In this document: in pieces, positions 1 to 64,000 of the stretch
How positions within the stretch are numbered: the stretch's first letter is position 1
How the letters are laid out: every line of letters starts with the position of its first letter
Assembly: GCA_002205965.3 (NCBI GenBank)
Contig: NADL03000041.1
Coordinates: forward strand, 533,725-597,724
From: Kappaphycus alvarezii
Taxonomy: Eukaryota; Rhodophyta; Florideophyceae; Gigartinales; Solieriaceae
Direction: 5' to 3'
DNA: 64,000 nucleotides
Position numbers and translations under genes: made by a program
Notes under the pieces: model-generated
The model's input: only the letters and a program-made list of their open reading frames with translations
What the model was told of the DNA's origin: nothing
Database searches by the model: none

Positions 1-3000
1 CCGAGGATGCGAGCCGACTGCCGGTGAAGATGCATGGCTATATTGTTGGCTATTTGCCCCCCATCGACACAATGATCCCAGAGGCTTGTTCAATATCGTA
101 GACATCTAGGACTCTCTCGAACGATAGCTCTTCAAAATAAAGACGGTCGCACTCATCATAGTCTGTGCTCACAGTCTCTGGGTTATAGTTGATCATAATA
201 GAACGAATACCTTGAGAACGGAGCGTTCTGGTTGCTGAAACGGCACAGCAATCAAACTCAACGGAGGAACCGATGCGGTATGCTCCGCATCCAAGGACAA
301 TTGTGCCGTGCTCATTGAAGTACAAGTCATCTTTCCTACAATTTTGCTCGATAAGGTACTTGGAAGTGGCTGCAACTTCGCCTGGACTGACCCATTCCCA
401 ATTAGCAGAGCCCGAGTGCATGCGTACGTGACGTAAAGGTAATTAGTCTTCGCCGGAAACTCTGCAGCGACGGTATCGATTTGCTTCACACATGGACGGA
501 TGCCGGACTTTGTGCGTTGCTTCCGTACGGCAAGCTCCGTCTCATCAATTAGCTTTGCTATTTGGCGATCACTAAAGCCCAGTTCTTTTGCCTGGATTAG
601 CTCGTGGTCTTCCAACCCGGACTTTGCCCGCATGTTGTTTTCAAAGAGGGAGATAGCTTCAAGTTTGCGCAGAAACCACTTGTCAATCATCGTCAGGTTG
701 TGAATCCTATCAACAGTGATTCCTTTCGCAAGCCCATCAGCAATTGCCAAAAGCCGATCATCAGTTGGATTTGACATGGCTTCGTCGCTATACTCGACCA
801 CTCCCGACTCAAAGCCTTGCACATAGTTGTCACGGGCCATTCTCACCGCCTTTTGAGCCGCCTCCTCGAAGGTTCTCCCGATTGACATGACCTCCCCAAC
901 CGACTTCATCGAGCTACCAAGAGACCGGCCTACCCTTGAGAACTTCTTCAAATCCCAGCGTGGTACCTTGACGACCACGTAGTCCAAGGACGGCTCGAAA
1001 CATGCTGATGTTTCCTTCGTGATGGAGTTCCTGATCTCTGGTAAGGAGATCCCAAGTGCTAAATGTGCTGCCACAAATGCAAGAGGATAGCCTGTGGCTT
1101 TCGAGGCAAGTGCTGAAGACCTACTCAGACGCGCGTTGACCTCAATGATGCAATATTGCATACTCTTCGGATTTAAAGCATACTGAATATTGCACTCACC
1201 GATGACGCCTAAATGGCGAACCGTGCGAATCGCTGCATCTCGTAGCATGTGATACTCAGCATCACTCAGAGTTTGGGATGGGGCAACAACAATTGAATCA
1301 CCCGTATGAATACCGAGTGGATCAAAGTTTTCCATGTTGCAAACAGTGATGCAGTTATCGTAGGCATCACGAACAACCTCATACTCAACCTCCTTCCATC
1401 CTTCATTGATCGCTCCACTAAGACCTGTTTGCTCGACGTGAAAGCACGTAATGCAAGGACGGACAATTCATCTGGATCATCAGCAAAACCGGACCCGAGA
1501 CCCCCGAGCGCAATGCTGCCCGAAGAATTACTGGATAACCAATCTCGTCGGCCGCCTTTAGACACTCCTCAATTGTTTCACAGGCCTCGAATCAGCAAAT
1601 GGCTCTCCAATTTCGGAGAGACGTGCGTTGAACCTGTCTCTGTCCTCCGTGTCAAGAATGGCCTCAACTGGAGTTCCCAATACCTTGATGCCAAGTCTGT
1701 CAAGCTCTCCACTCCTGTACAATTCAACCCCACAATTGAGCGCGGTTTGACCGCCAAAGTCATCAGAATTCCATCAGGACGCTCATTCTCAGCGACTTTA
1801 AGGACATTTTCAGGTGTGACTGGTAAGTAGTACACTTTGTCCGCAAGTCCAGGAGACGTTTGCACAGTAGCAATATTTGGATTGATGAGGACAGTTCGCA
1901 CTTTCTGACTTTTCAATGCCTTTATGCATTGCGATCCAGAGTAGTCAAATTCTCCGGCTTGACCGATTGATAAGCCACCAGAGCCCAACACATGATTTTT
2001 CGGATTGAATGCAATGGCCTTTCTGCTCAGTATCAGGGCTTTGAGTAGCTCGGGCGCCTAGGCGTTTCGCAGCAGCTGAATAGTCAAACAAGGGCCCCAC
2101 CTTTTCGTTAATTCTTCTCCTCGATGCTGCATTAGTGAATGTGTCAAACAAGAACTCTGTATCATGAGGACCTGCAACTGCCTCTGGATGAAATTGGACG
2201 GAAAAAAATGGATGGGACTTGTGAGCGACACCTTCGTTAGTCCCGTCGTTGGCATTTACGTAAATGGGAAACCAGTCTGCGGGGAGCTCGTGCTCTCCGT
2301 GTCCACTGCGAAGCCGTGATTCTGAGAAGTAATGTGGCAACGACCAGTTGTGAGCTCGATACAGGCTGGTTATGACCGCGATTACCGTATTTGAGCTTGT
2401 AAGTATTGAACCCGGCTGCGAGGGCCAGCAATTGATGGCCAAGGCAAATACCGAAAATAGGCCTGTCATTCCTGCCGGCCATAGCGGTCCGAAGATTATC
2501 AACAGTGGTGTCCGCCATAGCAGGATCTCCAGGGCCATTTGTGACAAACAGGGCGTCACACTTGTCCGGAGTATCAAATTTGGAAATGTCAGTGTCCCAA
2601 GGAACGACAGTCAGGAATGCAGCGCGGCGACGTAGTTCTCGGAGTTGGTTATTTTTAGCCCCGCAATCGATAACCAGGATGCGCGGGGCATCAGAGTCGG
2701 AAAAGCGATGACCGGGGATATGTCGGACTTGCTTTGTAGAAACTTCGGCAACTAAATTCCTGGTGTTTGGATCGATAAGAGGGAGCTCTGGCTGACCAAT
2801 ATGAGCACCGACCACTAGACGAGCAAGAAGTGTGCCAGATTCGCGGATGATCATGGTGAGATGACGAGTGTCAACTTCTGTAATGGCAGGCACACCTTCA
2901 GTACAGAGCCAATGCTGGAGGGATTGAGAAGCATTCCAATGGGAATAGTTGTGTGTGTAGCTCGAAACGATGAGACCAGCAGCATGAATCTTGTGGGACT

Positions 3001-3203
3001 CTGCGTGGAGAGGAATGCCGACATCATCTGCGACCGACATGTCAGGGACACCATAGTTGCCAACGAGAGGGTAGGTCAGAACAAGAAGCTGGGAAGCGTA
3101 GGACGGGTCAGTCAGGGCCTCGGGATAGCCGACCATTCCTGTTTGGAAGACGGCTCACCAGAGGTGGATAGAGGGGCACCGAAACTGAGACCGGGGAAGA
3201 CAT
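1..3203 (-). CDS. Glutamine-dependent carbamoyl-phosphate synthase (CAD/URA2 type), N-terminal part, frame-broken
   Basis: This protein makes carbamoyl phosphate from glutamine, bicarbonate and ATP, the first step of de novo pyrimidine synthesis. Reading leftward it begins at an ATG at 3203 ([17 protein letters not shown] once one C is added to the CCCC run), followed by [13 protein letters not shown]. The amidotransferase domain has the nucleophile motif GICLGHQ near 2450 and FHPEA near 2190. CPSase follows: [19 protein letters not shown] near 1960, the ATP-grasp core ([34 protein letters not shown]) at 1215-1080, the oligomerisation region, and the start of the second half ([22 protein letters not shown]) at 270-210. 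The gene leaves the window at base 1. Domain order GATase-CPSase in one chain is the eukaryotic fused type. The frame changes at least six times (near 3195, 3155, 2330, 2020, 1590, 1340-1570 and 430); several are cured by one base in a homopolymer. The domain identity is secure; whether it is a pseudogene or an assembly with indel errors is open. Confidence 0.9.
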
Positions 3204-5729
3204 GGCCTGATGACAATTGAAGATATGCAGGGGTTGATAGGGGTGCAGTGTGGTTTGCACCTGTCTCTCTCATACTGAGAAAGTAATACGGGTGGAGAAA
3301 GAGCGGAAAGGTGAGAAGGCTTGTATGACTGGTGGGGAAACGGTTGGGTTGAGGGGGAAGGTGGTAGAAGTAAGTGGGGTTGCGTTTCGGTTTGAATTGG
3401 GGGAAGCGGGGAGAAGCTGATGCGAAAGGGGGTAGGGAGGGAAGTACCGCGCTGTTTTATGCAGCTCGAGAGAAGTATGCATCTTAGAGACGGCAGTAAG
3501 CCGCAGTGCATCAGAAATGACGTTTCTGGTAGGAAAGGGAGGACACGAAAGGCTTTCGGGCAGATAGTTGTATTGTTTCTGGCCATCACCAATGGGTAGG
3601 CCCAAAAGAGCACGCTGCAGACCGATGTTGGCCCAGTCTTTGCTTAAATTTATTTAAAAACAAACTTTGATCCCTGCATTGATTGGTAGGATCTTCGAGT
3701 AGGTTATTGATATCTATTGGTTGATGTAGACATGTAATCTACGCATATCCATTGTGCTACACTTGATTGAGGATAAAATAAACGCAATTCTACATTGCAG
3801 ACCACGAAGAATCAATGCATATAAACCTTGTATAGCCAACATGTTTGCATCATTGCAAGGGCCGAGGGAAATATCACACCATGTTCTTTTGGACTTACGG
3901 GAAAAACTGGGCATTCGCCACCGCCGTCGACCTAGCGACAAACTATTGGTGAACCTACCGTCCAAATTCAGTGCAGACATTGCGGGCATTGCGGACTCTA
4001 CCACTGCACCGGACCACTACTGCCCCCGCGGCCCATATTGCGACCGTCTTTAAATCATGATGCAGGTGGACCGATGGTCTCGTCAGATTCGTAAAATGAA
4101 AATTAAATTAAATAACAGTTCGTCGTATAGTACTGTACTAGTTACTTCAACGTTTCTCTTTTTCTAAATAGATTTAATTATGTTGTCATTTATTGACTCA
4201 TGTACAGCGAATGGCTGATGAAGGACCTCTCAATAATATTGAAAAAATATACTATTTGATGTTGACACCAAGAAAAAGGTTCTGTACCCCAACGAGAAAA
4301 CCATATGGATGCGGGTAGAAACGGCTAGGAAAAAAAATTCTGCAGTGCACGGTAGTGCAGCAAGGGTAAACATTGCAGCAATTGTTTGTCAGGGTCTAGT
4401 ACTATCCATGTTGAGGGGTTTATCGTAATGCACTTGTCGTTTTTGAATGGACGACTGCACCGGCATTACAAAAATGGAAAAAAGACTGAAGGAATGCGAG
4501 TGTCCTTGTGTGAGTTTCCAGATAAATTATAGTTGAGGGTCCATCTTTATGGTCATTGAAAATTTTGGAAAAATTTTGGGATAAATTAATGTCGGATAGT
4601 TTCGATGTGGATCGGTACTGTTTGGATACAACTGCGCTACATGTACTATCTGTTAGTCTGACACCTTTCCTGTTGAGTTTTTTGAGTGAGAGGTAAATGA
4701 AAAGGAATTTGATTCAATATTCAATACAAATTATTAAAAAAATGGAAAAAGAGTGAGAATTAGTGTGATAAGCGAACCAATGAATGGGAAGCCTGAAAGG
4801 AAAAAAAATTGACTAGCCGGATAGGATTCCGTTGGCTAGTACAGTACTAGGATCGTTGCTGATGGATTTGGTGGCCTTGCCCTGACGACCCCACACTCGG
4901 CCCACACGAAACCAGCACAAACACACACGCCCCCGCCACATCTACCTACCTTTTACCCCCCGTTTTTTCTTCGGTTCATTACGCCTCTTATCACCTGTCG
5001 CACTCGTCTCTGACACCTCTCTTCCCTGTCAACCATCTCGTCCCTTTCCCCCTTTCCCTCGCCCTCCCCTTTGCCTCTTTTCTTTAGGCTAGCCTCCTCG
5101 CATTCTTCACACTTACACATCAAAAGCCCCGTCTCCCCATCACTCTCTCATCCTTCCCCACCCTCAACTCAGCCGCTTCATCTCGTCGTCCACAATTAAT
5201 CGTATACCGTGTTCCTCACTTTTACTTCGTTCTCTTCACTTCCTTCTCCACACATCGCCATCTTCCAAGATATCACTCTTCCTCCCCTTTTCCTGTGTGT
5301 CGAGCCCGACGCCCTCCAAGTGTCTTGACACAACGTTGCACATCTAGTCGCACGCTGCCGTATACCACTGCTAACGAACCTACAGCTCGTTTGCACATTT
5401 GTCACCCGCCTCCTAGTTGTGATCTCAAAAACCATTCCGACCACGCAAACTCTCATTCTAGCTCACTTTCATCTGATTGTCGGATCATCTTCCATCACCT
5501 CTTCATTTCACATCGACGATTTTTCATCCTTGTGTCCAGATCTATTCGTGTCACAAACGCGCGACTGCGGCGCACGGCCGTTTTCCTTCATCGCTCCACC
5601 GTCACGCATCTTATTCTTCATTCTTTGACCCTCTTACAAGTATCCTGTACTTCCCCATTTCAATCTCTGTCCTCCCCTCCCCTGCCCCTATTCCCTTCTA
5701 CGTTTTAACCACCTCAAACCTTTCTGAAC
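3204..5729. other. Intergenic region between divergent genes
   Basis: No gene is recognisable on either strand. Immediately left is the start of the carbamoyl-phosphate synthase gene and right is the start of the RRM gene, so both promoters must lie here. Bases about 4880-5720 are strongly C/T-rich on the plus strand, as expected for the promoter and 5' untranslated leader of the RRM gene. Palindromic words of the type GTACTGTAC / AGTACAGTACT occur near 4131 and 4848. Open frames in the C/T-rich stretch lack any recognisable domain and are judged chance. Confidence 0.5.
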
Positions 5730-7656
5730 ATGGCTACACTACAACCTCCCCCGGTCGAGAGTCCGCCTTCCAAGGCAGCACCAACCGCGGAAGACCCGAA
5801 TCCCGCGATCAGCAGTGGCAACCTTCCAATGACCTCCCTGCTCAAGCTGCTGTCGATCCACTCGACACCAACCGTGCAGAGCATGATCAATTGTACCAAC
5901 CTTCAATCTTACGGCAAACGAAACCGATCCTTCAGATGCTTCAAGATTACAGGCATCAGACCCTTCCAATAGTGCTGATCTTGCTGCGCAAGCCAGTTTA
6001 CAACCAAGGCGTCCTCAAACCGTTTCCCACCAGTACTCTCACCAAAACCAACTTCCTCAACAGTCTTACTCACGGTCTTCTCAACAAGGTCCACTCTCTC
6101 ACCGTCAACCTCATGATAATCCTCCTTCGGATCCCTCAGTTGCTGGGTTGCAGTCTGCATCCTCTGGTCTCCGACTGCAAATGTAAGTGGTGTTGCAGCC
6201 GGTGGTCCAACATGGGTGGATCGAAGATCTTTGTGGGCGGACTATCTTGGGAGACAGATGAGGATTCCATGCGTCGATACTTTGAACAAATAGGCCCGGT
6301 CACCGACTGCGTTATTATGAGAGACCGTCATACTGGGCATCCCCGAGGGTTTGGATTTGTGACTTTTGAGAATGACGATGCCGCTGGCATTGCCGCGAGT
6401 AGGAGGCATGACCTTGATGGTCGCCAAGTAGAAGCAAAGCGTGCAGTTCCGAGGAATGAAGGCGGTGGCGGCGGTGCTGCTGTAGGAGGAGGTGGTGGAC
6501 CGCATGGAAGCGGAAGCGTGTTTGGACCGGGTTCTAGAGGTGGCTCGCAGCCGTCCGGTTCGCGGTATGGTGGTGATTTCGGAGGGGGGCAAGGGCAAGG
6601 CGTCCATGGTGGTAGTGGTCATCGCGGTCATCATACGACCAAATGTAAGGTTTTTGTCGGTGGACTGCCGTCAAGTTGCGGCGGTGATGAGTTTAGAACC
6701 TACTTTTCGCAGTTTGGAGAGGTCGTTGATGCTCAGGTTATGATTGACTTCAATACGGGGAACTCTAGAGGCTTTGGCTTTGTCACATTTGCAATGAGGC
6801 TACTGTGAACACGGTAGTTGGACCGGGAAAGTCAAATACGGACCATGAAATAATGGGCAAATGTGTCGAAGTTAAGCGGGCAGAACCAAGGGCGCCCCCA
6901 GTGATAGGAGAGGCAACCGAGATAGTTACAATTCTGGTGGTGGGGCGGTGGTATGCGCGGAAGTGGAGGAGGCAATGATGCAATGTCGGGAGGAACTTCA
7001 AACGGAGGTGGTACAAAGCGGCTGCCGCCGCTGCAGCAGCTTACTATCAGAACTATCCTGCATCTATTGCAGAACAGTACAGTGCGTACTACAACAACCC
7101 GCAGTGGCAGCAGTACTACGCAGCCATGGGATATTTTAACGCATATCCTCAGGGTACAACCCCTACCAGCAATACCTACAAGCTTACATGAGTTCGGCTA
7201 ATGCTGCCAATGGAGGGTCACAGGAATAGGAGCAAACGTGTCCAGTGATGGTACCGGAAATTCGGGGGCGCCACAGCCGGAGCGGAAGCGGGGGCGCAAG
7301 TGCAGGTGCGTTTTGGCCAACATTGGTTTTAATTTTCTAGGAGAGTCCTAAGCTTCTGAGGTTGTTTCGGTCTCTCGAGGGTGTCCGAAATCTGTAGAAA
7401 TTTCTTTGACCCATACGTGGACTCAAGTTTAGCGTGATACTGACAATTTTGGCGTTTCCTTTTGCTGTCTTTCTTTTTTTTGTCGTACAGGCTTTGAAAA
7501 CAACCAAGGTGGAGCTGCCCGGTACAACAGTGGAGCAGGGGGAAATGAGATGACTTCTGCCGCCCAAAATGGATACGGAGGAACTGGAATGGGAGGCGCA
7601 GGGCCAGGGACGCGCCGATCGGCGCGGAGAGAGGACCGTACCACCCGTACCGCTAA
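5730..7656 (+). CDS. hnRNP-like RNA-binding protein with two RRM domains, frame-broken, two exons
   Basis: Probable nuclear/cytoplasmic mRNA-binding protein. The likely start is the ATG at 5730 (MATLQPPPVESPPSK). A long Q/S/P-rich low-complexity N-terminus follows (for example QNQLPQQSYSRSSQQGPL near 6050-6100). RRM1 spans about 6224-6440 with RNP2 KIFVGGL and RNP1 RGFGFVTF. A glycine-rich linker (about 6455-6640) leads to RRM2 at about 6646-6885 with KVFVGGL, RGFGFVTF and the closing VEVKRAEPR. After it come a Gly-rich stretch, a polyalanine run and a Y/Q/N-rich tail (QYSAYYNNPQWQQYYAAMG) ending with a stop at 7227 in one frame. Another frame continues through a predicted intron (7306-7490) into a glycine-rich exon ending GPYHPYR and a TAA at 7654. 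Breaks occur near 6180, 6212, 6793 (AAA reduced to AA), 6945 and 7150. Two RRMs plus prion-like flanks resemble the Hrp1/DAZAP1/Musashi group; the exact orthologue is not assigned. Confidence 0.8.
7306..7490 (+). other. Predicted spliceosomal intron in the RRM gene
   Basis: The donor is CAG|GTGCGT at 7305/7306. The acceptor is TGTCGTACAG ending at 7490, preceded by a T-rich tract (7459-7482). A branch-site-like TACTGAC lies at 7438-7444, 46 bases before the acceptor. The upstream side reads Ala/Gly/Gln-rich and the downstream side Gly-rich (NNQGGAARYNSGAGG), consistent with one low-complexity C-terminal domain. The phase cannot be verified because of nearby frame breaks. Confidence 0.55.
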
Positions 7657-8196
7657 GAGACATTCTTACAGTTGGCCTCACAGGTCGCCTGCAAAGTGGA
7701 GCTGTTTGAAGATTCAACTCGATGGCTGCGACCGGTTTCAGGTCAGTCATATGACTGCCAGGGAGAACGACGATGACATGTTTACTTGTTTTCTTTTCCA
7801 GAAGGGCTGTGTCGTGACGAACTAAGGATGGGGAGCGGGTCTCAGCGCCATTAGTGAATTGTCGTAACATGTTTCAGAGTAGGGCGGCGTACTTGCCAGA
7901 ATGACCTGTATCAAGCCACGTCAGTGCGCAGGCCATTGGTTCCAACGCGGGAGGCGACAAGCAGAAAAGAGTGGCCGTAAATTTATGTGACCGTGACGTT
8001 TGGTGCGATATCAAAGGCCAGAGAGGCCCATGGTTTCTGGAATGAGATATTGATGTCGATTTCAGAGGTGCATTGCGTCGATTCTAGTTTTGCCGACTCT
8101 TCTTACTGGAACGTGTTTCATTTGTCTCTAAATGCCTTACGTGATTCAATGTCTTCTTGTTGCTCCATTGTAATCCTTATGCAGGCTCCCTGTTTT
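7657..8196. other. Intergenic region between convergent genes
   Basis: This lies between the end of the RRM gene (+) and the end of the membrane-protein gene (-). It probably holds both 3' untranslated regions. No domain or RNA gene is recognised. Confidence 0.4.
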
Positions 8197-8975
8197 TCAG
8201 TTCCTCCCAACTATGCCTATGTATATCAGAAACGCGCCTGCACCCACGTACTCTAGACATGCAAGAATTACAAAACGAAAATCCTTGTTGGGAATCATCC
8301 TATACGGGATTTGCAGTTTTATGCTAAGCCATACTATCCCAAAGGTGCATACCACCAAAAACTGCGTTAATACCAGAATATTCTTAAAGACCAAACGATT
8401 CTGTCCTGGAAACATGGAGTTACTGTTTTAATTTTCGATGTCGCATGTGAAACCAGGGTATGGCATAGACACCATGACGCAGCGCTCAACGCGAAGAATG
8501 CGGCGAAGACATGATGAAGAAAAAACCACCCTGGTATAGCCGAAAATAGAGCCAGAAAAAATGAAAGCAGAAATCCCAGTTTCATCCCTAGGCAGGGTAT
8601 CAAATCGTATGTACCGCGCTTGGAATTGCAATAATTCTATTCGTGAGATAGCGTCGATTACTAGGCATTATGTCAAAGATAATGGCGGATTGCACGTCTC
8701 CTCGCGTTTTGCAATTGCATCTCCTGGGTGAGGCGAAGTCCGATGGCCACTGGTATAAAGGACACAGCTGCTAGTGCAAGCCCAAATGAAAGTATTACCC
8801 GTTCGGGATCACGAAGGCCAGCATCACTCAGATAAGGGAGCGGGTGTATACGAAAACGCCATGGGATGAAGTGGACAAGAGAGAGAGCAACGACGATAGT
8901 GGGAGTAGCCAGCAATAGAACACCTGTTGCCCAGTAGTGCGGCTGTAACTTCAGCGAGGACTTGTGAGACGTCAT
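8197..8975 (-). CDS. Multi-pass membrane protein, DRAM/Frag1/TMEM150-like, frame-broken
   Basis: Three minus-strand pieces read as one membrane protein. The first starts at an ATG at 8975 (MTSHKSSLKLQPHYW) with a transmembrane segment, a loop with PYLSDAG, then a second segment. The middle piece (about 8600-8440) reads GFLLSFFLALFSAIPGWFFLH and a further hydrophobic segment. The last (8415-8197) has two more segments and ends in an aromatic/acidic turn, LEYVGAGAFLIYIG. The pattern of about six helices, the PYLSDAG-like first loop and the C-terminal EY...FLxYIG signature resemble the Frag1/DRAM/Sfk1 superfamily (lysosomal or plasma-membrane proteins). That assignment is inference from pattern. 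Two frame changes, near 8640 and 8430, break the frame; as in the neighbours they may be consensus indels. Initiation at 8975 is chosen because it directly precedes the first helix. Confidence 0.55.
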
Positions 8976-11144
8976 ATTTTGACATAGACAGCAGCAGGAC
9001 CATCTAGACGAACCTATTTACCGTATTGCGTTAGTACATTCGCTTCGAATTTCAAATTGCTTTAGATAAAGTTTTCATCGAAAGTACCGTACCGGACTGT
9101 GATAGCCTTAAAATTCATTAACATTTGTGATAGTACTGTAATTAACTGCAGAGTGGTGACATTTTTGTAAAATGGACACTGTACTTTTAGTTATATTGTC
9201 CAACTGTTCGGTACATTTCGCGCAGTTTTGCCTTTATTTTTGTCTCATGCAGTCAAAGCGCCTCCCCATGTATTGTACAGTATTGTCGCCGGACTTGCTC
9301 TTTACTCTGCACAAGCTGCATACACATTTGTCTCTTGCCTCCCTCAAGAAATGCTTTTCTTTTCCTTCGAGAGATCATCCCCGACATAGGGACCGACCAT
9401 GGCTTTCTTGGAGCGCCGATCGCAGGTTAGCATTTCACCTCCACCATTCTCAAATCCAGATTCGAGGATTGTTGCAAAATCGTCCGCCAGTAGCACGGTT
9501 TACGAGAGCCTCGCATACGCTTTCAAAAGCACCGGCTGTGCCCCTTCCACTGACTCGTCACCGATTCGTTTCGAGTCTCAGACCCATGACACTATCATCC
9601 CGGTACCTTTCGATTGAAAGACCTCGAAAAGATCTCCCACTAGTCTCTCAACGGCGTTGAACTCTTATAGACCAATACCGGGTTCAACCCTGCCGCCTAG
9701 TACGTCTAAGCGACCAAGGATTCTCCGCAAACCACATGGTTAAAGCCAGCGTCGCCGCAAGTTTCATCGACGCGGACCTCGCTTGTGCACGAACTTGGCA
9801 ATACTCTATGCCTCGCATTTCACTACAGCTCTGACGCCAATTTCGTGCTGACCAAGTGTCTCTCCTCAACCAAGCTAAGCTCCTCATCCGCTCTCTCTAC
9901 GACCCCGTCCCTGAAGACCCATCCTCTCAAAACCTCAGCCTCTACGCATCGGATGTCCTAACTGTTTCACCCAGTAATACTTTCTCCGTCATAAACAGGG
10001 TATCCCTTGACGCCACGGCACGTCACCTGAAGGATGATGCTTGGGTTGCCACCCTTGCCCCTGCCAATACGTCGACGCAGACCTTCGCCTCCGAATCTGC
10101 GCTATCGCCTCTAAGCAAAGCCCGACTGTGTTTTTTGTCACTGCTCATCCCACAAATCCTAACTCTATCTCCACCTCCCACTGAACTGTAATTCGTCAAA
10201 GATACTTGGGCCTTCCTACTTGTCCGCACCGCTCGCCGCCTATTTGCCATCACTATCGTCACTGTATGGACCTTATGGCCTATCTCTGCCTGTCTGGTTT
10301 CGGCAGCATCCACTGGCATAACTGCGCCCGCGACGCCCTGTCGTCCATCTTTCTCTGCGCTGCTGGCCGTGATTACGAGTTTGAAGCTCAAGTTCTTATT
10401 CCTAGAACCGACTTCTGGCTTGCGAACATACTGCTGCTGCCATCAGCCCCACCACTGACACCGCCTCTCGACCCTTAGCAAGCGTCATAACCATTGTTTC
10501 CCTTTCAAATCTGCTTCAGGAACCAAGGCTACCCAAGTTGTTGGAAGAGCTGCCCAGATCTCTCATCGTAATAAAATTCGGTACCTCGACCCCAAATTGA
10601 CTTACTGAGCCCTCAACCTCCCGACTTCCCCTACCCGCCCCGAGCTTCGTGTCCTTCCAGTAAATCGAATTTGATTTTCTCGGCGCCCCTTCCAATTCTA
10701 TATCCTTCTACATTGTTGTTTTCCTCCCGAATACTGTCCGCACGTTCTTCACCGATACTGCAACTGTTCGCCGTACGATGCATCAAAACCTTCGTTCCGT
10801 CATCAGGTCGTCTACAGCAAGTGCTTCATTGTCTCAGGCCCGTCGCACGATGCTGACATTTCCTATCCGAGTAGTTCTTAACTGTAAGATCAGTCTAGTA
10901 CAGAAGGTGCGCTCAAAATACCGACGACAGAATGATTAACACAAGTGAACACCTTGGCGCATATCTTCCTCGACACTGGTTTCTTTCAAAACTTTGCAGA
11001 TGCTGCAATTGTGAGCCTGGCCGAGCAAAAGCGGTAATACTCCCCTTATCCAGCGGACTCTCCTTTACCAGATTCGAACTCTACTCGCTTAAACACAGCC
11101 CGTATGAATGGTAGGCTGAAGTTAACGTCCAGTGAAGACTTACG
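8976..11144. other. Region with no recognised gene
   Basis: Several medium plus-strand frames lie here, notably one beginning MAFLERRSQVSIS at 9399 and one from 9856 rich in Ser/Leu. They lack recognised domains and could together be one broken unknown gene of about 9399-10190. I cannot name it. Short GTACTGTA-type words recur near 9131 and 9280. No RNA gene is seen. Confidence 0.25.
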
Positions 11145-11161
11145 GTATGACGTGACTGTAT
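11145..11161. repeat. Left copy of 17-bp direct repeat (putative target-site duplication)
   Basis: GTATGACGTGACTGTAT occurs here and, identically, at 13824-13840, bracketing the minus-strand non-LTR retrotransposon. A duplication of 17 bp fits target-primed reverse transcription. Confidence 0.65.
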
Positions 11162-13823
11162 CATCCCCGTTCCAAGAGAGCTATAAGTCAATGGCAGCAC
11201 GGGAAGCGCGAGCTGTTGCAAACGCAGCTGGTATACTGCATGCCGAGGAGTTTACTAGCACTGCAGAGTGGACCACCCTTAATTTGCTGAAAAGGAGTTG
11301 TTCGGTTGAAGATATTAAGGCGAAGACTTGGATGCACCGCCGTCGGCGAGGTCGCGGTAGGACAAGAGTGGGGGCTGACGATGGTGACGTCGATGCCTTG
11401 AGGGAGGGAGCGAGGAGTGGATCGTCAATGACCAGGTCGAGCTTCCGTTGTTCGGCCGGGCTTTTGTGGAGGTCAGCCGCCAGGGGTCGTTCACGCGAGA
11501 CGGACAGGGCGATAGCAGGGTGGGTTAGGTGACGGAAGAGATGATCGCGTAAGCGGTTATGTCGTCTCACCGCGCCCACTGCGCCCTTGCAGACGGATGC
11601 GTGGTGACCGGGAGCGTCCATTATGGGGATGGGCTGGGCTGAACTTGTCGAGCACATCGGACAGAGACGAGAGCCATCGAAGAGGGGGTTACCGAGGCGG
11701 ACATCAACCATAGTGCGCCAGACTTCTGCCTCGACGTAGAGGTCGTTGCTGGAGAGCGGTAGGGCGTAGAATGGGGCGGAAGCAGCAGTAGATGCGACGG
11801 CCGCCAGGCGGGCACGGTGATGGGGGTGGAGGGGTCTGATTTTGTAGACGGCGGAGAGTGTCAGTATGAAGGTGTGTGGTGATTTCGTCCTGTAGCTGCC
11901 AGGGGTGGGAGTCGACCGGTCTGGGCGTACGAGAGATGAGGTTCTCGAGTCGGAGATCCGGGGGGAGGTCGAGGGTGGTGGCAAGGGGGTCATAGGCGGG
12001 AGCGAGGAGGCGGGCGGGGTAGAGTCGGGTAGGGCCGAGAACTTGTTGGATGAGTGCGGAGTTAGTAAGGAGAGAGACGGTGTAGGCAATAATGTGAACG
12101 CCATGGGTCTCAGTAAGCCCAAGTCGCCGGGCGAAAGGGGAGTGTGGCTTGGGTCCGGCCTGTGTTTGTTTGGCGGCGATGTATGCTTTCGAATACCCTT
12201 CGCATTCCCCATCAAAGGACTTGGCAAGGGCAGCGGTTAAGTGCGGCGGGGTACTGCGGAAAAGATACATGAGCCGACATGACGAAGCGCAAAATCGTAG
12301 GATGTGAAACGCCAGATGGGGGTCATTCAACATGACGAGGGACGCCCAGAAGGTGCGGATGTTGGCAAGGGTTTCGTCCAAGAGACGATAACATCCGGCT
12401 TGGAGCCCAACTGGGCTACCGAGTACTCTGATGGCCTCCGCGGTGCTAAACTCGCACGGCAAGGCGGATGCGTTGAGGAGTTCCGAGGGTGGGGCGGCCG
12501 GCCACCAAGCGGCAGTCTTGTGGGGGAGAGGTTGACGTGAAAACCGGACTTCCGTCCGCGTGCGGTTAGAAAACCGAGCACCGAGCTTGCAATTTCCAGG
12601 GGCACGATGAGGTTACTCGTCAGCGTACCAAACATTGAGGGGGAGGCTGGGAAATGTATTGCGGAGGTCGAGGAGCAGGGGTTGCAAGGCGAGGGCGAAA
12701 GGAGCATACCCAGGGGTCACCCTGCTGGGTACCTGTGCGGCTGCGGATGATGTGGCGGCCAAACATAAGTCGCGAGTCAGGGCCGTACAGGAAGTGCACA
12801 AAGCGGGAGGCCTCGGGCAGCCTTGCGATTGTTTCGGCGAGGATGATGCGACGTTCAATTGAGTTGAAAGCATTTTGGCATCCACCTGGATGAGGACGTG
12901 GGGAGTGGGGGCGGGCGTGAGCTGGCGGATTTGCTGACGAACGGCGTGGGCGATCACTTCGGTGGCTGAGGGCACACCCACTGCGAGTTGGAGCGGACGG
13001 AGGTAGGCAGACAGAGCCACGTTTTGTCGCGCACGTTTCATGATGAGGCGTCCGACGAGACGCCGGATGACTAGGCCAACGGCGATTGGGCGTAAAGTGC
13101 GACCTAGTGGGTCTTTGGGAAGACCCACAAGTTACGCTCCGGCGAAGTATTCCGCGAGGTCGGAGGGCGCGTCGCTGTCCACGAGGCAATTCAAAAGTTT
13201 GGTTAGCCAGTCGAGAAGGCTGTTAGACGGTTCAGCAGCACCCGGAGCGTGGGAGACCGAACGCAGGATGGCGGGGCGGAGGCCGTCGGGTCCGGGGCTG
13301 GAGTGATGAGGAAGTCGACGGAGTTCGCGGCGTACTTCAGCAGCCGTGAATTTGAAGGCCCGAGGAAGGTGGGATCTGGGAGCGGCTTCGAACGGGAGCG
13401 CAGGTGCTGGGTGGAGGGCGATGAGTTTCGAGGCGTTGGCAGATGTGGGGACGACAGGTGGTACAGAGCTAAGTAGGGCCTGAGCAGCTTTCCGGGGGGA
13501 ACCGTTGAGCAGGGCGCGTCTGCAGCGGGCGGCCGGGGTCCCCGGTGGAGGGGGGACCCGGCCGCCTTTGGTACTGGGGTGGACTGGGGCGAGTATCCAC
13601 TTTAGACGTTGATGTGGACCCTTGGGTAAACATTTTCAAGACCCCATATCTTGGGAACGCTAACCCCGTCTAAGATATGGTTTTCACCATTAGAAAGCCC
13701 TCTTCCGATACTAGAAATAAGGTAATCGGTCCAAAAACGGTGCATTTTACGGAAATGCCCATATTTCCAAATCGTTCCATTTGCCAGTGATGCAACTAAC
13801 ACCCAGTCCCCTCTCCCAGTGGC
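11162..13823 (-). mobile_element. Non-LTR retrotransposon (LINE-like) with RT and restriction-like endonuclease C-terminus, decayed
   Basis: The minus strand reads as a continuous RT polyprotein broken by frameshifts. Its order is: a pre-RT segment ending PHHSSPGPDGLRP (near 13310-13270); RT motifs LVGLPKDP and RPIAVGLVIRRLVGR (about 13130-13060); VLIQVDAKNAFNSIERR (about 12900-12840, catalytic Asp); GTQQGDP (near 12720); and WYAD at 12635-12615, where the second Asp of YADD is lost to an indel. Then come SGFHVNLSPTR (thumb-like), a long helical region with LRFCASSCRLMYLFRSTPP (about 12310-12250), a zinc-ribbon CPMC...GHHASVC with RRHNRLRDHLF (about 11660-11530), and a terminal KLDLVIDDPL. 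Zinc ribbon plus RHNRLRD plus a terminal D..V..PL is the pattern of RT proteins whose C-terminus carries a restriction-like nuclease. No ORF1 is visible. Roughly 300 bp at the right end (about 13560-13823) is its 5' leader. It is inactive as written. Confidence 0.75.
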
Positions 13824-13840
13824 GTATGACGTGACTGTAT
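13824..13840. repeat. Right copy of 17-bp direct repeat (putative target-site duplication)
   Basis: Identical to 11145-11161. It marks the 5' end of the minus-strand LINE-like element. Confidence 0.65.
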
Positions 13841-14109
13841 GTTAATCCACACGTGGTAACCTGTCGTTCATTGGCAAGACTTCCTGTACACGTATCCTGA
13901 ATTGATGGCTGTTATTCGCCAGACAGGTTGCATCCGAGATCAGGAGACGTTGGATTAACCTCATCCGGGTATATAGCACCCCAGACCCGAGAGCGCCGAG
14001 CCTTAATCACAACCCAACGAACAAGTTGTAAAAGTTACAGCGTTGGTTTCAGTAAAGTTTCATCATTTGCTTTCAGACACGTGCGCTCACAGGTCATGAG
14101 CGAGGAGAG

Positions 14110-15198
14110 ATGAATACTCGCTACACGATTGAAAAGCTGAATGGTGAAAACTATCTGATATAGGCAACACAACTTCAACTGGTGCTCGAAGCAGAAAGAT
14201 TTTGGGGTTACGTGACTGGTGAAGTGGTCTGGCCAGGAGACCAAGCTCAACAATCTACTTATTCAACGTCTACTATTGCTGGAAGTAGAACGACAGAGAG
14301 TCAAGAGAATTATGACAGAGAAATTCGTCATGCAATGGACGAAATGATACTTAACGTTGAAACAAAGTATGTAGTGTCTGTTTTCTCTAAGAAAACTCCA
14401 CAAGAAGTTTGGAATACTTTTCGTGACATAAACCAAAGCCAAGCAGTTTCCACTCAGACAACACGTAGGAGGAAGCTATTTAGTATGAAGAAGAGCTCGT
14501 CTCAAAGTATGCAAGAGTACTCGAATGAGATTATATCTATTGAGAATCAACAGGCTGCCAGTGTTTATGAGCTTACTTCATTCGACAAAAAGTATGCATT
14601 GCTGGAGGGTTTTCCCGATGAGTATAACACTACGAGAACAATTTTACGAGAGAATGACGACCTCTCGTTTGAGCAGATTGTGGAAAAGTTAGAAAGCAGG
14701 GAATAGGAATTGAAAGTCAGACAGAATGGATCACGTGCATCGGCACAGGCTGGTATCAAGGCATTCATCTCGAGTAGTAAGAGAAATTCGAAGACCAAGT
14801 GTCATTATTGTAAGAATAAAGGACATAAGAAGGCCGACTGTTATTTCAACCCTGACTCTAAGAACTACAAGCCGCACATTACCAAGAGCAACGATGCTGG
14901 TGGGGAAAGTGGATCGAAAGCCATTGACAAAATAAACATTGCTGTGCTTACGAAGGGAGAGCAGGCAATGCATGCAGGATTGGAAGATAAGTGGTTCCTA
15001 GACACGTGCGCGACAAGGCATTTGTGCAGGGACTTGTCCTGCTTTAAATATGTTGGCCGACGAGATCGGAGTATCGAGATCGAAACCGCTGGCGATGGTG
15101 AGAAGCTTATCAGTGCCTACTTTGGTACTGTTCAACTCGAGTGCACTGTGAATGGACGTGTAACGGCAGTGACTCTACAAGACGTGGCATATGTTCCT
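14110..15198 (+). pseudogene. Family B gag and start of protease
   Basis: The ATG at 14110 opens MNTRYTIEKLNGENYLI, the usual N-terminus of Copia gag, followed at once by a TAG at 14161 where W is expected. The frame then continues with LEAERFWGYVTGEV and the UBN2-type helical capsid region (VWNTFRDINQS, YALLEGFPDEYN). A second TAG lies at 14704. A CCHC zinc knuckle, CHYCKNKGHKKADC, is at about 14800-14845. The protease region begins FLDTCATRHLCRD near 14997, with DTC in place of the usual D-S/T-G. It runs to DVAYVP at 15198, where foreign sequence begins. Confidence 0.8.
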
Positions 15199-17184
15199 GT
15201 AGTGCAATTGGCACACATACTGTACTGCCATCGGCAGAGCTAATTTTGTGATCTTTTTGATCTGATTCACTGCTAACCAGCAGGCACTGTACTGTTTAGT
15301 ACAGTAAGGGAAATATTCTTTTGTCGCCTACTATTATTTTTGGTACTGTATCCTCACCCGATGGGGCTTGAGGGCTTGCAATCTGGACCACTCGGCCCCA
15401 AATGGACCTGATATTTTCGCATAGGAAAGGCACCTATTGGGCCAAGTGTCGACTTTACTTATCTCTAACTTGGCTGACCCTAACCTCACTCACCCCGCCG
15501 CCTAGATAACCCTAACCTAGTTAACTAGTATTTATACCTACCTGGCACTAGGGCCCAGATTAAACAGCCACCCCGGTGTTGGCTCTGAACTTGACTCCCA
15601 ACTTCCGCCTTTGCAGAAACCTTGCCAACGGCTTTGGCTATAGCCACGTTTATCCGCCCGGGTCTCCCTTTCTATTCCCCCTCTCTACCAACATTATACT
15701 ACCCCTTTTGTTTTTTTTGTGATATTTACTCACGCTTGGCGCCCCGGACTCCGGCGTCTATATACAAATAGGAACTTCAAGGTTGTCGTTGGTGACCATC
15801 CTATCTCCAAAGGAGATAATCAGCACAGCTGACCCAATACTACATCTTCTTTGTCCTGTATTACACCCTGGTGTCTACGGTTCTTTGGAATCGACCCATA
15901 CCAAGTTTCTAGCATTCCGCGGACCACGGTCCGGCCTTACAACCCGGAGGACAAGTATACCGTCCAGCCGCCCAAGGAATTACCCTCGCTCTTCCAATGC
16001 ATTCTCCTCGCCGTCTGCGAGCTGTGCTACTGCATCGCAGGGTGCTTAAAGAGAAAGAGGGACAGCGAACACCCTGTGGTCTTCGTGTGTGTGTGTTGGT
16101 TTCTCATTGTCTGACGGTGTTCCGTTCCTAGACGAGAAGAACTGCGCACCGCGCATTGCACTACACAAATCTGGTCTCCCGACCTAGAACTTATTGGATA
16201 ACTCCGAAGTCGAAGAAGATTTCGAATAGTCTCACCTCTGGTAACTGTACTTCCAAGTGATAGTCTCCTCCTTTCATCGTTGAGGATTGAAGACGCCTTT
16301 ATCAACCGTTGTTAATTTCTTGGTTCCTCGTGGTCAAGCCGCCACCGGCGATAAGGAATATTTGGACTACGAAGTGGAATGTCTTCCGTTGGATCTATTC
16401 GTCCGTACTCGAGCGGGCACTGCACCAAAAGGTGTAGCCTCCTCAACAGTACCCCGTACGCAGACTCGTTCCAGGTCTGTGGCCGGAGACATACCATCGG
16501 TCACGGAAGCACCCCCACAGGACATTGACTCCCGCTGCCGGAGCATGATGCTTCTCTCCGGGAAGAGATTTGGACTTTGGTGCGCACGGAGATTGACACT
16601 ATTAATGGAGAGATAACTGCAATTCAGGAATCTCTGAAGACGAGCGAAGTCCGGTTTGATGTTGACTTTCGTCAGCAAGAAGCTCGTCTACACAGCATTA
16701 GTGATGTATCAGCACCCGTCTAAGTCGTCTTGAGTCGGAGGCTGTACCGGGTGCCCAAACCCTCGATCTTCACCCGGAACAAGGGGTTCTCGGTATTACC
16801 GATGTTGAAGGACCTCGTACTAATGACGACGAAGATTATGATAAGGATGGAGATCAACGACGCCGTGACCGTTCGCAACGAGGAATAAAAGCAAAAGTCC
16901 TTAAATAAGAACAGGGTCAAGAAGAACAATAGGAACTTACATAAGGACTCATCTTCGTCTGACTCTTGCTCGTTCAACGGAATTGGAGAAGATGATTCCG
17001 AAGATGCGTCTACGGATTCAGATTCGGACCTCTCTCTGGATGAAACTGGACGTCCGAAAGGAAGATATGAGAAGGCGCGGGTCGTGAAGAAGTCCAAGAA
17101 CCGCTCGTATCGAACAAAAGTACAAACTGTATCAGCAACCTCTGGTAGATCCACCAGGACCCGAATTGGCCTTCGTGAAGAACC
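15199..17184. mobile_element. Insertion inside family B protease, probably a fragment of another LTR element
   Basis: Family B coding sequence stops after DVAYVP and resumes with DLEYNLVSVGRM at about 17185; in Copia proteins these are contiguous, so about 2 kb was inserted. The insert has a TATA-like CTATATACA near 15760 and no recognised protease, RT or integrase. Its right third (about 16600-17150) reads, across frames, as a coiled-coil-like then acidic Ser/Asp/Glu-rich and then Lys/Arg-rich segment (SSSDSCSFNGIGEDDSEDAS), suggesting a gag-like piece of a different element. The exact ends and any target duplication could not be fixed. Confidence 0.5.
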
Positions 17185-20100
17185 CGACCTAGAATACAAC
17201 TTGGTGTCTGTGGGACGTATGGCTGACAAGGGCATTGAGTCTGTCTTCCGCGCGGGTGTTGTGCGCCTCACGCATGAGGAAGGGTTTGTCATTGGATGCA
17301 GTCAGCGAGACAAACACTCAGGGTTGTACACTCTCCCTGATCCGGTTATGCATGTTAGCTCGTGGCATTCACTCTCTACACGCGGAGATGATTTGGCTCA
17401 ACTATGGCACCGCTGACTTGCGCATATCAACCCACGCGACTTGCAGGTTGTGAACAAGCATGCTAATGGAGTTCCTAAGTTGGCGGTAATGGAGGAGGTC
17501 TGTCGTTCGTGTCGACTAGGAAAGGCACACAAGCTTCCAGTCTTGGGCAAGTTTGAGCGTGCCACTAATGTAGGAGACGTTGTGCACTCCGATATTCTCG
17601 GGCCTTTACTCCCATCGTTCCGGATCGCTTCCAATACGCTTCGGCATTCATTGATGAACATTCGAGGTATGCACTGATCGGATTCATGGTGCACCGAAGT
17701 GAACTTGCTGAAGTATATGCGGCTGTTGCACAGAAGCTCCAGCAGCTTGGAGGAGTACGGATTGCGAAAGTACACTCGGACAATGCGGAGGAATACATTT
17801 CCCTGCAGAAAGATGCGGCCAATGGTCTTAAAGGACTTCGTTCTCGCCTCCGTACACTCCAGAACACAATGCAACAGCCGAACGCATTAAACGCACAGTG
17901 GAGGAAGCTACTCGAGCTTTGCTACTACAGGCCAATCTGCCAGAATGTTTATGGCCATACGCGTTGAAGCATGTGATATATGTTCGTAACAGAGTGCTGT
18001 ACTCCACTACTGGATCCACTCCGTACTTTTTGGTGACGGATACCGTGCCATAGTTAAAGAATGTTCGGGTATTTGGATGTGCGGCGTATGTGTTGAAGAT
18101 GAATCTGGACACCAAGTTCGAGCCTCGTGCACTTGAGGGGTGTACTTGCAGACTCTCGAGCATGGTGTTTACGATGTTCTTGTCAGCTGTGATGATGAGG
18201 TACCTCGCATTGTCAAATCGCGACATGTGACTTTTGATGAAACTTCGTACCCTGGTGCACCTTACCTACAAAACTACATGGATGATGAGAATGCGTCGGA
18301 TGATGATTTCAGTTGCGCCACTGACCTCGGGAGCGATAGCGAGCTCTCCCATGACCTTTCGGTTGACGATTTTGCCCTAGATGACTATTGTACAGAAATG
18401 GACTCAAGTCATGTACCAGATGTACCCACTGGTAACAACACTGAAGTTGGAAATGCTGATGTCGACGAAGTGGTAAGCAGCGACAGCAGTGCTGATGAAA
18501 GCGGTGACAGCACCGCGGAGGAGATCAATGTGCAACCGGAATCTGAGTCACAGTCTCGTTATCCTTGTCGTTCACGCCGTGCACCTCAACGATGATGGCA
18601 CATGGCCGGCTCCGCTACTTCCCATATCACGGTGACTACTAGTGATGATCCCACGCTGAAGGAAGCCATGACGGCCACCCCCTTAGAGAAAAGCTTATGG
18701 GAGGAAGCTATAGAGGAAGAACTTGCATCACTGGACAGCAAGCGCACCTGGGTGCCTGACACCTCACCTGTGTCACAGCCTTTGCCAACTCATGTCATTC
18801 TGAAGGTAAAGCGTAACGCCGATGGATCAGTAGAGAGATTCAAGGCGCGTGTAGTTGCAGGTGGAAATCACCAGACGTTTGGCCACGACTACATGGAGAC
18901 TTATTCCCAGTTGTTTCATTCAGTCTGGTCCGCATGTTACTGTACGTTGCACTCAACCTACAGATGTTTGTGGCACAGGTCGACGTGAAGACCGCATTCC
19001 TCAACGGTGAACTTAAGGAAGATGTATGGGTGATGTGACCTCGCGGTGTGACTGGCATGAAGCCACGATGCCACAAACTGCTGAAAGCCATGTATGGGCT
19101 TAAGCATGCACACCTGGCTTGGCACACCAAGCTCAGCAAAGACCTCACACAAATCGGCTTCGACGAACTCGCAAGCGCACCATGTGTGTTTCGACGCAGC
19201 GTAGGACAGAATGCATGCGCATACATCTTGGTGTATGTTGATGACCTACTAGTATTCACACCAACTGCTACGCAACGAACTACAGTATTGGAGGAGCTGA
19301 AACAGTTGTACGAACTGCGAGTTGAAAATCGCGTGAGCCTTTACCTTGGTGTGGAGTTGACCTGGAAAACCGATTCGGATGGTAAATTACTTGGCCTAAA
19401 GCTTGGACAGCCTTTGTATGTGGAAGGCATACTTCGCCGCTTTGTGTTCAAGGATTCCAAACCGGCTGCCAGTCCTATGGTGGAGTCGTTCTTCACGTCG
19501 TTTGCAGCGGAGGAGGAAAAATCAGCTCAGGACGTCCAACTGTATCAGCAGATGATCGGGTCTCTGCTGTATTTGGCTCTTCGCCCTCGTTTGGATATCC
19601 TGGCTCCGGTGCTTATCTTGGCTCGTTTCCAGAGTGCACAAACTGCGTACTGTCACGGAGCAGTGAAGCGAGTATTACGCTACCTTCGGGGAACAGTTGG
19701 ACATGGTTTGTACTACAAACCTGGATCACTGGAGTTGCACAGTTTTGTGGACTCGGACTTTGCTGGTGACACAACTGATCGCAAGTCAATGTCTGACTAC
19801 TTGATCAAACTCGGATCGGCCATTTGTTTGTTTGGTGCTAGAAAGCAGTCTTCGGTTGCACTATCTACTGGTGAAGCCGAGTACTACGCACTGACAATGG
19901 CCGCTCAGGAGATCATGTGGATATTACGCGTACTTCGCGAGTCTGGGATCACGGTGGATGAGAATGTTCCGCTGCGCTCTGACAAGCAGTGTGCCATAGA
20001 TTGGGCTGCTGGTGAGCGCTGTCCTTCCGGACGCGCCAAGACCATTGATGTGAAGTTGCACTTCATCAGTGATCTGGTGAAGACCAAGGTGATCAGTGTG

Positions 20101-20220
20101 GAATACGTCCCAAGTGGACTTCACGACGTAGACATTCTGACGAAGCCACTAGGTCCTGTCAGCGTTAAGATGATCATGAAGCGGACTGGACTTGGACAGG
20201 AACTCGAGGAGGAGTTTTGA
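17185..20220 (+). pseudogene. Family B pol: integrase, RT and RNase H
   Basis: GAG-pre-integrase and the HHCC zinc region lie at 17390-17540 (LAHINPRDLQVV...CRSCRLGKAHK). The integrase core follows (VVHSDILGP near 17580, KVHSDNAEEY near 17770) but the DDE glutamate region near 17870 is damaged. An acidic Ser/Asp-rich linker (18270-18560) precedes RT. RT has WVPDT...KVKRNADGSVERFKARVVAGG, then after a frameshift QVDVKTAFLNGEL (about 18980), a TGA at 19036, LLKAMYGLKHA, and the YVDD catalytic box at about 19233. RNase H follows with DSDFAGDTTDRKSMS (about 19749) and TGEAEYYAL, ending at the TGA at 20218. The RT-RNase H frame from 19048 is open for 390 codons; the upstream parts are broken by a TGA near 17416, a TAG near 18052 and frameshifts. 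Confidence 0.85.
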
Positions 20221-20685
20221 TGTTGGAACATGGTCGAGTGCCTGGCACTTATTGATGTATGCGTTGATGACACCGCAGTCTGATGTCTCATATTGGATCT
20301 GATCCGGCTGGATCAAATTTATGGCATGCGATTTGACTTGATCAGGTGTGATGCGTGTGGTTTGAATGTGATTTGATTTGGTTTTATTTTCGATTATGTG
20401 TGATTCTTTTTAGTATTGTAATGCAGATTTGAACTACACAAGGTGTGATGATTTTTTGAAATAATTTTGGCCTTTGAAATTATTTTGGTCAAGATTACAG
20501 TATGTAATGTGATAAGTTTACAGTGATGTGATGATCGACCGCCGCCCGACGACAGCCGGCAGACGACAATTTTTGGACGTCGGTTGCCTATATAAGCAGG
20601 CATCCCAGCCCCATTCGTGTCCTGGAAAAAAAAGCAGAACTTCATTAAATAAACTCAACCTATTCAACTACCATTTACATTAACA
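20221..20685 (+). repeat. 3' LTR of family B
   Basis: It begins TGTTGGAACATGG directly after the pol stop, preceded by a purine-rich tract (GAGGAGGAG), and ends TTAACA. A TATA-like CCTATATAAGC lies near 20588. TG...CA ends and this promoter fit an LTR of 465 bp. No second copy exists in the window to confirm the borders. Confidence 0.6.
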
Positions 20686-21134
20686 GCCTAAAATATTCTG
20701 ACTCCAAAATGGGTGTTTGCAATAAAAGATGCCCAGGACTCCAACGGTGGCTTTTCTCGAAAATCGAAGGCGCGTCTTGTCGCTCGTGGATTCCAACAGG
20801 TCAAAGGGGTAGATTATAATGAAAAGTACGCCCCTGTCGTGAAGCTCACGTCAGTTCGGGTGCTTTCGGCACTTGTTGCGCATCAGGATCTGGAGCTGCA
20901 TCAAATGGACGTTAAGACGGCATTTCTGAACTGTGATGTTGAAGAGGACGTGTTCATGGAGCACCCTGATGGGTTTCAAGACACCTCGAAACCGAATCAT
21001 GTCTGCAAGTTTCTGAAGGCCTTGTATGGTTTGAAACAGGCACATAGGCGGTGGCACCAGAAAATCGATGATTTTCTTGTTGATGGGCTCAAGTTCAAAA
21101 GTAGCACTAATGATCCTTGCGTCTATGTAAAATT
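20686..21134 (+). mobile_element. Family A reverse-transcriptase fragment
   Basis: The stretch reads PKWVFAIKDAQDSNGG through VARGFQQVKGVDYNEKYAPVV, QMDVKTAFLN and LYGLKQAHRRW to DPCVYVKF. It is nearly identical to 26646-27085 in copy A1 but keeps an intact frame where A1 is shifted near 26782. It abuts the family B LTR on the left. On the right it is cut within the codon after VKF by the start of a family A LTR, so YVDD and RNase H are absent. It is either the remnant of an element with an internal deletion or a template-switch product. Confidence 0.85.
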
Positions 21135-22368
21135 TGTTGAAAAAGTGATAGAATGCATGCGATCCCATGGTTTTTTGTTGCCCCCTGGACACGTGCACAC
21201 TTGTAGCATGAAAATGCGAATGGCACCCTTCTTCTGTGTGCACACCTATGACACGTGTAAAATTGGGCCATACCGAAAGTTGCCTGGGACGAAAGCCCAT
21301 TTTCGGCCAACTCAAAATCACGGCGCATTTTGCCATTTTTCAAACCACTTGGTATTCGGCCCTCTGATCGGCTGCTAGATACGCCTCCATACCACTCACA
21401 TCGCTACAAGTGGCGATAGCTGAGCTGATCATTGTGGAGCATTCTGACACTTGGCATGTTATGGTTGGTTGACGGTTTGTCTCTCTTCTAGGCTCAAAAT
21501 ACTGTACACAGGGTGGCATACTTGTACTGTCTCCTATGTGGCATACGTGTACTTTCTCCTCTCTGTCGTACGTGTACATTACTATAGGTGTCTTACGTGT
21601 ACAAGTAAACAGTGGTTTCTATATTTATCCTATAGTTGCCTGGACTGGCTGCATACGGCTTACACTATACTCATTATACTGGCTGCGTACAAATCACTCT
21701 TGCACAAGTATGCAGCCAAAGTATGTTGATGCAGCCACGTTGCTTCTACAGTATTGCACGTATGGCACGTAAGGCTTAATTCACGTTGAATGGCCTGCAT
21801 GAGATTTACGTACTGTTACGTAGCAAAGTGAGACAAGCCCGCCGAAAATTGTTTTCTACTCTCATGATATATTAAGTTCCCGCCTTTGGGTTTTTGTTAC
21901 AGGGCGAGAGATTACAGTTGCATAGGCGGGGTATGCAAGGCATAATTCACGGGTTGACTGTTTTATTATATGTTTACGTAACAGAACGTGCATGGCTAGC
22001 ATGAACGTAATGTTACACACGTTTTGAATATTGGTAATTATGAATTTGCCGCGCATGCAAATGAGGGATTCTGAGGCATCTTGGCTTGGGTAGGCTATAG
22101 GATCAACAAAGATAGTACTGCAAATGTAGATTTTGCTACTTTCATTTTTGCTTTCACAAAGCCGAAGTGAGTACCGGCAAACAGTATAGTTGTAGTCTAA
22201 TAGCTCATCCAAGTAAAGAAGAGGTACGGACTTGCTTTTGATTTCAACATCGACCTCACCCTTGCCGTTCTATCTCCTTTTTGTTTCCTTTCTCCACCTG
22301 TACTCCTTCCCTACATTCCCTTTTCATTCTCTCTCCTCATCCCTCACCATCCCCTGTTTCTTCTATCA
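21135..22368 (+). repeat. 5' LTR of A1
   Basis: Starts TGTTGAAAAAGTG and ends TTCTTCTATCA, directly followed by the primer-binding site. The same sequence recurs at 28167-29371. It carries three closely spaced TACGTGTAC words (about 21540-21605) that may be regulatory. Confidence 0.9.
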
Positions 22369-22382
22369 GGTTATGGGCCCAG
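22369..22382 (+). promoter_or_regulatory. Primer-binding site for half-molecule initiator tRNA-Met
   Basis: GGTTATGGGCCCAG starts exactly at the LTR end. It is the complement of the anticodon stem-loop half of eukaryotic initiator tRNA-Met (CUGGGCCCAUAACC), the internal-primer mode known for Drosophila copia. Confidence 0.85.
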
Positions 22383-23928
22383 CCCACGCTACCGCTCTTT
22401 CCGCTTGATCCGTCCCTCAACCGTGACGTTGACGTTGAGGTAATTGCTTTTCTGTGTTGTTGGTGCTGTTGGTGTTGTCACTTGTTGCTTTTTGGTTATT
22501 GTTGTTGGGTTCTTGTCGTTGTTGGGACCCGTTTGGTGATTGTCAAGCACTCTGTGTGTGGATCCTGAGTGTTTTTGTGGTTATCATTGTTGTTGTTGAA
22601 TTGTTTGTTTGTTGTGAGAACCAATTCTAAGGCTGTCAAGCACTCTGTGTGGATCCTGAGTGTTTTTGTGGTTATTATTGTGTGTGTTAGACTAGAGTAT
22701 TCATTGCTTGTGCTCTACTGCTGTTGAGACCACCTTTTTGTGTTGTCAAGCACTCTGTGTGAGGATCCTGAGTGCTTTGTGGTGTCATTGCTCTGGTCAT
22801 TGTTTGTTGGCTTGATTTCTGTCTCTTTTGTGGTGGTCGTGGTCCTCGGCAGTTGATCAGCTCGAGTTTATTGTTTGGGAAGTATTGGCTTGTTGTTTGG
22901 GTGGAATCTAGGCCTGGTTGTTTGATACCCTTGCACTCTTGGAAAGCCTTCACGGCAACGGAAAAGAAGAAGACAGAGTGCCGGGGGTCCGCCCAAGTTT
23001 GTCCGAATCTCTTGCCGAATCGTGGTCCTGGCAATCGGTTTTGTGATCCTCTCACCGGCTGTACTCTTTTGAGAACAGTGCCTTTGTGTAACGCGAGTTG
23101 GACGGACCGTACCATACAAACCCACGCGGTTGATAACGCGAGTTATCAGAAGTCGTAAGACTGAACCCGATTCCCGGTGGGAATCACGGTGTACCAGCCG
23201 AGTCGGTCCGTTGCAGTGGCCCTTTTGCGCGCCGGCGGGACAGAGACGCTCCTCGCTTGAACGATCGATACGTACGCGAAACACCATCGCCCGTGGTCGG
23301 AGAGGGAACGACTGTCTTCTAATTCCTTACTCTGGTAGCATACCGGGTACTAGTGTTCTGCACTTGTATTTTGGTACCTGCTGGCTATACTTCTGTTGAG
23401 GTATAGATACGTGCTGTGCACGGAAGGACGAGGCTCATTGGTGACCTTGAGTGCTTTCACACGAGTACGACGGAAGTCAAGCAACACAGTCCGGAAGGAA
23501 ACGCGCCTGAGTTAGTACGGAAAGACTGTGATTGTGGTAAGACGCCCTTTGCTGCGGGGACCTTTCGGGGTAGTGGCTGAAAATTCCTGGCCGTCTACAG
23601 GTAAAAGTTGCTGTGCTTACTCGTGGCACACGGATCGCGCTCAAAGTTGAAAGACCAGCACTGGCCGATATACAGGGGTAGCGCCCTAAGGCACAAATAA
23701 AGAGGTGGTAAGAGGTAAAGAGGAGGAAAACTAAAGAGGTAAAGAGTTGGAAATTAAACACCACGTGTCTTTGAGTAAACGCTGCAAACTTCTTATAGGG
23801 AAAGGCTTGCCGTGACAAGCGACTATCGGTCGCCGGCTTGGGATACCTGAACAGAGGACTTTGCATACTCACTGCATACGTGGTAATAGAGGTTTCAGAT
23901 ACAAAGGGTCTTGGATAAGAACGTAGTC
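22383..23928 (+). other. Long untranslated leader of A1
   Basis: About 1.5 kb lies between the primer-binding site and gag. It contains three direct repeats (see next entry), a GT/T-rich section and, from about 23614, the segment that recurs as the start of every array unit (CTCGTGGCACACGG...). A purine-rich AAAGAGG-repeat tract lies at 23697-23755. A potential donor GAG|GTAATT lies near 22437. No plus-strand frame with a recognisable domain is seen. Confidence 0.55.
22541..22783 (+). repeat. Three direct repeats in the A1 leader
   Basis: TGTCAAGCACTCTGTGTG then GGATCCTGAGTG occur at about 22541, 22634 and 22744, roughly 100 bases apart, each followed by a GT-rich stretch. A degraded fourth (CAGCACTCTGTGG...CCTGAGTG) lies at about 29486. 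Function is unknown; a packaging or translation element is possible. Confidence 0.7.
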
Positions 23929-26900
23929 ATGGACGATCGCGGAGGCGGAGTTCGAATTGAAAAGCTCACCAACAATAATTTCCATGTTTGGAAGCAGAAG
24001 GTGCAGCTTCTTCTCGCCCTCCGGGAGCTTGATGACTACATTGTGGATGACCGCCTGAAGAATCCGATGACGGGGCTTTCAAATCATGGACTCGGGCCGA
24101 CCGCAAAGCACGGGCGCTCATCGGGTTGTCCCTTTCTGATGAGCACCTTGAGCATGTGCGCGCTGCGGCAACTGCAAAGGAGATGTGGACTATTATTCTC
24201 AACACGTTTGAAAGGCACACACTCCTCAATAAGCTTGCGGCTCGACGCCGTTTTACACCGCGGCTATGGACGGTAACGAGAGAGTTTTGCAGTATGTTAA
24301 CCGTGTGACGCAGCTAGCAGCGACCCTGAAATCCATGGATGTGACTATTGATGACAAAGAGATAGCCATGGCTGTGCTTAATGGATTGCCACCTCGGTTC
24401 GACAATCTCATCGTTGCCTTGGATGCGCTCGGAAATGAGGACAGGGTGTTTACTTTGGAATTTGTGAAGAGCCGGTTGTTGCAGGAAGAGGAGCGTGCTC
24501 AAATGAGAGAGTCAAAAGGTACAAAATCCAATGCGGCGCTCATATCCAGTGCCCGTCCGAATGACTACGGAGGTAATGCTAGACAGCTGCACTGTACGAA
24601 CTGCGGTCATTCCGGTCATACGGCTGACAGATGCTGGGGCAAAGATGTGAACGGTAAGCGCCCGGAAGCTCCGAGGGGCTATCGTGCACCTGGGTCTCGT
24701 AGGCAGAGCATCTAATAGTCATCGAAACGAAAGAATCGCCCGAGAGAGATCAGCAGGCGTTCGTAGGTGCAAATGTATTTGATTCGACTTATTCCCATCC
24801 TCCAGCTGATAGTGAGGACAGCATAGATGAGATGAAATGTTTGCCTAATGTCACGAATTAAACAGGCCGGAATTTCGGCCGGAACTTCCTCCTGGTACGC
24901 GGATTCGGCATGTACTTCCCATATGACATACGATAGGAGTGTTTTCACGAGTTATACCGAATTCTCTGCAGCTTCAGTCGAAATGGGAACTAAAGCCCGG
25001 GCTAGGATTGCTGGGCGAGGTGACGTGGAGCTGACCCTACTAGTGGATGGTTGTCGAAAGCGGTGCATTCTGCGAGATGTTGTCCACGTTCCTACTTTCG
25101 AATACTCTCTCATTTCTGTAGGCAAAGCGGACATAGAAGGGATCAAAACTGTATTTGAGAACAAATCTATGCAGATGACAAAGAATGGGAAAGTTGTGGC
25201 AACTGGAAAAATGCTGTGCGATAGCCTTCTTTATGCCATCGAAATAGTCCAGAAGATACCGAATGATACCTTGTACTCTGCGAAAGTCACCACACTCTCA
25301 ACATGGCACGAGAGAATGGCTCATGTAAGCAAAGAGGGCATTGCATCCATGGTACGGAACAATGTTGTAGACGGCGTGCAGATCAGTGGCTCGAGTGCAT
25401 CTGAAGTATGCACATCATGCGTTCATGGAAAGGCTCATCGTTCTGCAGTGCCGAAGAAACGTACGAGTGGTAGAGCTGAAGCAATATTAGATCTTGTTCA
25501 CAGTGACGTTTGTGGACCATGGAGGTTTCTTCAGTTGGAGGGCACGCTACTTTGTGACTTTCACGGACGATCACTCCTCCTGGGTTACCGTCTACATGAT
25601 GCAGCGAAAGTCAGAGGTCTTTGATAAATATAAACTGTTCCAAGCTCGTAGCGAAGCCCATACTGGGCGCCGCATTGGTATCTTTCGTTCAGATCGAGGT
25701 GGAGAATATATGTCCACTGCATTCAAGGACTATCTTGCTGCGTGCGGAACAAAACATGAGCTTAGTGCAGTGGAGTCACCTGAACAGAATGGTGTTTCTG
25801 AGCGGCTGAACCGAACACTTATGGATCTGGTTCGGTCTATGCTACATGCAAAGAGTCTGCCAAAACAGTTCTGGGCCGAAGCTCTGGCGACTGCTGTATA
25901 CATTCGAAACAGAGTTACAACTCGCGCACTTCCAAGCCACACGACCCCGCATCATATCTGGTACGGGCGCAAGCCCAATTTGTCGCACCTTCGTACGTTC
26001 GGAAGTAAATGTTGGTACACCATCCGGCAAGCCAGTTGAGTAAGCTCGACTACCGAGCACGGGAAGCAATTATGCTTGGATATGCGGAAGCCAGCAAAGC
26101 TTACAAACTGTGGGATCCTGAATTACACAAGGTAGTTGTTTCCAGAGATGTCAGATTCAGTGAGAGCGAAACCTGCACTCCGAAATAAATGAAAACGAAT
26201 CAGATGAGCGTCTTGCAATTAGCTCTGATGAGGATCTTGTAGGTCTCGGCGTTGAACAGGATGATCAAGTCCGGCTTCCTACACTGGACACAGCCGAGAT
26301 GGCTACAGCTTCGAGACAAGATATTCAGGGACAAAGCGATGACCAGGCTAATGCTGGAAACGACCCGACGGTCGCCGAAAACGTTGGTACAGATAACGAA
26401 ATCCCTGAGCCCCCTGATGTAACTGTAGCTCCACGGAGATCTGAAAGGATTCGAAGGCCCCAAATGCTTGGTGGAGGTCCAAATATCCTTGACACCTAAT
26501 GACACGGCTCTCGTCACAAATGTTGTCAACATCTCGTACCGACACGCGGCGACAGGCCGGACGCAGACTTTTGGAAGTCTGCCATCGAGTCCGAGCGAGA
26601 CTCGATCATTCGGAACAAAACATGGAAGTTAGTCCCACGTTTGGAGGCCTCAAATATTCTGACTCCAAAATGGGTGTTTGCAATAAAAGATGCCCAGGAC
26701 TCCAACGGTGGCTTTTCTCGAAAATCGAAGGCGCGTCTTGTCGCTCGTGGATTCCAACAGGTCAAAGGGGTAGATTATAATGACATACGCCCCTGTCGTG
26801 AAGCTCACGTCAATTCGGGTGCTTTTGGCACTTGTTGCGCATCAGGATCTGGAGCTGCATCAAATGGACGTTAAGACGGCATTTCTGAACGGTGATGTGG

Positions 26901-28142
26901 AAGAGGACGTGTACATGGAGCAGCCTGATGGGTTTAAAGACACCTCGAAACCGAATCATGTCTGCAAGTTTCTGAAGGCCTTGTATGGTTTGAAACAGGC
27001 ACATAGGCGGTGGCACCAGAAAATCGATGATTTTCTTGTTGATGGGCTCAAGTTCAAAAGTAGCACTAATGATCCCTGTGTTATGTAAAATTTGACCCAA
27101 CCTCCGACTCAATCATGATTATCCTCCTGTATGTTGATGACTTGCTGCTTGCAGGAAACAACGTGGAGGCTATTGCATGGATGAAGGGGGAGCTGAACCG
27201 CCGTTTTGAAATGAAAGATTTGGGAGAGGCGAAAATGGTTGTTGGCCTTGAAATTTCTCGCCGGAGATCCGAACGCTCCTTGTGTTTATCCCAGCCACGG
27301 TTTGTAGACAGCGTTCTAGAGCGATTTGGAATGCAGAATTGTAGACCTGTTCCAACTCCTATGAATATTAACACTGACGAGTTGAACGTGGATCGGTCGG
27401 GATATACGGGTAATGATGCTCGGACAGATGCTCCATACAGGAGCGCTATTGGAGCTCTCATGTATTTGTCTGTTGGAACACGACCTGATATATCTTATGC
27501 GGTGGTAAACTTGCACGTTTTTGCGAGGAACCAAGAGAGAAGCATTGGTTAGCAGTAAAAAGAGTGTTAAGGTATCTTGCTGGGACCAAAGATTTAGGTC
27601 TTGTGTTCCAAGGGAATGCTGAGCTGGGCTTGTCTGCATACTGTGACTCGGATTGGGCCGGAGATGTGTCCGATCGCAAATCGACGAGTGGTTTCGTGTT
27701 TCGTATGGCTGGAAGTGGGGTAAGTTGGTGCTCGCGAAAGCAAACGGTTGTCGCAGCTTCGTCATGTGAGGCCGAATACATTTCGTTAACTGCAGCAAGT
27801 AAAGAGGCAATGTGGCTGAGACGTGTCGTTCGGGATATCCTTGAAACCTGGACATCGCTGGGCGTGAAAGCACTTGGAATTGATCATGCTACTACAATAT
27901 ACAGCGATAACCAGGGGGCTATGGAGCTCGCTCGAAACGAAAGCACCAACAGACGCAACAAGCACATTGATATTGCATACCACTTTGTAAGAGATGCAGT
28001 TGTGCGTAAAGAGGTGGATTTGGTGTACGTGCCAACAAGTGAAAATGTTGCTGACGCCTTGACGAAACCACTAGGGCGAGTTCAGATGACAAAACTTGTT
28101 AGAATGATTGTAATGGGGAAGGGGGAGCATAAATTAATCTAA
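23929..28142 (+). pseudogene. Family A gag-pol polyprotein, copy A1, frame-broken
   Basis: The ATG at 23929 (MDDRGGGVRIEKLTNNN) starts gag. The UBN2 capsid region extends to about 24500, then a CCHC knuckle CTNCGHSGHTADRC (24594-24635). Protease has YADSACTSHMTYDRS near 24897: D-S-A rather than D-S/T-G. GAG-pre-integrase WHERMAHVSKEGIASM (about 25305) and CTSCVHGKAHRS follow. The integrase core has LVHSDVCGP (about 25495), SDRGGEY (about 25693) and PEQNGVSERLNRTL (about 25780). RT has KWVFAIKDAQDSNGG (about 26670), MDVKTAFLNGD (about 26865), YGLKQA and YVDD at 27129-27140. RNase H has DSDWAGDVSDRKSTSG (about 27648), CEAEYISL and YSDNQGAMEL, ending at TAA 28140. Frame changes near 24050, 24230, 24700, 25550, 26030, 26170, 26780, 27080 and 27530 disable it as written. 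Confidence 0.88.
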
Positions 28143-28150
28143 AAAAAACA

Positions 28151-28166
28151 ATGTGATCGAGGGGAG
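28151..28166 (+). promoter_or_regulatory. Polypurine tract of A1
   Basis: ATGTGATCGAGGGGAG directly precedes the 3' LTR. Family C has an almost identical ATGTGATCGAGGGGGGG before its 3' LTR (38152-38168), supporting this as the plus-strand primer. Confidence 0.75.
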
Positions 28167-29371
28167 TGTTGAAAAAGTGATAGAATGCATGCGATCCCAT
28201 GGTTTTTAGTTGCCACCTGGACACGTGTACACTTGTAGCATGAAAATGCGAGTTGCACCCTTCTTCTGTGTGCACACCTATGACACGTGTAAAATGGGCC
28301 AAACCGAAAGTTGCCTGGGACGAAAGCCCATTTTCGGCAACTCAAAATCACGGCGCATTTTGCCATTTTTCAAACCACTTGGTATTCTGCCCTCTGATTG
28401 GCTGCTAGATACGCCTCCATACCACTCACATCGCTACAAGTGGCGATATCTGAGCTGATCATTGTGGAGCATTCTGACACTTGGCATGTTATGGTTGGTT
28501 GATGGTTTGTCTCTCTTCTAGGCTCAAAATACTGTACACAGGTGGCATACGTGTACTGTCTCCTCTCTGTCGTACGTGTACATTATTATAGGTGTCGTAC
28601 GTGTACAAGTAAACAGTGGTTTCTACATTTATCCTATAGTTGCCTGGACTGGCTGCATACGGCTTACACTATACTCATTATACTGGCTGCGTACAAATCA
28701 CTCTTGCACAAGTATGCAGCCAAAGTATGTTGATGCAGCCACGTTGCTTCTACAGTATTGCACGTATGGCACGTAAGGCTTAATTCACGTTGAACGGCCT
28801 GCATGAGATTTACGTACTGTTACGTAGCAAAGTGAGACAAGCCCGCCGAAAATTGTTTTCTACTCTCATGATATATTAAGTTCCCGCCTTTGGGTTTTGT
28901 TACAGGGCGAGAGATTACAGTTGCATAGGCGGGGTACGTAAGGCATAATTCACGGGTTGACTGTTTTATTATATGTTTACGTAACAGAACGTGCATGGCT
29001 AGCATGAACGTAATGTTACTCACGTTTTGAATATTGGTAATTATGAATTTCCCGCGCATGCAAATGAGGGATTCTGAGGCATCTTGGCTTGGGTAGGCTA
29101 TAGGATCAACAAAGATAGTACTGCAAATGTAGATTTTGCTACTTTCATTTTGCTTTCACAAAGCCGAAGTGAGTACCGGCAAACAGTATATAGTTGTAGT
29201 CTAATAGCTCATCCAAGTAAAGAAGAGGTACGGACTTGCCTTTGATTTCAACACCAACCTCACCCTTGCCGTTCTATCTCCTTTCTGTTTCCTTTCTCCA
29301 CCTGCACTCCTTCCCTACATTCCTTTTCATTCTCTCTCCTCATCCCTCACCATCCCCTGTTTCTTCTATCA
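28167..29371 (+). repeat. 3' LTR of A1
   Basis: Same ends as the 5' LTR (TGTTGAAAAAGTG ... TTCTTCTATCA), 1205 bp. Differences from the 5' copy are mainly single-base indels and a few substitutions, indicating a fairly recent insertion. Confidence 0.9.
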
Positions 29372-29587
29372 GCGGGTTCGAGCCCCGCAAGTGGTTGCAT
29401 TGGTGAACATTTGATTTGTGTGTTTTCGGCATTGCTTACTTTCCTATAGGTGATAGGAATGAGGTGTAACATGTCTGAGTCTTTACAGCACTCTGTGGTC
29501 CCCTGAGTGAGGGGGGTGTTGAAATGGGCTATGTGTTCATTCAGTGCACCACTTGACATGCCAGCGCATGTGGCTTAGTGGTCGATG
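29372..29587 (+). other. Spacer with tRNA-like pieces between A1 and A2
   Basis: GCGGGTTCGAGCCCCGC at 29372-29388 is a perfect 5-bp/7-nt T-arm with a B-box. It begins immediately after the 3' LTR of A1, where a PBS would stand for a following element. TGGCTTAGTGG at 29571-29581 matches an A-box (D-arm). The order is B-box then A-box, and the flanking acceptor-like bases do not pair, so this is not a functional tRNA gene. A degraded leader repeat lies at 29486-29512. It may be a broken SINE or tRNA locus. Confidence 0.4.
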
Positions 29588-32155
29588 TGTCGCTCGTGGT
29601 TTCCAACAGCTGAAAGGGGTAGATTATACTCCTGGCACACGGGTCGTGCTCAAGTTGAAAGACCGGCACTGGCCGATATACAGGGGTAGCGCCCTAAGGC
29701 ACAAATAAAGAGGTGGTAAGAGGTAAAGAGGAGGAAAACTAAAGAGGTAAAGAGTTGGAAAATTAAACACCACGTGTCCTTGAGTAAACGCTGCAAACTT
29801 CTTATCGGGAAAGCCTTGCCGCGACAAGCGACTATCGGTCGCCGGCTTGGGATACCCGAACAGAGGACTTTGCATACTCACTGCATACGTGGTAATAGAG
29901 GTTTCAGATACAAAGGGTCTTGGATAAGAACGTAGTCGTGGACGATCGCGGAGGCGGAGTTCGAATTGAAAAGCTCACCAACAATATTTCCATGTTTGGA
30001 AGCAGAAGGTGCAGCTTCTTCTCGCCCTCCGGGAGCTTGATGACTACATTGTGGATGACCCGCCTGAAGAATCCGATGATGGGGCTTTCAGATCATGGAC
30101 TCGGGCCGACCGCGAAGCACGGGTGCTCATCGGGTTGTCCCTCTCTGATGAGCACCTTGAGCATGTGCGCGCTGCGCAACTGCAAAGGAGGTGTGGACTA
30201 TTATTCTCAACACGTTTGAAAGGCACACACTCCGTAATAAGCGTGCGGCTCGACGCCGGTTTTACACGGCGGCTACGGAAGGTAACGAGAGAGTTTTGCA
30301 GTATGTTAACCGTGTGACGCAGCTAGCAGCGACCCTGAAATCCATGGATGTGACTACCGATGACAGAGAGATAGCCATGGATGTGCTTAATGGATTGCCA
30401 CCTCGGTTCGACGCTCTCATCGTTGCCTTGGATGCGCTCGGAAATGAGGACAGGGTGTTTATTTTGGAATTTGTGAAGAGCCGGTTGTTGCAGGAAGAGG
30501 AGCGGGCTCAAATGAGAGAGTCAAAAGGTACAAAATCCAATGCGGCGCTCATATCCAGTGCCCGTCCGAATGACTACAGAGGTAATGCTAGACAGCTGCA
30601 CTGTACGAACTGCGGTCATTCCGGTCATACGGCTGACAGATGCTGGGGCAAAGATGTGAACGGTAAGCGCCCGGAAGCTCCGAGGGGCTATCGTCCACCT
30701 GGGTCTCGTAGTGGCACAGCTCCTAGTAGTCATCGAAACGAGAAGAATCGCCCGAGAGGAGATCAGCAGGCGTTTGTAGGTGCAAATGTATTTGATTCGA
30801 CTTATTCCCATCCTCCAGTTGATAGTGAGGACAACATAGATGAGAATGAAATCGGTTGCCTAATGTCACGAATGAAACATGCCGGAATTTCGGCCGGAAC
30901 TTCCTCCTGGTACGCGGATTCGGCATGTACTTCCCATATGACATACGATAGGAGTGTTTTCACGAGTTATACCGAATTCTCTGCAGCTTCAGTCGAAATG
31001 GGAACTAAAGCCCGGCTAAGATTGCTGAACGAGGTGACGTGGAGCTGACCCTACTAGTGGATGGTTGTCGAAAGCGGTGCATTCTGCGAGATGCTGTCCA
31101 CGTTCCTACTTTCGAATACTCTCTCATTCCTGTAGGCAAAGCGGACATAGAAGGGATCAAAACTGTATTTGAGAACAAATCTATGCAGATGACTAAGAAT
31201 GGGAAAGTTGTGGCAACTGGAAAAATGCTGTGCGATAGCCTTCTTTATGCCATCGAAATAGTCCAGAAGATACCAAATGATACCTTGTACTCTGCGAAAG
31301 TCACCACACTCTCAACATGGCACGAGAGAATGGCTAAGCAAGAGGGCATTGCATCCATGGTACGGAACAATGTTGTAGACGGCGTGCAGATCAGTGGCTC
31401 GAGTGCATCTGAAGTATGCACACCATGCGTTCAAGGAAAGGCTCATCGTTCTGCAGTGCCGAAGAAACGTACGAGTGGTAGAGCTGAAGCGATACTAGAC
31501 CTTGTTCACAGTGACGTTGTGGACCCATGGAGGTTTCTTCAGTTGGAGGGGCACGCTACTTTGTGAATTTCACGGACGATCACTCCTCCTGGGTTACCGT
31601 CTACATGATGCAGCGAAAATCAGAGGTCTTTGATAAATATAAAACTGTTCCAAGCTCGTAGCAAAGCCCATACTGGGCGCCGCATTGGTATCTTTCGTTC
31701 AGATCGAGGTGGAGAATATATGTCCACTGCATTCAAGGGCTATCTTGCTGCGTGCGGAACAAAACATGAGCTTAGTGCAGTGGAGCCACATGAATAGAAT
31801 GGTGTTTCAGAGCGGCTGAACCGAACTCTGATGGATCTGGTTCGGTCAATGCTACATGCAAAGAGTCTGCCAAAACAGTTCTGGGCAGAAGCTCTGGCGA
31901 CTGCTGTATACATTCGAAACAGAGTTACAACTCGCGCACTTCCAAGCAACACGACCCGCATCATATCTGGTACGGGCGCAAGCCCAATTTGTCGCACCTT
32001 CGTACGTCCGGAAGTAAATGTTGGTACTCCATCCGGCAAGCCAGTTGAATAAGCTCGACTGCCGAGCACGGGAAGCAATTATGCTTGGATATGCGGAAGC
32101 CAGCAAAGCTTACAAACTGTGGGATCCTGAATTACACGAGGTAGTTGTTTCCAGA
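29588..32155 (+). mobile_element. Family A truncated copy A2, starting with the array-type RT/leader junction
   Basis: It starts within RT (TCGCTCGTGGTTTCC...GGGGTAGATTA), switches at about 29629 to the leader (TACTCCTGGCACACGGG) and then runs through leader, gag, protease and integrase to VVVSR. There the 5' LTR of family C begins at 32156. The RT-leader switch is the same as in every unit of the minus-strand array. So this copy derives from, or shares an ancestor with, the tandem array. It has no LTR, RT core or RNase H. Confidence 0.85.
29920..32155 (+). pseudogene. Family A gag-protease-integrase, copy A2
   Basis: The reading starts with MDKNVV-like sequence at a TTG (29920); the ATG used in A1 is GTG here (VVVDDRGGG). 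It has the UBN2 region, CTNCGHSGHTADRC (about 30605), protease YADSACTSH (about 30912), WHERMA (about 31318; six bases encoding HV are missing next to it), LVHSDV (about 31503), SDRGGEY (about 31704) and the QFWAEALATAVYIRN helix. Frame changes near 29985, 30175, 31015, 31545, 31645 and 31960, and a TAG at about 31795 in place of EQN, break it. It keeps TAC (Tyr) in ASKAYKLWDP near 32107, where the array has TAG. Its sequence is closer to the array than to A1 (for example DVTTDDREIAMDVLNGLP). Confidence 0.85.
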
Positions 32156-33118
32156 TGTTGGTGATTTCGTGAGACGATCACACGCCCATCGCACTGACTA
32201 GACGTCTCGCACGGAGGTTGGGAAGCTGTATATGTGTACACGTGGACACAAGTGGTTTTGAAAGGAAATATATGCCAAATTTACCCGAAAAGCAAAGTTG
32301 CCGGGGACGAAAGGCCATTTTCAGGGGGTCGACGAAAAATGCAAATTTTGCATAATTGTTGACAAGTGGAACTTGGCCCACAATGCCTAGGCTAAGAATT
32401 GCCTGCATGTATGAGGATTCTAGTTATGATTAAGGGTTTTATCCAGCTGCATCCAAAAATCAGTTATGTGATTCCATCATATGTATGAGGTTTCTAGTTA
32501 TGATTACGGGTTTTATCCAGCTGCATCCAAAATCAGTTATGTGATTCCATCATACGTATGTGGTTTCTAGTTATGATATTGGTTTGTACAACTGCATCCA
32601 AAAATCAGTTATGTGATTCCATCATATGTATGAGGTTCGTAATTATGATGAAGATTGGACCGACTGCATCCAAAAATCAGTTATGTGATTCCATCATATG
32701 TATGAGGTTCGTAATTATGATGAAGATTGGACCGACTGCATCCAAAAATCAGTTATGTGATTCTATTTTACGTATGACGGATTGAGTCCGTTATTTTGGC
32801 ACAAGGGAATTCGTTTCCGGTAAGACTGCAAAATAAGGTACTGTATTGATGTGTGTATTGGCCAACCTATTTACACAAATTTGTCAACTTTGGAAGCAGT
32901 TCCAAATTTGCCCCTAATGACTGTTATCACCGGGCCAAGATCTTGAAATCCGCTCAAATGGCTCAGTTTGTGGATTCTGTTAGTGGACGCAGTGAGTTAG
33001 AAAGTAGTTGTAGGTTGTACTTAAGGCCAGGATTTTAGAGTTCCGAGTAAATTCTGGGTAGCCAGCAGCCCGCAGCTTCATCCTCTCTCCACCACCTTCC
33101 TATCGCAACTCATCATCA
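32156..33118 (+). repeat. 5' LTR of family C
   Basis: Begins TGTTGGTGATTTCGTGAG and ends CATCATCA directly before the primer-binding site. It contains the ~72-bp minisatellite below. Relative to the 3' LTR it lacks about 480 bp after AGAATTGCCTGC (32404). Confidence 0.88.
32405..32785 (+). repeat. Minisatellite inside the 5' LTR of family C
   Basis: Five imperfect tandem copies, period about 72 bp, each with GCATCCAAAAATCAGTTATG and TGATTCCATCATATGTATG. Core starts are near 32451, 32524, 32597, 32668 and 32738. Confidence 0.85.
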
Positions 33119-33131
33119 GGTTATGGCCCAG
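33119..33131 (+). promoter_or_regulatory. Primer-binding site of family C
   Basis: GGTTATGGCCCAG at the LTR end is the initiator tRNA-Met anticodon-half complement with one G fewer than in A1. An ATG is embedded (MAQFNAISVSLIP) and followed by a donor-like CCC|GTAAGT at 33160-33168. Confidence 0.75.
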
Positions 33132-33282
33132 TTCAACGCTATCTCTGTGTCTTTGATTCCCGTAAGTCGCCCTGTGTCGTTGCCCTGTTTCGTTTTGTTT
33201 GTCTCAGCCTGTTGAATATGTCTCACGTTTCTGGTAAGTTATTTGAATAATTCCATTTCTTTGCACATCGAAGTGATTCTCT

Positions 33283-33881
33283 TTGCACCTTTTGGTTGGT
33301 CTAAAGACTTGTAATTCCATAAAGCTGTTTACTGACGATCACTTCCACTATCTGTGCCTGCTTCTGCGGGGTTGCGCTAGACTCGGAATTAGCCCTGGTG
33401 CCGCGAGTTCCCAGGGCTCCATCGTCAGAGGTTTACCGTCAGGGAGGAGGTCAAGTGTGGAGAGGATCGAGGTTATTGAACCGACAACACCACCGCCGCC
33501 GACGCTCGCCCTCTCTGTCGCCCAGGAAGGATATAGGATCCCCCGCAGGTCAGTACCTCCACAGACGCCAATTAGGAAAATTCAACGACTCTTGGCCAAG
33601 AAAGCCAAAGCGCTTGCCGATCGAGTCGCGAAAAGGGAGCTGAAGGCGAAGAAGCGAGTTCCGCCGAGGCACAAGAGGTACTGCAAGACCTGCCAGATTA
33701 GCTGCAATAGTGCTAAGACATTCTACGATCACGTTCATTCTAAGGGTCATAGGACTAGAGTAGCGAACAGAAAGGAGACCCCTGGTGTACTGTTTGTGAT
33801 AGAGTGTTCGACTCCCACGAAGTTCTGAAACGCCACGAGAACGGGAAAGATCACTTGAAAGTAGTTTTGTCTCAGCAGTAA
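33283..33881 (+). CDS. Zinc-finger protein frame in the family C leader (two C2H2 fingers, JAZ/U1 type)
   Basis: An accessory frame between LTR and gag. The N-terminal half is Pro/Arg/Ser-rich, then Lys/Arg-rich (KKAKALADRVAKRELKAKK). Finger 1 is YCKTCQISCNSAKTFYDHV then HSKGH (Cys at 33682): C-x2-C-x12-H-x5-H. After one frame change in a CCCC run near 33780, finger 2 reads WCTVCDRVFDSHEVLKRHEN then GKDH (Cys at 33786), with the same spacing, ending LSQQ and TAA at 33879. Fingers of this spacing (zf-met/JAZ/U1 type) usually bind double-stranded RNA or RNA-DNA hybrids; that role here is inference. The exact 5' end is unknown: no good ATG is fixed, and splicing from the short exon in the primer-binding site is possible. 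Copia elements do not normally carry such a gene, so it may be a captured host gene or an older host gene overrun by the LTR. Confidence 0.65.
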
Positions 33882-34042
33882 AAGGGATCCTATACTTTGG
33901 TTAAAAGCGAGTGCTCGGCCTTTGCATTTAGCTTAGAGTTTCGTGTGCTGTGTTCTTATAGAGGTGGGCTTGCCATTGCAGGGACTATCGTCCCTGGCTT
34001 GGGATCTTCGAACAGAACATAAGCACCTCTAACCTATTTGCA

Positions 34043-34974
34043 ATGAGTGGCGGAGAAGATCAAGGAGGAGGGTCAATGAAGATAGAGAAGCTGACGGATA
34101 CGAATTTTTATGTGTGGAAGCAGAAAATTCAGCTACTTCTGGCACTGCGCGATGTAGAACAGTACATTACCGATGATAACGTCCCTGCTGATGAAAATTC
34201 TTCTACGTATAGGACTTGGAAGCAGGGAGATCGAAAAGCCAGAGCAATTATAGGGCTGTCTCTTTCTGATGACCATTTGGACCATGTAAGAGATGCTGTT
34301 ACTGCAAAGGTATGTGGGATGCTATTCTAGGGTGTTTGAGCGACATACGCTGCTGAACAAGTGTTGGCTGCTCGTAGAGAGTTTTACACTGTCAGTATGC
34401 TAGAAAATGAGAAGGTGCTTCCGTATATTGGACGTGTGAGACACCTGGCGGCTCGCTTGAAGTCTATGGGGGTCGTTATCGATGACAAAGAGATGGCTAT
34501 GGCAGTGCTTAACGGCCTTCCACCGCGTTTTCAGAGCCTCATTGTTGCTCTGGACGCTCTTGGATCTGAAGACAATCCTTTGGAGTGGAGTATGTCAAAA
34601 GTCGTCTACTTCAAGAGGAACAACGAGCTTCGATGAAGTCGTCCAGGCGACGAGACTTTCAAGTGCCGCCCTTATTGGGAACGTTTTCGAAGGGCGGCGC
34701 CAGTCTTCCTTGACGTGCACTAAATTGTGGTCACACCGGACACACCGACTCCCGTTGCTGGGGAAAGGATGTCAATGGAAAGCGACCTTCTCCACCCGAA
34801 CGATTCCAGCGGAGGCAATACAGAAGCCAACGGCAATGATCGCTCAAGAAAAAGATGGCTCGGAAGTGAATGAGGTGGAGTACATTTGTCTGGTGAACAA
34901 AGCGGATAAGTCTAACGTTAAAATAACCTCTAACACCTGGCTTATAGATTCCGGGTGCTCCGCGCACATGACGT
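34043..34974 (+). pseudogene. Family C gag and start of protease, frame-broken
   Basis: The ATG at 34043 gives MSGGEDQGGGSMKIEKLTD, followed by NFYVWKQKIQLLLALRDVEQY, the same capsid N-terminus as family A. UBN2 continues after frame changes near 34310 and 34350 (AVLNGLPPRFQSLIVALDAL, about 34503). A CCHC knuckle reads in a shifted frame at about 34719-34760 (NCGHTGHTDSRCWG). Protease WLIDSGCSAHMTFDRSLF begins at about 34940 and has the canonical D-S-G. A frameshift near 35040 separates it from the pol frame. Confidence 0.8.
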
Positions 34975-37900
34975 TTGACAGAAGCCTCTTTACAGACTAC
35001 CGTGAGGTCTCGAACAGCCGCGTTGAGATGGGAACCAAGGCTTTGTGCGATTGTGGCTGGAGTCGGAAACGTTCATTTGATGCTATCAGTAAACGGCATT
35101 GAAAAATCCTGTAAGCTCACCAATGTGCTACACGTTCCCAGTTTTGCCTTTTCTCTAATTTCAGTACGCCAGATGGTCGACAATGGACTTGATGTTCAGT
35201 TTGTTCGTGACAAGTGTACTGTAAAGAAAAATGACTGTACTGTGGCAACCGCGACAAGTGAAGGAGAGCTCTACGTGCTTGATACGTGTGATATGACTCA
35301 TTCGGCACACAAAGCCTCCTTGAAGACGTGGCACGAAAGACTTGCGCACGTTCATACTCAAGGAATCTTGTCTATGTCTCGCAAGAACGTGGTAAGTGGA
35401 CTTCATCTTTCTTCTTCAAATGATACCAAAGATATTGGCTCATCTTCTGACTGTGATTCCGTGAAATGCGATGCTTGTGTGGTAGGAAAAGCAACTCGTG
35501 CTGTAATTCCCAAACATCGCTCAGGAGGTAGGGCAAAGCAGCTGCTAGACTTAGTCCATTCGGACGTCTGTGGCCCACTCCAAACACAGTCATTAGGTGG
35601 TGCGAGATACTTTGTCACATTCATCGATGATTACTCCAACTGGAGCGTTGTCTATCCGATGAAAAGTAAAGATGAAACTTTCGAGTTCTATAAGAAGTTT
35701 GCCAATTATGCCCTTACCCATACCGGTCAGCGAGTGAAAGTGTTTCGTTCAGATCGTGGAGGGGAGTATCTTTCCTCGCAGTTCCAATCCTTCTTATCTT
35801 CACAAGGAACGGTTCATCAAACGACCGCCGCGTACACGCCTGAACAAAATGGCGTCGCAGAACGGTTCAACCGTACATTGATAGATCTGGTTCGGTCTAT
35901 GCTGTCCCACATGCAGGTTCCAAAGTCATTTTGGGCTGAAGCCCTAGACAATGCCGTGTATGTGCGGAATCGTGTAACAAACAGAGCCCTGGGAAGTTCC
36001 ATTACGCCTCATCACTTGTGGATGAAGGATAAACCAGATGTGTCTCACTTGAGGGTATTTGGCTGCCAATGCTGGTACAAACTGCATGCCCATGAGGTGC
36101 AGAAACTTGATGAACGTGCAGTGAAAGGAATGTTTCTTGGATACCCAGCCGGAACGAAGGCCTACAAGGTATGGGATGACGAACTGAATCGCGTAGTTAT
36201 CTCACGAAATGTGCAGTTTGATGAGTCCAGGCGAGGGCCTTGTTCGGTTGACGACAGTATATCGCATCAAAATGACGAGAATTTTGAGCCAGAGGATGTG
36301 GGCGTTGCTGACGAAACTGACCCCGATACTTTAATGGCAAATATCGGTGAAAATGGAGACTCTGAGTCATCGAGAGGTCAAAATGAGCCCGTTCTAAATC
36401 CAAATATGAACCCAGAGCCCCCGGATGCGAGCTCGGAACCAGAACATACGGGTGGTGCAGACGGAGATGGATCTAGCAATGTACCACTTCGCAGATCAGG
36501 TCGATCACGCCGCCCACCAAGACAATGGTGGAAGGGCCTCTTAGGAACTAATATACTCAGCACGTCTAATGAGGATGTTCCGGTACCAGACTCGTTCAAG
36601 GAAGCGATGAGTGGGACGCAACCAGATTTCTGGCAGAAAGCAGTTGACAAAGAGTTAAAATCACAACGCAAAAACCAGACTTGGACGCTGGTTCCGCGCT
36701 CACAGGCCTCTAACATCCTCACATCGCGCTGGGTTTTCACCGTTAAAGATATTCCAGATGATCAGGGCCACCTCATTCAGCAAGGAAAGGGTCGCCTAGT
36801 CGTAAGAGGTTTCCAGCAGATTGAAGGAGTTGATTACTCAGAGACTTTCGCCCCGGTAATCAAATTCACGACAATTCGATTGCTACTGGCTATGGTTGCG
36901 CAATTTGACTTAGAGCTTCACCAAATGGACGTAGTCACCGCGTTTCTAAATGGAGAATTAGAGGAGGATATTTACATGGAACAACCCGAAGGATGCATCG
37001 ACCCTTCCAAACCAAACCATGTTTGCAAACTCCTCAAGGCTATTTATGGCCTTAAACAAGCGAGTCGTCAATGGCACAAAAAGATTGACGACTTCTTGAT
37101 TAATGGGCTTGGGTTTAAGACCACGAGAAGTGACGCTTGCTTGTACACAAACATATCGAATGACAGCATAATGCTCATTGCCCTTTATGTGGATGACTTG
37201 CTGCTCGCCGGTAGTGATCTAACCGCCGTAGCCTGGATGAAAGCGGAATTAAATAAAAGGTTTGAGATGAAAGACCTGGGAGAGGCGAAAAAGTGCATAG
37301 GGCTTGAAATTAGTAGGAAAAGGTCGTCCAAGCTAGTCTGTATATCGCAGAAAGCGTATGCCGAATCCGTACTGAAACGTTTTGGAATGGTCAGCTGTAA
37401 TTCCGTGAGTACACCAATGGAACAGGGATTCCATCCCGAGTCTTCGACAAGCCCGTACTGCGATGTCCCGTATCGACAGATCATCGGCTGTCTGATGTTC
37501 CTGATGGTTGGTTCTCGTCCAGATTTAGCATACGCCGTTGGCAAATTGTCTCAACACTGTGAGAAGCCTCGCGAGGACCACTGGCAGGCTGCGAAAAGGG
37601 TTTTGAGGTTCATCAAAGGAACACTCTCAACTGGTGTTATCCTAAACGGAAATCTCTCAGTGGAGTACCTCGAAGGCTTTAGTGATGCGGACTGGGGTGG
37701 CTGCTTGAGTTCAAGAAAGTCCACCAGCGGCTATGTATTCAAGCTTTGTGGAGGAGCCGTCAGCTGGTCGTCGAGGAAGCAAACGGTTGTTGCAAAGTCT
37801 ACCTGCGAAGCAGAGTACATCGCGCTTTGTGATGCCTGCAAAGAAGCCGCCTGGCTAAGATGCCTCCTGACAGATGCATTGGGAAAATCAGAAGATGGTA

Positions 37901-38148
37901 CTGTTACTATCGGTTGCGATAATACAGGAACTATATCCTTTGCAGGCAACGAGGGGGTCAACCGGCGTAACAAGCATATCGATATCTCATACCACTTTGT
38001 CAGAGATGCTATCCATCGCAATATTGTTTCCCTCTTCCATGTACCGTCTTCCGAAATGCCAGCAGATATACTAACGAAGCCTCTTGGACGACTTTCGTTC
38101 AATAAATGTGTGAGGTTTCTGGGACTTGGGGATCTGCGCGATGCTTAG
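34975..38148 (+). CDS. Family C pol: protease end, integrase, RT, RNase H (1057 codons open)
   Basis: The first ~20 codons are the wrong frame over the protease; true homology begins around 35040. GAG-pre-integrase WHERLAHVHTQGILSM lies at about residue 119 and the HHCC cysteines CDACVVGKA near 164. The integrase core has LVHSDVCGP (~193), RSDRGGEY (~260) and PEQNGVAERFNRT (~290): an intact D,D,E triad. The C-terminal integrase region is LRVFGCQCWYKL. An acidic linker leads to RT with RWVFTVKD, QMDVVTAFLNGEL (~650), YGLKQASRQWH and LYVDDLLLAG (~737). RNase H has FSDADWGGCLSSRKSTSG (~903), CEAEYIAL and GCDNTG, ending KPLGRLSFNKC before the TAG. All catalytic residues of integrase, RT and RNase H are present, so this is the most intact element in the window; only the gag/protease junction and leader are broken as written. 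Confidence 0.92.
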   Translation: MTEASLQTTVRSRTAALRWEPRLCAIVAGVGNVHLMLSVNGIEKSCKLTNVLHVPSFAFSLISVRQMVDNGLDVQFVRDKCTVKKNDCTVATATSEGELYVLDTCDMTHSAHKASLKTWHERLAHVHTQGILSMSRKNVVSGLHLSSSNDTKDIGSSSDCDSVKCDACVVGKATRAVIPKHRSGGRAKQLLDLVHSDVCGPLQTQSLGGARYFVTFIDDYSNWSVVYPMKSKDETFEFYKKFANYALTHTGQRVKVFRSDRGGEYLSSQFQSFLSSQGTVHQTTAAYTPEQNGVAERFNRTLIDLVRSMLSHMQVPKSFWAEALDNAVYVRNRVTNRALGSSITPHHLWMKDKPDVSHLRVFGCQCWYKLHAHEVQKLDERAVKGMFLGYPAGTKAYKVWDDELNRVVISRNVQFDESRRGPCSVDDSISHQNDENFEPEDVGVADETDPDTLMANIGENGDSESSRGQNEPVLNPNMNPEPPDASSEPEHTGGADGDGSSNVPLRRSGRSRRPPRQWWKGLLGTNILSTSNEDVPVPDSFKEAMSGTQPDFWQKAVDKELKSQRKNQTWTLVPRSQASNILTSRWVFTVKDIPDDQGHLIQQGKGRLVVRGFQQIEGVDYSETFAPVIKFTTIRLLLAMVAQFDLELHQMDVVTAFLNGELEEDIYMEQPEGCIDPSKPNHVCKLLKAIYGLKQASRQWHKKIDDFLINGLGFKTTRSDACLYTNISNDSIMLIALYVDDLLLAGSDLTAVAWMKAELNKRFEMKDLGEAKKCIGLEISRKRSSKLVCISQKAYAESVLKRFGMVSCNSVSTPMEQGFHPESSTSPYCDVPYRQIIGCLMFLMVGSRPDLAYAVGKLSQHCEKPREDHWQAAKRVLRFIKGTLSTGVILNGNLSVEYLEGFSDADWGGCLSSRKSTSGYVFKLCGGAVSWSSRKQTVVAKSTCEAEYIALCDACKEAAWLRCLLTDALGKSEDGTVTIGCDNTGTISFAGNEGVNRRNKHIDISYHFVRDAIHRNIVSLFHVPSSEMPADILTKPLGRLSFNKCVRFLGLGDLRDA

Positions 38149-38151
38149 GGC

Positions 38152-38168
38152 ATGTGATCGAGGGGGGG
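38152..38168 (+). promoter_or_regulatory. Polypurine tract of family C
   Basis: ATGTGATCGAGGGGGGG directly precedes TGTTGGTG of the 3' LTR and matches the family A tract. Confidence 0.75.
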
Positions 38169-39565
38169 TGTTGGTGATTTCGTGAGACGATCACACGCCC
38201 ATCGCACTGACTAGACGTCTCGCACGGAGGTTGGGAAGCTGTATATGTGTACACGTGGACACATGTGGTTCTGAAGGGAAATATATGCCAAATTTACCCG
38301 AAAAGCAAAGTTGCCGGGGACGAAAGGCCATTTTCAGGGGGTCGACGAAAAATGCAAATTTTGCATAATTGTTGACAAGTGGAACTTGGCCCATAATGCC
38401 TAGGCTAAGAATTGCCTGCTTTAATCCTATTCGCTGACAGGGACAATACTGCAATTCTATTGGCCCAGGATGTACACGTGTCAGGTGTTGTAGAGGTTCC
38501 TTGGCTGGTTTTAGTTGTTCAAAGGCAGTATGGGATATAACGGTTATTTATGAGCTATTTTAGAGGTCAAAATGTTGTTTAGGGGGTCCCTTTACGTAGG
38601 GAAATGTGCTGTAAGGGTGTGAGGAATGTAGTGTACGGGAGCTGTGCTGAATAAGACATATACACGTGTACAGGTTGGCATTGGTGTATGCGATGTACAC
38701 GTGGTACAGCTAAGAGAAGAAACCTTTTTGTGCAGTGTTGTACACGTACTGTACTAGTTGCCAAATAGGAACTGTACTTCGCACTGTACATCGTAATATG
38801 CCAAGTACTGTACTCCTTACTATACCTGAGTTTGTACAGTAGGAATCAATTATGGCAATATTGTCATGACTGCTAGAAAGAGGTATTTGATTTTATATTA
38901 TGTATGAGGATTCTAGTTATGATTAAGGGTTTTATCCAGCTGCATCCAAAAATCAGTTATGTGATTCCATCATATGTATGAGGTTTCTAGTTATGATTGG
39001 TTTTACAACTGCATCCAAAAATCAGTTATGTGATTCCATCATACGTATGTGGTTTCTAGTTATGATTTGGTTTTACACTGCATCCAAAAATCAGTTATGT
39101 GATTCCATCATACGTATGTGGTTCGTAATTATGATGGATTGGACACTGCATCCAAAAATCAGTTATGTGATTCCATCATATGTATGAGGTTCGTAATTAT
39201 GATGAAGATTGGACCGACTGCATCCAAAAATCAGTTATGTGATTCTATTTTACGTATGACGGATTGAGTCCGTTATTTTGGCACAAGGGAATTCGTTTCC
39301 GGTAAGTCTGCAAAATAAGGTACTGTATTGATGTGTGTATTGGGCCAACCTATTTACACAAATTTGTCAACTTTGGAAGCAGTTCCAAATTTGCCCCTAA
39401 TGACTGTTATCACCGGGCCAAGATCTTGAAATCCGCTCAAATGGCTCAGTTTGTGGGATTCTGTTAGTGGACGCAGTGAGTTAGAAAGTAGTTGTAGGTT
39501 GTACTTAAGGCCAGGATTTTAGAGTTCCGAGTAAATTCTGGGTAGCCAAGCCCGCAAGTTCATCC
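38169..39565 (+). repeat. 3' LTR of family C, longer than the 5' LTR and cut at its end
   Basis: It begins like the 5' LTR. About 480 extra bp (38420-38900) follow AGAATTGCCTGC and contain several TACACGTG / GTACACGTG words and GTACTGTAC words. The five-copy minisatellite then follows (about 38905-39265). Similarity to the 5' LTR fades after AAATTCTGGGTAGCC (about 39546), so the terminal ~45 bp with CATCATCA are lost or altered. Confidence 0.82.
38905..39265 (+). repeat. Minisatellite inside the 3' LTR of family C
   Basis: Five ~70-bp copies of the same unit as in the 5' LTR, with cores near 38942, 39010, 39079, 39148 and 39220. Confidence 0.85.
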
Positions 39566-39603
39566 GTCCAGCAAAGTCCTTCACCCTCTCCGATTCCCAT
39601 TAG
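39566..39603. other. Short filler between family C and the array
   Basis: Thirty-eight bases of unassigned sequence between the recognisable 3' LTR and the first array base. It could be a decayed LTR end or a junction insertion. Confidence 0.3.
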
Positions 39604-41920
39604 TGTTGCTTGGAAGTGCGCGAGTTGTAACTCTGTTTCGAATGTATACAGCAGTCGCCAGAGCTTCTGCCCAGAACTGTTTTGGCAGACTCTTTGCATG
39701 TAGCATTGACCGAACCAGATCCATCAGAGTTCGGTTCAGCCGCTCTGAAACACCATTCTGTTCAGGTGGCTCCACTGCACTAAGCTCATGTTTTGTTCCC
39801 ACGCAGCAAGATAGCCCTTGAATGCAGTGGACATATATTCTCCACCTCGATCTGAACGAAAGATACCAATGCGGCGCCCAGTATGGGCTTCGCTACGAGC
39901 TTGGAACAGTTTATATTTATCAAAGACCTCTGATTTTCGCTGCATCATGTAGACGGTAACCCAGGAGGAGTGATCGTCCGTGAAGTCACAAAGTAGCGTG
40001 CCCCTCCAACTGAAGAAACCTCCATGGGTCCACAAACGTCACTGTGAACAAGGTCTAGTATCGCTTCAGCTCTACCACTCGTACGTTTCTTCGGCACTGC
40101 AGAACGATGAGCCTTTCCTTGAACGCATGGTGTGCATACTTCAGATGCACTCGAGCCACTGATCTGCACGCCGTCTACAACATTGTTCCGTACCATGGAT
40201 GCAATGCCTCTTTGCTTACATGAGCCATTCTCTCGTGCCATGTTGAGAGTGTGGTGACTTTCGCAGAGTACAAGGTATCATTTGGTATCTTCTGGACTAT
40301 GTCGATGGCATAAAGAAGGCTATCGCACAGCATTTTTCCAGTTGCCACAACTTTCCCATTCTTAGTCATCTGCATAGATTTGTTCTCAAATACAGTTTTG
40401 ATCCCTTCTATGTCCGCTTTGCCTACAGGAATGAGAGAGTATTCGAAAGTAGGAACGTGGACAGCATCTCGCAGAATGCACCGCTTTCGACAACCATCCA
40501 CTAGTAGGGTCAGCTCCACGTCACCTCGTTCAGCAATCTTAGCCCGGGCTTTAGTTCCCATTTCGACTGAAGCTGCAGAGAATTCGTATAACTCGTGAAA
40601 ACACTCCTATCGTATGTCATATGGGAAGTACATGCCGAATCCGCGTACCAGGAGGAAGTTCCGGCCGAAATTCCGGCATGTTTCATTCGTGACATTAGGC
40701 AACCGATTTCATTCTCATCTATGTTGTCCTCACTATCAACTGGAGGATGGGAATAAGTCGAATCAAATACATTTGCACCTACGAACGCCTGCTGATCTCT
40801 TTCGGCGATTCTTTTCGTTTCGATGACTACTAGGAGCTCTGCCACTACGAGACCCAGGTGCACGATAGCCCCTCGGAGCTTCCGGGCGCTTACGGCACAT
40901 TTTTGCCCCAGCATCTGTCAGCCGTATGACCGGAATGACCGCAGATCGTACAGTGCAGCTGTTTAGCATTATTTCCGTAGTCATTCGGACGGGCACTGGA
41001 TATGAGCGCCGCATTGGATTTTGTACCTTTTGACTCTCTCATTTGCGCACGCTCCTCTCCCTGCAACAACCGGCTCTTCACAAATTCCAAAGTAAACACC
41101 CTGTTCTCATTTCCGAGCGATCCAAGGCAACTATGAGAGCGTCGAACCGAGGTGGCAATCCATTAAGCACATCCATGGCTATCTCTCTGTCATCGGTAGT
41201 CACATCCATGGATTTCAGGGTCGCTGCTAGCTGCGTCACACGGTTAACATACTGCAAACTCTCTCGTTACCTTCCGTAGCCGCCGTGTAAAACCGGCGTC
41301 GAGCCGCACGCTTATTACGGAGTGTGTGCCTTTCAAACGTGTTGAGAATAATAGTCCACCTCCTTTGCAGTTGCCGCAGTGCGCACATGCTCAAGGTGCT
41401 CATCAGAGAGGGACAACCCGATGAGCACCCGTGCTTTGCGGTCGGCCGAGTCCATGATCTGAAAGCCCCATCATCGGATTCTTCAGGCGGGTCATCCACA
41501 ATATAGTCATCAAGCTCCCGGAGGGCGAGAAGAAGCTGCACCTTCTGCTTCCAAACATGGAAATTATTGTTGGTGAGCTTTTCAATTCGAACTCCGCTCC
41601 GCGGTCGTCCACGACTACGTTCTTATCCAAGACCCTTTGTATCTGAAACCTCTATTACCACGTATGCAGTGAGTTGCAAAGTCCTCTGTTCGGGTATCCA
41701 AGCCGGCGACCGATAGTCGCTTGTCGCGGCAAGGCTTTCCCGATAAGAAGTTTGCAGCGTTTACTCAAGGACACGTGGTTTTAATTTCAACTCTTTACCT
41801 CTTTAGTTTTCCTCCTCTTTACCTATTACCACCTTCTTTATTTGTGCCTTAGGGCGCTACCCCTGTATATCGGCCAGTGCTGGTCTTTCAACTTTGAGCA
41901 CGACCCGTGTGCCACGAGTA
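39604..41920 (-). repeat. Array unit 1 (partial, most altered)
   Basis: It contains gag-protease-integrase up to the integrase helix ending ALPSN at 39604; the end of integrase and the RT piece are missing. More indels than in other units occur, for example near 40245, 40590, 40800, 40890, 41290 and 41595, so no long frame survives. The gag start equivalent is at 41630. Confidence 0.85.
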
Positions 41921-44900
41921 TAATCTCCCCTTTCACCTGCTGGAAACACGAGCGACAGGACGTGCCTTCGATTTTCGAGAAAAGCCACCGTTGGAGTCCT
42001 GGCATCTGTTATTGCAAACACCCATTTTGGAGTCAGAATATTTGAGGCCTCCAAACGTGGGACTAACTTCCATGTTTGTTCCGAATGATCGAGTCTCGCT
42101 CGGACTCGATGGCAGACTTCCAAAAATCTGCGTCCGGGCCTGTCGCCGCGTGTCGGTACGAGATGTTGACAACATTTGTGACGAGAGCCGTGTCATTAGG
42201 TGTCAAGGATATATTGGACCTCCACCAAGCATTTGGGGCCCTTCGAATCCTTCCAGATCTCCGTGGAGCTACAGTTAAATCAGGGGGCTCAGGGATTTCG
42301 TTATCTGTACCAACGTTTTCGGCGACCTTCGGGTCGTCTCTAGCATTAGCCTGGTCATCGCTTTGTCCCTGAATATCTTGTCTCGAAGCTGTAGCCATCT
42401 CGGCTGTGTCCAGTGTAGGAAGCCGGACTTGATCATCCTGTTCAGCGCCGGACCTACAAGATCCTCATCAGAGCTAATTTCAAGACGCTCATCTGATTCG
42501 TTTTCATTTATTTCGGAGTGGCAGGTTTCGCTCTCACTGAATCTGACATCTCTGGAAACAACTACCTCGTGTAATTCAGGATCCCACAGTTTCTAAGCTT
42601 TGCTGGCTTCCGCATATCCAAGCATAATTGCTGCCCGTGCTCGGTAGTCGAGCTTACTCAACTGGCTTGCCCGGATGGTGTACCAACATTTACTTCCGGA
42701 CGTACAAAGGTGCGACAAATTGGGCTTGCGCCCGTACCAGATATGATGCGGGGTCGTGTTGCTTGGAAGTGCGCGAGTTGTAACTCTGTTTCGAATGTAT
42801 ACAGCAGTCGCCAGAGCTTCTGCCCAGAACTGTTTTGGCAGACTCTTTGCATGTAGCATTGACCGAACCAGATCCATCAGAGTTCGGTTCAGCCGCTCTG
42901 AAACACCATTCTGTTCAGGTGGCTCCACTGCACTAAGCTCATGTTTTGTTCCGCACGCAGCAAGATAGCCCTTGAATGCAGTGGACATATATTCTCCACC
43001 TCGATCTGAACGAAAGATACCAATGCGGCGCCCAGTATGGGCTTCGCTACGAGCTTGGAACAGTTTTATATTTATCAAAAGACCTCTGATTTTCGCTGCA
43101 TCATGTAGACGGTAACCCAGGAGGAGTGATCGTCCGTGAAGTCACAAGTAGCGTGCCCCTCCAACTGAAAACCTCCATGGGTCCACAACGTCACTGTGAA
43201 CAAGGTCTGTATCGCTTCAGCTCTACCACTCGTACGTTTCTTCGGCACTGCAGAACGATGAGCCTTTCCTTGAACGCATGGTGTGCATACTTCAGATGCA
43301 CTCGAGCCACTGATCTGCACGCCGTCTACAACATTGTTCCGTACCATGGATGCAATGCCTCTTTGCTTACATGAGCCATTCTCTCGTGCCATGTTGAGAG
43401 TGTGGTGACTTTCGCAGAGTACAAGGTATCATTTGGTATCTTCTGGACTATGTCGATGGCATAAAGAAGGCTATCGCACAGCATTTTTCCAGTTGCCACA
43501 ACTTTCCCATTCTTAGTCATCTGCATAGATTTGTTCTCAAATACAGTTTTGATCCCTTCTATGTCCGCTTTGCCTACAGGAATGAGAGAGTATTCGAAAG
43601 TAGGAACGTGGACAGCATCTCGCAGAATGCACCGCTTTCGACAACCATCCACTAGTAGGGTCAGCTCCACGTCACCTCGTTCAGCAATCTTAGCCCGGGC
43701 TTTAGTTCCCATTTCGACTGAAGCTGCAGAGAATTCGGTATAACTCGTGAAAACACTCCTATCGTATGTCATATGGGAAGTACATGCCGAATCCGCGTAC
43801 CAGGAGGAAGTTCCGGCCGAAATTCCGGCATGTTTCATTCGTGACATTAGGCAACCGATTTCATTCTCATCTATGTTGTCCTCACTATCAACTGGAGGAT
43901 GGGAATAAGTCGAATCAAATACATTTGCACCTACGAACGCCTGCTGATCTCTTCTCGGGCGATTCTTTTCGTTTCGATGACTACTAGGAGCTCTGCCACT
44001 ACGAGACCCAGGTGCACGATAGCCCCTCGGAGCTTCCGGGCGCTTACCGGTCACATTTTTGCCCCAGCATCTGTCAGCCGTATGACCGGAATGACCGCAG
44101 ATCGTACAGTGCAGCTGTTTAGCATTATTTCCGTAGTCATTCGGACGGGCACTGGATATGAGCGCCGCATTGGATTTTGTACCTTTTGACTCTCTCATTT
44201 GCGCACGCTCCTCTCCCTGCAACAACCGGCTCTTCACAAATTCCAAAGTAAACACCCTGTTCTCATTTCCGAGCGCATCCAAGGCAACGATGAGAGCGTC
44301 GAACCGAGGTGGCAATCCATTAAGCACATCCATGGCTATCTCTCTGTCATCGGTAGTCACATCCATGGATTTCAGGGTCGCTGCTAGCTGCGTCACACGG
44401 TTAACATACTGCAAAACTCTCTCGTTACCTTCCGTAGCCGCCGTGTAAAACCGGCGTCGAGCCGCACGCTTATTACGGAGTGTGTGCCTTTCAAACGTGT
44501 TGAGAATAATAGTCCACACCTCCTTTGCAGTTGCCGCAGTGCGCACATGCTCAAGGTGCTCATCAGAGAGGGACAACCCGATGAGCACCCGTGCTTTGCG
44601 GTCGGCCCGAGTCCATGATCTGAAAGCCCCATCATCGGATTCTTCAGGCGGGTCATCCACAATATAGTCATCAAGCTCCCGGAGGGCGAGAAGAAGCTGC
44701 ACCTTCTGCTTCCAAACATGGAAATTATTGTTGGTGAGCTTTTCAATTCGAACTCCGCCTCCGCGGTCGTCCACGACTACGTTCTTATCCAAGACCCTTT
44801 GTATCTGAAACCTCTATTACCACGTATGCAGTGAGTATGCAAAGTCCTCTGTTCGGGTATCCCAAGCCGGCGACCGATAGTCGCTTGTCGCGGCAAGGCT

Positions 44901-45085
44901 TTCCCGATAAGAAGTTTGCAGCGTTTACTCAAGGACACGTGGTGTTTAATTTCCAACTCTTTACCTCTTTAGTTTTCCTCCTCTTTACCTATTACCACCT
45001 CTTTATTTGTGCCTTAGGGCGCTACCCCTGTATATCGGCCAGTGCTGGTCTTTCAACTTTGAGCACGACCCGTGTGCCACGAGTA
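41921..45085 (-). repeat. Array unit 2
   Basis: Complete unit, 3165 bp. It has scattered single-base indels in the RT piece (about 41925-42090) and in integrase (43075-43210). Confidence 0.9.
42593..44792 (-). pseudogene. Unit 2 gag-protease-integrase frame, broken in integrase
   Basis: Open from 44792 for 488 codons through gag, CCHC and protease to KEALHPWYG, where one C is missing (GCCCTC reduced to GCCTC at 43360). Integrase resumes in another frame and ends at the shared TAG at 42593. Confidence 0.85.
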
Positions 45086-45567
45086 TAATCTACCCCTTTC
45101 ACCTGCTGGAAACCACGAGCGACAGGACGTGCCTTCGATTTTCGAGAAAAGCCACCGTTGGAGTCCTGGGCATCTGTTATTGCAAACACCCATTTTGGAG
45201 TCAGAATATTTGAGGCCTCCAAACGTGGGACTAACTTCCATGTTTTGTTCCGAATGATCGAGTCTCGCTCGGACTCGATGGCAGACTTCCAAAAATCTGC
45301 GTCCGGGCCTGTCGCCGCGTGTCGGTACGAGATGTTGACAACATTTGTGACGAGAGCCGTGTCATTAGGTGTCAAGGATATATTGGACCTCCACCAAGCA
45401 TTTGGGGCCCTTCGAATCCTTCCAGATCTCCGTGGAGCTACAGTTAAATCAGGGGGCTCAGGGATTTCGTTATCTGTACCAACGTTTTCGGCGACCTTCG
45501 GGTCGTCTCTAGCATTAGCCTGGTCATCGCTTTGTCCCTGAATATCTTGTCTCGAAGCTGTAGCCAT
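45022..45567 (-). CDS. Unit 3 linker-RT fragment fused to the next leader (181 codons)
   Basis: Begins MATASRQDIQGQ, 65 codons after and in frame with the integrase frame beyond the TAG. It covers the acidic linker, the conserved WKSAIESERDSIIRNKTWKL region and RT to ARGFQQVKGVDY. It crosses the unit junction into leader sequence, adding about 20 residues (TRGTRVVLKVERPALADIQG) before a stop. Not expected to have RT activity: the catalytic boxes are absent. Confidence 0.6.
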   Translation of the reverse strand: MATASRQDIQGQSDDQANARDDPKVAENVGTDNEIPEPPDLTVAPRRSGRIRRAPNAWWRSNISLTPNDTALVTNVVNISYRHAATGPDADFWKSAIESERDSIIRNKTWKLVPRLEASNILTPKWVFAITDAQDSNGGFSRKSKARPVARGFQQVKGVDYTRGTRVVLKVERPALADIQG

Positions 45568-48254
45568 CTCGGCTGTGTCCAGTGTAGGAAGCCGGACTTG
45601 ATCATCCTGTTCAGCGCCGAGACCTACAAGATCCTCATCAGAGCTAATTTCAAGACGCTCATCTGATTCGTTTTCATTTATTTCGGAGTGGCAGGTTTCG
45701 CTCTCACTGAATCTGACATCTCTGGAAACAACTACCTCGTGTAATTCAGGATCCCACAGTTTCTAAGCTTTGCTGGCTTCCGCATATCCAAGCATAATTG
45801 CTGCCCGTGCTCGGTAGTCGAGCTTACTCAACTGGCTTGCCCGGATGGTGTACCAACATTTACTTCCGGACGTACAAAGGTGCGACAAATTGGGCTTGCG
45901 CCCGTACCAGATATGATGCGGGGTCGTGTTGCTTGGAAGTGCGCGAGTTGTAACTCTGTTTCGAATGTATACAGCAGTCGCCAGAGCTTCTGCCCAGAAC
46001 TGTTTTGGCAGACTCTTTGCATGTAGCATTGACCGAACCAGATCCATCAGAGTTCGGTTCAGCCGCTCTGAAACACCATTCTGTTCAGGTGGCTCCACTG
46101 CACTAAGCTCATGTTTTGTTCCGCACGCAGCAAGATAGCCCTTGAATGCAGTGGACATATATTCTCCACCTCGATCTGAACGAAAGATACCAATGCGGCG
46201 CCCAGTATGGGCTTCGCTACGAGCTTGGAACAGTTTATATTTATCAAAGACCTCTGATTTTCGCTGCATCATGTAGACGGTAACCCAGGAGGAGTGATCG
46301 TCCGTGAAAGTCACAAAGTAGCGTGCCCCTCCAACTGAAGAAACCTCCATGGGTCCACAAACGTCACTGTGAACAAGGTCTAGTATCGCTTCAGCTCTAC
46401 CACTCGTACGTTTCTTCGGCACTGCAGAACGATGAGCCTTTCCTTGAACGCATGGTGTGCATACTTCAGATGCACTCGAGCCACTGATCTGCACGCCGTC
46501 TACAACATTGTTCCGTACCATGGATGCAATGCCCTCTTTGCTTACATGAGCCATTCTCTCGTGCCATGTTGAGAGTGTGGTGACTTTCGCAGAGTACAAG
46601 GTATCATTTGGTATCTTCTGGACTATGTCGATGGCATAAAGAAGGCTATCGCACAGCATTTTTCCAGTTGCCACAACTTTCCCATTCTTAGTCATCTGCA
46701 TAGATTTGTTCTCAAATACAGTTTTGATCCCTTCTATGTCCGCTTTGCCTACAGGAATGAGAGAGTATTCGAAAGTAGGAACGTGGACAGCATCTCGCAG
46801 AATGCACCGCTTTCGACAACCATCCACTAGTAGGGTCAGCTCCACGTCACCTCGTTCAGCAATCTTAGCCCGGGCTTTAGTTCCCATTTCGACTGAAGCT
46901 GCAGAGAATTCGGTATAACTCGTGAAAACACTCCTATCGTATGTCATATGGGAAGTACATGCCGAATCCGCGTACCAGGAGGAAGTTCCGGCCGAAATTC
47001 CGGCATGTTTCATTCGTGACATTAGGCAACCGATTTCATTCTCATCTATGTTGTCCTCACTATCAACTGGAGGATGGGAATAAGTCGAATCAAATACATT
47101 TGCACCTACGAACGCCTGCTGATCTCTTCTCGGGCGATTCTTTTCGTTTCGATGACTACTAGGAGCTCTGCCACTACGAGACCCAGGTGCACGATAGCCC
47201 CTCGGGCTTCCGGGCGCTTACCGGTCACATTTTTGCCCCAGCATCTGTCAGCCGTATGACCGGAATGACCGCAGATCGTACAGTGCAGCTGTTTAGCATT
47301 ATTTCCGTAGTCATTCGGACGGGCACTGGATATGAGCGCCGCATTGGATTTTGTACCTTTTGACTCTCTCATTTGCGCACGCTCCTCTCCCTGCAACAAC
47401 CGGCTCTTCACAAATTCCAAAGTAAACACCCTGTTCTCATTTCCGAGCGCATCCAAGGCAACGATGAGAGCGTCGAACCGAGGTGGCAATCCATTAAGCA
47501 CATCCATGGCTATCTCTCTGTCATCGGTAGTCACATCCATGGATTTCAGGGTCGCTGCTAGCTGCGTCACACGGTTAACATACTGCAAAACTCTCTCGTT
47601 ACCTTCCGTAGCCGCCGTGTAAAACCGGCGTCGAGCCGCACGCTTATTACGGAGTGTGTGCCTTTCAAACGTGTTGAGAATAATAGTCCACACCTCCTTT
47701 GCAGTTGCCGCAGTGCGCACATGCTCAAGGTGCTCATCAGAGAGGGACAACCCGATGAGCACCCGTGCTTTGCGGTCGGCCCGAGTCCATGATCTGAAAG
47801 CCCCATCATCGGATTCTTCAGGCGGGTCATCCACAATATAGTCATCAAGCTCCCGGAGGGCGAGAAGAAGCTGCACCTTCTGCTTCCAAACATGGAAATT
47901 ATTGTTGGTGAGCTTTTCAATTCGAACTCCGCCTCCGCGGTCGTCCACGACTACGTTCTTATCCAAGACCCTTTGTATCTGAAACCTCTATTACCACGTA
48001 TGCAGTGAGTATGCAAAGTCCTCTGTTCGGGTATCCCAAGCCGGCGACCGATAGTCGCTTGTCGCGGCAAGGCTTTCCCGATAAGAAGTTTGCAGCGTTT
48101 ACTCAAGGACACGTGGTGTTTAATTTCCAACTCTTCCTCTTTAGTTTCCTCCTCTTACCTATTACCACTCTTTATTTGTGCCTTAGGGCGCTACCCCTGT
48201 ATATCGGCCAGTGCCGGTCTTTCAACTTTGAGCACGACCCGTGTGCCACGAGTA
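45086..48254 (-). repeat. Array unit 3
   Basis: Complete unit, 3169 bp. A two-base loss in the gag-protease linker (CTCGGGCTTCC at 47202 versus CTCGGAGCTTCC elsewhere) is specific to this unit. Confidence 0.9.
45763..47966 (-). pseudogene. Unit 3 gag-protease-integrase frame, one frameshift
   Basis: Reads from 47966 through the zinc knuckle to GKRPEA, then shifts because of the two-base loss at about 47205. The protease-integrase part is open from 47022 down to the shared TAG at 45763 and retains the D,D,E residues. Confidence 0.87.
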
Positions 48255-48267
48255 TAATCTACCCCTT

Positions 48268-48735
48268 TCACCTGTGGAAACCACGAGCGACAGGACGTGC
48301 CTTCGATTTTCGAGAAAAGCCACCGTTGGAGTCCTGGGCATCTGTTATTGCAAACACCCATTTTGGAGTCAGAATATTTGAGGCCTCCAAACGTGGGACT
48401 AACTTCCATGTTTTGTTCCGAATGATCGAGTCTCGCTCGGACTCGATGGCAGACTTCCAAAAATCTGCGTCCGGGCCTGTCGCCGCGTGTCGGTACGAGA
48501 TGTTGACAACATTTGTGACGAGAGCCGTGTCATTAGGTGTCAAGGATATATTGGACCTCCACCAAGCATTTGGGGCCCTTCGAATCCTTCCAGATCTCCG
48601 TGGAGCTACAGTTAAATCAGGGGGCTCAGGGATTTCGTTATCTGTACCAACGTTTTCGGCGACCTTCGGGTCGTCTCTAGCATTAGCCTGGTCATCGCTT
48701 TGTCCCTGAATATCTTGTCTCGAAGCTGTAGCCAT
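48268..48735 (-). pseudogene. Unit 4 linker-RT fragment (155 codons)
   Basis: Same as in unit 3 but ends ARGFHR because one base is missing in CACCTGTGG at 48272 relative to CACCTGCTGG, so it stops before the unit junction. Confidence 0.55.
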
Positions 48736-48930
48736 CTCGGCTGTGTCCAGTGTAGGAAGCCGGACTTGATCATCCTGTTCAGCGCCGAGACCTACAAGAT
48801 CCTCATCAGAGCTAATTTCAAGACGCTCATCTGATTCGTTTTCATTTATTTCGGAGTGGCAGGTTTCGCTCTCACTGAATCTGACATCTCTGGAAACAAC
48901 TACCTCGTGTAATTCAGGATCCCACAGTTT

Positions 48931-51134
48931 CTAAGCTTTGCTGGCTTCCGCATATCCAAGCATAATTGCTGCCCGTGCTCGGTAGTCGAGCTTACTCAAC
49001 TGGCTTGCCCGGATGGTGTACCAACATTTACTTCCGGACGTACAAAGGTGCGACAAATTGGGCTTGCGCCCGTACCAGATATGATGCGGGGTCGTGTTGC
49101 TTGGAAGTGCGCGAGTTGTAACTCTGTTTCGAATGTATACAGCAGTCGCCAGAGCTTCTGCCCAGAACTGTTTTGGCAGACTCTTTGCATGTAGCATTGA
49201 CCGAACCAGATCCATCAGAGTTCGGTTCAGCCGCTCTGAAACACCATTCTGTTCAGGTGGCTCCACTGCACTAAGCTCATGTTTTGTTCCGCACGCAGCA
49301 AGATAGCCCTTGAATGCAGTGGACATATATTCTCCACCTCGATCTGAACGAAAGATACCAATGCGGCGCCCAGTATGGCTTCGCTACGAGCTTGGAACAG
49401 TTTATATTTATCAAAGACCTCTGATTTTCGCTGCATCATGTAGACGGTAACCCAGGAGGAGTGATCGTCCGTGAAAGTCACAAAGTAGCGTGCCCCTCCA
49501 ACTGAAGAAACCTCCATGGGTCCACAAACGTCACTGTGAACAAGGTCTAGTATCGCTTCAGCTCTACCACTCGTACGTTTCTTCGGCACTGCAGAACGAT
49601 GAGCCTTTCCTTGAACGCATGGTGTGCATACTTCAGATGCACTCGAGCCACTGATCTGCACGCCGTCTACAACATTGTTCCGTACCATGGATGCAATGCC
49701 CTCTTTGCTTACATGAGCCATTCTCTCGTGCCATGTTGAGAGTGTGGTGACTTTCGCAGAGTACAAGGTATCATTTGGTATCTTCTGGACTATGTCGATG
49801 GCATAAAGAAGGCTATCGCACAGCATTTTTCCAGTTGCCACAACTTTCCCATTCTTAGTCATCTGCATAGATTTGTTCTCAAATACAGTTTTGATCCCTT
49901 CTATGTCCGCTTTGCCTACAGGAATGAGAGAGTATTCGAAAGTAGGAACGTGGACAGCATCTCGCAGAATGCACCGCTTTCGACAACCATCCACTAGTAG
50001 GGTCAGCTCCACGTCACCTCGTTCAGCAATCTTAGCCCGGGCTTTAGTTCCCATTTCGACTGAAGCTGCAGAGAATTCGGTATAACTCGTGAAAACACTC
50101 CTATCGTATGTCATATGGGAAGTACATGCCGAATCCGCGTACCAGGAGGAAGTTCCGGCCGAAATTCCGGCATGTTTCATTCGTGACATTAGGCAACCGA
50201 TTTCATTCTCATCTATGTTGTCCTCACTATCAACTGGAGGATGGGAATAAGTCGAATCAAATACATTTGCACCTACGAACGCCTGCTGATCTCTTCTCGG
50301 GCGATTCTTTTCGTTTCGATGACTACTAGGAGCTCTGCCACTACGAGACCCAGGTGCACGATAGCCCCTCGGAGCTTCCGGGCGCTTACCGGTCACATTT
50401 TTGCCCCAGCATCTGTCAGCCGTATGACCGGAATGACCGCAGATCGTACAGTGCAGCTGTTTAGCATTATTTCCGTAGTCATTCGGACGGGCACTGGATA
50501 TGAGCGCCGCATTGGATTTTGTACCTTTTGACTCTCTCATTTGCGCACGCTCCTCTCCCTGCAACAACCGGCTCTTCACAAATTCCAAAGTAAACACCCT
50601 GTTCTCATTTCCGAGCGCATCCAAGGCAACGATGAGAGCGTCGAACCGAGGTGGCAATCCATTAAGCACATCCATGGCTATCTCTCTGTCATCGGTAGTC
50701 ACATCCATGGATTTCAGGGTCGCTGCTAGCTGCGTCACACGGTTAACATACTGCAAAACTCTCTCGTTACCTTCCGTAGCCGCCGTGTAAAACCGGCGTC
50801 GAGCCGCACGCTTATTACGGAGTGTGTGCCTTTCAAACGTGTTGAGAATAATAGTCCACACCTCCTTTGCAGTTGCCGCAGTGCGCACATGCTCAAGGTG
50901 CTCATCAGAGAGGGACAACCCGATGAGCACCCGTGCTTTGCGGTCGGCCCGAGTCCATGATCTGAAAGCCCCATCATCGGATTCTTCAGGCGGGTCATCC
51001 ACAATATAGTCATCAAGCTCCCGGAGGGCGAGAAGAAGCTGCACCTTCTGCTTCCAAACATGGAAATTATTGTTGGTGAGCTTTTCAATTCGAACTCCGC
51101 CTCCGCGGTCGTCCACGACTACGTTCTTATCCAA
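48931..51134 (-). pseudogene. Unit 4 gag-protease-integrase frame, one frameshift in integrase
   Basis: Open from 51134 for 635 codons, but the reading frame changes after FQARSEA because GTATGGGCTT is GTATGGCTT at about 49375. The remainder of integrase (GGEYMSTAF onward) is open in the original frame to the shared TAG at 48931. Confidence 0.88.
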
Positions 51135-51440
51135 GACCCTTTGTATCTGAAACCTCTATTACCACGTATGCAGTGAGTATGCAAAGTCCTCTGTTCGGGT
51201 ATCCCAAGCCGGCGACCGATAGTCGCTTGTCGCGGCAAGGCTTTCCCGATAAGAAGTTTGCAGCGTTTACTCAAGGACACGTGGTGTTTAATTTCCAACT
51301 CTTTACCTCTTTAGTTTTCCTCCTCTTTACCTATTACCACCTCTTTATTTGTGCCTTAGGGCGCTACCCCTGTATATCGGCCAGTGCCGGTCTTTCAACT
51401 TTGAGCACGACCCGTGTGCCACGAGTATAATCTACCCCTT

Positions 51441-51908
51441 TCACCTGTGGAAACCACGAGCGACAGGACGTGCCTTCGATTTTCGAGAAAAGCCACCGTT
51501 GGAGTCCTGGGCATCTGTTATTGCAAACACCCATTTTGGAGTCAGAATATTTGAGGCCTCCAAACGTGGGACTAACTTCCATGTTTTGTTCCGAATGATC
51601 GAGTCTCGCTCGGACTCGATGGCAGACTTCCAAAAATCTGCGTCCGGGCCTGTCGCCGCGTGTCGGTACGAGATGTTGACAACATTTGTGACGAGAGCCG
51701 TGTCATTAGGTGTCAAGGATATATTGGACCTCCACCAAGCATTTGGGGCCCTTCGAATCCTTCCAGATCTCCGTGGAGCTACAGTTAAATCAGGGGGCTC
51801 AGGGATTTCGTTATCTGTACCAACGTTTTCGGCGACCTTCGGGTCGTCTCTAGCATTAGCCTGGTCATCGCTTTGTCCCTGAATATCTTGTCTCGAAGCT
51901 GTAGCCAT
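51441..51908 (-). CDS. Unit 5 linker-RT fragment (155 codons)
   Basis: Starts MATASRQDIQGQ at 51908, in frame with the 734-codon frame across its single TAG. Contains the acidic linker and RT start, ending ARGFHR by a one-base difference at 51447. Lacks catalytic RT motifs. Confidence 0.5.
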   Translation of the reverse strand: MATASRQDIQGQSDDQANARDDPKVAENVGTDNEIPEPPDLTVAPRRSGRIRRAPNAWWRSNISLTPNDTALVTNVVNISYRHAATGPDADFWKSAIESERDSIIRNKTWKLVPRLEASNILTPKWVFAITDAQDSNGGFSRKSKARPVARGFHR

Positions 51909-52103
51909 CTCGGCTGTGTCCAGTGTAGGAAGCCGGACTTGATCATCCTGTTCAGCGCCGAGACCTACAAGATCCTCATCAGAGCTAATTTCAAGACGCT
52001 CATCTGATTCGTTTTCATTTATTTCGGAGTGGCAGGTTTCGCTCTCACTGAATCTGACATCTCTGGAAACAACTACCTCGTGTAATTCAGGATCCCACAG
52101 TTT

Positions 52104-54308
52104 CTAAGCTTTGCTGGCTTCCGCATATCCAAGCATAATTGCTGCCCGTGCTCGGTAGTCGAGCTTACTCAACTGGCTTGCCCGGATGGTGTACCAACAT
52201 TTACTTCCGGACGTACAAAGGTGCGACAAATTGGGCTTGCGCCCGTACCAGATATGATGCGGGGTCGTGTTGCTTGGAAGTGCGCGAGTTGTAACTCTGT
52301 TTCGAATGTATACAGCAGTCGCCAGAGCTTCTGCCCAGAACTGTTTTGGCAGACTCTTTGCATGTAGCATTGACCGAACCAGATCCATCAGAGTTCGGTT
52401 CAGCCGCTCTGAAACACCATTCTGTTCAGGTGGCTCCACTGCACTAAGCTCATGTTTTGTTCCGCACGCAGCAAGATAGCCCTTGAATGCAGTGGACATA
52501 TATTCTCCACCTCGATCTGAACGAAAGATACCAATGCGGCGCCCAGTATGGGCTTCGCTACGAGCTTGGAACAGTTTATATTTATCAAAGACCTCTGATT
52601 TTCGCTGCATCATGTAGACGGTAACCCAGGAGGAGTGATCGTCCGTGAAAGTCACAAAGTAGCGTGCCCCTCCAACTGAAGAAACCTCCATGGGTCCACA
52701 AACGTCACTGTGAACAAGGTCTAGTATCGCTTCAGCTCTACCACTCGTACGTTTCTTCGGCACTGCAGAACGATGAGCCTTTCCTTGAACGCATGGTGTG
52801 CATACTTCAGATGCACTCGAGCCACTGATCTGCACGCCGTCTACAACATTGTTCCGTACCATGGATGCAATGCCCTCTTTGCTTACATGAGCCATTCTCT
52901 CGTGCCATGTTGAGAGTGTGGTGACTTTCGCAGAGTACAAGGTATCATTTGGTATCTTCTGGACTATGTCGATGGCATAAAGAAGGCTATCGCACAGCAT
53001 TTTTCCAGTTGCCACAACTTTCCCATTCTTAGTCATCTGCATAGATTTGTTCTCAAATACAGTTTTGATCCCTTCTATGTCCGCTTTGCCTACAGGAATG
53101 AGAGAGTATTCGAAAGTAGGAACGTGGACAGCATCTCGCAGAATGCACCGCTTTCGACAACCATCCACTAGTAGGGTCAGCTCCACGTCACCTCGTTCAG
53201 CAATCTTAGCCCGGGCTTTAGTTCCCATTTCGACTGAAGCTGCAGAGAATTCGGTATAACTCGTGAAAACACTCCTATCGTATGTCATATGGGAAGTACA
53301 TGCCGAATCCGCGTACCAGGAGGAAGTTCCGGCCGAAATTCCGGCATGTTTCATTCGTGACATTAGGCAACCGATTTCATTCTCATCTATGTTGTCCTCA
53401 CTATCAACTGGAGGATGGGAATAAGTCGAATCAAATACATTTGCACCTACGAACGCCTGCTGATCTCTTCTCGGGCGATTCTTTTCGTTTCGATGACTAC
53501 TAGGAGCTCTGCCACTACGAGACCCAGGTGCACGATAGCCCCTCGGAGCTTCCGGGCGCTTACCGGTCACATTTTTGCCCCAGCATCTGTCAGCCGTATG
53601 ACCGGAATGACCGCAGATCGTACAGTGCAGCTGTTTAGCATTATTTCCGTAGTCATTCGGACGGGCACTGGATATGAGCGCCGCATTGGATTTTGTACCT
53701 TTTGACTCTCTCATTTGCGCACGCTCCTCTCCCTGCAACAACCGGCTCTTCACAAATTCCAAAGTAAACACCCTGTTCTCATTTCCGAGCGCATCCAAGG
53801 CAACGATGAGAGCGTCGAACCGAGGTGGCAATCCATTAAGCACATCCATGGCTATCTCTCTGTCATCGGTAGTCACATCCATGGATTTCAGGGTCGCTGC
53901 TAGCTGCGTCACACGGTTAACATACTGCAAAACTCTCTCGTTACCTTCCGTAGCCGCCGTGTAAAACCGGCGTCGAGCCGCACGCTTATTACGGAGTGTG
54001 TGCCTTTCAAACGTGTTGAGAATAATAGTCCACACCTCCTTTGCAGTTGCCGCAGTGCGCACATGCTCAAGGTGCTCATCAGAGAGGGACAACCCGATGA
54101 GCACCCGTGCTTTGCGGTCGGCCCGAGTCCATGATCTGAAAGCCCCATCATCGGATTCTTCAGGCGGGTCATCCACAATATAGTCATCAAGCTCCCGGAG
54201 GGCGAGAAGAAGCTGCACCTTCTGCTTCCAAACATGGAAATTATTGTTGGTGAGCTTTTCAATTCGAACTCCGCCTCCGCGGTCGTCCACGACTACGTTC
54301 TTATCCAA
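52104..54308 (-). CDS. Unit 5 gag-protease-integrase polyprotein (734 codons, intact)
   Basis: Residues ~10-200 are the UBN2-type capsid (KLTNNNFHVWKQKVQLLLAL); ~226-242 the CCHC knuckle (CTICGHSGHTADRC); ~330 the protease motif ADSACTSHM with D-S-A instead of D-S-G. ~467 is WHERMAHVSKEGIASM and ~508 CTPCVQGKAHRS (HHCC). ~534 is LVHSDVCGP, ~597 SDRGGEY and ~630 PEQNGVSERLN, giving a D,D35E integrase triad. It ends at ASKA plus TAG (52104), where copies A1 and A2 have TAC in ASKAYKLWDP. The frame begins at a TTG (54308); the ATG of A1 is GTG here, and a stop lies upstream, so normal initiation is doubtful. After the TAG the same frame is open for 220 more codons. Role if expressed: capsid and integrase without RT. 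Confidence 0.85.
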   Translation of the reverse strand: MDKNVVVDDRGGGVRIEKLTNNNFHVWKQKVQLLLALRELDDYIVDDPPEESDDGAFRSWTRADRKARVLIGLSLSDEHLEHVRTAATAKEVWTIILNTFERHTLRNKRAARRRFYTAATEGNERVLQYVNRVTQLAATLKSMDVTTDDREIAMDVLNGLPPRFDALIVALDALGNENRVFTLEFVKSRLLQGEERAQMRESKGTKSNAALISSARPNDYGNNAKQLHCTICGHSGHTADRCWGKNVTGKRPEAPRGYRAPGSRSGRAPSSHRNEKNRPRRDQQAFVGANVFDSTYSHPPVDSEDNIDENEIGCLMSRMKHAGISAGTSSWYADSACTSHMTYDRSVFTSYTEFSAASVEMGTKARAKIAERGDVELTLLVDGCRKRCILRDAVHVPTFEYSLIPVGKADIEGIKTVFENKSMQMTKNGKVVATGKMLCDSLLYAIDIVQKIPNDTLYSAKVTTLSTWHERMAHVSKEGIASMVRNNVVDGVQISGSSASEVCTPCVQGKAHRSAVPKKRTSGRAEAILDLVHSDVCGPMEVSSVGGARYFVTFTDDHSSWVTVYMMQRKSEVFDKYKLFQARSEAHTGRRIGIFRSDRGGEYMSTAFKGYLAACGTKHELSAVEPPEQNGVSERLNRTLMDLVRSMLHAKSLPKQFWAEALATAVYIRNRVTTRALPSNTTPHHIWYGRKPNLSHLCTSGSKCWYTIRASQLSKLDYRARAAIMLGYAEASKA

Positions 54309-54614
54309 GACCCTTTGTATCTGAAACCTCTATTACCACGTATGCAGTGAGTATGCAAAGTCCTCTGTTCGGGTATCCCAAGCCGGCGACCGATAGTCGC
54401 TTGTCGCGGCAAGGCTTTCCCGATAAGAAGTTTGCAGCGTTTACTCAAGGACACGTGGTGTTTAATTTCCAACTCTTTACCTCTTTAGTTTTCCTCCTCT
54501 TTACCTATTACCACCTCTTTATTTGTGCCTTAGGGCGCTACCCCTGTATATCGGCCAGTGCCGGTCTTTCAACTTTGAGCACGACCCGTGTGCCACGAGT
54601 ATAATCTACCCCTT

Positions 54615-55082
54615 TCACCTGTGGAAACCACGAGCGACAGGACGTGCCTTCGATTTTCGAGAAAAGCCACCGTTGGAGTCCTGGGCATCTGTTATTGCAA
54701 ACACCCATTTTGGAGTCAGAATATTTGAGGCCTCCAAACGTGGGACTAACTTCCATGTTTTGTTCCGAATGATCGAGTCTCGCTCGGACTCGATGGCAGA
54801 CTTCCAAAAATCTGCGTCCGGGCCTGTCGCCGCGTGTCGGTACGAGATGTTGACAACATTTGTGACGAGAGCCGTGTCATTAGGTGTCAAGGATATATTG
54901 GACCTCCACCAAGCATTTGGGGCCCTTCGAATCCTTCCAGATCTCCGTGGAGCTACAGTTAAATCAGGGGGCTCAGGGATTTCGTTATCTGTACCAACGT
55001 TTTCGGCGACCTTCGGGTCGTCTCTAGCATTAGCCTGGTCATCGCTTTGTCCCTGAATATCTTGTCTCGAAGCTGTAGCCAT
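54615..55082 (-). CDS. Unit 6 linker-RT fragment (155 codons)
   Basis: Same as in unit 5, ending ARGFHR; in frame with the preceding integrase frame across one TAG. Confidence 0.5.
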   Translation of the reverse strand: MATASRQDIQGQSDDQANARDDPKVAENVGTDNEIPEPPDLTVAPRRSGRIRRAPNAWWRSNISLTPNDTALVTNVVNISYRHAATGPDADFWKSAIESERDSIIRNKTWKLVPRLEASNILTPKWVFAITDAQDSNGGFSRKSKARPVARGFHR

Positions 55083-55277
55083 CTCGGCTGTGTCCAGTGT
55101 AGGAAGCCGGACTTGATCATCCTGTTCAGCGCCGAGACCTACAAGATCCTCATCAGAGCTAATTTCAAGACGCTCATCTGATTCGTTTTCATTTATTTCG
55201 GAGTGGCAGGTTTCGCTCTCACTGAATCTGACATCTCTGGAAACAACTACCTCGTGTAATTCAGGATCCCACAGTTT

Positions 55278-57482
55278 CTAAGCTTTGCTGGCTTCCGCAT
55301 ATCCAAGCATAATTGCTGCCCGTGCTCGGTAGTCGAGCTTACTCAACTGGCTTGCCCGGATGGTGTACCAACATTTACTTCCGGACGTACAAAGGTGCGA
55401 CAAATTGGGCTTGCGCCCGTACCAGATATGATGCGGGGTCGTGTTGCTTGGAAGTGCGCGAGTTGTAACTCTGTTTCGAATGTATACAGCAGTCGCCAGA
55501 GCTTCTGCCCAGAACTGTTTTGGCAGACTCTTTGCATGTAGCATTGACCGAACCAGATCCATCAGAGTTCGGTTCAGCCGCTCTGAAACACCATTCTGTT
55601 CAGGTGGCTCCACTGCACTAAGCTCATGTTTTGTTCCGCACGCAGCAAGATAGCCCTTGAATGCAGTGGACATATATTCTCCACCTCGATCTGAACGAAA
55701 GATACCAATGCGGCGCCCAGTATGGGCTTCGCTACGAGCTTGGAACAGTTTATATTTATCAAAGACCTCTGATTTTCGCTGCATCATGTAGACGGTAACC
55801 CAGGAGGAGTGATCGTCCGTGAAAGTCACAAAGTAGCGTGCCCCTCCAACTGAAGAAACCTCCATGGGTCCACAAACGTCACTGTGAACAAGGTCTAGTA
55901 TCGCTTCAGCTCTACCACTCGTACGTTTCTTCGGCACTGCAGAACGATGAGCCTTTCCTTGAACGCATGGTGTGCATACTTCAGATGCACTCGAGCCACT
56001 GATCTGCACGCCGTCTACAACATTGTTCCGTACCATGGATGCAATGCCCTCTTTGCTTACATGAGCCATTCTCTCGTGCCATGTTGAGAGTGTGGTGACT
56101 TTCGCAGAGTACAAGGTATCATTTGGTATCTTCTGGACTATGTCGATGGCATAAAGAAGGCTATCGCACAGCATTTTTCCAGTTGCCACAACTTTCCCAT
56201 TCTTAGTCATCTGCATAGATTTGTTCTCAAATACAGTTTTGATCCCTTCTATGTCCGCTTTGCCTACAGGAATGAGAGAGTATTCGAAAGTAGGAACGTG
56301 GACAGCATCTCGCAGAATGCACCGCTTTCGACAACCATCCACTAGTAGGGTCAGCTCCACGTCACCTCGTTCAGCAATCTTAGCCCGGGCTTTAGTTCCC
56401 ATTTCGACTGAAGCTGCAGAGAATTCGGTATAACTCGTGAAAACACTCCTATCGTATGTCATATGGGAAGTACATGCCGAATCCGCGTACCAGGAGGAAG
56501 TTCCGGCCGAAATTCCGGCATGTTTCATTCGTGACATTAGGCAACCGATTTCATTCTCATCTATGTTGTCCTCACTATCAACTGGAGGATGGGAATAAGT
56601 CGAATCAAATACATTTGCACCTACGAACGCCTGCTGATCTCTTCTCGGGCGATTCTTTTCGTTTCGATGACTACTAGGAGCTCTGCCACTACGAGACCCA
56701 GGTGCACGATAGCCCCTCGGAGCTTCCGGGCGCTTACCGGTCACATTTTTGCCCCAGCATCTGTCAGCCGTATGACCGGAATGACCGCAGATCGTACAGT
56801 GCAGCTGTTTAGCATTATTTCCGTAGTCATTCGGACGGGCACTGGATATGAGCGCCGCATTGGATTTTGTACCTTTTGACTCTCTCATTTGCGCACGCTC
56901 CTCTCCCTGCAACAACCGGCTCTTCACAAATTCCAAAGTAAACACCCTGTTCTCATTTCCGAGCGCATCCAAGGCAACGATGAGAGCGTCGAACCGAGGT
57001 GGCAATCCATTAAGCACATCCATGGCTATCTCTCTGTCATCGGTAGTCACATCCATGGATTTCAGGGTCGCTGCTAGCTGCGTCACACGGTTAACATACT
57101 GCAAAACTCTCTCGTTACCTTCCGTAGCCGCCGTGTAAAACCGGCGTCGAGCCGCACGCTTATTACGGAGTGTGTGCCTTTCAAACGTGTTGAGAATAAT
57201 AGTCCACACCTCCTTTGCAGTTGCCGCAGTGCGCACATGCTCAAGGTGCTCATCAGAGAGGGACAACCCGATGAGCACCCGTGCTTTGCGGTCGGCCCGA
57301 GTCCATGATCTGAAAGCCCCATCATCGGATTCTTCAGGCGGGTCATCCACAATATAGTCATCAAGCTCCCGGAGGGCGAGAAGAAGCTGCACCTTCTGCT
57401 TCCAAACATGGAAATTATTGTTGGTGAGCTTTTCAATTCGAACTCCGCCTCCGCGGTCGTCCACGACTACGTTCTTATCCAA
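55278..57482 (-). CDS. Unit 6 gag-protease-integrase polyprotein (734 codons, intact)
   Basis: The encoded protein is the same as in unit 5, residue for residue as far as I can see. It has the same TTG start position, D-S-A protease motif, D,D,E integrase and terminal TAG. Two consecutive units coding for the same product show how little divergence has accumulated. Confidence 0.85.
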   Translation of the reverse strand: MDKNVVVDDRGGGVRIEKLTNNNFHVWKQKVQLLLALRELDDYIVDDPPEESDDGAFRSWTRADRKARVLIGLSLSDEHLEHVRTAATAKEVWTIILNTFERHTLRNKRAARRRFYTAATEGNERVLQYVNRVTQLAATLKSMDVTTDDREIAMDVLNGLPPRFDALIVALDALGNENRVFTLEFVKSRLLQGEERAQMRESKGTKSNAALISSARPNDYGNNAKQLHCTICGHSGHTADRCWGKNVTGKRPEAPRGYRAPGSRSGRAPSSHRNEKNRPRRDQQAFVGANVFDSTYSHPPVDSEDNIDENEIGCLMSRMKHAGISAGTSSWYADSACTSHMTYDRSVFTSYTEFSAASVEMGTKARAKIAERGDVELTLLVDGCRKRCILRDAVHVPTFEYSLIPVGKADIEGIKTVFENKSMQMTKNGKVVATGKMLCDSLLYAIDIVQKIPNDTLYSAKVTTLSTWHERMAHVSKEGIASMVRNNVVDGVQISGSSASEVCTPCVQGKAHRSAVPKKRTSGRAEAILDLVHSDVCGPMEVSSVGGARYFVTFTDDHSSWVTVYMMQRKSEVFDKYKLFQARSEAHTGRRIGIFRSDRGGEYMSTAFKGYLAACGTKHELSAVEPPEQNGVSERLNRTLMDLVRSMLHAKSLPKQFWAEALATAVYIRNRVTTRALPSNTTPHHIWYGRKPNLSHLCTSGSKCWYTIRASQLSKLDYRARAAIMLGYAEASKA

Positions 57483-57711
57483 GACCCTTTGTATCTGAAA
57501 CCTCTATTACCACGTATGCAGTGAGTATGCAAAGTCCTCTGTTCGGGTATCCCAAGCCGGCGACCGATAGTCGCTTGTCGCGGCAAGGCTTTCCCGATAA
57601 GAAGTTTGCAGCGTTTACTCAAGGACACGTGGTGTTTAATTTCCAACTCTTCACCTCTTTAGTTTTCCTCCTCTTTACCTATTACCACCTCTTTATTTGT
57701 GCCTTAGGGCG

Positions 57712-58257
57712 CTACCCCTGTATATCGGCCAGTGCCGGTCTTTCAACTTTGAGCACGACCCGTGTGCCACGAGTATAATCTACCCCTTTCACCTGTTGGA
57801 AACCACGAGCGACAGGACGTGCCTTCGATTTTCGAGAAAAGCCACCGTTGGAGTCCTGGGCATCTGTTATTGCAAACACCCATTTTGGAGTCAGAATATT
57901 TGAGGCCTCCAAACGTGGGACTAACTTCCATGTTTTGTTCCGAATGATCGAGTCTCGCTCGGACTCGATGGCAGACTTCCAAAAATCTGCGTCCGGGCCT
58001 GTCGCCGCGTGTCGGTACGAGATGTTGACAACATTTGTGACGAGAGCCGTGTCATTAGGTGTCAAGGATATATTGGACCTCCACCAAGCATTTGGGGCCC
58101 TTCGAATCCTTCCAGATCTCCGTGGAGCTACAGTTAAATCAGGGGGCTCAGGGATTTCGTTATCTGTACCAACGTTTTCGGCGACCTTCGGGTCGTCTCT
58201 AGCATTAGCCTGGTCATCGCTTTGTCCCTGAATATCTTGTCTCGAAGCTGTAGCCAT
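57712..58257 (-). CDS. Unit 7 linker-RT fragment fused to the next leader (181 codons)
   Basis: Like unit 3: the frame passes GFQQVKGVDY, crosses the junction at 57775/57776 and adds leader-encoded residues ending ALADIQG. This and unit 3 probably show the founding frame; the 155-codon versions carry a one-base loss. Confidence 0.6.
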   Translation of the reverse strand: MATASRQDIQGQSDDQANARDDPKVAENVGTDNEIPEPPDLTVAPRRSGRIRRAPNAWWRSNISLTPNDTALVTNVVNISYRHAATGPDADFWKSAIESERDSIIRNKTWKLVPRLEASNILTPKWVFAITDAQDSNGGFSRKSKARPVARGFQQVKGVDYTRGTRVVLKVERPALADIQG

Positions 58258-60949
58258 CTCGGCTGTGTCCAGTGTAGGAAGCCGGACTTGATCATCCTGT
58301 TCAGCGCCGAGACCTACAAGATCCTCATCAGAGCTAATTTCAAGACGCTCATCTGATTCGTTTTCATTTATTTCGGAGTGGCAGGTTTCGCTCTCACTGA
58401 ATCTGACATCTCTGGAAACAACTACCTCGTGTAATTCAGGATCCCACAGTTTCTAAGCTTTGCTGGCTTCCGCATATCCAAGCATAATTGCTGCCCGTGC
58501 TCGGTAGTCGAGCTTACTCAACTGGCTTGCCCGGATGGTGTACCAACATTTACTTCCGGACGTACAAAGGTGCGACAAATTGGGCTTGCGCCCGTACCAG
58601 ATATGATGCGGGTCGTGTTGCTTGGAAGTGCGCGAGTTGTAACTCTGTTTCGAATGTATACAGCAGTCGCCAGAGCTTCTGCCCAGAACTGTTTTGGCAG
58701 ACTCTTTGCATGTAGCATTGACCGAACCAGATCCATCAGAGTTCGGTTCAGCCGCTCTGAAACACCATTCTGTTCAGGTGGCTCCACTGCACTAAGCTCA
58801 TGTTTTGTTCCGCACGCAGCAAGATAGCCCTTGAATGCAGTGGACATATATTCTCCACCTCGATCTGAACGAAAGATACCAATGCGGCGCCCAGTATGGG
58901 CTTCGCTACGAGCTTGGAACAGTTTATATTTATCAAAGACCTCTGATTTTCGCTGCATCATGTAGACGGTAACCCAGGAGGAGTGATCGTCCGTGAAAGT
59001 CACAAAGTAGCGTGCCCCTCCAACTGAAGAAACCTCCATGGGTCCACAAACGTCACTGTGAACAAGGTCTAGTATCGCTTCAGCTCTACCACTCGTACGT
59101 TTCTTCGGCACTGCAGAACGATGAGCCTTTCCTTGAACGCATGGTGTGCATACTTCAGATGCACTCGAGCCACTGATCTGCACGCCGTCTACAACATTGT
59201 TCCGTACCATGGATGCAATGCCCTCTTTGCTTACATGAGCCATTCTCTCGTGCCATGTTGAGAGTGTGGTGACTTTCGCAGAGTACAAGGTATCATTTGG
59301 TATCTTCTGGACTATGTCGATGGCATAAAGAAGGCTATCGCACAGCATTTTTCCAGTTGCCACAACTTTCCCATTCTTAGTCATCTGCATAGATTTGTTC
59401 TCAAATACAGTTTTGATCCCTTCTATGTCCGCTTTGCCTACAGGAATGAGAGAGTATTCGAAAGTAGGAACGTGGACAGCATCTCGCAGAATGCACCGCT
59501 TTCGACAACCATCCACTAGTAGGGTCAGCTCCACGTCACCTCGTTCAGCAATCTTAGCCCGGGCTTTAGTTCCCATTTCGACTGAAGCTGCAGAGAATTC
59601 GGTATAACTCGTGAAAACACTCCTATCGTATGTCATATGGGAAGTACATGCCGAATCCGCGTACCAGGAGGAAGTTCCGGCCGAAATTCCGGCATGTTTC
59701 ATTCGTGACATTAGGCAACCGATTTCATTCTCATCTATGTTGTCCTCACTATCAACTGGAGGATGGGAATAAGTCGAATCAAATACATTTGCACCTACGA
59801 ACGCCTGCTGATCTCTTCTCGGGCGATTCTTTTCGTTTCGATGACTACTAGGAGCTCTGCCACTACGAGACCCAGGTGCACGATAGCCCCTCGGAGCTTC
59901 CGGGCGCTTACCGGTCACATTTTTGCCCCAGCATCTGTCAGCCGTATGACCGGAATGACCGCAGATCGTACAGTGCAGCTGTTTAGCATTATTTCCGTAG
60001 TCATTCGGACGGGCACTGGATATGAGCGCCGCATTGGATTTTGTACCTTTTGACTCTCTCATTTGCGCACGCTCCTCTCCCTGCAACAACCGGCTCTTCA
60101 CAAATTCCAAAGTAAACACCCTGTTCTCATTTCCGAGCGCATCCAAGGCAACGATGAGAGCGTCGAACCGAGGTGGCAATCCATTAAGCACATCCATGGC
60201 TATCTCTCTGTCATCGGTAGTCACATCCATGGATTTCAGGGTCGCTGCTAGCTGCGTCACACGGTTAACATACTGCAAAACTCTCTCGTTACCTTCCGTA
60301 GCCGCCGTGTAAAACCGGCGTCGAGCCGCACGCTTATTACGGAGTGTGTGCCTTTCAAACGTGTTGAGAATAATAGTCCACACCTCCTTTGCAGTTGCCG
60401 CAGTGCGCACATGCTCAAGGTGCTCATCAGAGAGGGACAACCCGATGAGCACCCGTGCTTTGCGGTCGGCCCGAGTCCATGATCTGAAAGCCCCATCATC
60501 GGATTCTTCAGGCGGGTCATCCACAATATAGTCATCAAGCTCCCGGAGGGCGAGAAGAAGCTGCACCTTCTGCTTCCAAACATGGAAATTATTGTTGGTG
60601 AGCTTTTCAATTCGAACTCCGCCTCCGCGGTCGTCCACGACTACGTTCTTATCCAAGACCCTTTGTATCTGAAACCTCTATTACCACGTATGCAGTGAGT
60701 ATGCAAAGTCCTCTGTTCGGGTATCCCAAGCCGGCGACCGATAGTCGCTTGTCGCGGCAAGGCTTTCCCGATAAGAAGTTTGCAGCGTTTACTCAAGGAC
60801 ACGTGGTGTTTAATTTCCAACTCTTCACCTCTTTAGTTTTCCTCCTCTTTACCTATTACCACCTCTTTATTTGTGCCTTAGGGCGCTACCCCTGTATATC
60901 GGCCAGTGCCGGTCTTTCAACTTTGAGCACGACCCGTGTGCCACGAGTA
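57776..60949 (-). repeat. Array unit 7
   Basis: Complete unit, 3174 bp. One G is missing in GCGGGGTCG at about 58612, while the RT piece has one T more (CACCTGTTGG at 57791), so the total length is unchanged. Confidence 0.92.
58453..60656 (-). pseudogene. Unit 7 gag-protease-integrase frame, late frameshift
   Basis: Identical to units 5 and 6 up to ALPSNTT, then shifted by the missing G near 58612 and stopped at 58518 (712 codons open). The D,D,E triad lies before the shift and is intact. The shared TAG equivalent is at 58453. Confidence 0.88.
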
Positions 60950-60962
60950 TAATCTACCCCTT

Positions 60963-61430
60963 TCACCTGTGGAAACCACGAGCGACAGGACGTGCCTTCG
61001 ATTTTCGAGAAAAGCCACCGTTGGAGTCCTGGGCATCTGTTATTGCAAACACCCATTTTGGAGTCAGAATATTTGAGGCCTCCAAACGTGGGACTAACTT
61101 CCATGTTTTGTTCCGAATGATCGAGTCTCGCTCGGACTCGATGGCAGACTTCCAAAAATCTGCGTCCGGGCCTGTCGCCGCGTGTCGGTACGAGATGTTG
61201 ACAACATTTGTGACGAGAGCCGTGTCATTAGGTGTCAAGGATATATTGGACCTCCACCAAGCATTTGGGGCCCTTCGAATCCTTCCAGATCTCCGTGGAG
61301 CTACAGTTAAATCAGGGGGCTCAGGGATTTCGTTATCTGTACCAACGTTTTCGGCGACCTTCGGGTCGTCTCTAGCATTAGCCTGGTCATCGCTTTGTCC
61401 CTGAATATCTTGTCTCGAAGCTGTAGCCAT
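60963..61430 (-). CDS. Unit 8 linker-RT fragment (155 codons)
   Basis: Same as in units 5 and 6, ending ARGFHR; in frame with the unit 8 integrase frame across the TAG at 61626. Confidence 0.5.
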   Translation of the reverse strand: MATASRQDIQGQSDDQANARDDPKVAENVGTDNEIPEPPDLTVAPRRSGRIRRAPNAWWRSNISLTPNDTALVTNVVNISYRHAATGPDADFWKSAIESERDSIIRNKTWKLVPRLEASNILTPKWVFAITDAQDSNGGFSRKSKARPVARGFHR

Positions 61431-61625
61431 CTCGGCTGTGTCCAGTGTAGGAAGCCGGACTTGATCATCCTGTTCAGCGCCGAGACCTACAAGATCCTCA
61501 TCAGAGCTAATTTCAAGACGCTCATCTGATTCGTTTTCATTTATTTCGGAGTGGCAGGTTTCGCTCTCACTGAATCTGACATCTCTGGAAACAACTACCT
61601 CGTGTAATTCAGGATCCCACAGTTT

Positions 61626-63833
61626 CTAAGCTTTGCTGGCTTCCGCATATCCAAGCATAATTGCTGCCCGTGCTCGGTAGTCGAGCTTACTCAACTGGCT
61701 TGCCCGGATGGTGTACCAACATTTACTTCCGGACGTACAAAGGTGCGACAAATTGGGCTTGCGCCCGTACCAGATATGATGCGGGGTCGTGTTGCTTGGA
61801 AGTGCGCGAGTTGTAACTCTGTTTCGAATGTATACAGCAGTCGCCAGAGCTTCTGCCCAGAACTGTTTTGGCAGACTCTTTGCATGTAGCATTGACCGAA
61901 CCAGATCCATCAGAGTTCGGTTCAGCCGCTCTGAAACACCATTCTGTTCAGGTGGCTCCACTGCACTAAGCTCATGTTTTGTTCCGCACGCAGCAAGATA
62001 GCCCTTGAATGCAGTGGACATATATTCTCCACCTCGATCTGAACGAAAGATACCAATGCGGCGCCCAGTATGGGCTTCGCTACGAGCTTGGAACAGTTTA
62101 TATTTATCAAAGACCTCTGATTTTCGCTGCATCATGTAGACGGTAACCCAGGAGGAGTGATCGTCCGTGAAAGTCACAAAGTAGCGTGCCCCTCCAACTG
62201 AAGAAACCTCCATGGGTCCACAAACGTCACTGTGAACAAGGTCTAGTATCGCTTCAGCTCTACCACTCGTACGTTTCTTCGGCACTGCAGAACGATGAGC
62301 CTTTCCTTGAACGCATGGTGTGCATACTTCAGATGCACTCGAGCCACTGATCTGCACGCCGTCTACAACATTGTTCCGTACCATGGATGCAATGCCCTCT
62401 TTGCTTACATGAGCCATTCTCTCGTGCCATGTTGAGAGTGTGGTGACTTTCGCAGAGTACAAGGTATCATTTGGTATCTTCTGGACTATGTCGATGGCAT
62501 AAAGAAGGCTATCGCACAGCATTTTTCCAGTTGCCACAACTTTCCCATTCTTAGTCATCTGCATAGATTTGTTCTCAAATACAGTTTTGATCCCTTCTAT
62601 GTCCGCTTTGCCTACAGGAATGAGAGAGTATTCGAAAGTAGGAACGTGGACAGCATCTCGCAGAATGCACCGCTTTCGACAACCATCCACTAGTAGGGTC
62701 AGCTCCACGTCACCTCGTTCAGCAATCTTAGCCCGGGCTTTAGTTCCCATTTCGACTGAAGCTGCAGAGAATTCGGTATAACTCGTGAAAACACTCCTAT
62801 CGTATGTCATATGGGAAGTACATGCCGAATCCGCGTACCAGGAGGAAGTTCCGGCCGAAATTCCGGCATGTTTCATTCGTGACATTAGGCAACCGATTTC
62901 ATTCTCATCTATGTTGTCCTCACTATCAACTGGAGGATGGGAATAAGTCGAATCAAATACATTTGCACCTACGAACGCCTGCTGATCTCTTCTCGGGCGA
63001 TTCTTTTCGTTTCGATGACTACTAGGAGCTCTGCCACTACGAGACCCAGGTGCACGATAGCCCCTCGGAGCTTCCGGGCGCTTACCGGTCACATTTTTGC
63101 CCCAGCATCTGTCAGCCGTATGACCGGAATGACCGCAGATCGTACAGTGCAGCTGTTTAGCATTATTTCCGTAGTCATCATTCGGACGGGCACTGGATAT
63201 GAGCGCCGCATTGGATTTTGTACCTTTTGACTCTCTCATTTGCGCACGCTCCTCTCCCTGCAACAACCGGCTCTTCACAAATTCCAAAGTAAACACCCTG
63301 TTCTCATTTCCGAGCGCATCCAAGGCAACGATGAGAGCGTCGAACCGAGGTGGCAATCCATTAAGCACATCCATGGCTATCTCTCTGTCATCGGTAGTCA
63401 CATCCATGGATTTCAGGGTCGCTGCTAGCTGCGTCACACGGTTAACATACTGCAAAACTCTCTCGTTACCTTCCGTAGCCGCCGTGTAAAACCGGCGTCG
63501 AGCCGCACGCTTATTACGGAGTGTGTGCCTTTCAAACGTGTTGAGAATAATAGTCCACACCTCCTTTGCAGTTGCCGCAGTGCGCACATGCTCAAGGTGC
63601 TCATCAGAGAGGGACAACCCGATGAGCACCCGTGCTTTGCGGTCGGCCCGAGTCCATGATCTGAAAGCCCCATCATCGGATTCTTCAGGCGGGTCATCCA
63701 CAATATAGTCATCAAGCTCCCGGAGGGCGAGAAGAAGCTGCACCTTCTGCTTCCAAACATGGAAATTATTGTTGGTGAGCTTTTCAATTCGAACTCCGCC
63801 TCCGCGGTCGTCCACGACTACGTTCTTATCCAA
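61626..63833 (-). CDS. Unit 8 gag-protease-integrase polyprotein (735 codons, intact)
   Basis: As units 5 and 6 plus one extra Asp (SARPNDDYGNNAK) just before the zinc knuckle. Same TTG-position start, D-S-A protease motif, D,D,E integrase and terminal TAG. Confidence 0.85.
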   Translation of the reverse strand: MDKNVVVDDRGGGVRIEKLTNNNFHVWKQKVQLLLALRELDDYIVDDPPEESDDGAFRSWTRADRKARVLIGLSLSDEHLEHVRTAATAKEVWTIILNTFERHTLRNKRAARRRFYTAATEGNERVLQYVNRVTQLAATLKSMDVTTDDREIAMDVLNGLPPRFDALIVALDALGNENRVFTLEFVKSRLLQGEERAQMRESKGTKSNAALISSARPNDDYGNNAKQLHCTICGHSGHTADRCWGKNVTGKRPEAPRGYRAPGSRSGRAPSSHRNEKNRPRRDQQAFVGANVFDSTYSHPPVDSEDNIDENEIGCLMSRMKHAGISAGTSSWYADSACTSHMTYDRSVFTSYTEFSAASVEMGTKARAKIAERGDVELTLLVDGCRKRCILRDAVHVPTFEYSLIPVGKADIEGIKTVFENKSMQMTKNGKVVATGKMLCDSLLYAIDIVQKIPNDTLYSAKVTTLSTWHERMAHVSKEGIASMVRNNVVDGVQISGSSASEVCTPCVQGKAHRSAVPKKRTSGRAEAILDLVHSDVCGPMEVSSVGGARYFVTFTDDHSSWVTVYMMQRKSEVFDKYKLFQARSEAHTGRRIGIFRSDRGGEYMSTAFKGYLAACGTKHELSAVEPPEQNGVSERLNRTLMDLVRSMLHAKSLPKQFWAEALATAVYIRNRVTTRALPSNTTPHHIWYGRKPNLSHLCTSGSKCWYTIRASQLSKLDYRARAAIMLGYAEASKA

Positions 63834-64000
63834 GACCCTTTGTATCTGAAACCTCTATTACCACGTATGCAGTGAGTATGCAAAGTCCTCTGTTCGGGTA
63901 TCCCAAGCCGGCGACCGATAGTCGCTTGTCGCGGCAAGGCTTTCCGATAAGAAGTTTGCAGCGTTTACTCAAGGACACGTGGTGTTTAATTTCCAACTCT

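Follow-up and report, generated by a model that had tools for sequence, protein, structure and literature searches.

A satellite-like tandem array from an LTR-less internal fragment of a Copia retrotransposon in a red algal genome

How does a piece from the inside of a Copia retrotransposon, devoid of LTRs, come to lie in many head-to-tail copies, and does the long open frame kept by some of these copies have a function? Both questions are raised by a tandem array at the end of contig C41 in an assembly of 336.02 Mb and 884 contigs. The window analysed here, the whole stretch of DNA under study, is the final 64 kb of this contig (533725–597724 of 597724), and its end, which is the contig end, falls inside the array. 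Self-BLAST of the window, followed by cutting into units, delimits a single direct-repeat block on the minus strand from 39604 to 64000 (left edge 39603/39604), with six complete units of 3165–3174 bases (~3.17 kb) and two partial ones, amounting to ~7.7 unit lengths over a sequenced extent of 24.4 kb (Table 1). The sequence-only reading of this locus had counted at least eight copies; the minus-strand, head-to-tail arrangement is borne out, and the count holds only when the partial units are included.

Table 1. Array units and flanking features in the 64-kb window (window coordinates).
Feature	Position	Strand	Remarks
Array unit U1	60950..64000	-	cut by contig end, 3051 bases
Array unit U2	57776..60949	-	3174 bases
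Array unit U3	54602..57775	-	3174 bases; 734-codon frame without ATG start
Array unit U4	51428..54601	-	3174 bases; Pfam: copia-type gag, Pol_BBD, gag_pre-integrs, rve, part of SH3-like domain
Array unit U5	48255..51427	-	3173 bases
Array unit U6	45086..48254	-	3169 bases
Array unit U7	41921..45085	-	3165 bases
Array unit U8	39604..41920	-	2317 bases; stops at unit position 2317 against neighbouring LTR element
N2, older unit, opposite orientation	29588..32155	+	joint (one mismatch) preceded by ~37 bases of unit tail; runs to ~unit position 2540
Copia LTR element of another family, between N2 and array	32156..39602	+	1057-codon frame; two LTR types; right border 39602 or 39603
3' LTR of the 32156–39602 element	38169..39602	+	100% identity to 39250–39603 reported for 39 further places in the genome
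5' LTR of the 32156–39602 element	32156..33118	+	lacks ~480 bases of the 3' LTR; different end
N1, two-LTR relative of the array unit	21135..29371	+	LTRs 21135–22368 and 28167–29371, 95.4% alike
RT fragment joined directly to N1 5' LTR	20686..21134	+	read as remnant of an LTR-sharing tandem
Piece of ~325-base TRIM-like repeat, between N1 and N2	29372..29590	+	N2 left edge inside its terminal repeat

Pfam places in the long frame of the unit a copia-type gag domain, Pol_BBD, gag_pre-integrase, the integrase core and the first part of an SH3-like domain (PF14223, PF13976, PF00665, PF25597), the Pol_BBD stretch corresponding by position to the protease region. The remainder of the SH3-like domain, below the Pfam cut-off, follows downstream of the stop that ends the frame, and the last part of the unit aligns with the protein of the neighbouring element, extending ~50 residues into the RVT_2 match of that protein. 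Neither RVT_2 nor RNase H is reported by Pfam in the unit, and the family LTR has no match to an array unit in the self-BLAST of the window; nowhere in the array does an LTR alternate with the internal region as in an LTR-sharing tandem. With its copia-type gag and an integrase that precedes RT, the unit is of Copia origin, and it lacks the LTRs, full RT and RNase H of an intact Copia element. The Pfam domains and the RT alignment agree with the earlier description of the unit as leader, gag, protease, integrase and RT start, with LTRs, RT core and RNase H absent.

Near-identity of the units, likewise noted before, was confirmed, with 0–6 substitutions between any two complete units and 0–1 among U1–U5. 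The partial unit U8 at 39604 is the most divergent, with 7–13 substitutions in 2.2–2.3 kb and somewhat fewer in a second, gappier alignment (0.17–0.43%). U6, U7 and U8 carry variants of their own or in common with neighbours, and three variants, at unit positions 40, 124 and 3154, are common to neighbouring units, the pattern that unequal exchange would leave. One-base differences are frequent in U7, U8, N1 and N2; as most of them are deletions, many in short homopolymer runs, and they resemble errors of sequencing or polishing, the evidence from variant sharing is confined to the three sites. Head-to-tail, near-identical units and a source family in the same genome, whose relatives on contigs C818, C158 and C292 are 95–97% identical and have adjoining LTR sequence, characterize the array as satellite-like DNA derived from a retrotransposon. 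Arrays of tens to hundreds of kb in heterochromatin are a further hallmark of such satellites; here 24.4 kb are covered before the contig ends.

In the joint between units, RT runs straight into the leader; measured against the N1 sequence, the two overlap by 2 bases (TA), which is within chance. A 21-base version of the joint is exact at all seven array joints, and a 41-base version at 6/7, the seventh having one base missing, which upholds the earlier statement that one junction is common to all units. The sequence-only reading had proposed a genome search for this junction. Short-pattern searching found 12 places, comprising the seven exact array joints, N2 with one mismatch, and four others that sit at the three-mismatch limit, two of which resemble ordinary leader. 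Apart from these limit matches, the joint occurs across the 336-Mb assembly only in the array and N2, and it is private to the C41 locus.

N2, which carries the same joint, is absent from the sequence-only reading. It diverges from the array units by 1.5–1.7%, and since at ~1.5% divergence it already has the joint, the joint is older than the uniformity of the array. The claim of a recent expansion therefore survives in part: the array is young and near-identical, but it did not arise in one recent step, as the joint predates the N2/array split. A single recent burst from a fresh element was rejected, N2 having both the joint and a lost gag start yet lying ~1.5% away. At unit position 40, N2 has the letter of U2–U6, and U7, U8 and the relatives carry the other letter, which is untidy for any simple order of events.

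The long frame is open in three units, over 734, 734 and 735 codons, and in each it begins at TTG. The gag start codon of the family is changed in N2 and all eight units and is intact in N1 and the nine other relatives covering the position. Genome-wide, the changed start motif has eight exact matches, every one of them on C41 (in N2 and in seven units); in U8 one base is missing inside the motif. Allowing one mismatch gives 211 further places, with ATG in 92/92 of those listed. A nonsense codon at unit positions 2496–2498, present in all seven array units covering the site and absent from N2 and 12/12 other relatives, ends the long frame. Of the three units described earlier as having the frame fully intact, it is thus true that 734–735 codons are open, but they start at TTG with the family ATG lost and end at a shared nonsense codon.

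Synonymous and non-synonymous changes were polarised by three outgroup loci over unit positions 312–2420 (the gag–integrase region, with the shared stop at 2496–2498 outside it). Columns with excess gaps, or with polymorphism inside one of the groups compared, were left out, as was a single column showing another pattern; L004 and L006, which have no gag start, were placed outside the canonical group. The synonymous/non-synonymous counts were 5/28 on the stem common to the array and N2, 3/8 in the array, and 2/10 plus one stop in N2; among relatives, the canonical stem had 6/0, and the branch separating the outgroups from everything else had 49/25. The array lineage, with 10/46 plus one stop, differs from the 55/25 of these two branches of relatives (Fisher p 4e-9) and shows no significant difference from the neutral share (p 0.10), so that its coding changes are compatible with neutrality. 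Judging from private changes of single relatives (L007, 13/12 and a stop; L008, 17/24; L005, 6/24 and two stops; L003, 3/6), some other family copies also look decaying or unconstrained.

Neither the start codon nor the purifying selection of a domesticated gag or integrase gene was found. A function of the 734-codon frame was rejected on the lost start codon, the shared stop and the lack of coding constraint, and the open capsid–integrase frame, which had been singled out as notable, loses its interest on the same grounds. The array lineage is dead DNA whose frame is open because it is young; no protein function is expected of the array, and the case warns against reading function into a long frame that stays open in a young tandem.

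Relatives of the unit elsewhere in the genome are 89–97% identical (34 of 1319 candidates were scored; the window's own copies are not among the matches listed). On C818, the contiguous loci L001, L024 and L002 are arranged as internal–LTR–internal with a period near 7.0 kb, and on C158 one LTR stands between two internal regions with a period of 5.8 kb. Among the 92 listed gag starts there are 17 same-strand neighbour pairs less than 8 kb apart, 12 of them at 6.77–7.29 kb; this is a measure of spacing only, and is as an LTR-sharing tandem would give. On C292, both units examined have the same RT|LTR joint. Two units on C158 have in common a 1182-base foreign segment (99.8% identity) that replaces leader and gag start; a third unit carries the first 247 bases of this segment at its head, after the LTR. 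Since the C292 joint and the C158 segment are each common to several units, rearranged units have spread along tandems of this Copia family. No LTR-less dimer was seen at another place.

The element at 32156–39602 is flanked by N2 in plus orientation and by U8 in minus orientation. In the genome search with its 3' LTR end, 40 of 1933 first-look candidates were scored and all 40 matched, and the 39 other places are those among the matches listed. The end of the 5' LTR is common to 30 of the 39 other places listed, and nine stop where likeness to the 3' LTR ends. The 5' LTR fusion itself was not found elsewhere, as all 39 listed places begin at or just after the 480-base gap (40 of 1565 candidates scored). 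No target-site duplication surrounds the element, the bases next to its LTRs being CCAGA and GTGTT. A simple insertion of this element into the array was rejected, because its two flanks run in opposite orientations and do not match in the five bases beside the LTRs. The simplest reading suggests that the hybrid element resulted from recombination between two inserted copies, inverting the DNA between them; a false assembly join is the alternative. With the private RT|leader joint present to the left and right of the element, the N2 side and the array side probably belonged to one original array.

N1 lies ~215 bases to the left of N2, and the join of an RT fragment to its 5' LTR, together with the divergence of its two LTRs, is read as a mark of LTR recombination at the C41 locus. 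The left edge of N2 (29588) is at a permuted unit position and overlaps the TRIM-like repeat by ~3 bases, which is easier to reconcile with end-joining of array DNA, or with a later deletion, than with undisturbed in-place duplication.

We consider it probable that the array is satellite-like DNA from one dead internal Copia fragment, which formed an LTR-less dimer and was then expanded by unequal exchange. The path would begin with the LTR-sharing tandems that the family makes, as seen on C818, C158 and C292, in two of which a rearranged unit type spread to neighbours. In such a tandem, a deletion of ~3.85 kb that began in RT, removed RNase H and the LTR and ended in the following leader may have occurred, or else a duplication inside one element; either would leave an LTR-less head-to-tail pair with the 2-base overlap at the joint. 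Loss of the gag start codon preceded the N2/array split, in a lineage that shows no coding constraint. Unequal exchange or gene conversion may then have expanded and homogenised one unit type, that with the stop absent from N2. Finally, part of the array could have been inverted by recombination between two LTR elements inserted in it in opposite directions; the hybrid element that now separates plus-strand N2 from the minus-strand array would be the product. The case for this inversion depends on a single hybrid element, from a high-copy family in which assembly errors also occur. The visible outer edge at 29588 adjoins the TRIM-like repeat and not element DNA, an observation against an in-place origin; in-place duplication is weakened because leader or LTR would be expected there unless later lost.

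That same edge provides the best evidence for a different route, in which leader-to-RT DNA formed an extrachromosomal circle through the 2-base overlap, rolling-circle copying multiplied it, and end-joining placed the concatemer in a broken TRIM-like repeat. The permuted unit position and the short overlap to unrelated DNA fit such a circle as well as or better than in-place duplication, and one kind of joint in every unit and the near-identity of the units agree with it. However, the usual LTR-retrotransposon circles carry one or two LTRs, and this unit carries none; moreover, the joint predates the N2/array split (1.5%), so that one recent burst does not explain both N2 and the array, and the gag start was already lost at that split. 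We hold the circle to be rather unlikely. The sequence-only reading had left expansion between unequal exchange and a rolling or extrachromosomal circle; the young LTR-less Copia tandem stands, and given that the family forms LTR-sharing tandems and that rearranged units have spread along two of these, the chromosomal route is in our judgement more likely.

An assembly artefact, either a short true tandem unrolled too often at the contig end or a misjoin of the array and N2 through the high-copy LTR element, would account for the contig ending within the array, for the 0–1 substitutions among U1–U5, and for the many one-base differences, mostly short-homopolymer deletions, in U7, U8, N1 and N2; the bridging LTR is indeed high-copy (40 matches among 40 scored of 1933 first-look candidates). 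It is nevertheless improbable, as variants private to a unit or shared with a neighbour occur in U6, U7 and U8, and the joint was found only on C41 and on both sides of the bridging element, where a random misjoin would hardly unite two such pieces. Retention of the array for its coding capacity, for example for a domesticated capsid–integrase protein, can point to the 734–735 codons open in three units, but without an ATG at the family start (the first in-frame ATG of U3 is at unit position 720), with a shared stop and with no sign of purifying selection, we give this explanation almost no credence.

Satellites from gag or pol pieces are already known in kind, and the array, which repeats internal retrotransposon sequence, is a further example. 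That satellite DNA can come from gag and pol domains is stated in the available part of a review (PMC12628747). CRM1TR and CRM4TR of maize and the 4.7-kb Sobo repeat of wild potato are retrotransposon-derived satellites (PMC3648361), and the Ogre-derived satellites in Lathyrus are short repeats of the Ogre 3' UTR (PMC7004042). As these sources present them in excerpt, such satellites are, like the array, head-to-tail units cut from a retrotransposon. Those of maize and potato involve the UTR or LTR of centromeric or Gypsy elements (PMC3648361), unlike the array, whose 3.17-kb unit is mostly coding internal Copia sequence, from leader to RT start, with its joint at one locus.

LTR-sharing tandem LTR retrotransposons have been described (PMC11899658, in excerpt), and the same Copia family forms them at C818 and C158, whereas the array has no LTR in its unit and its flanks showed no target-site duplication. 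In the work of McGurk and Barbash, as recounted in part of PMC12628747, TE dimers grow by unequal exchange, and they share with the array a two-step path of dimer and then expansion; in that account element tandems arise by double insertion or LTR recombination, whereas the array repeats an internal fragment. The earlier description of the array as unusual is apt against the LTR-sharing tandems of this Copia family, but not against gag/pol-derived satellites, which had already been stated (PMC12628747, in the part available). A literature search for gag/integrase-derived satellites and for red algae gave next to no matches, and other printed cases are possible.

What is uncommon is a readable order of events, together with LTR-sharing tandems, rearranged tandems and an LTR-less array of one family in one genome. 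An older outer unit, a young array and LTR-sharing tandems side by side make it possible to order the steps and not only to see the end product; we infer that the joint and the start-codon loss came first and amplification later. A bolder and doubtful extension would regard the LTR-sharing Copia tandems as satellite nurseries, in which rearranged units spread stepwise and one family displays every stage between a mobile element and an LTR-less megasatellite, with the C41 array perhaps extending to a large satellite block of structural importance such as a centromere. This extension draws on rearranged units at C292 (lacking RT into LTR), C158 (leader and gag start replaced) and C41 (without LTR).

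The window gave no match in a tRNA gene search (bacterial-code setting) and none to Rfam families at the gathering score. RuBisCO had no match in the genome assembly, which, with a red algal host, would require an assembly without a plastid contig. A COX1-like nuclear piece was also observed, in which TGA is read as tryptophan and whose best match among solved structures is 7jro, which we take to be a plant mitochondrial structure; red algal mitochondria, and those of other groups, read TGA as tryptophan.

LTR-sharing tandems of the canonical Copia family, in which internal regions alternate with single LTRs, are found on contigs C818 and C158. On a further six contigs (C108, C198, C302, C304, C191, and C234), examined for spacing alone, gag starts lie ~7 kb apart, which suggests many additional tandems of this kind. 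In each of the tandems of C292 and C158, a single rearranged unit type has spread: in C292 (loci L005 and L044) it is an RT|LTR deletion, and in C158 (L004, L006, and L047) a 1182-base foreign segment replaces the leader and the start of gag.

In both Copia families, GGTTATGG(G)CCCAG lies immediately 3′ of the 5′ LTR (positions 22369 and 33119). This sequence may correspond to the middle of initiator tRNA-Met, and as a putative primer site it would fit half-tRNA priming. Both LTRs of the second-family element at 32156-39602 contain a tandem repeat of ~5 copies.

Repeat features of the window
Feature	Position	Remarks
TRIM-like element piece	29372-29590	further copies at L040 and L042
~70-base tandem repeat	32407-32777 and 38902-39259	one stretch per LTR of the 32156-39602 element

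The TRIM-like element is ~325 bases long, with terminal repeats of ~84 bases (TGTTGA...CCTACA) and a G-rich tract preceding the 3′ repeat; from sequence, we read putative tRNA-like pieces near the start of its internal part. The L040 copy is flanked at both ends by GTGAG, and the genome holds at least 91 matches (best 40 of 641 candidates scored).

At L036 (C546) and L037 (C562), COX1 frames are long and uninterrupted, in surroundings of ~55% G+C. The top match of the L036 piece among solved structures is 2yev, presumably bacterial, and both stretches are possibly bacterial contaminants of the assembly. Small- and large-chain parts of carbamoyl-phosphate synthase lie in the same direction at 193-3136, probably as one fused host gene with introns.
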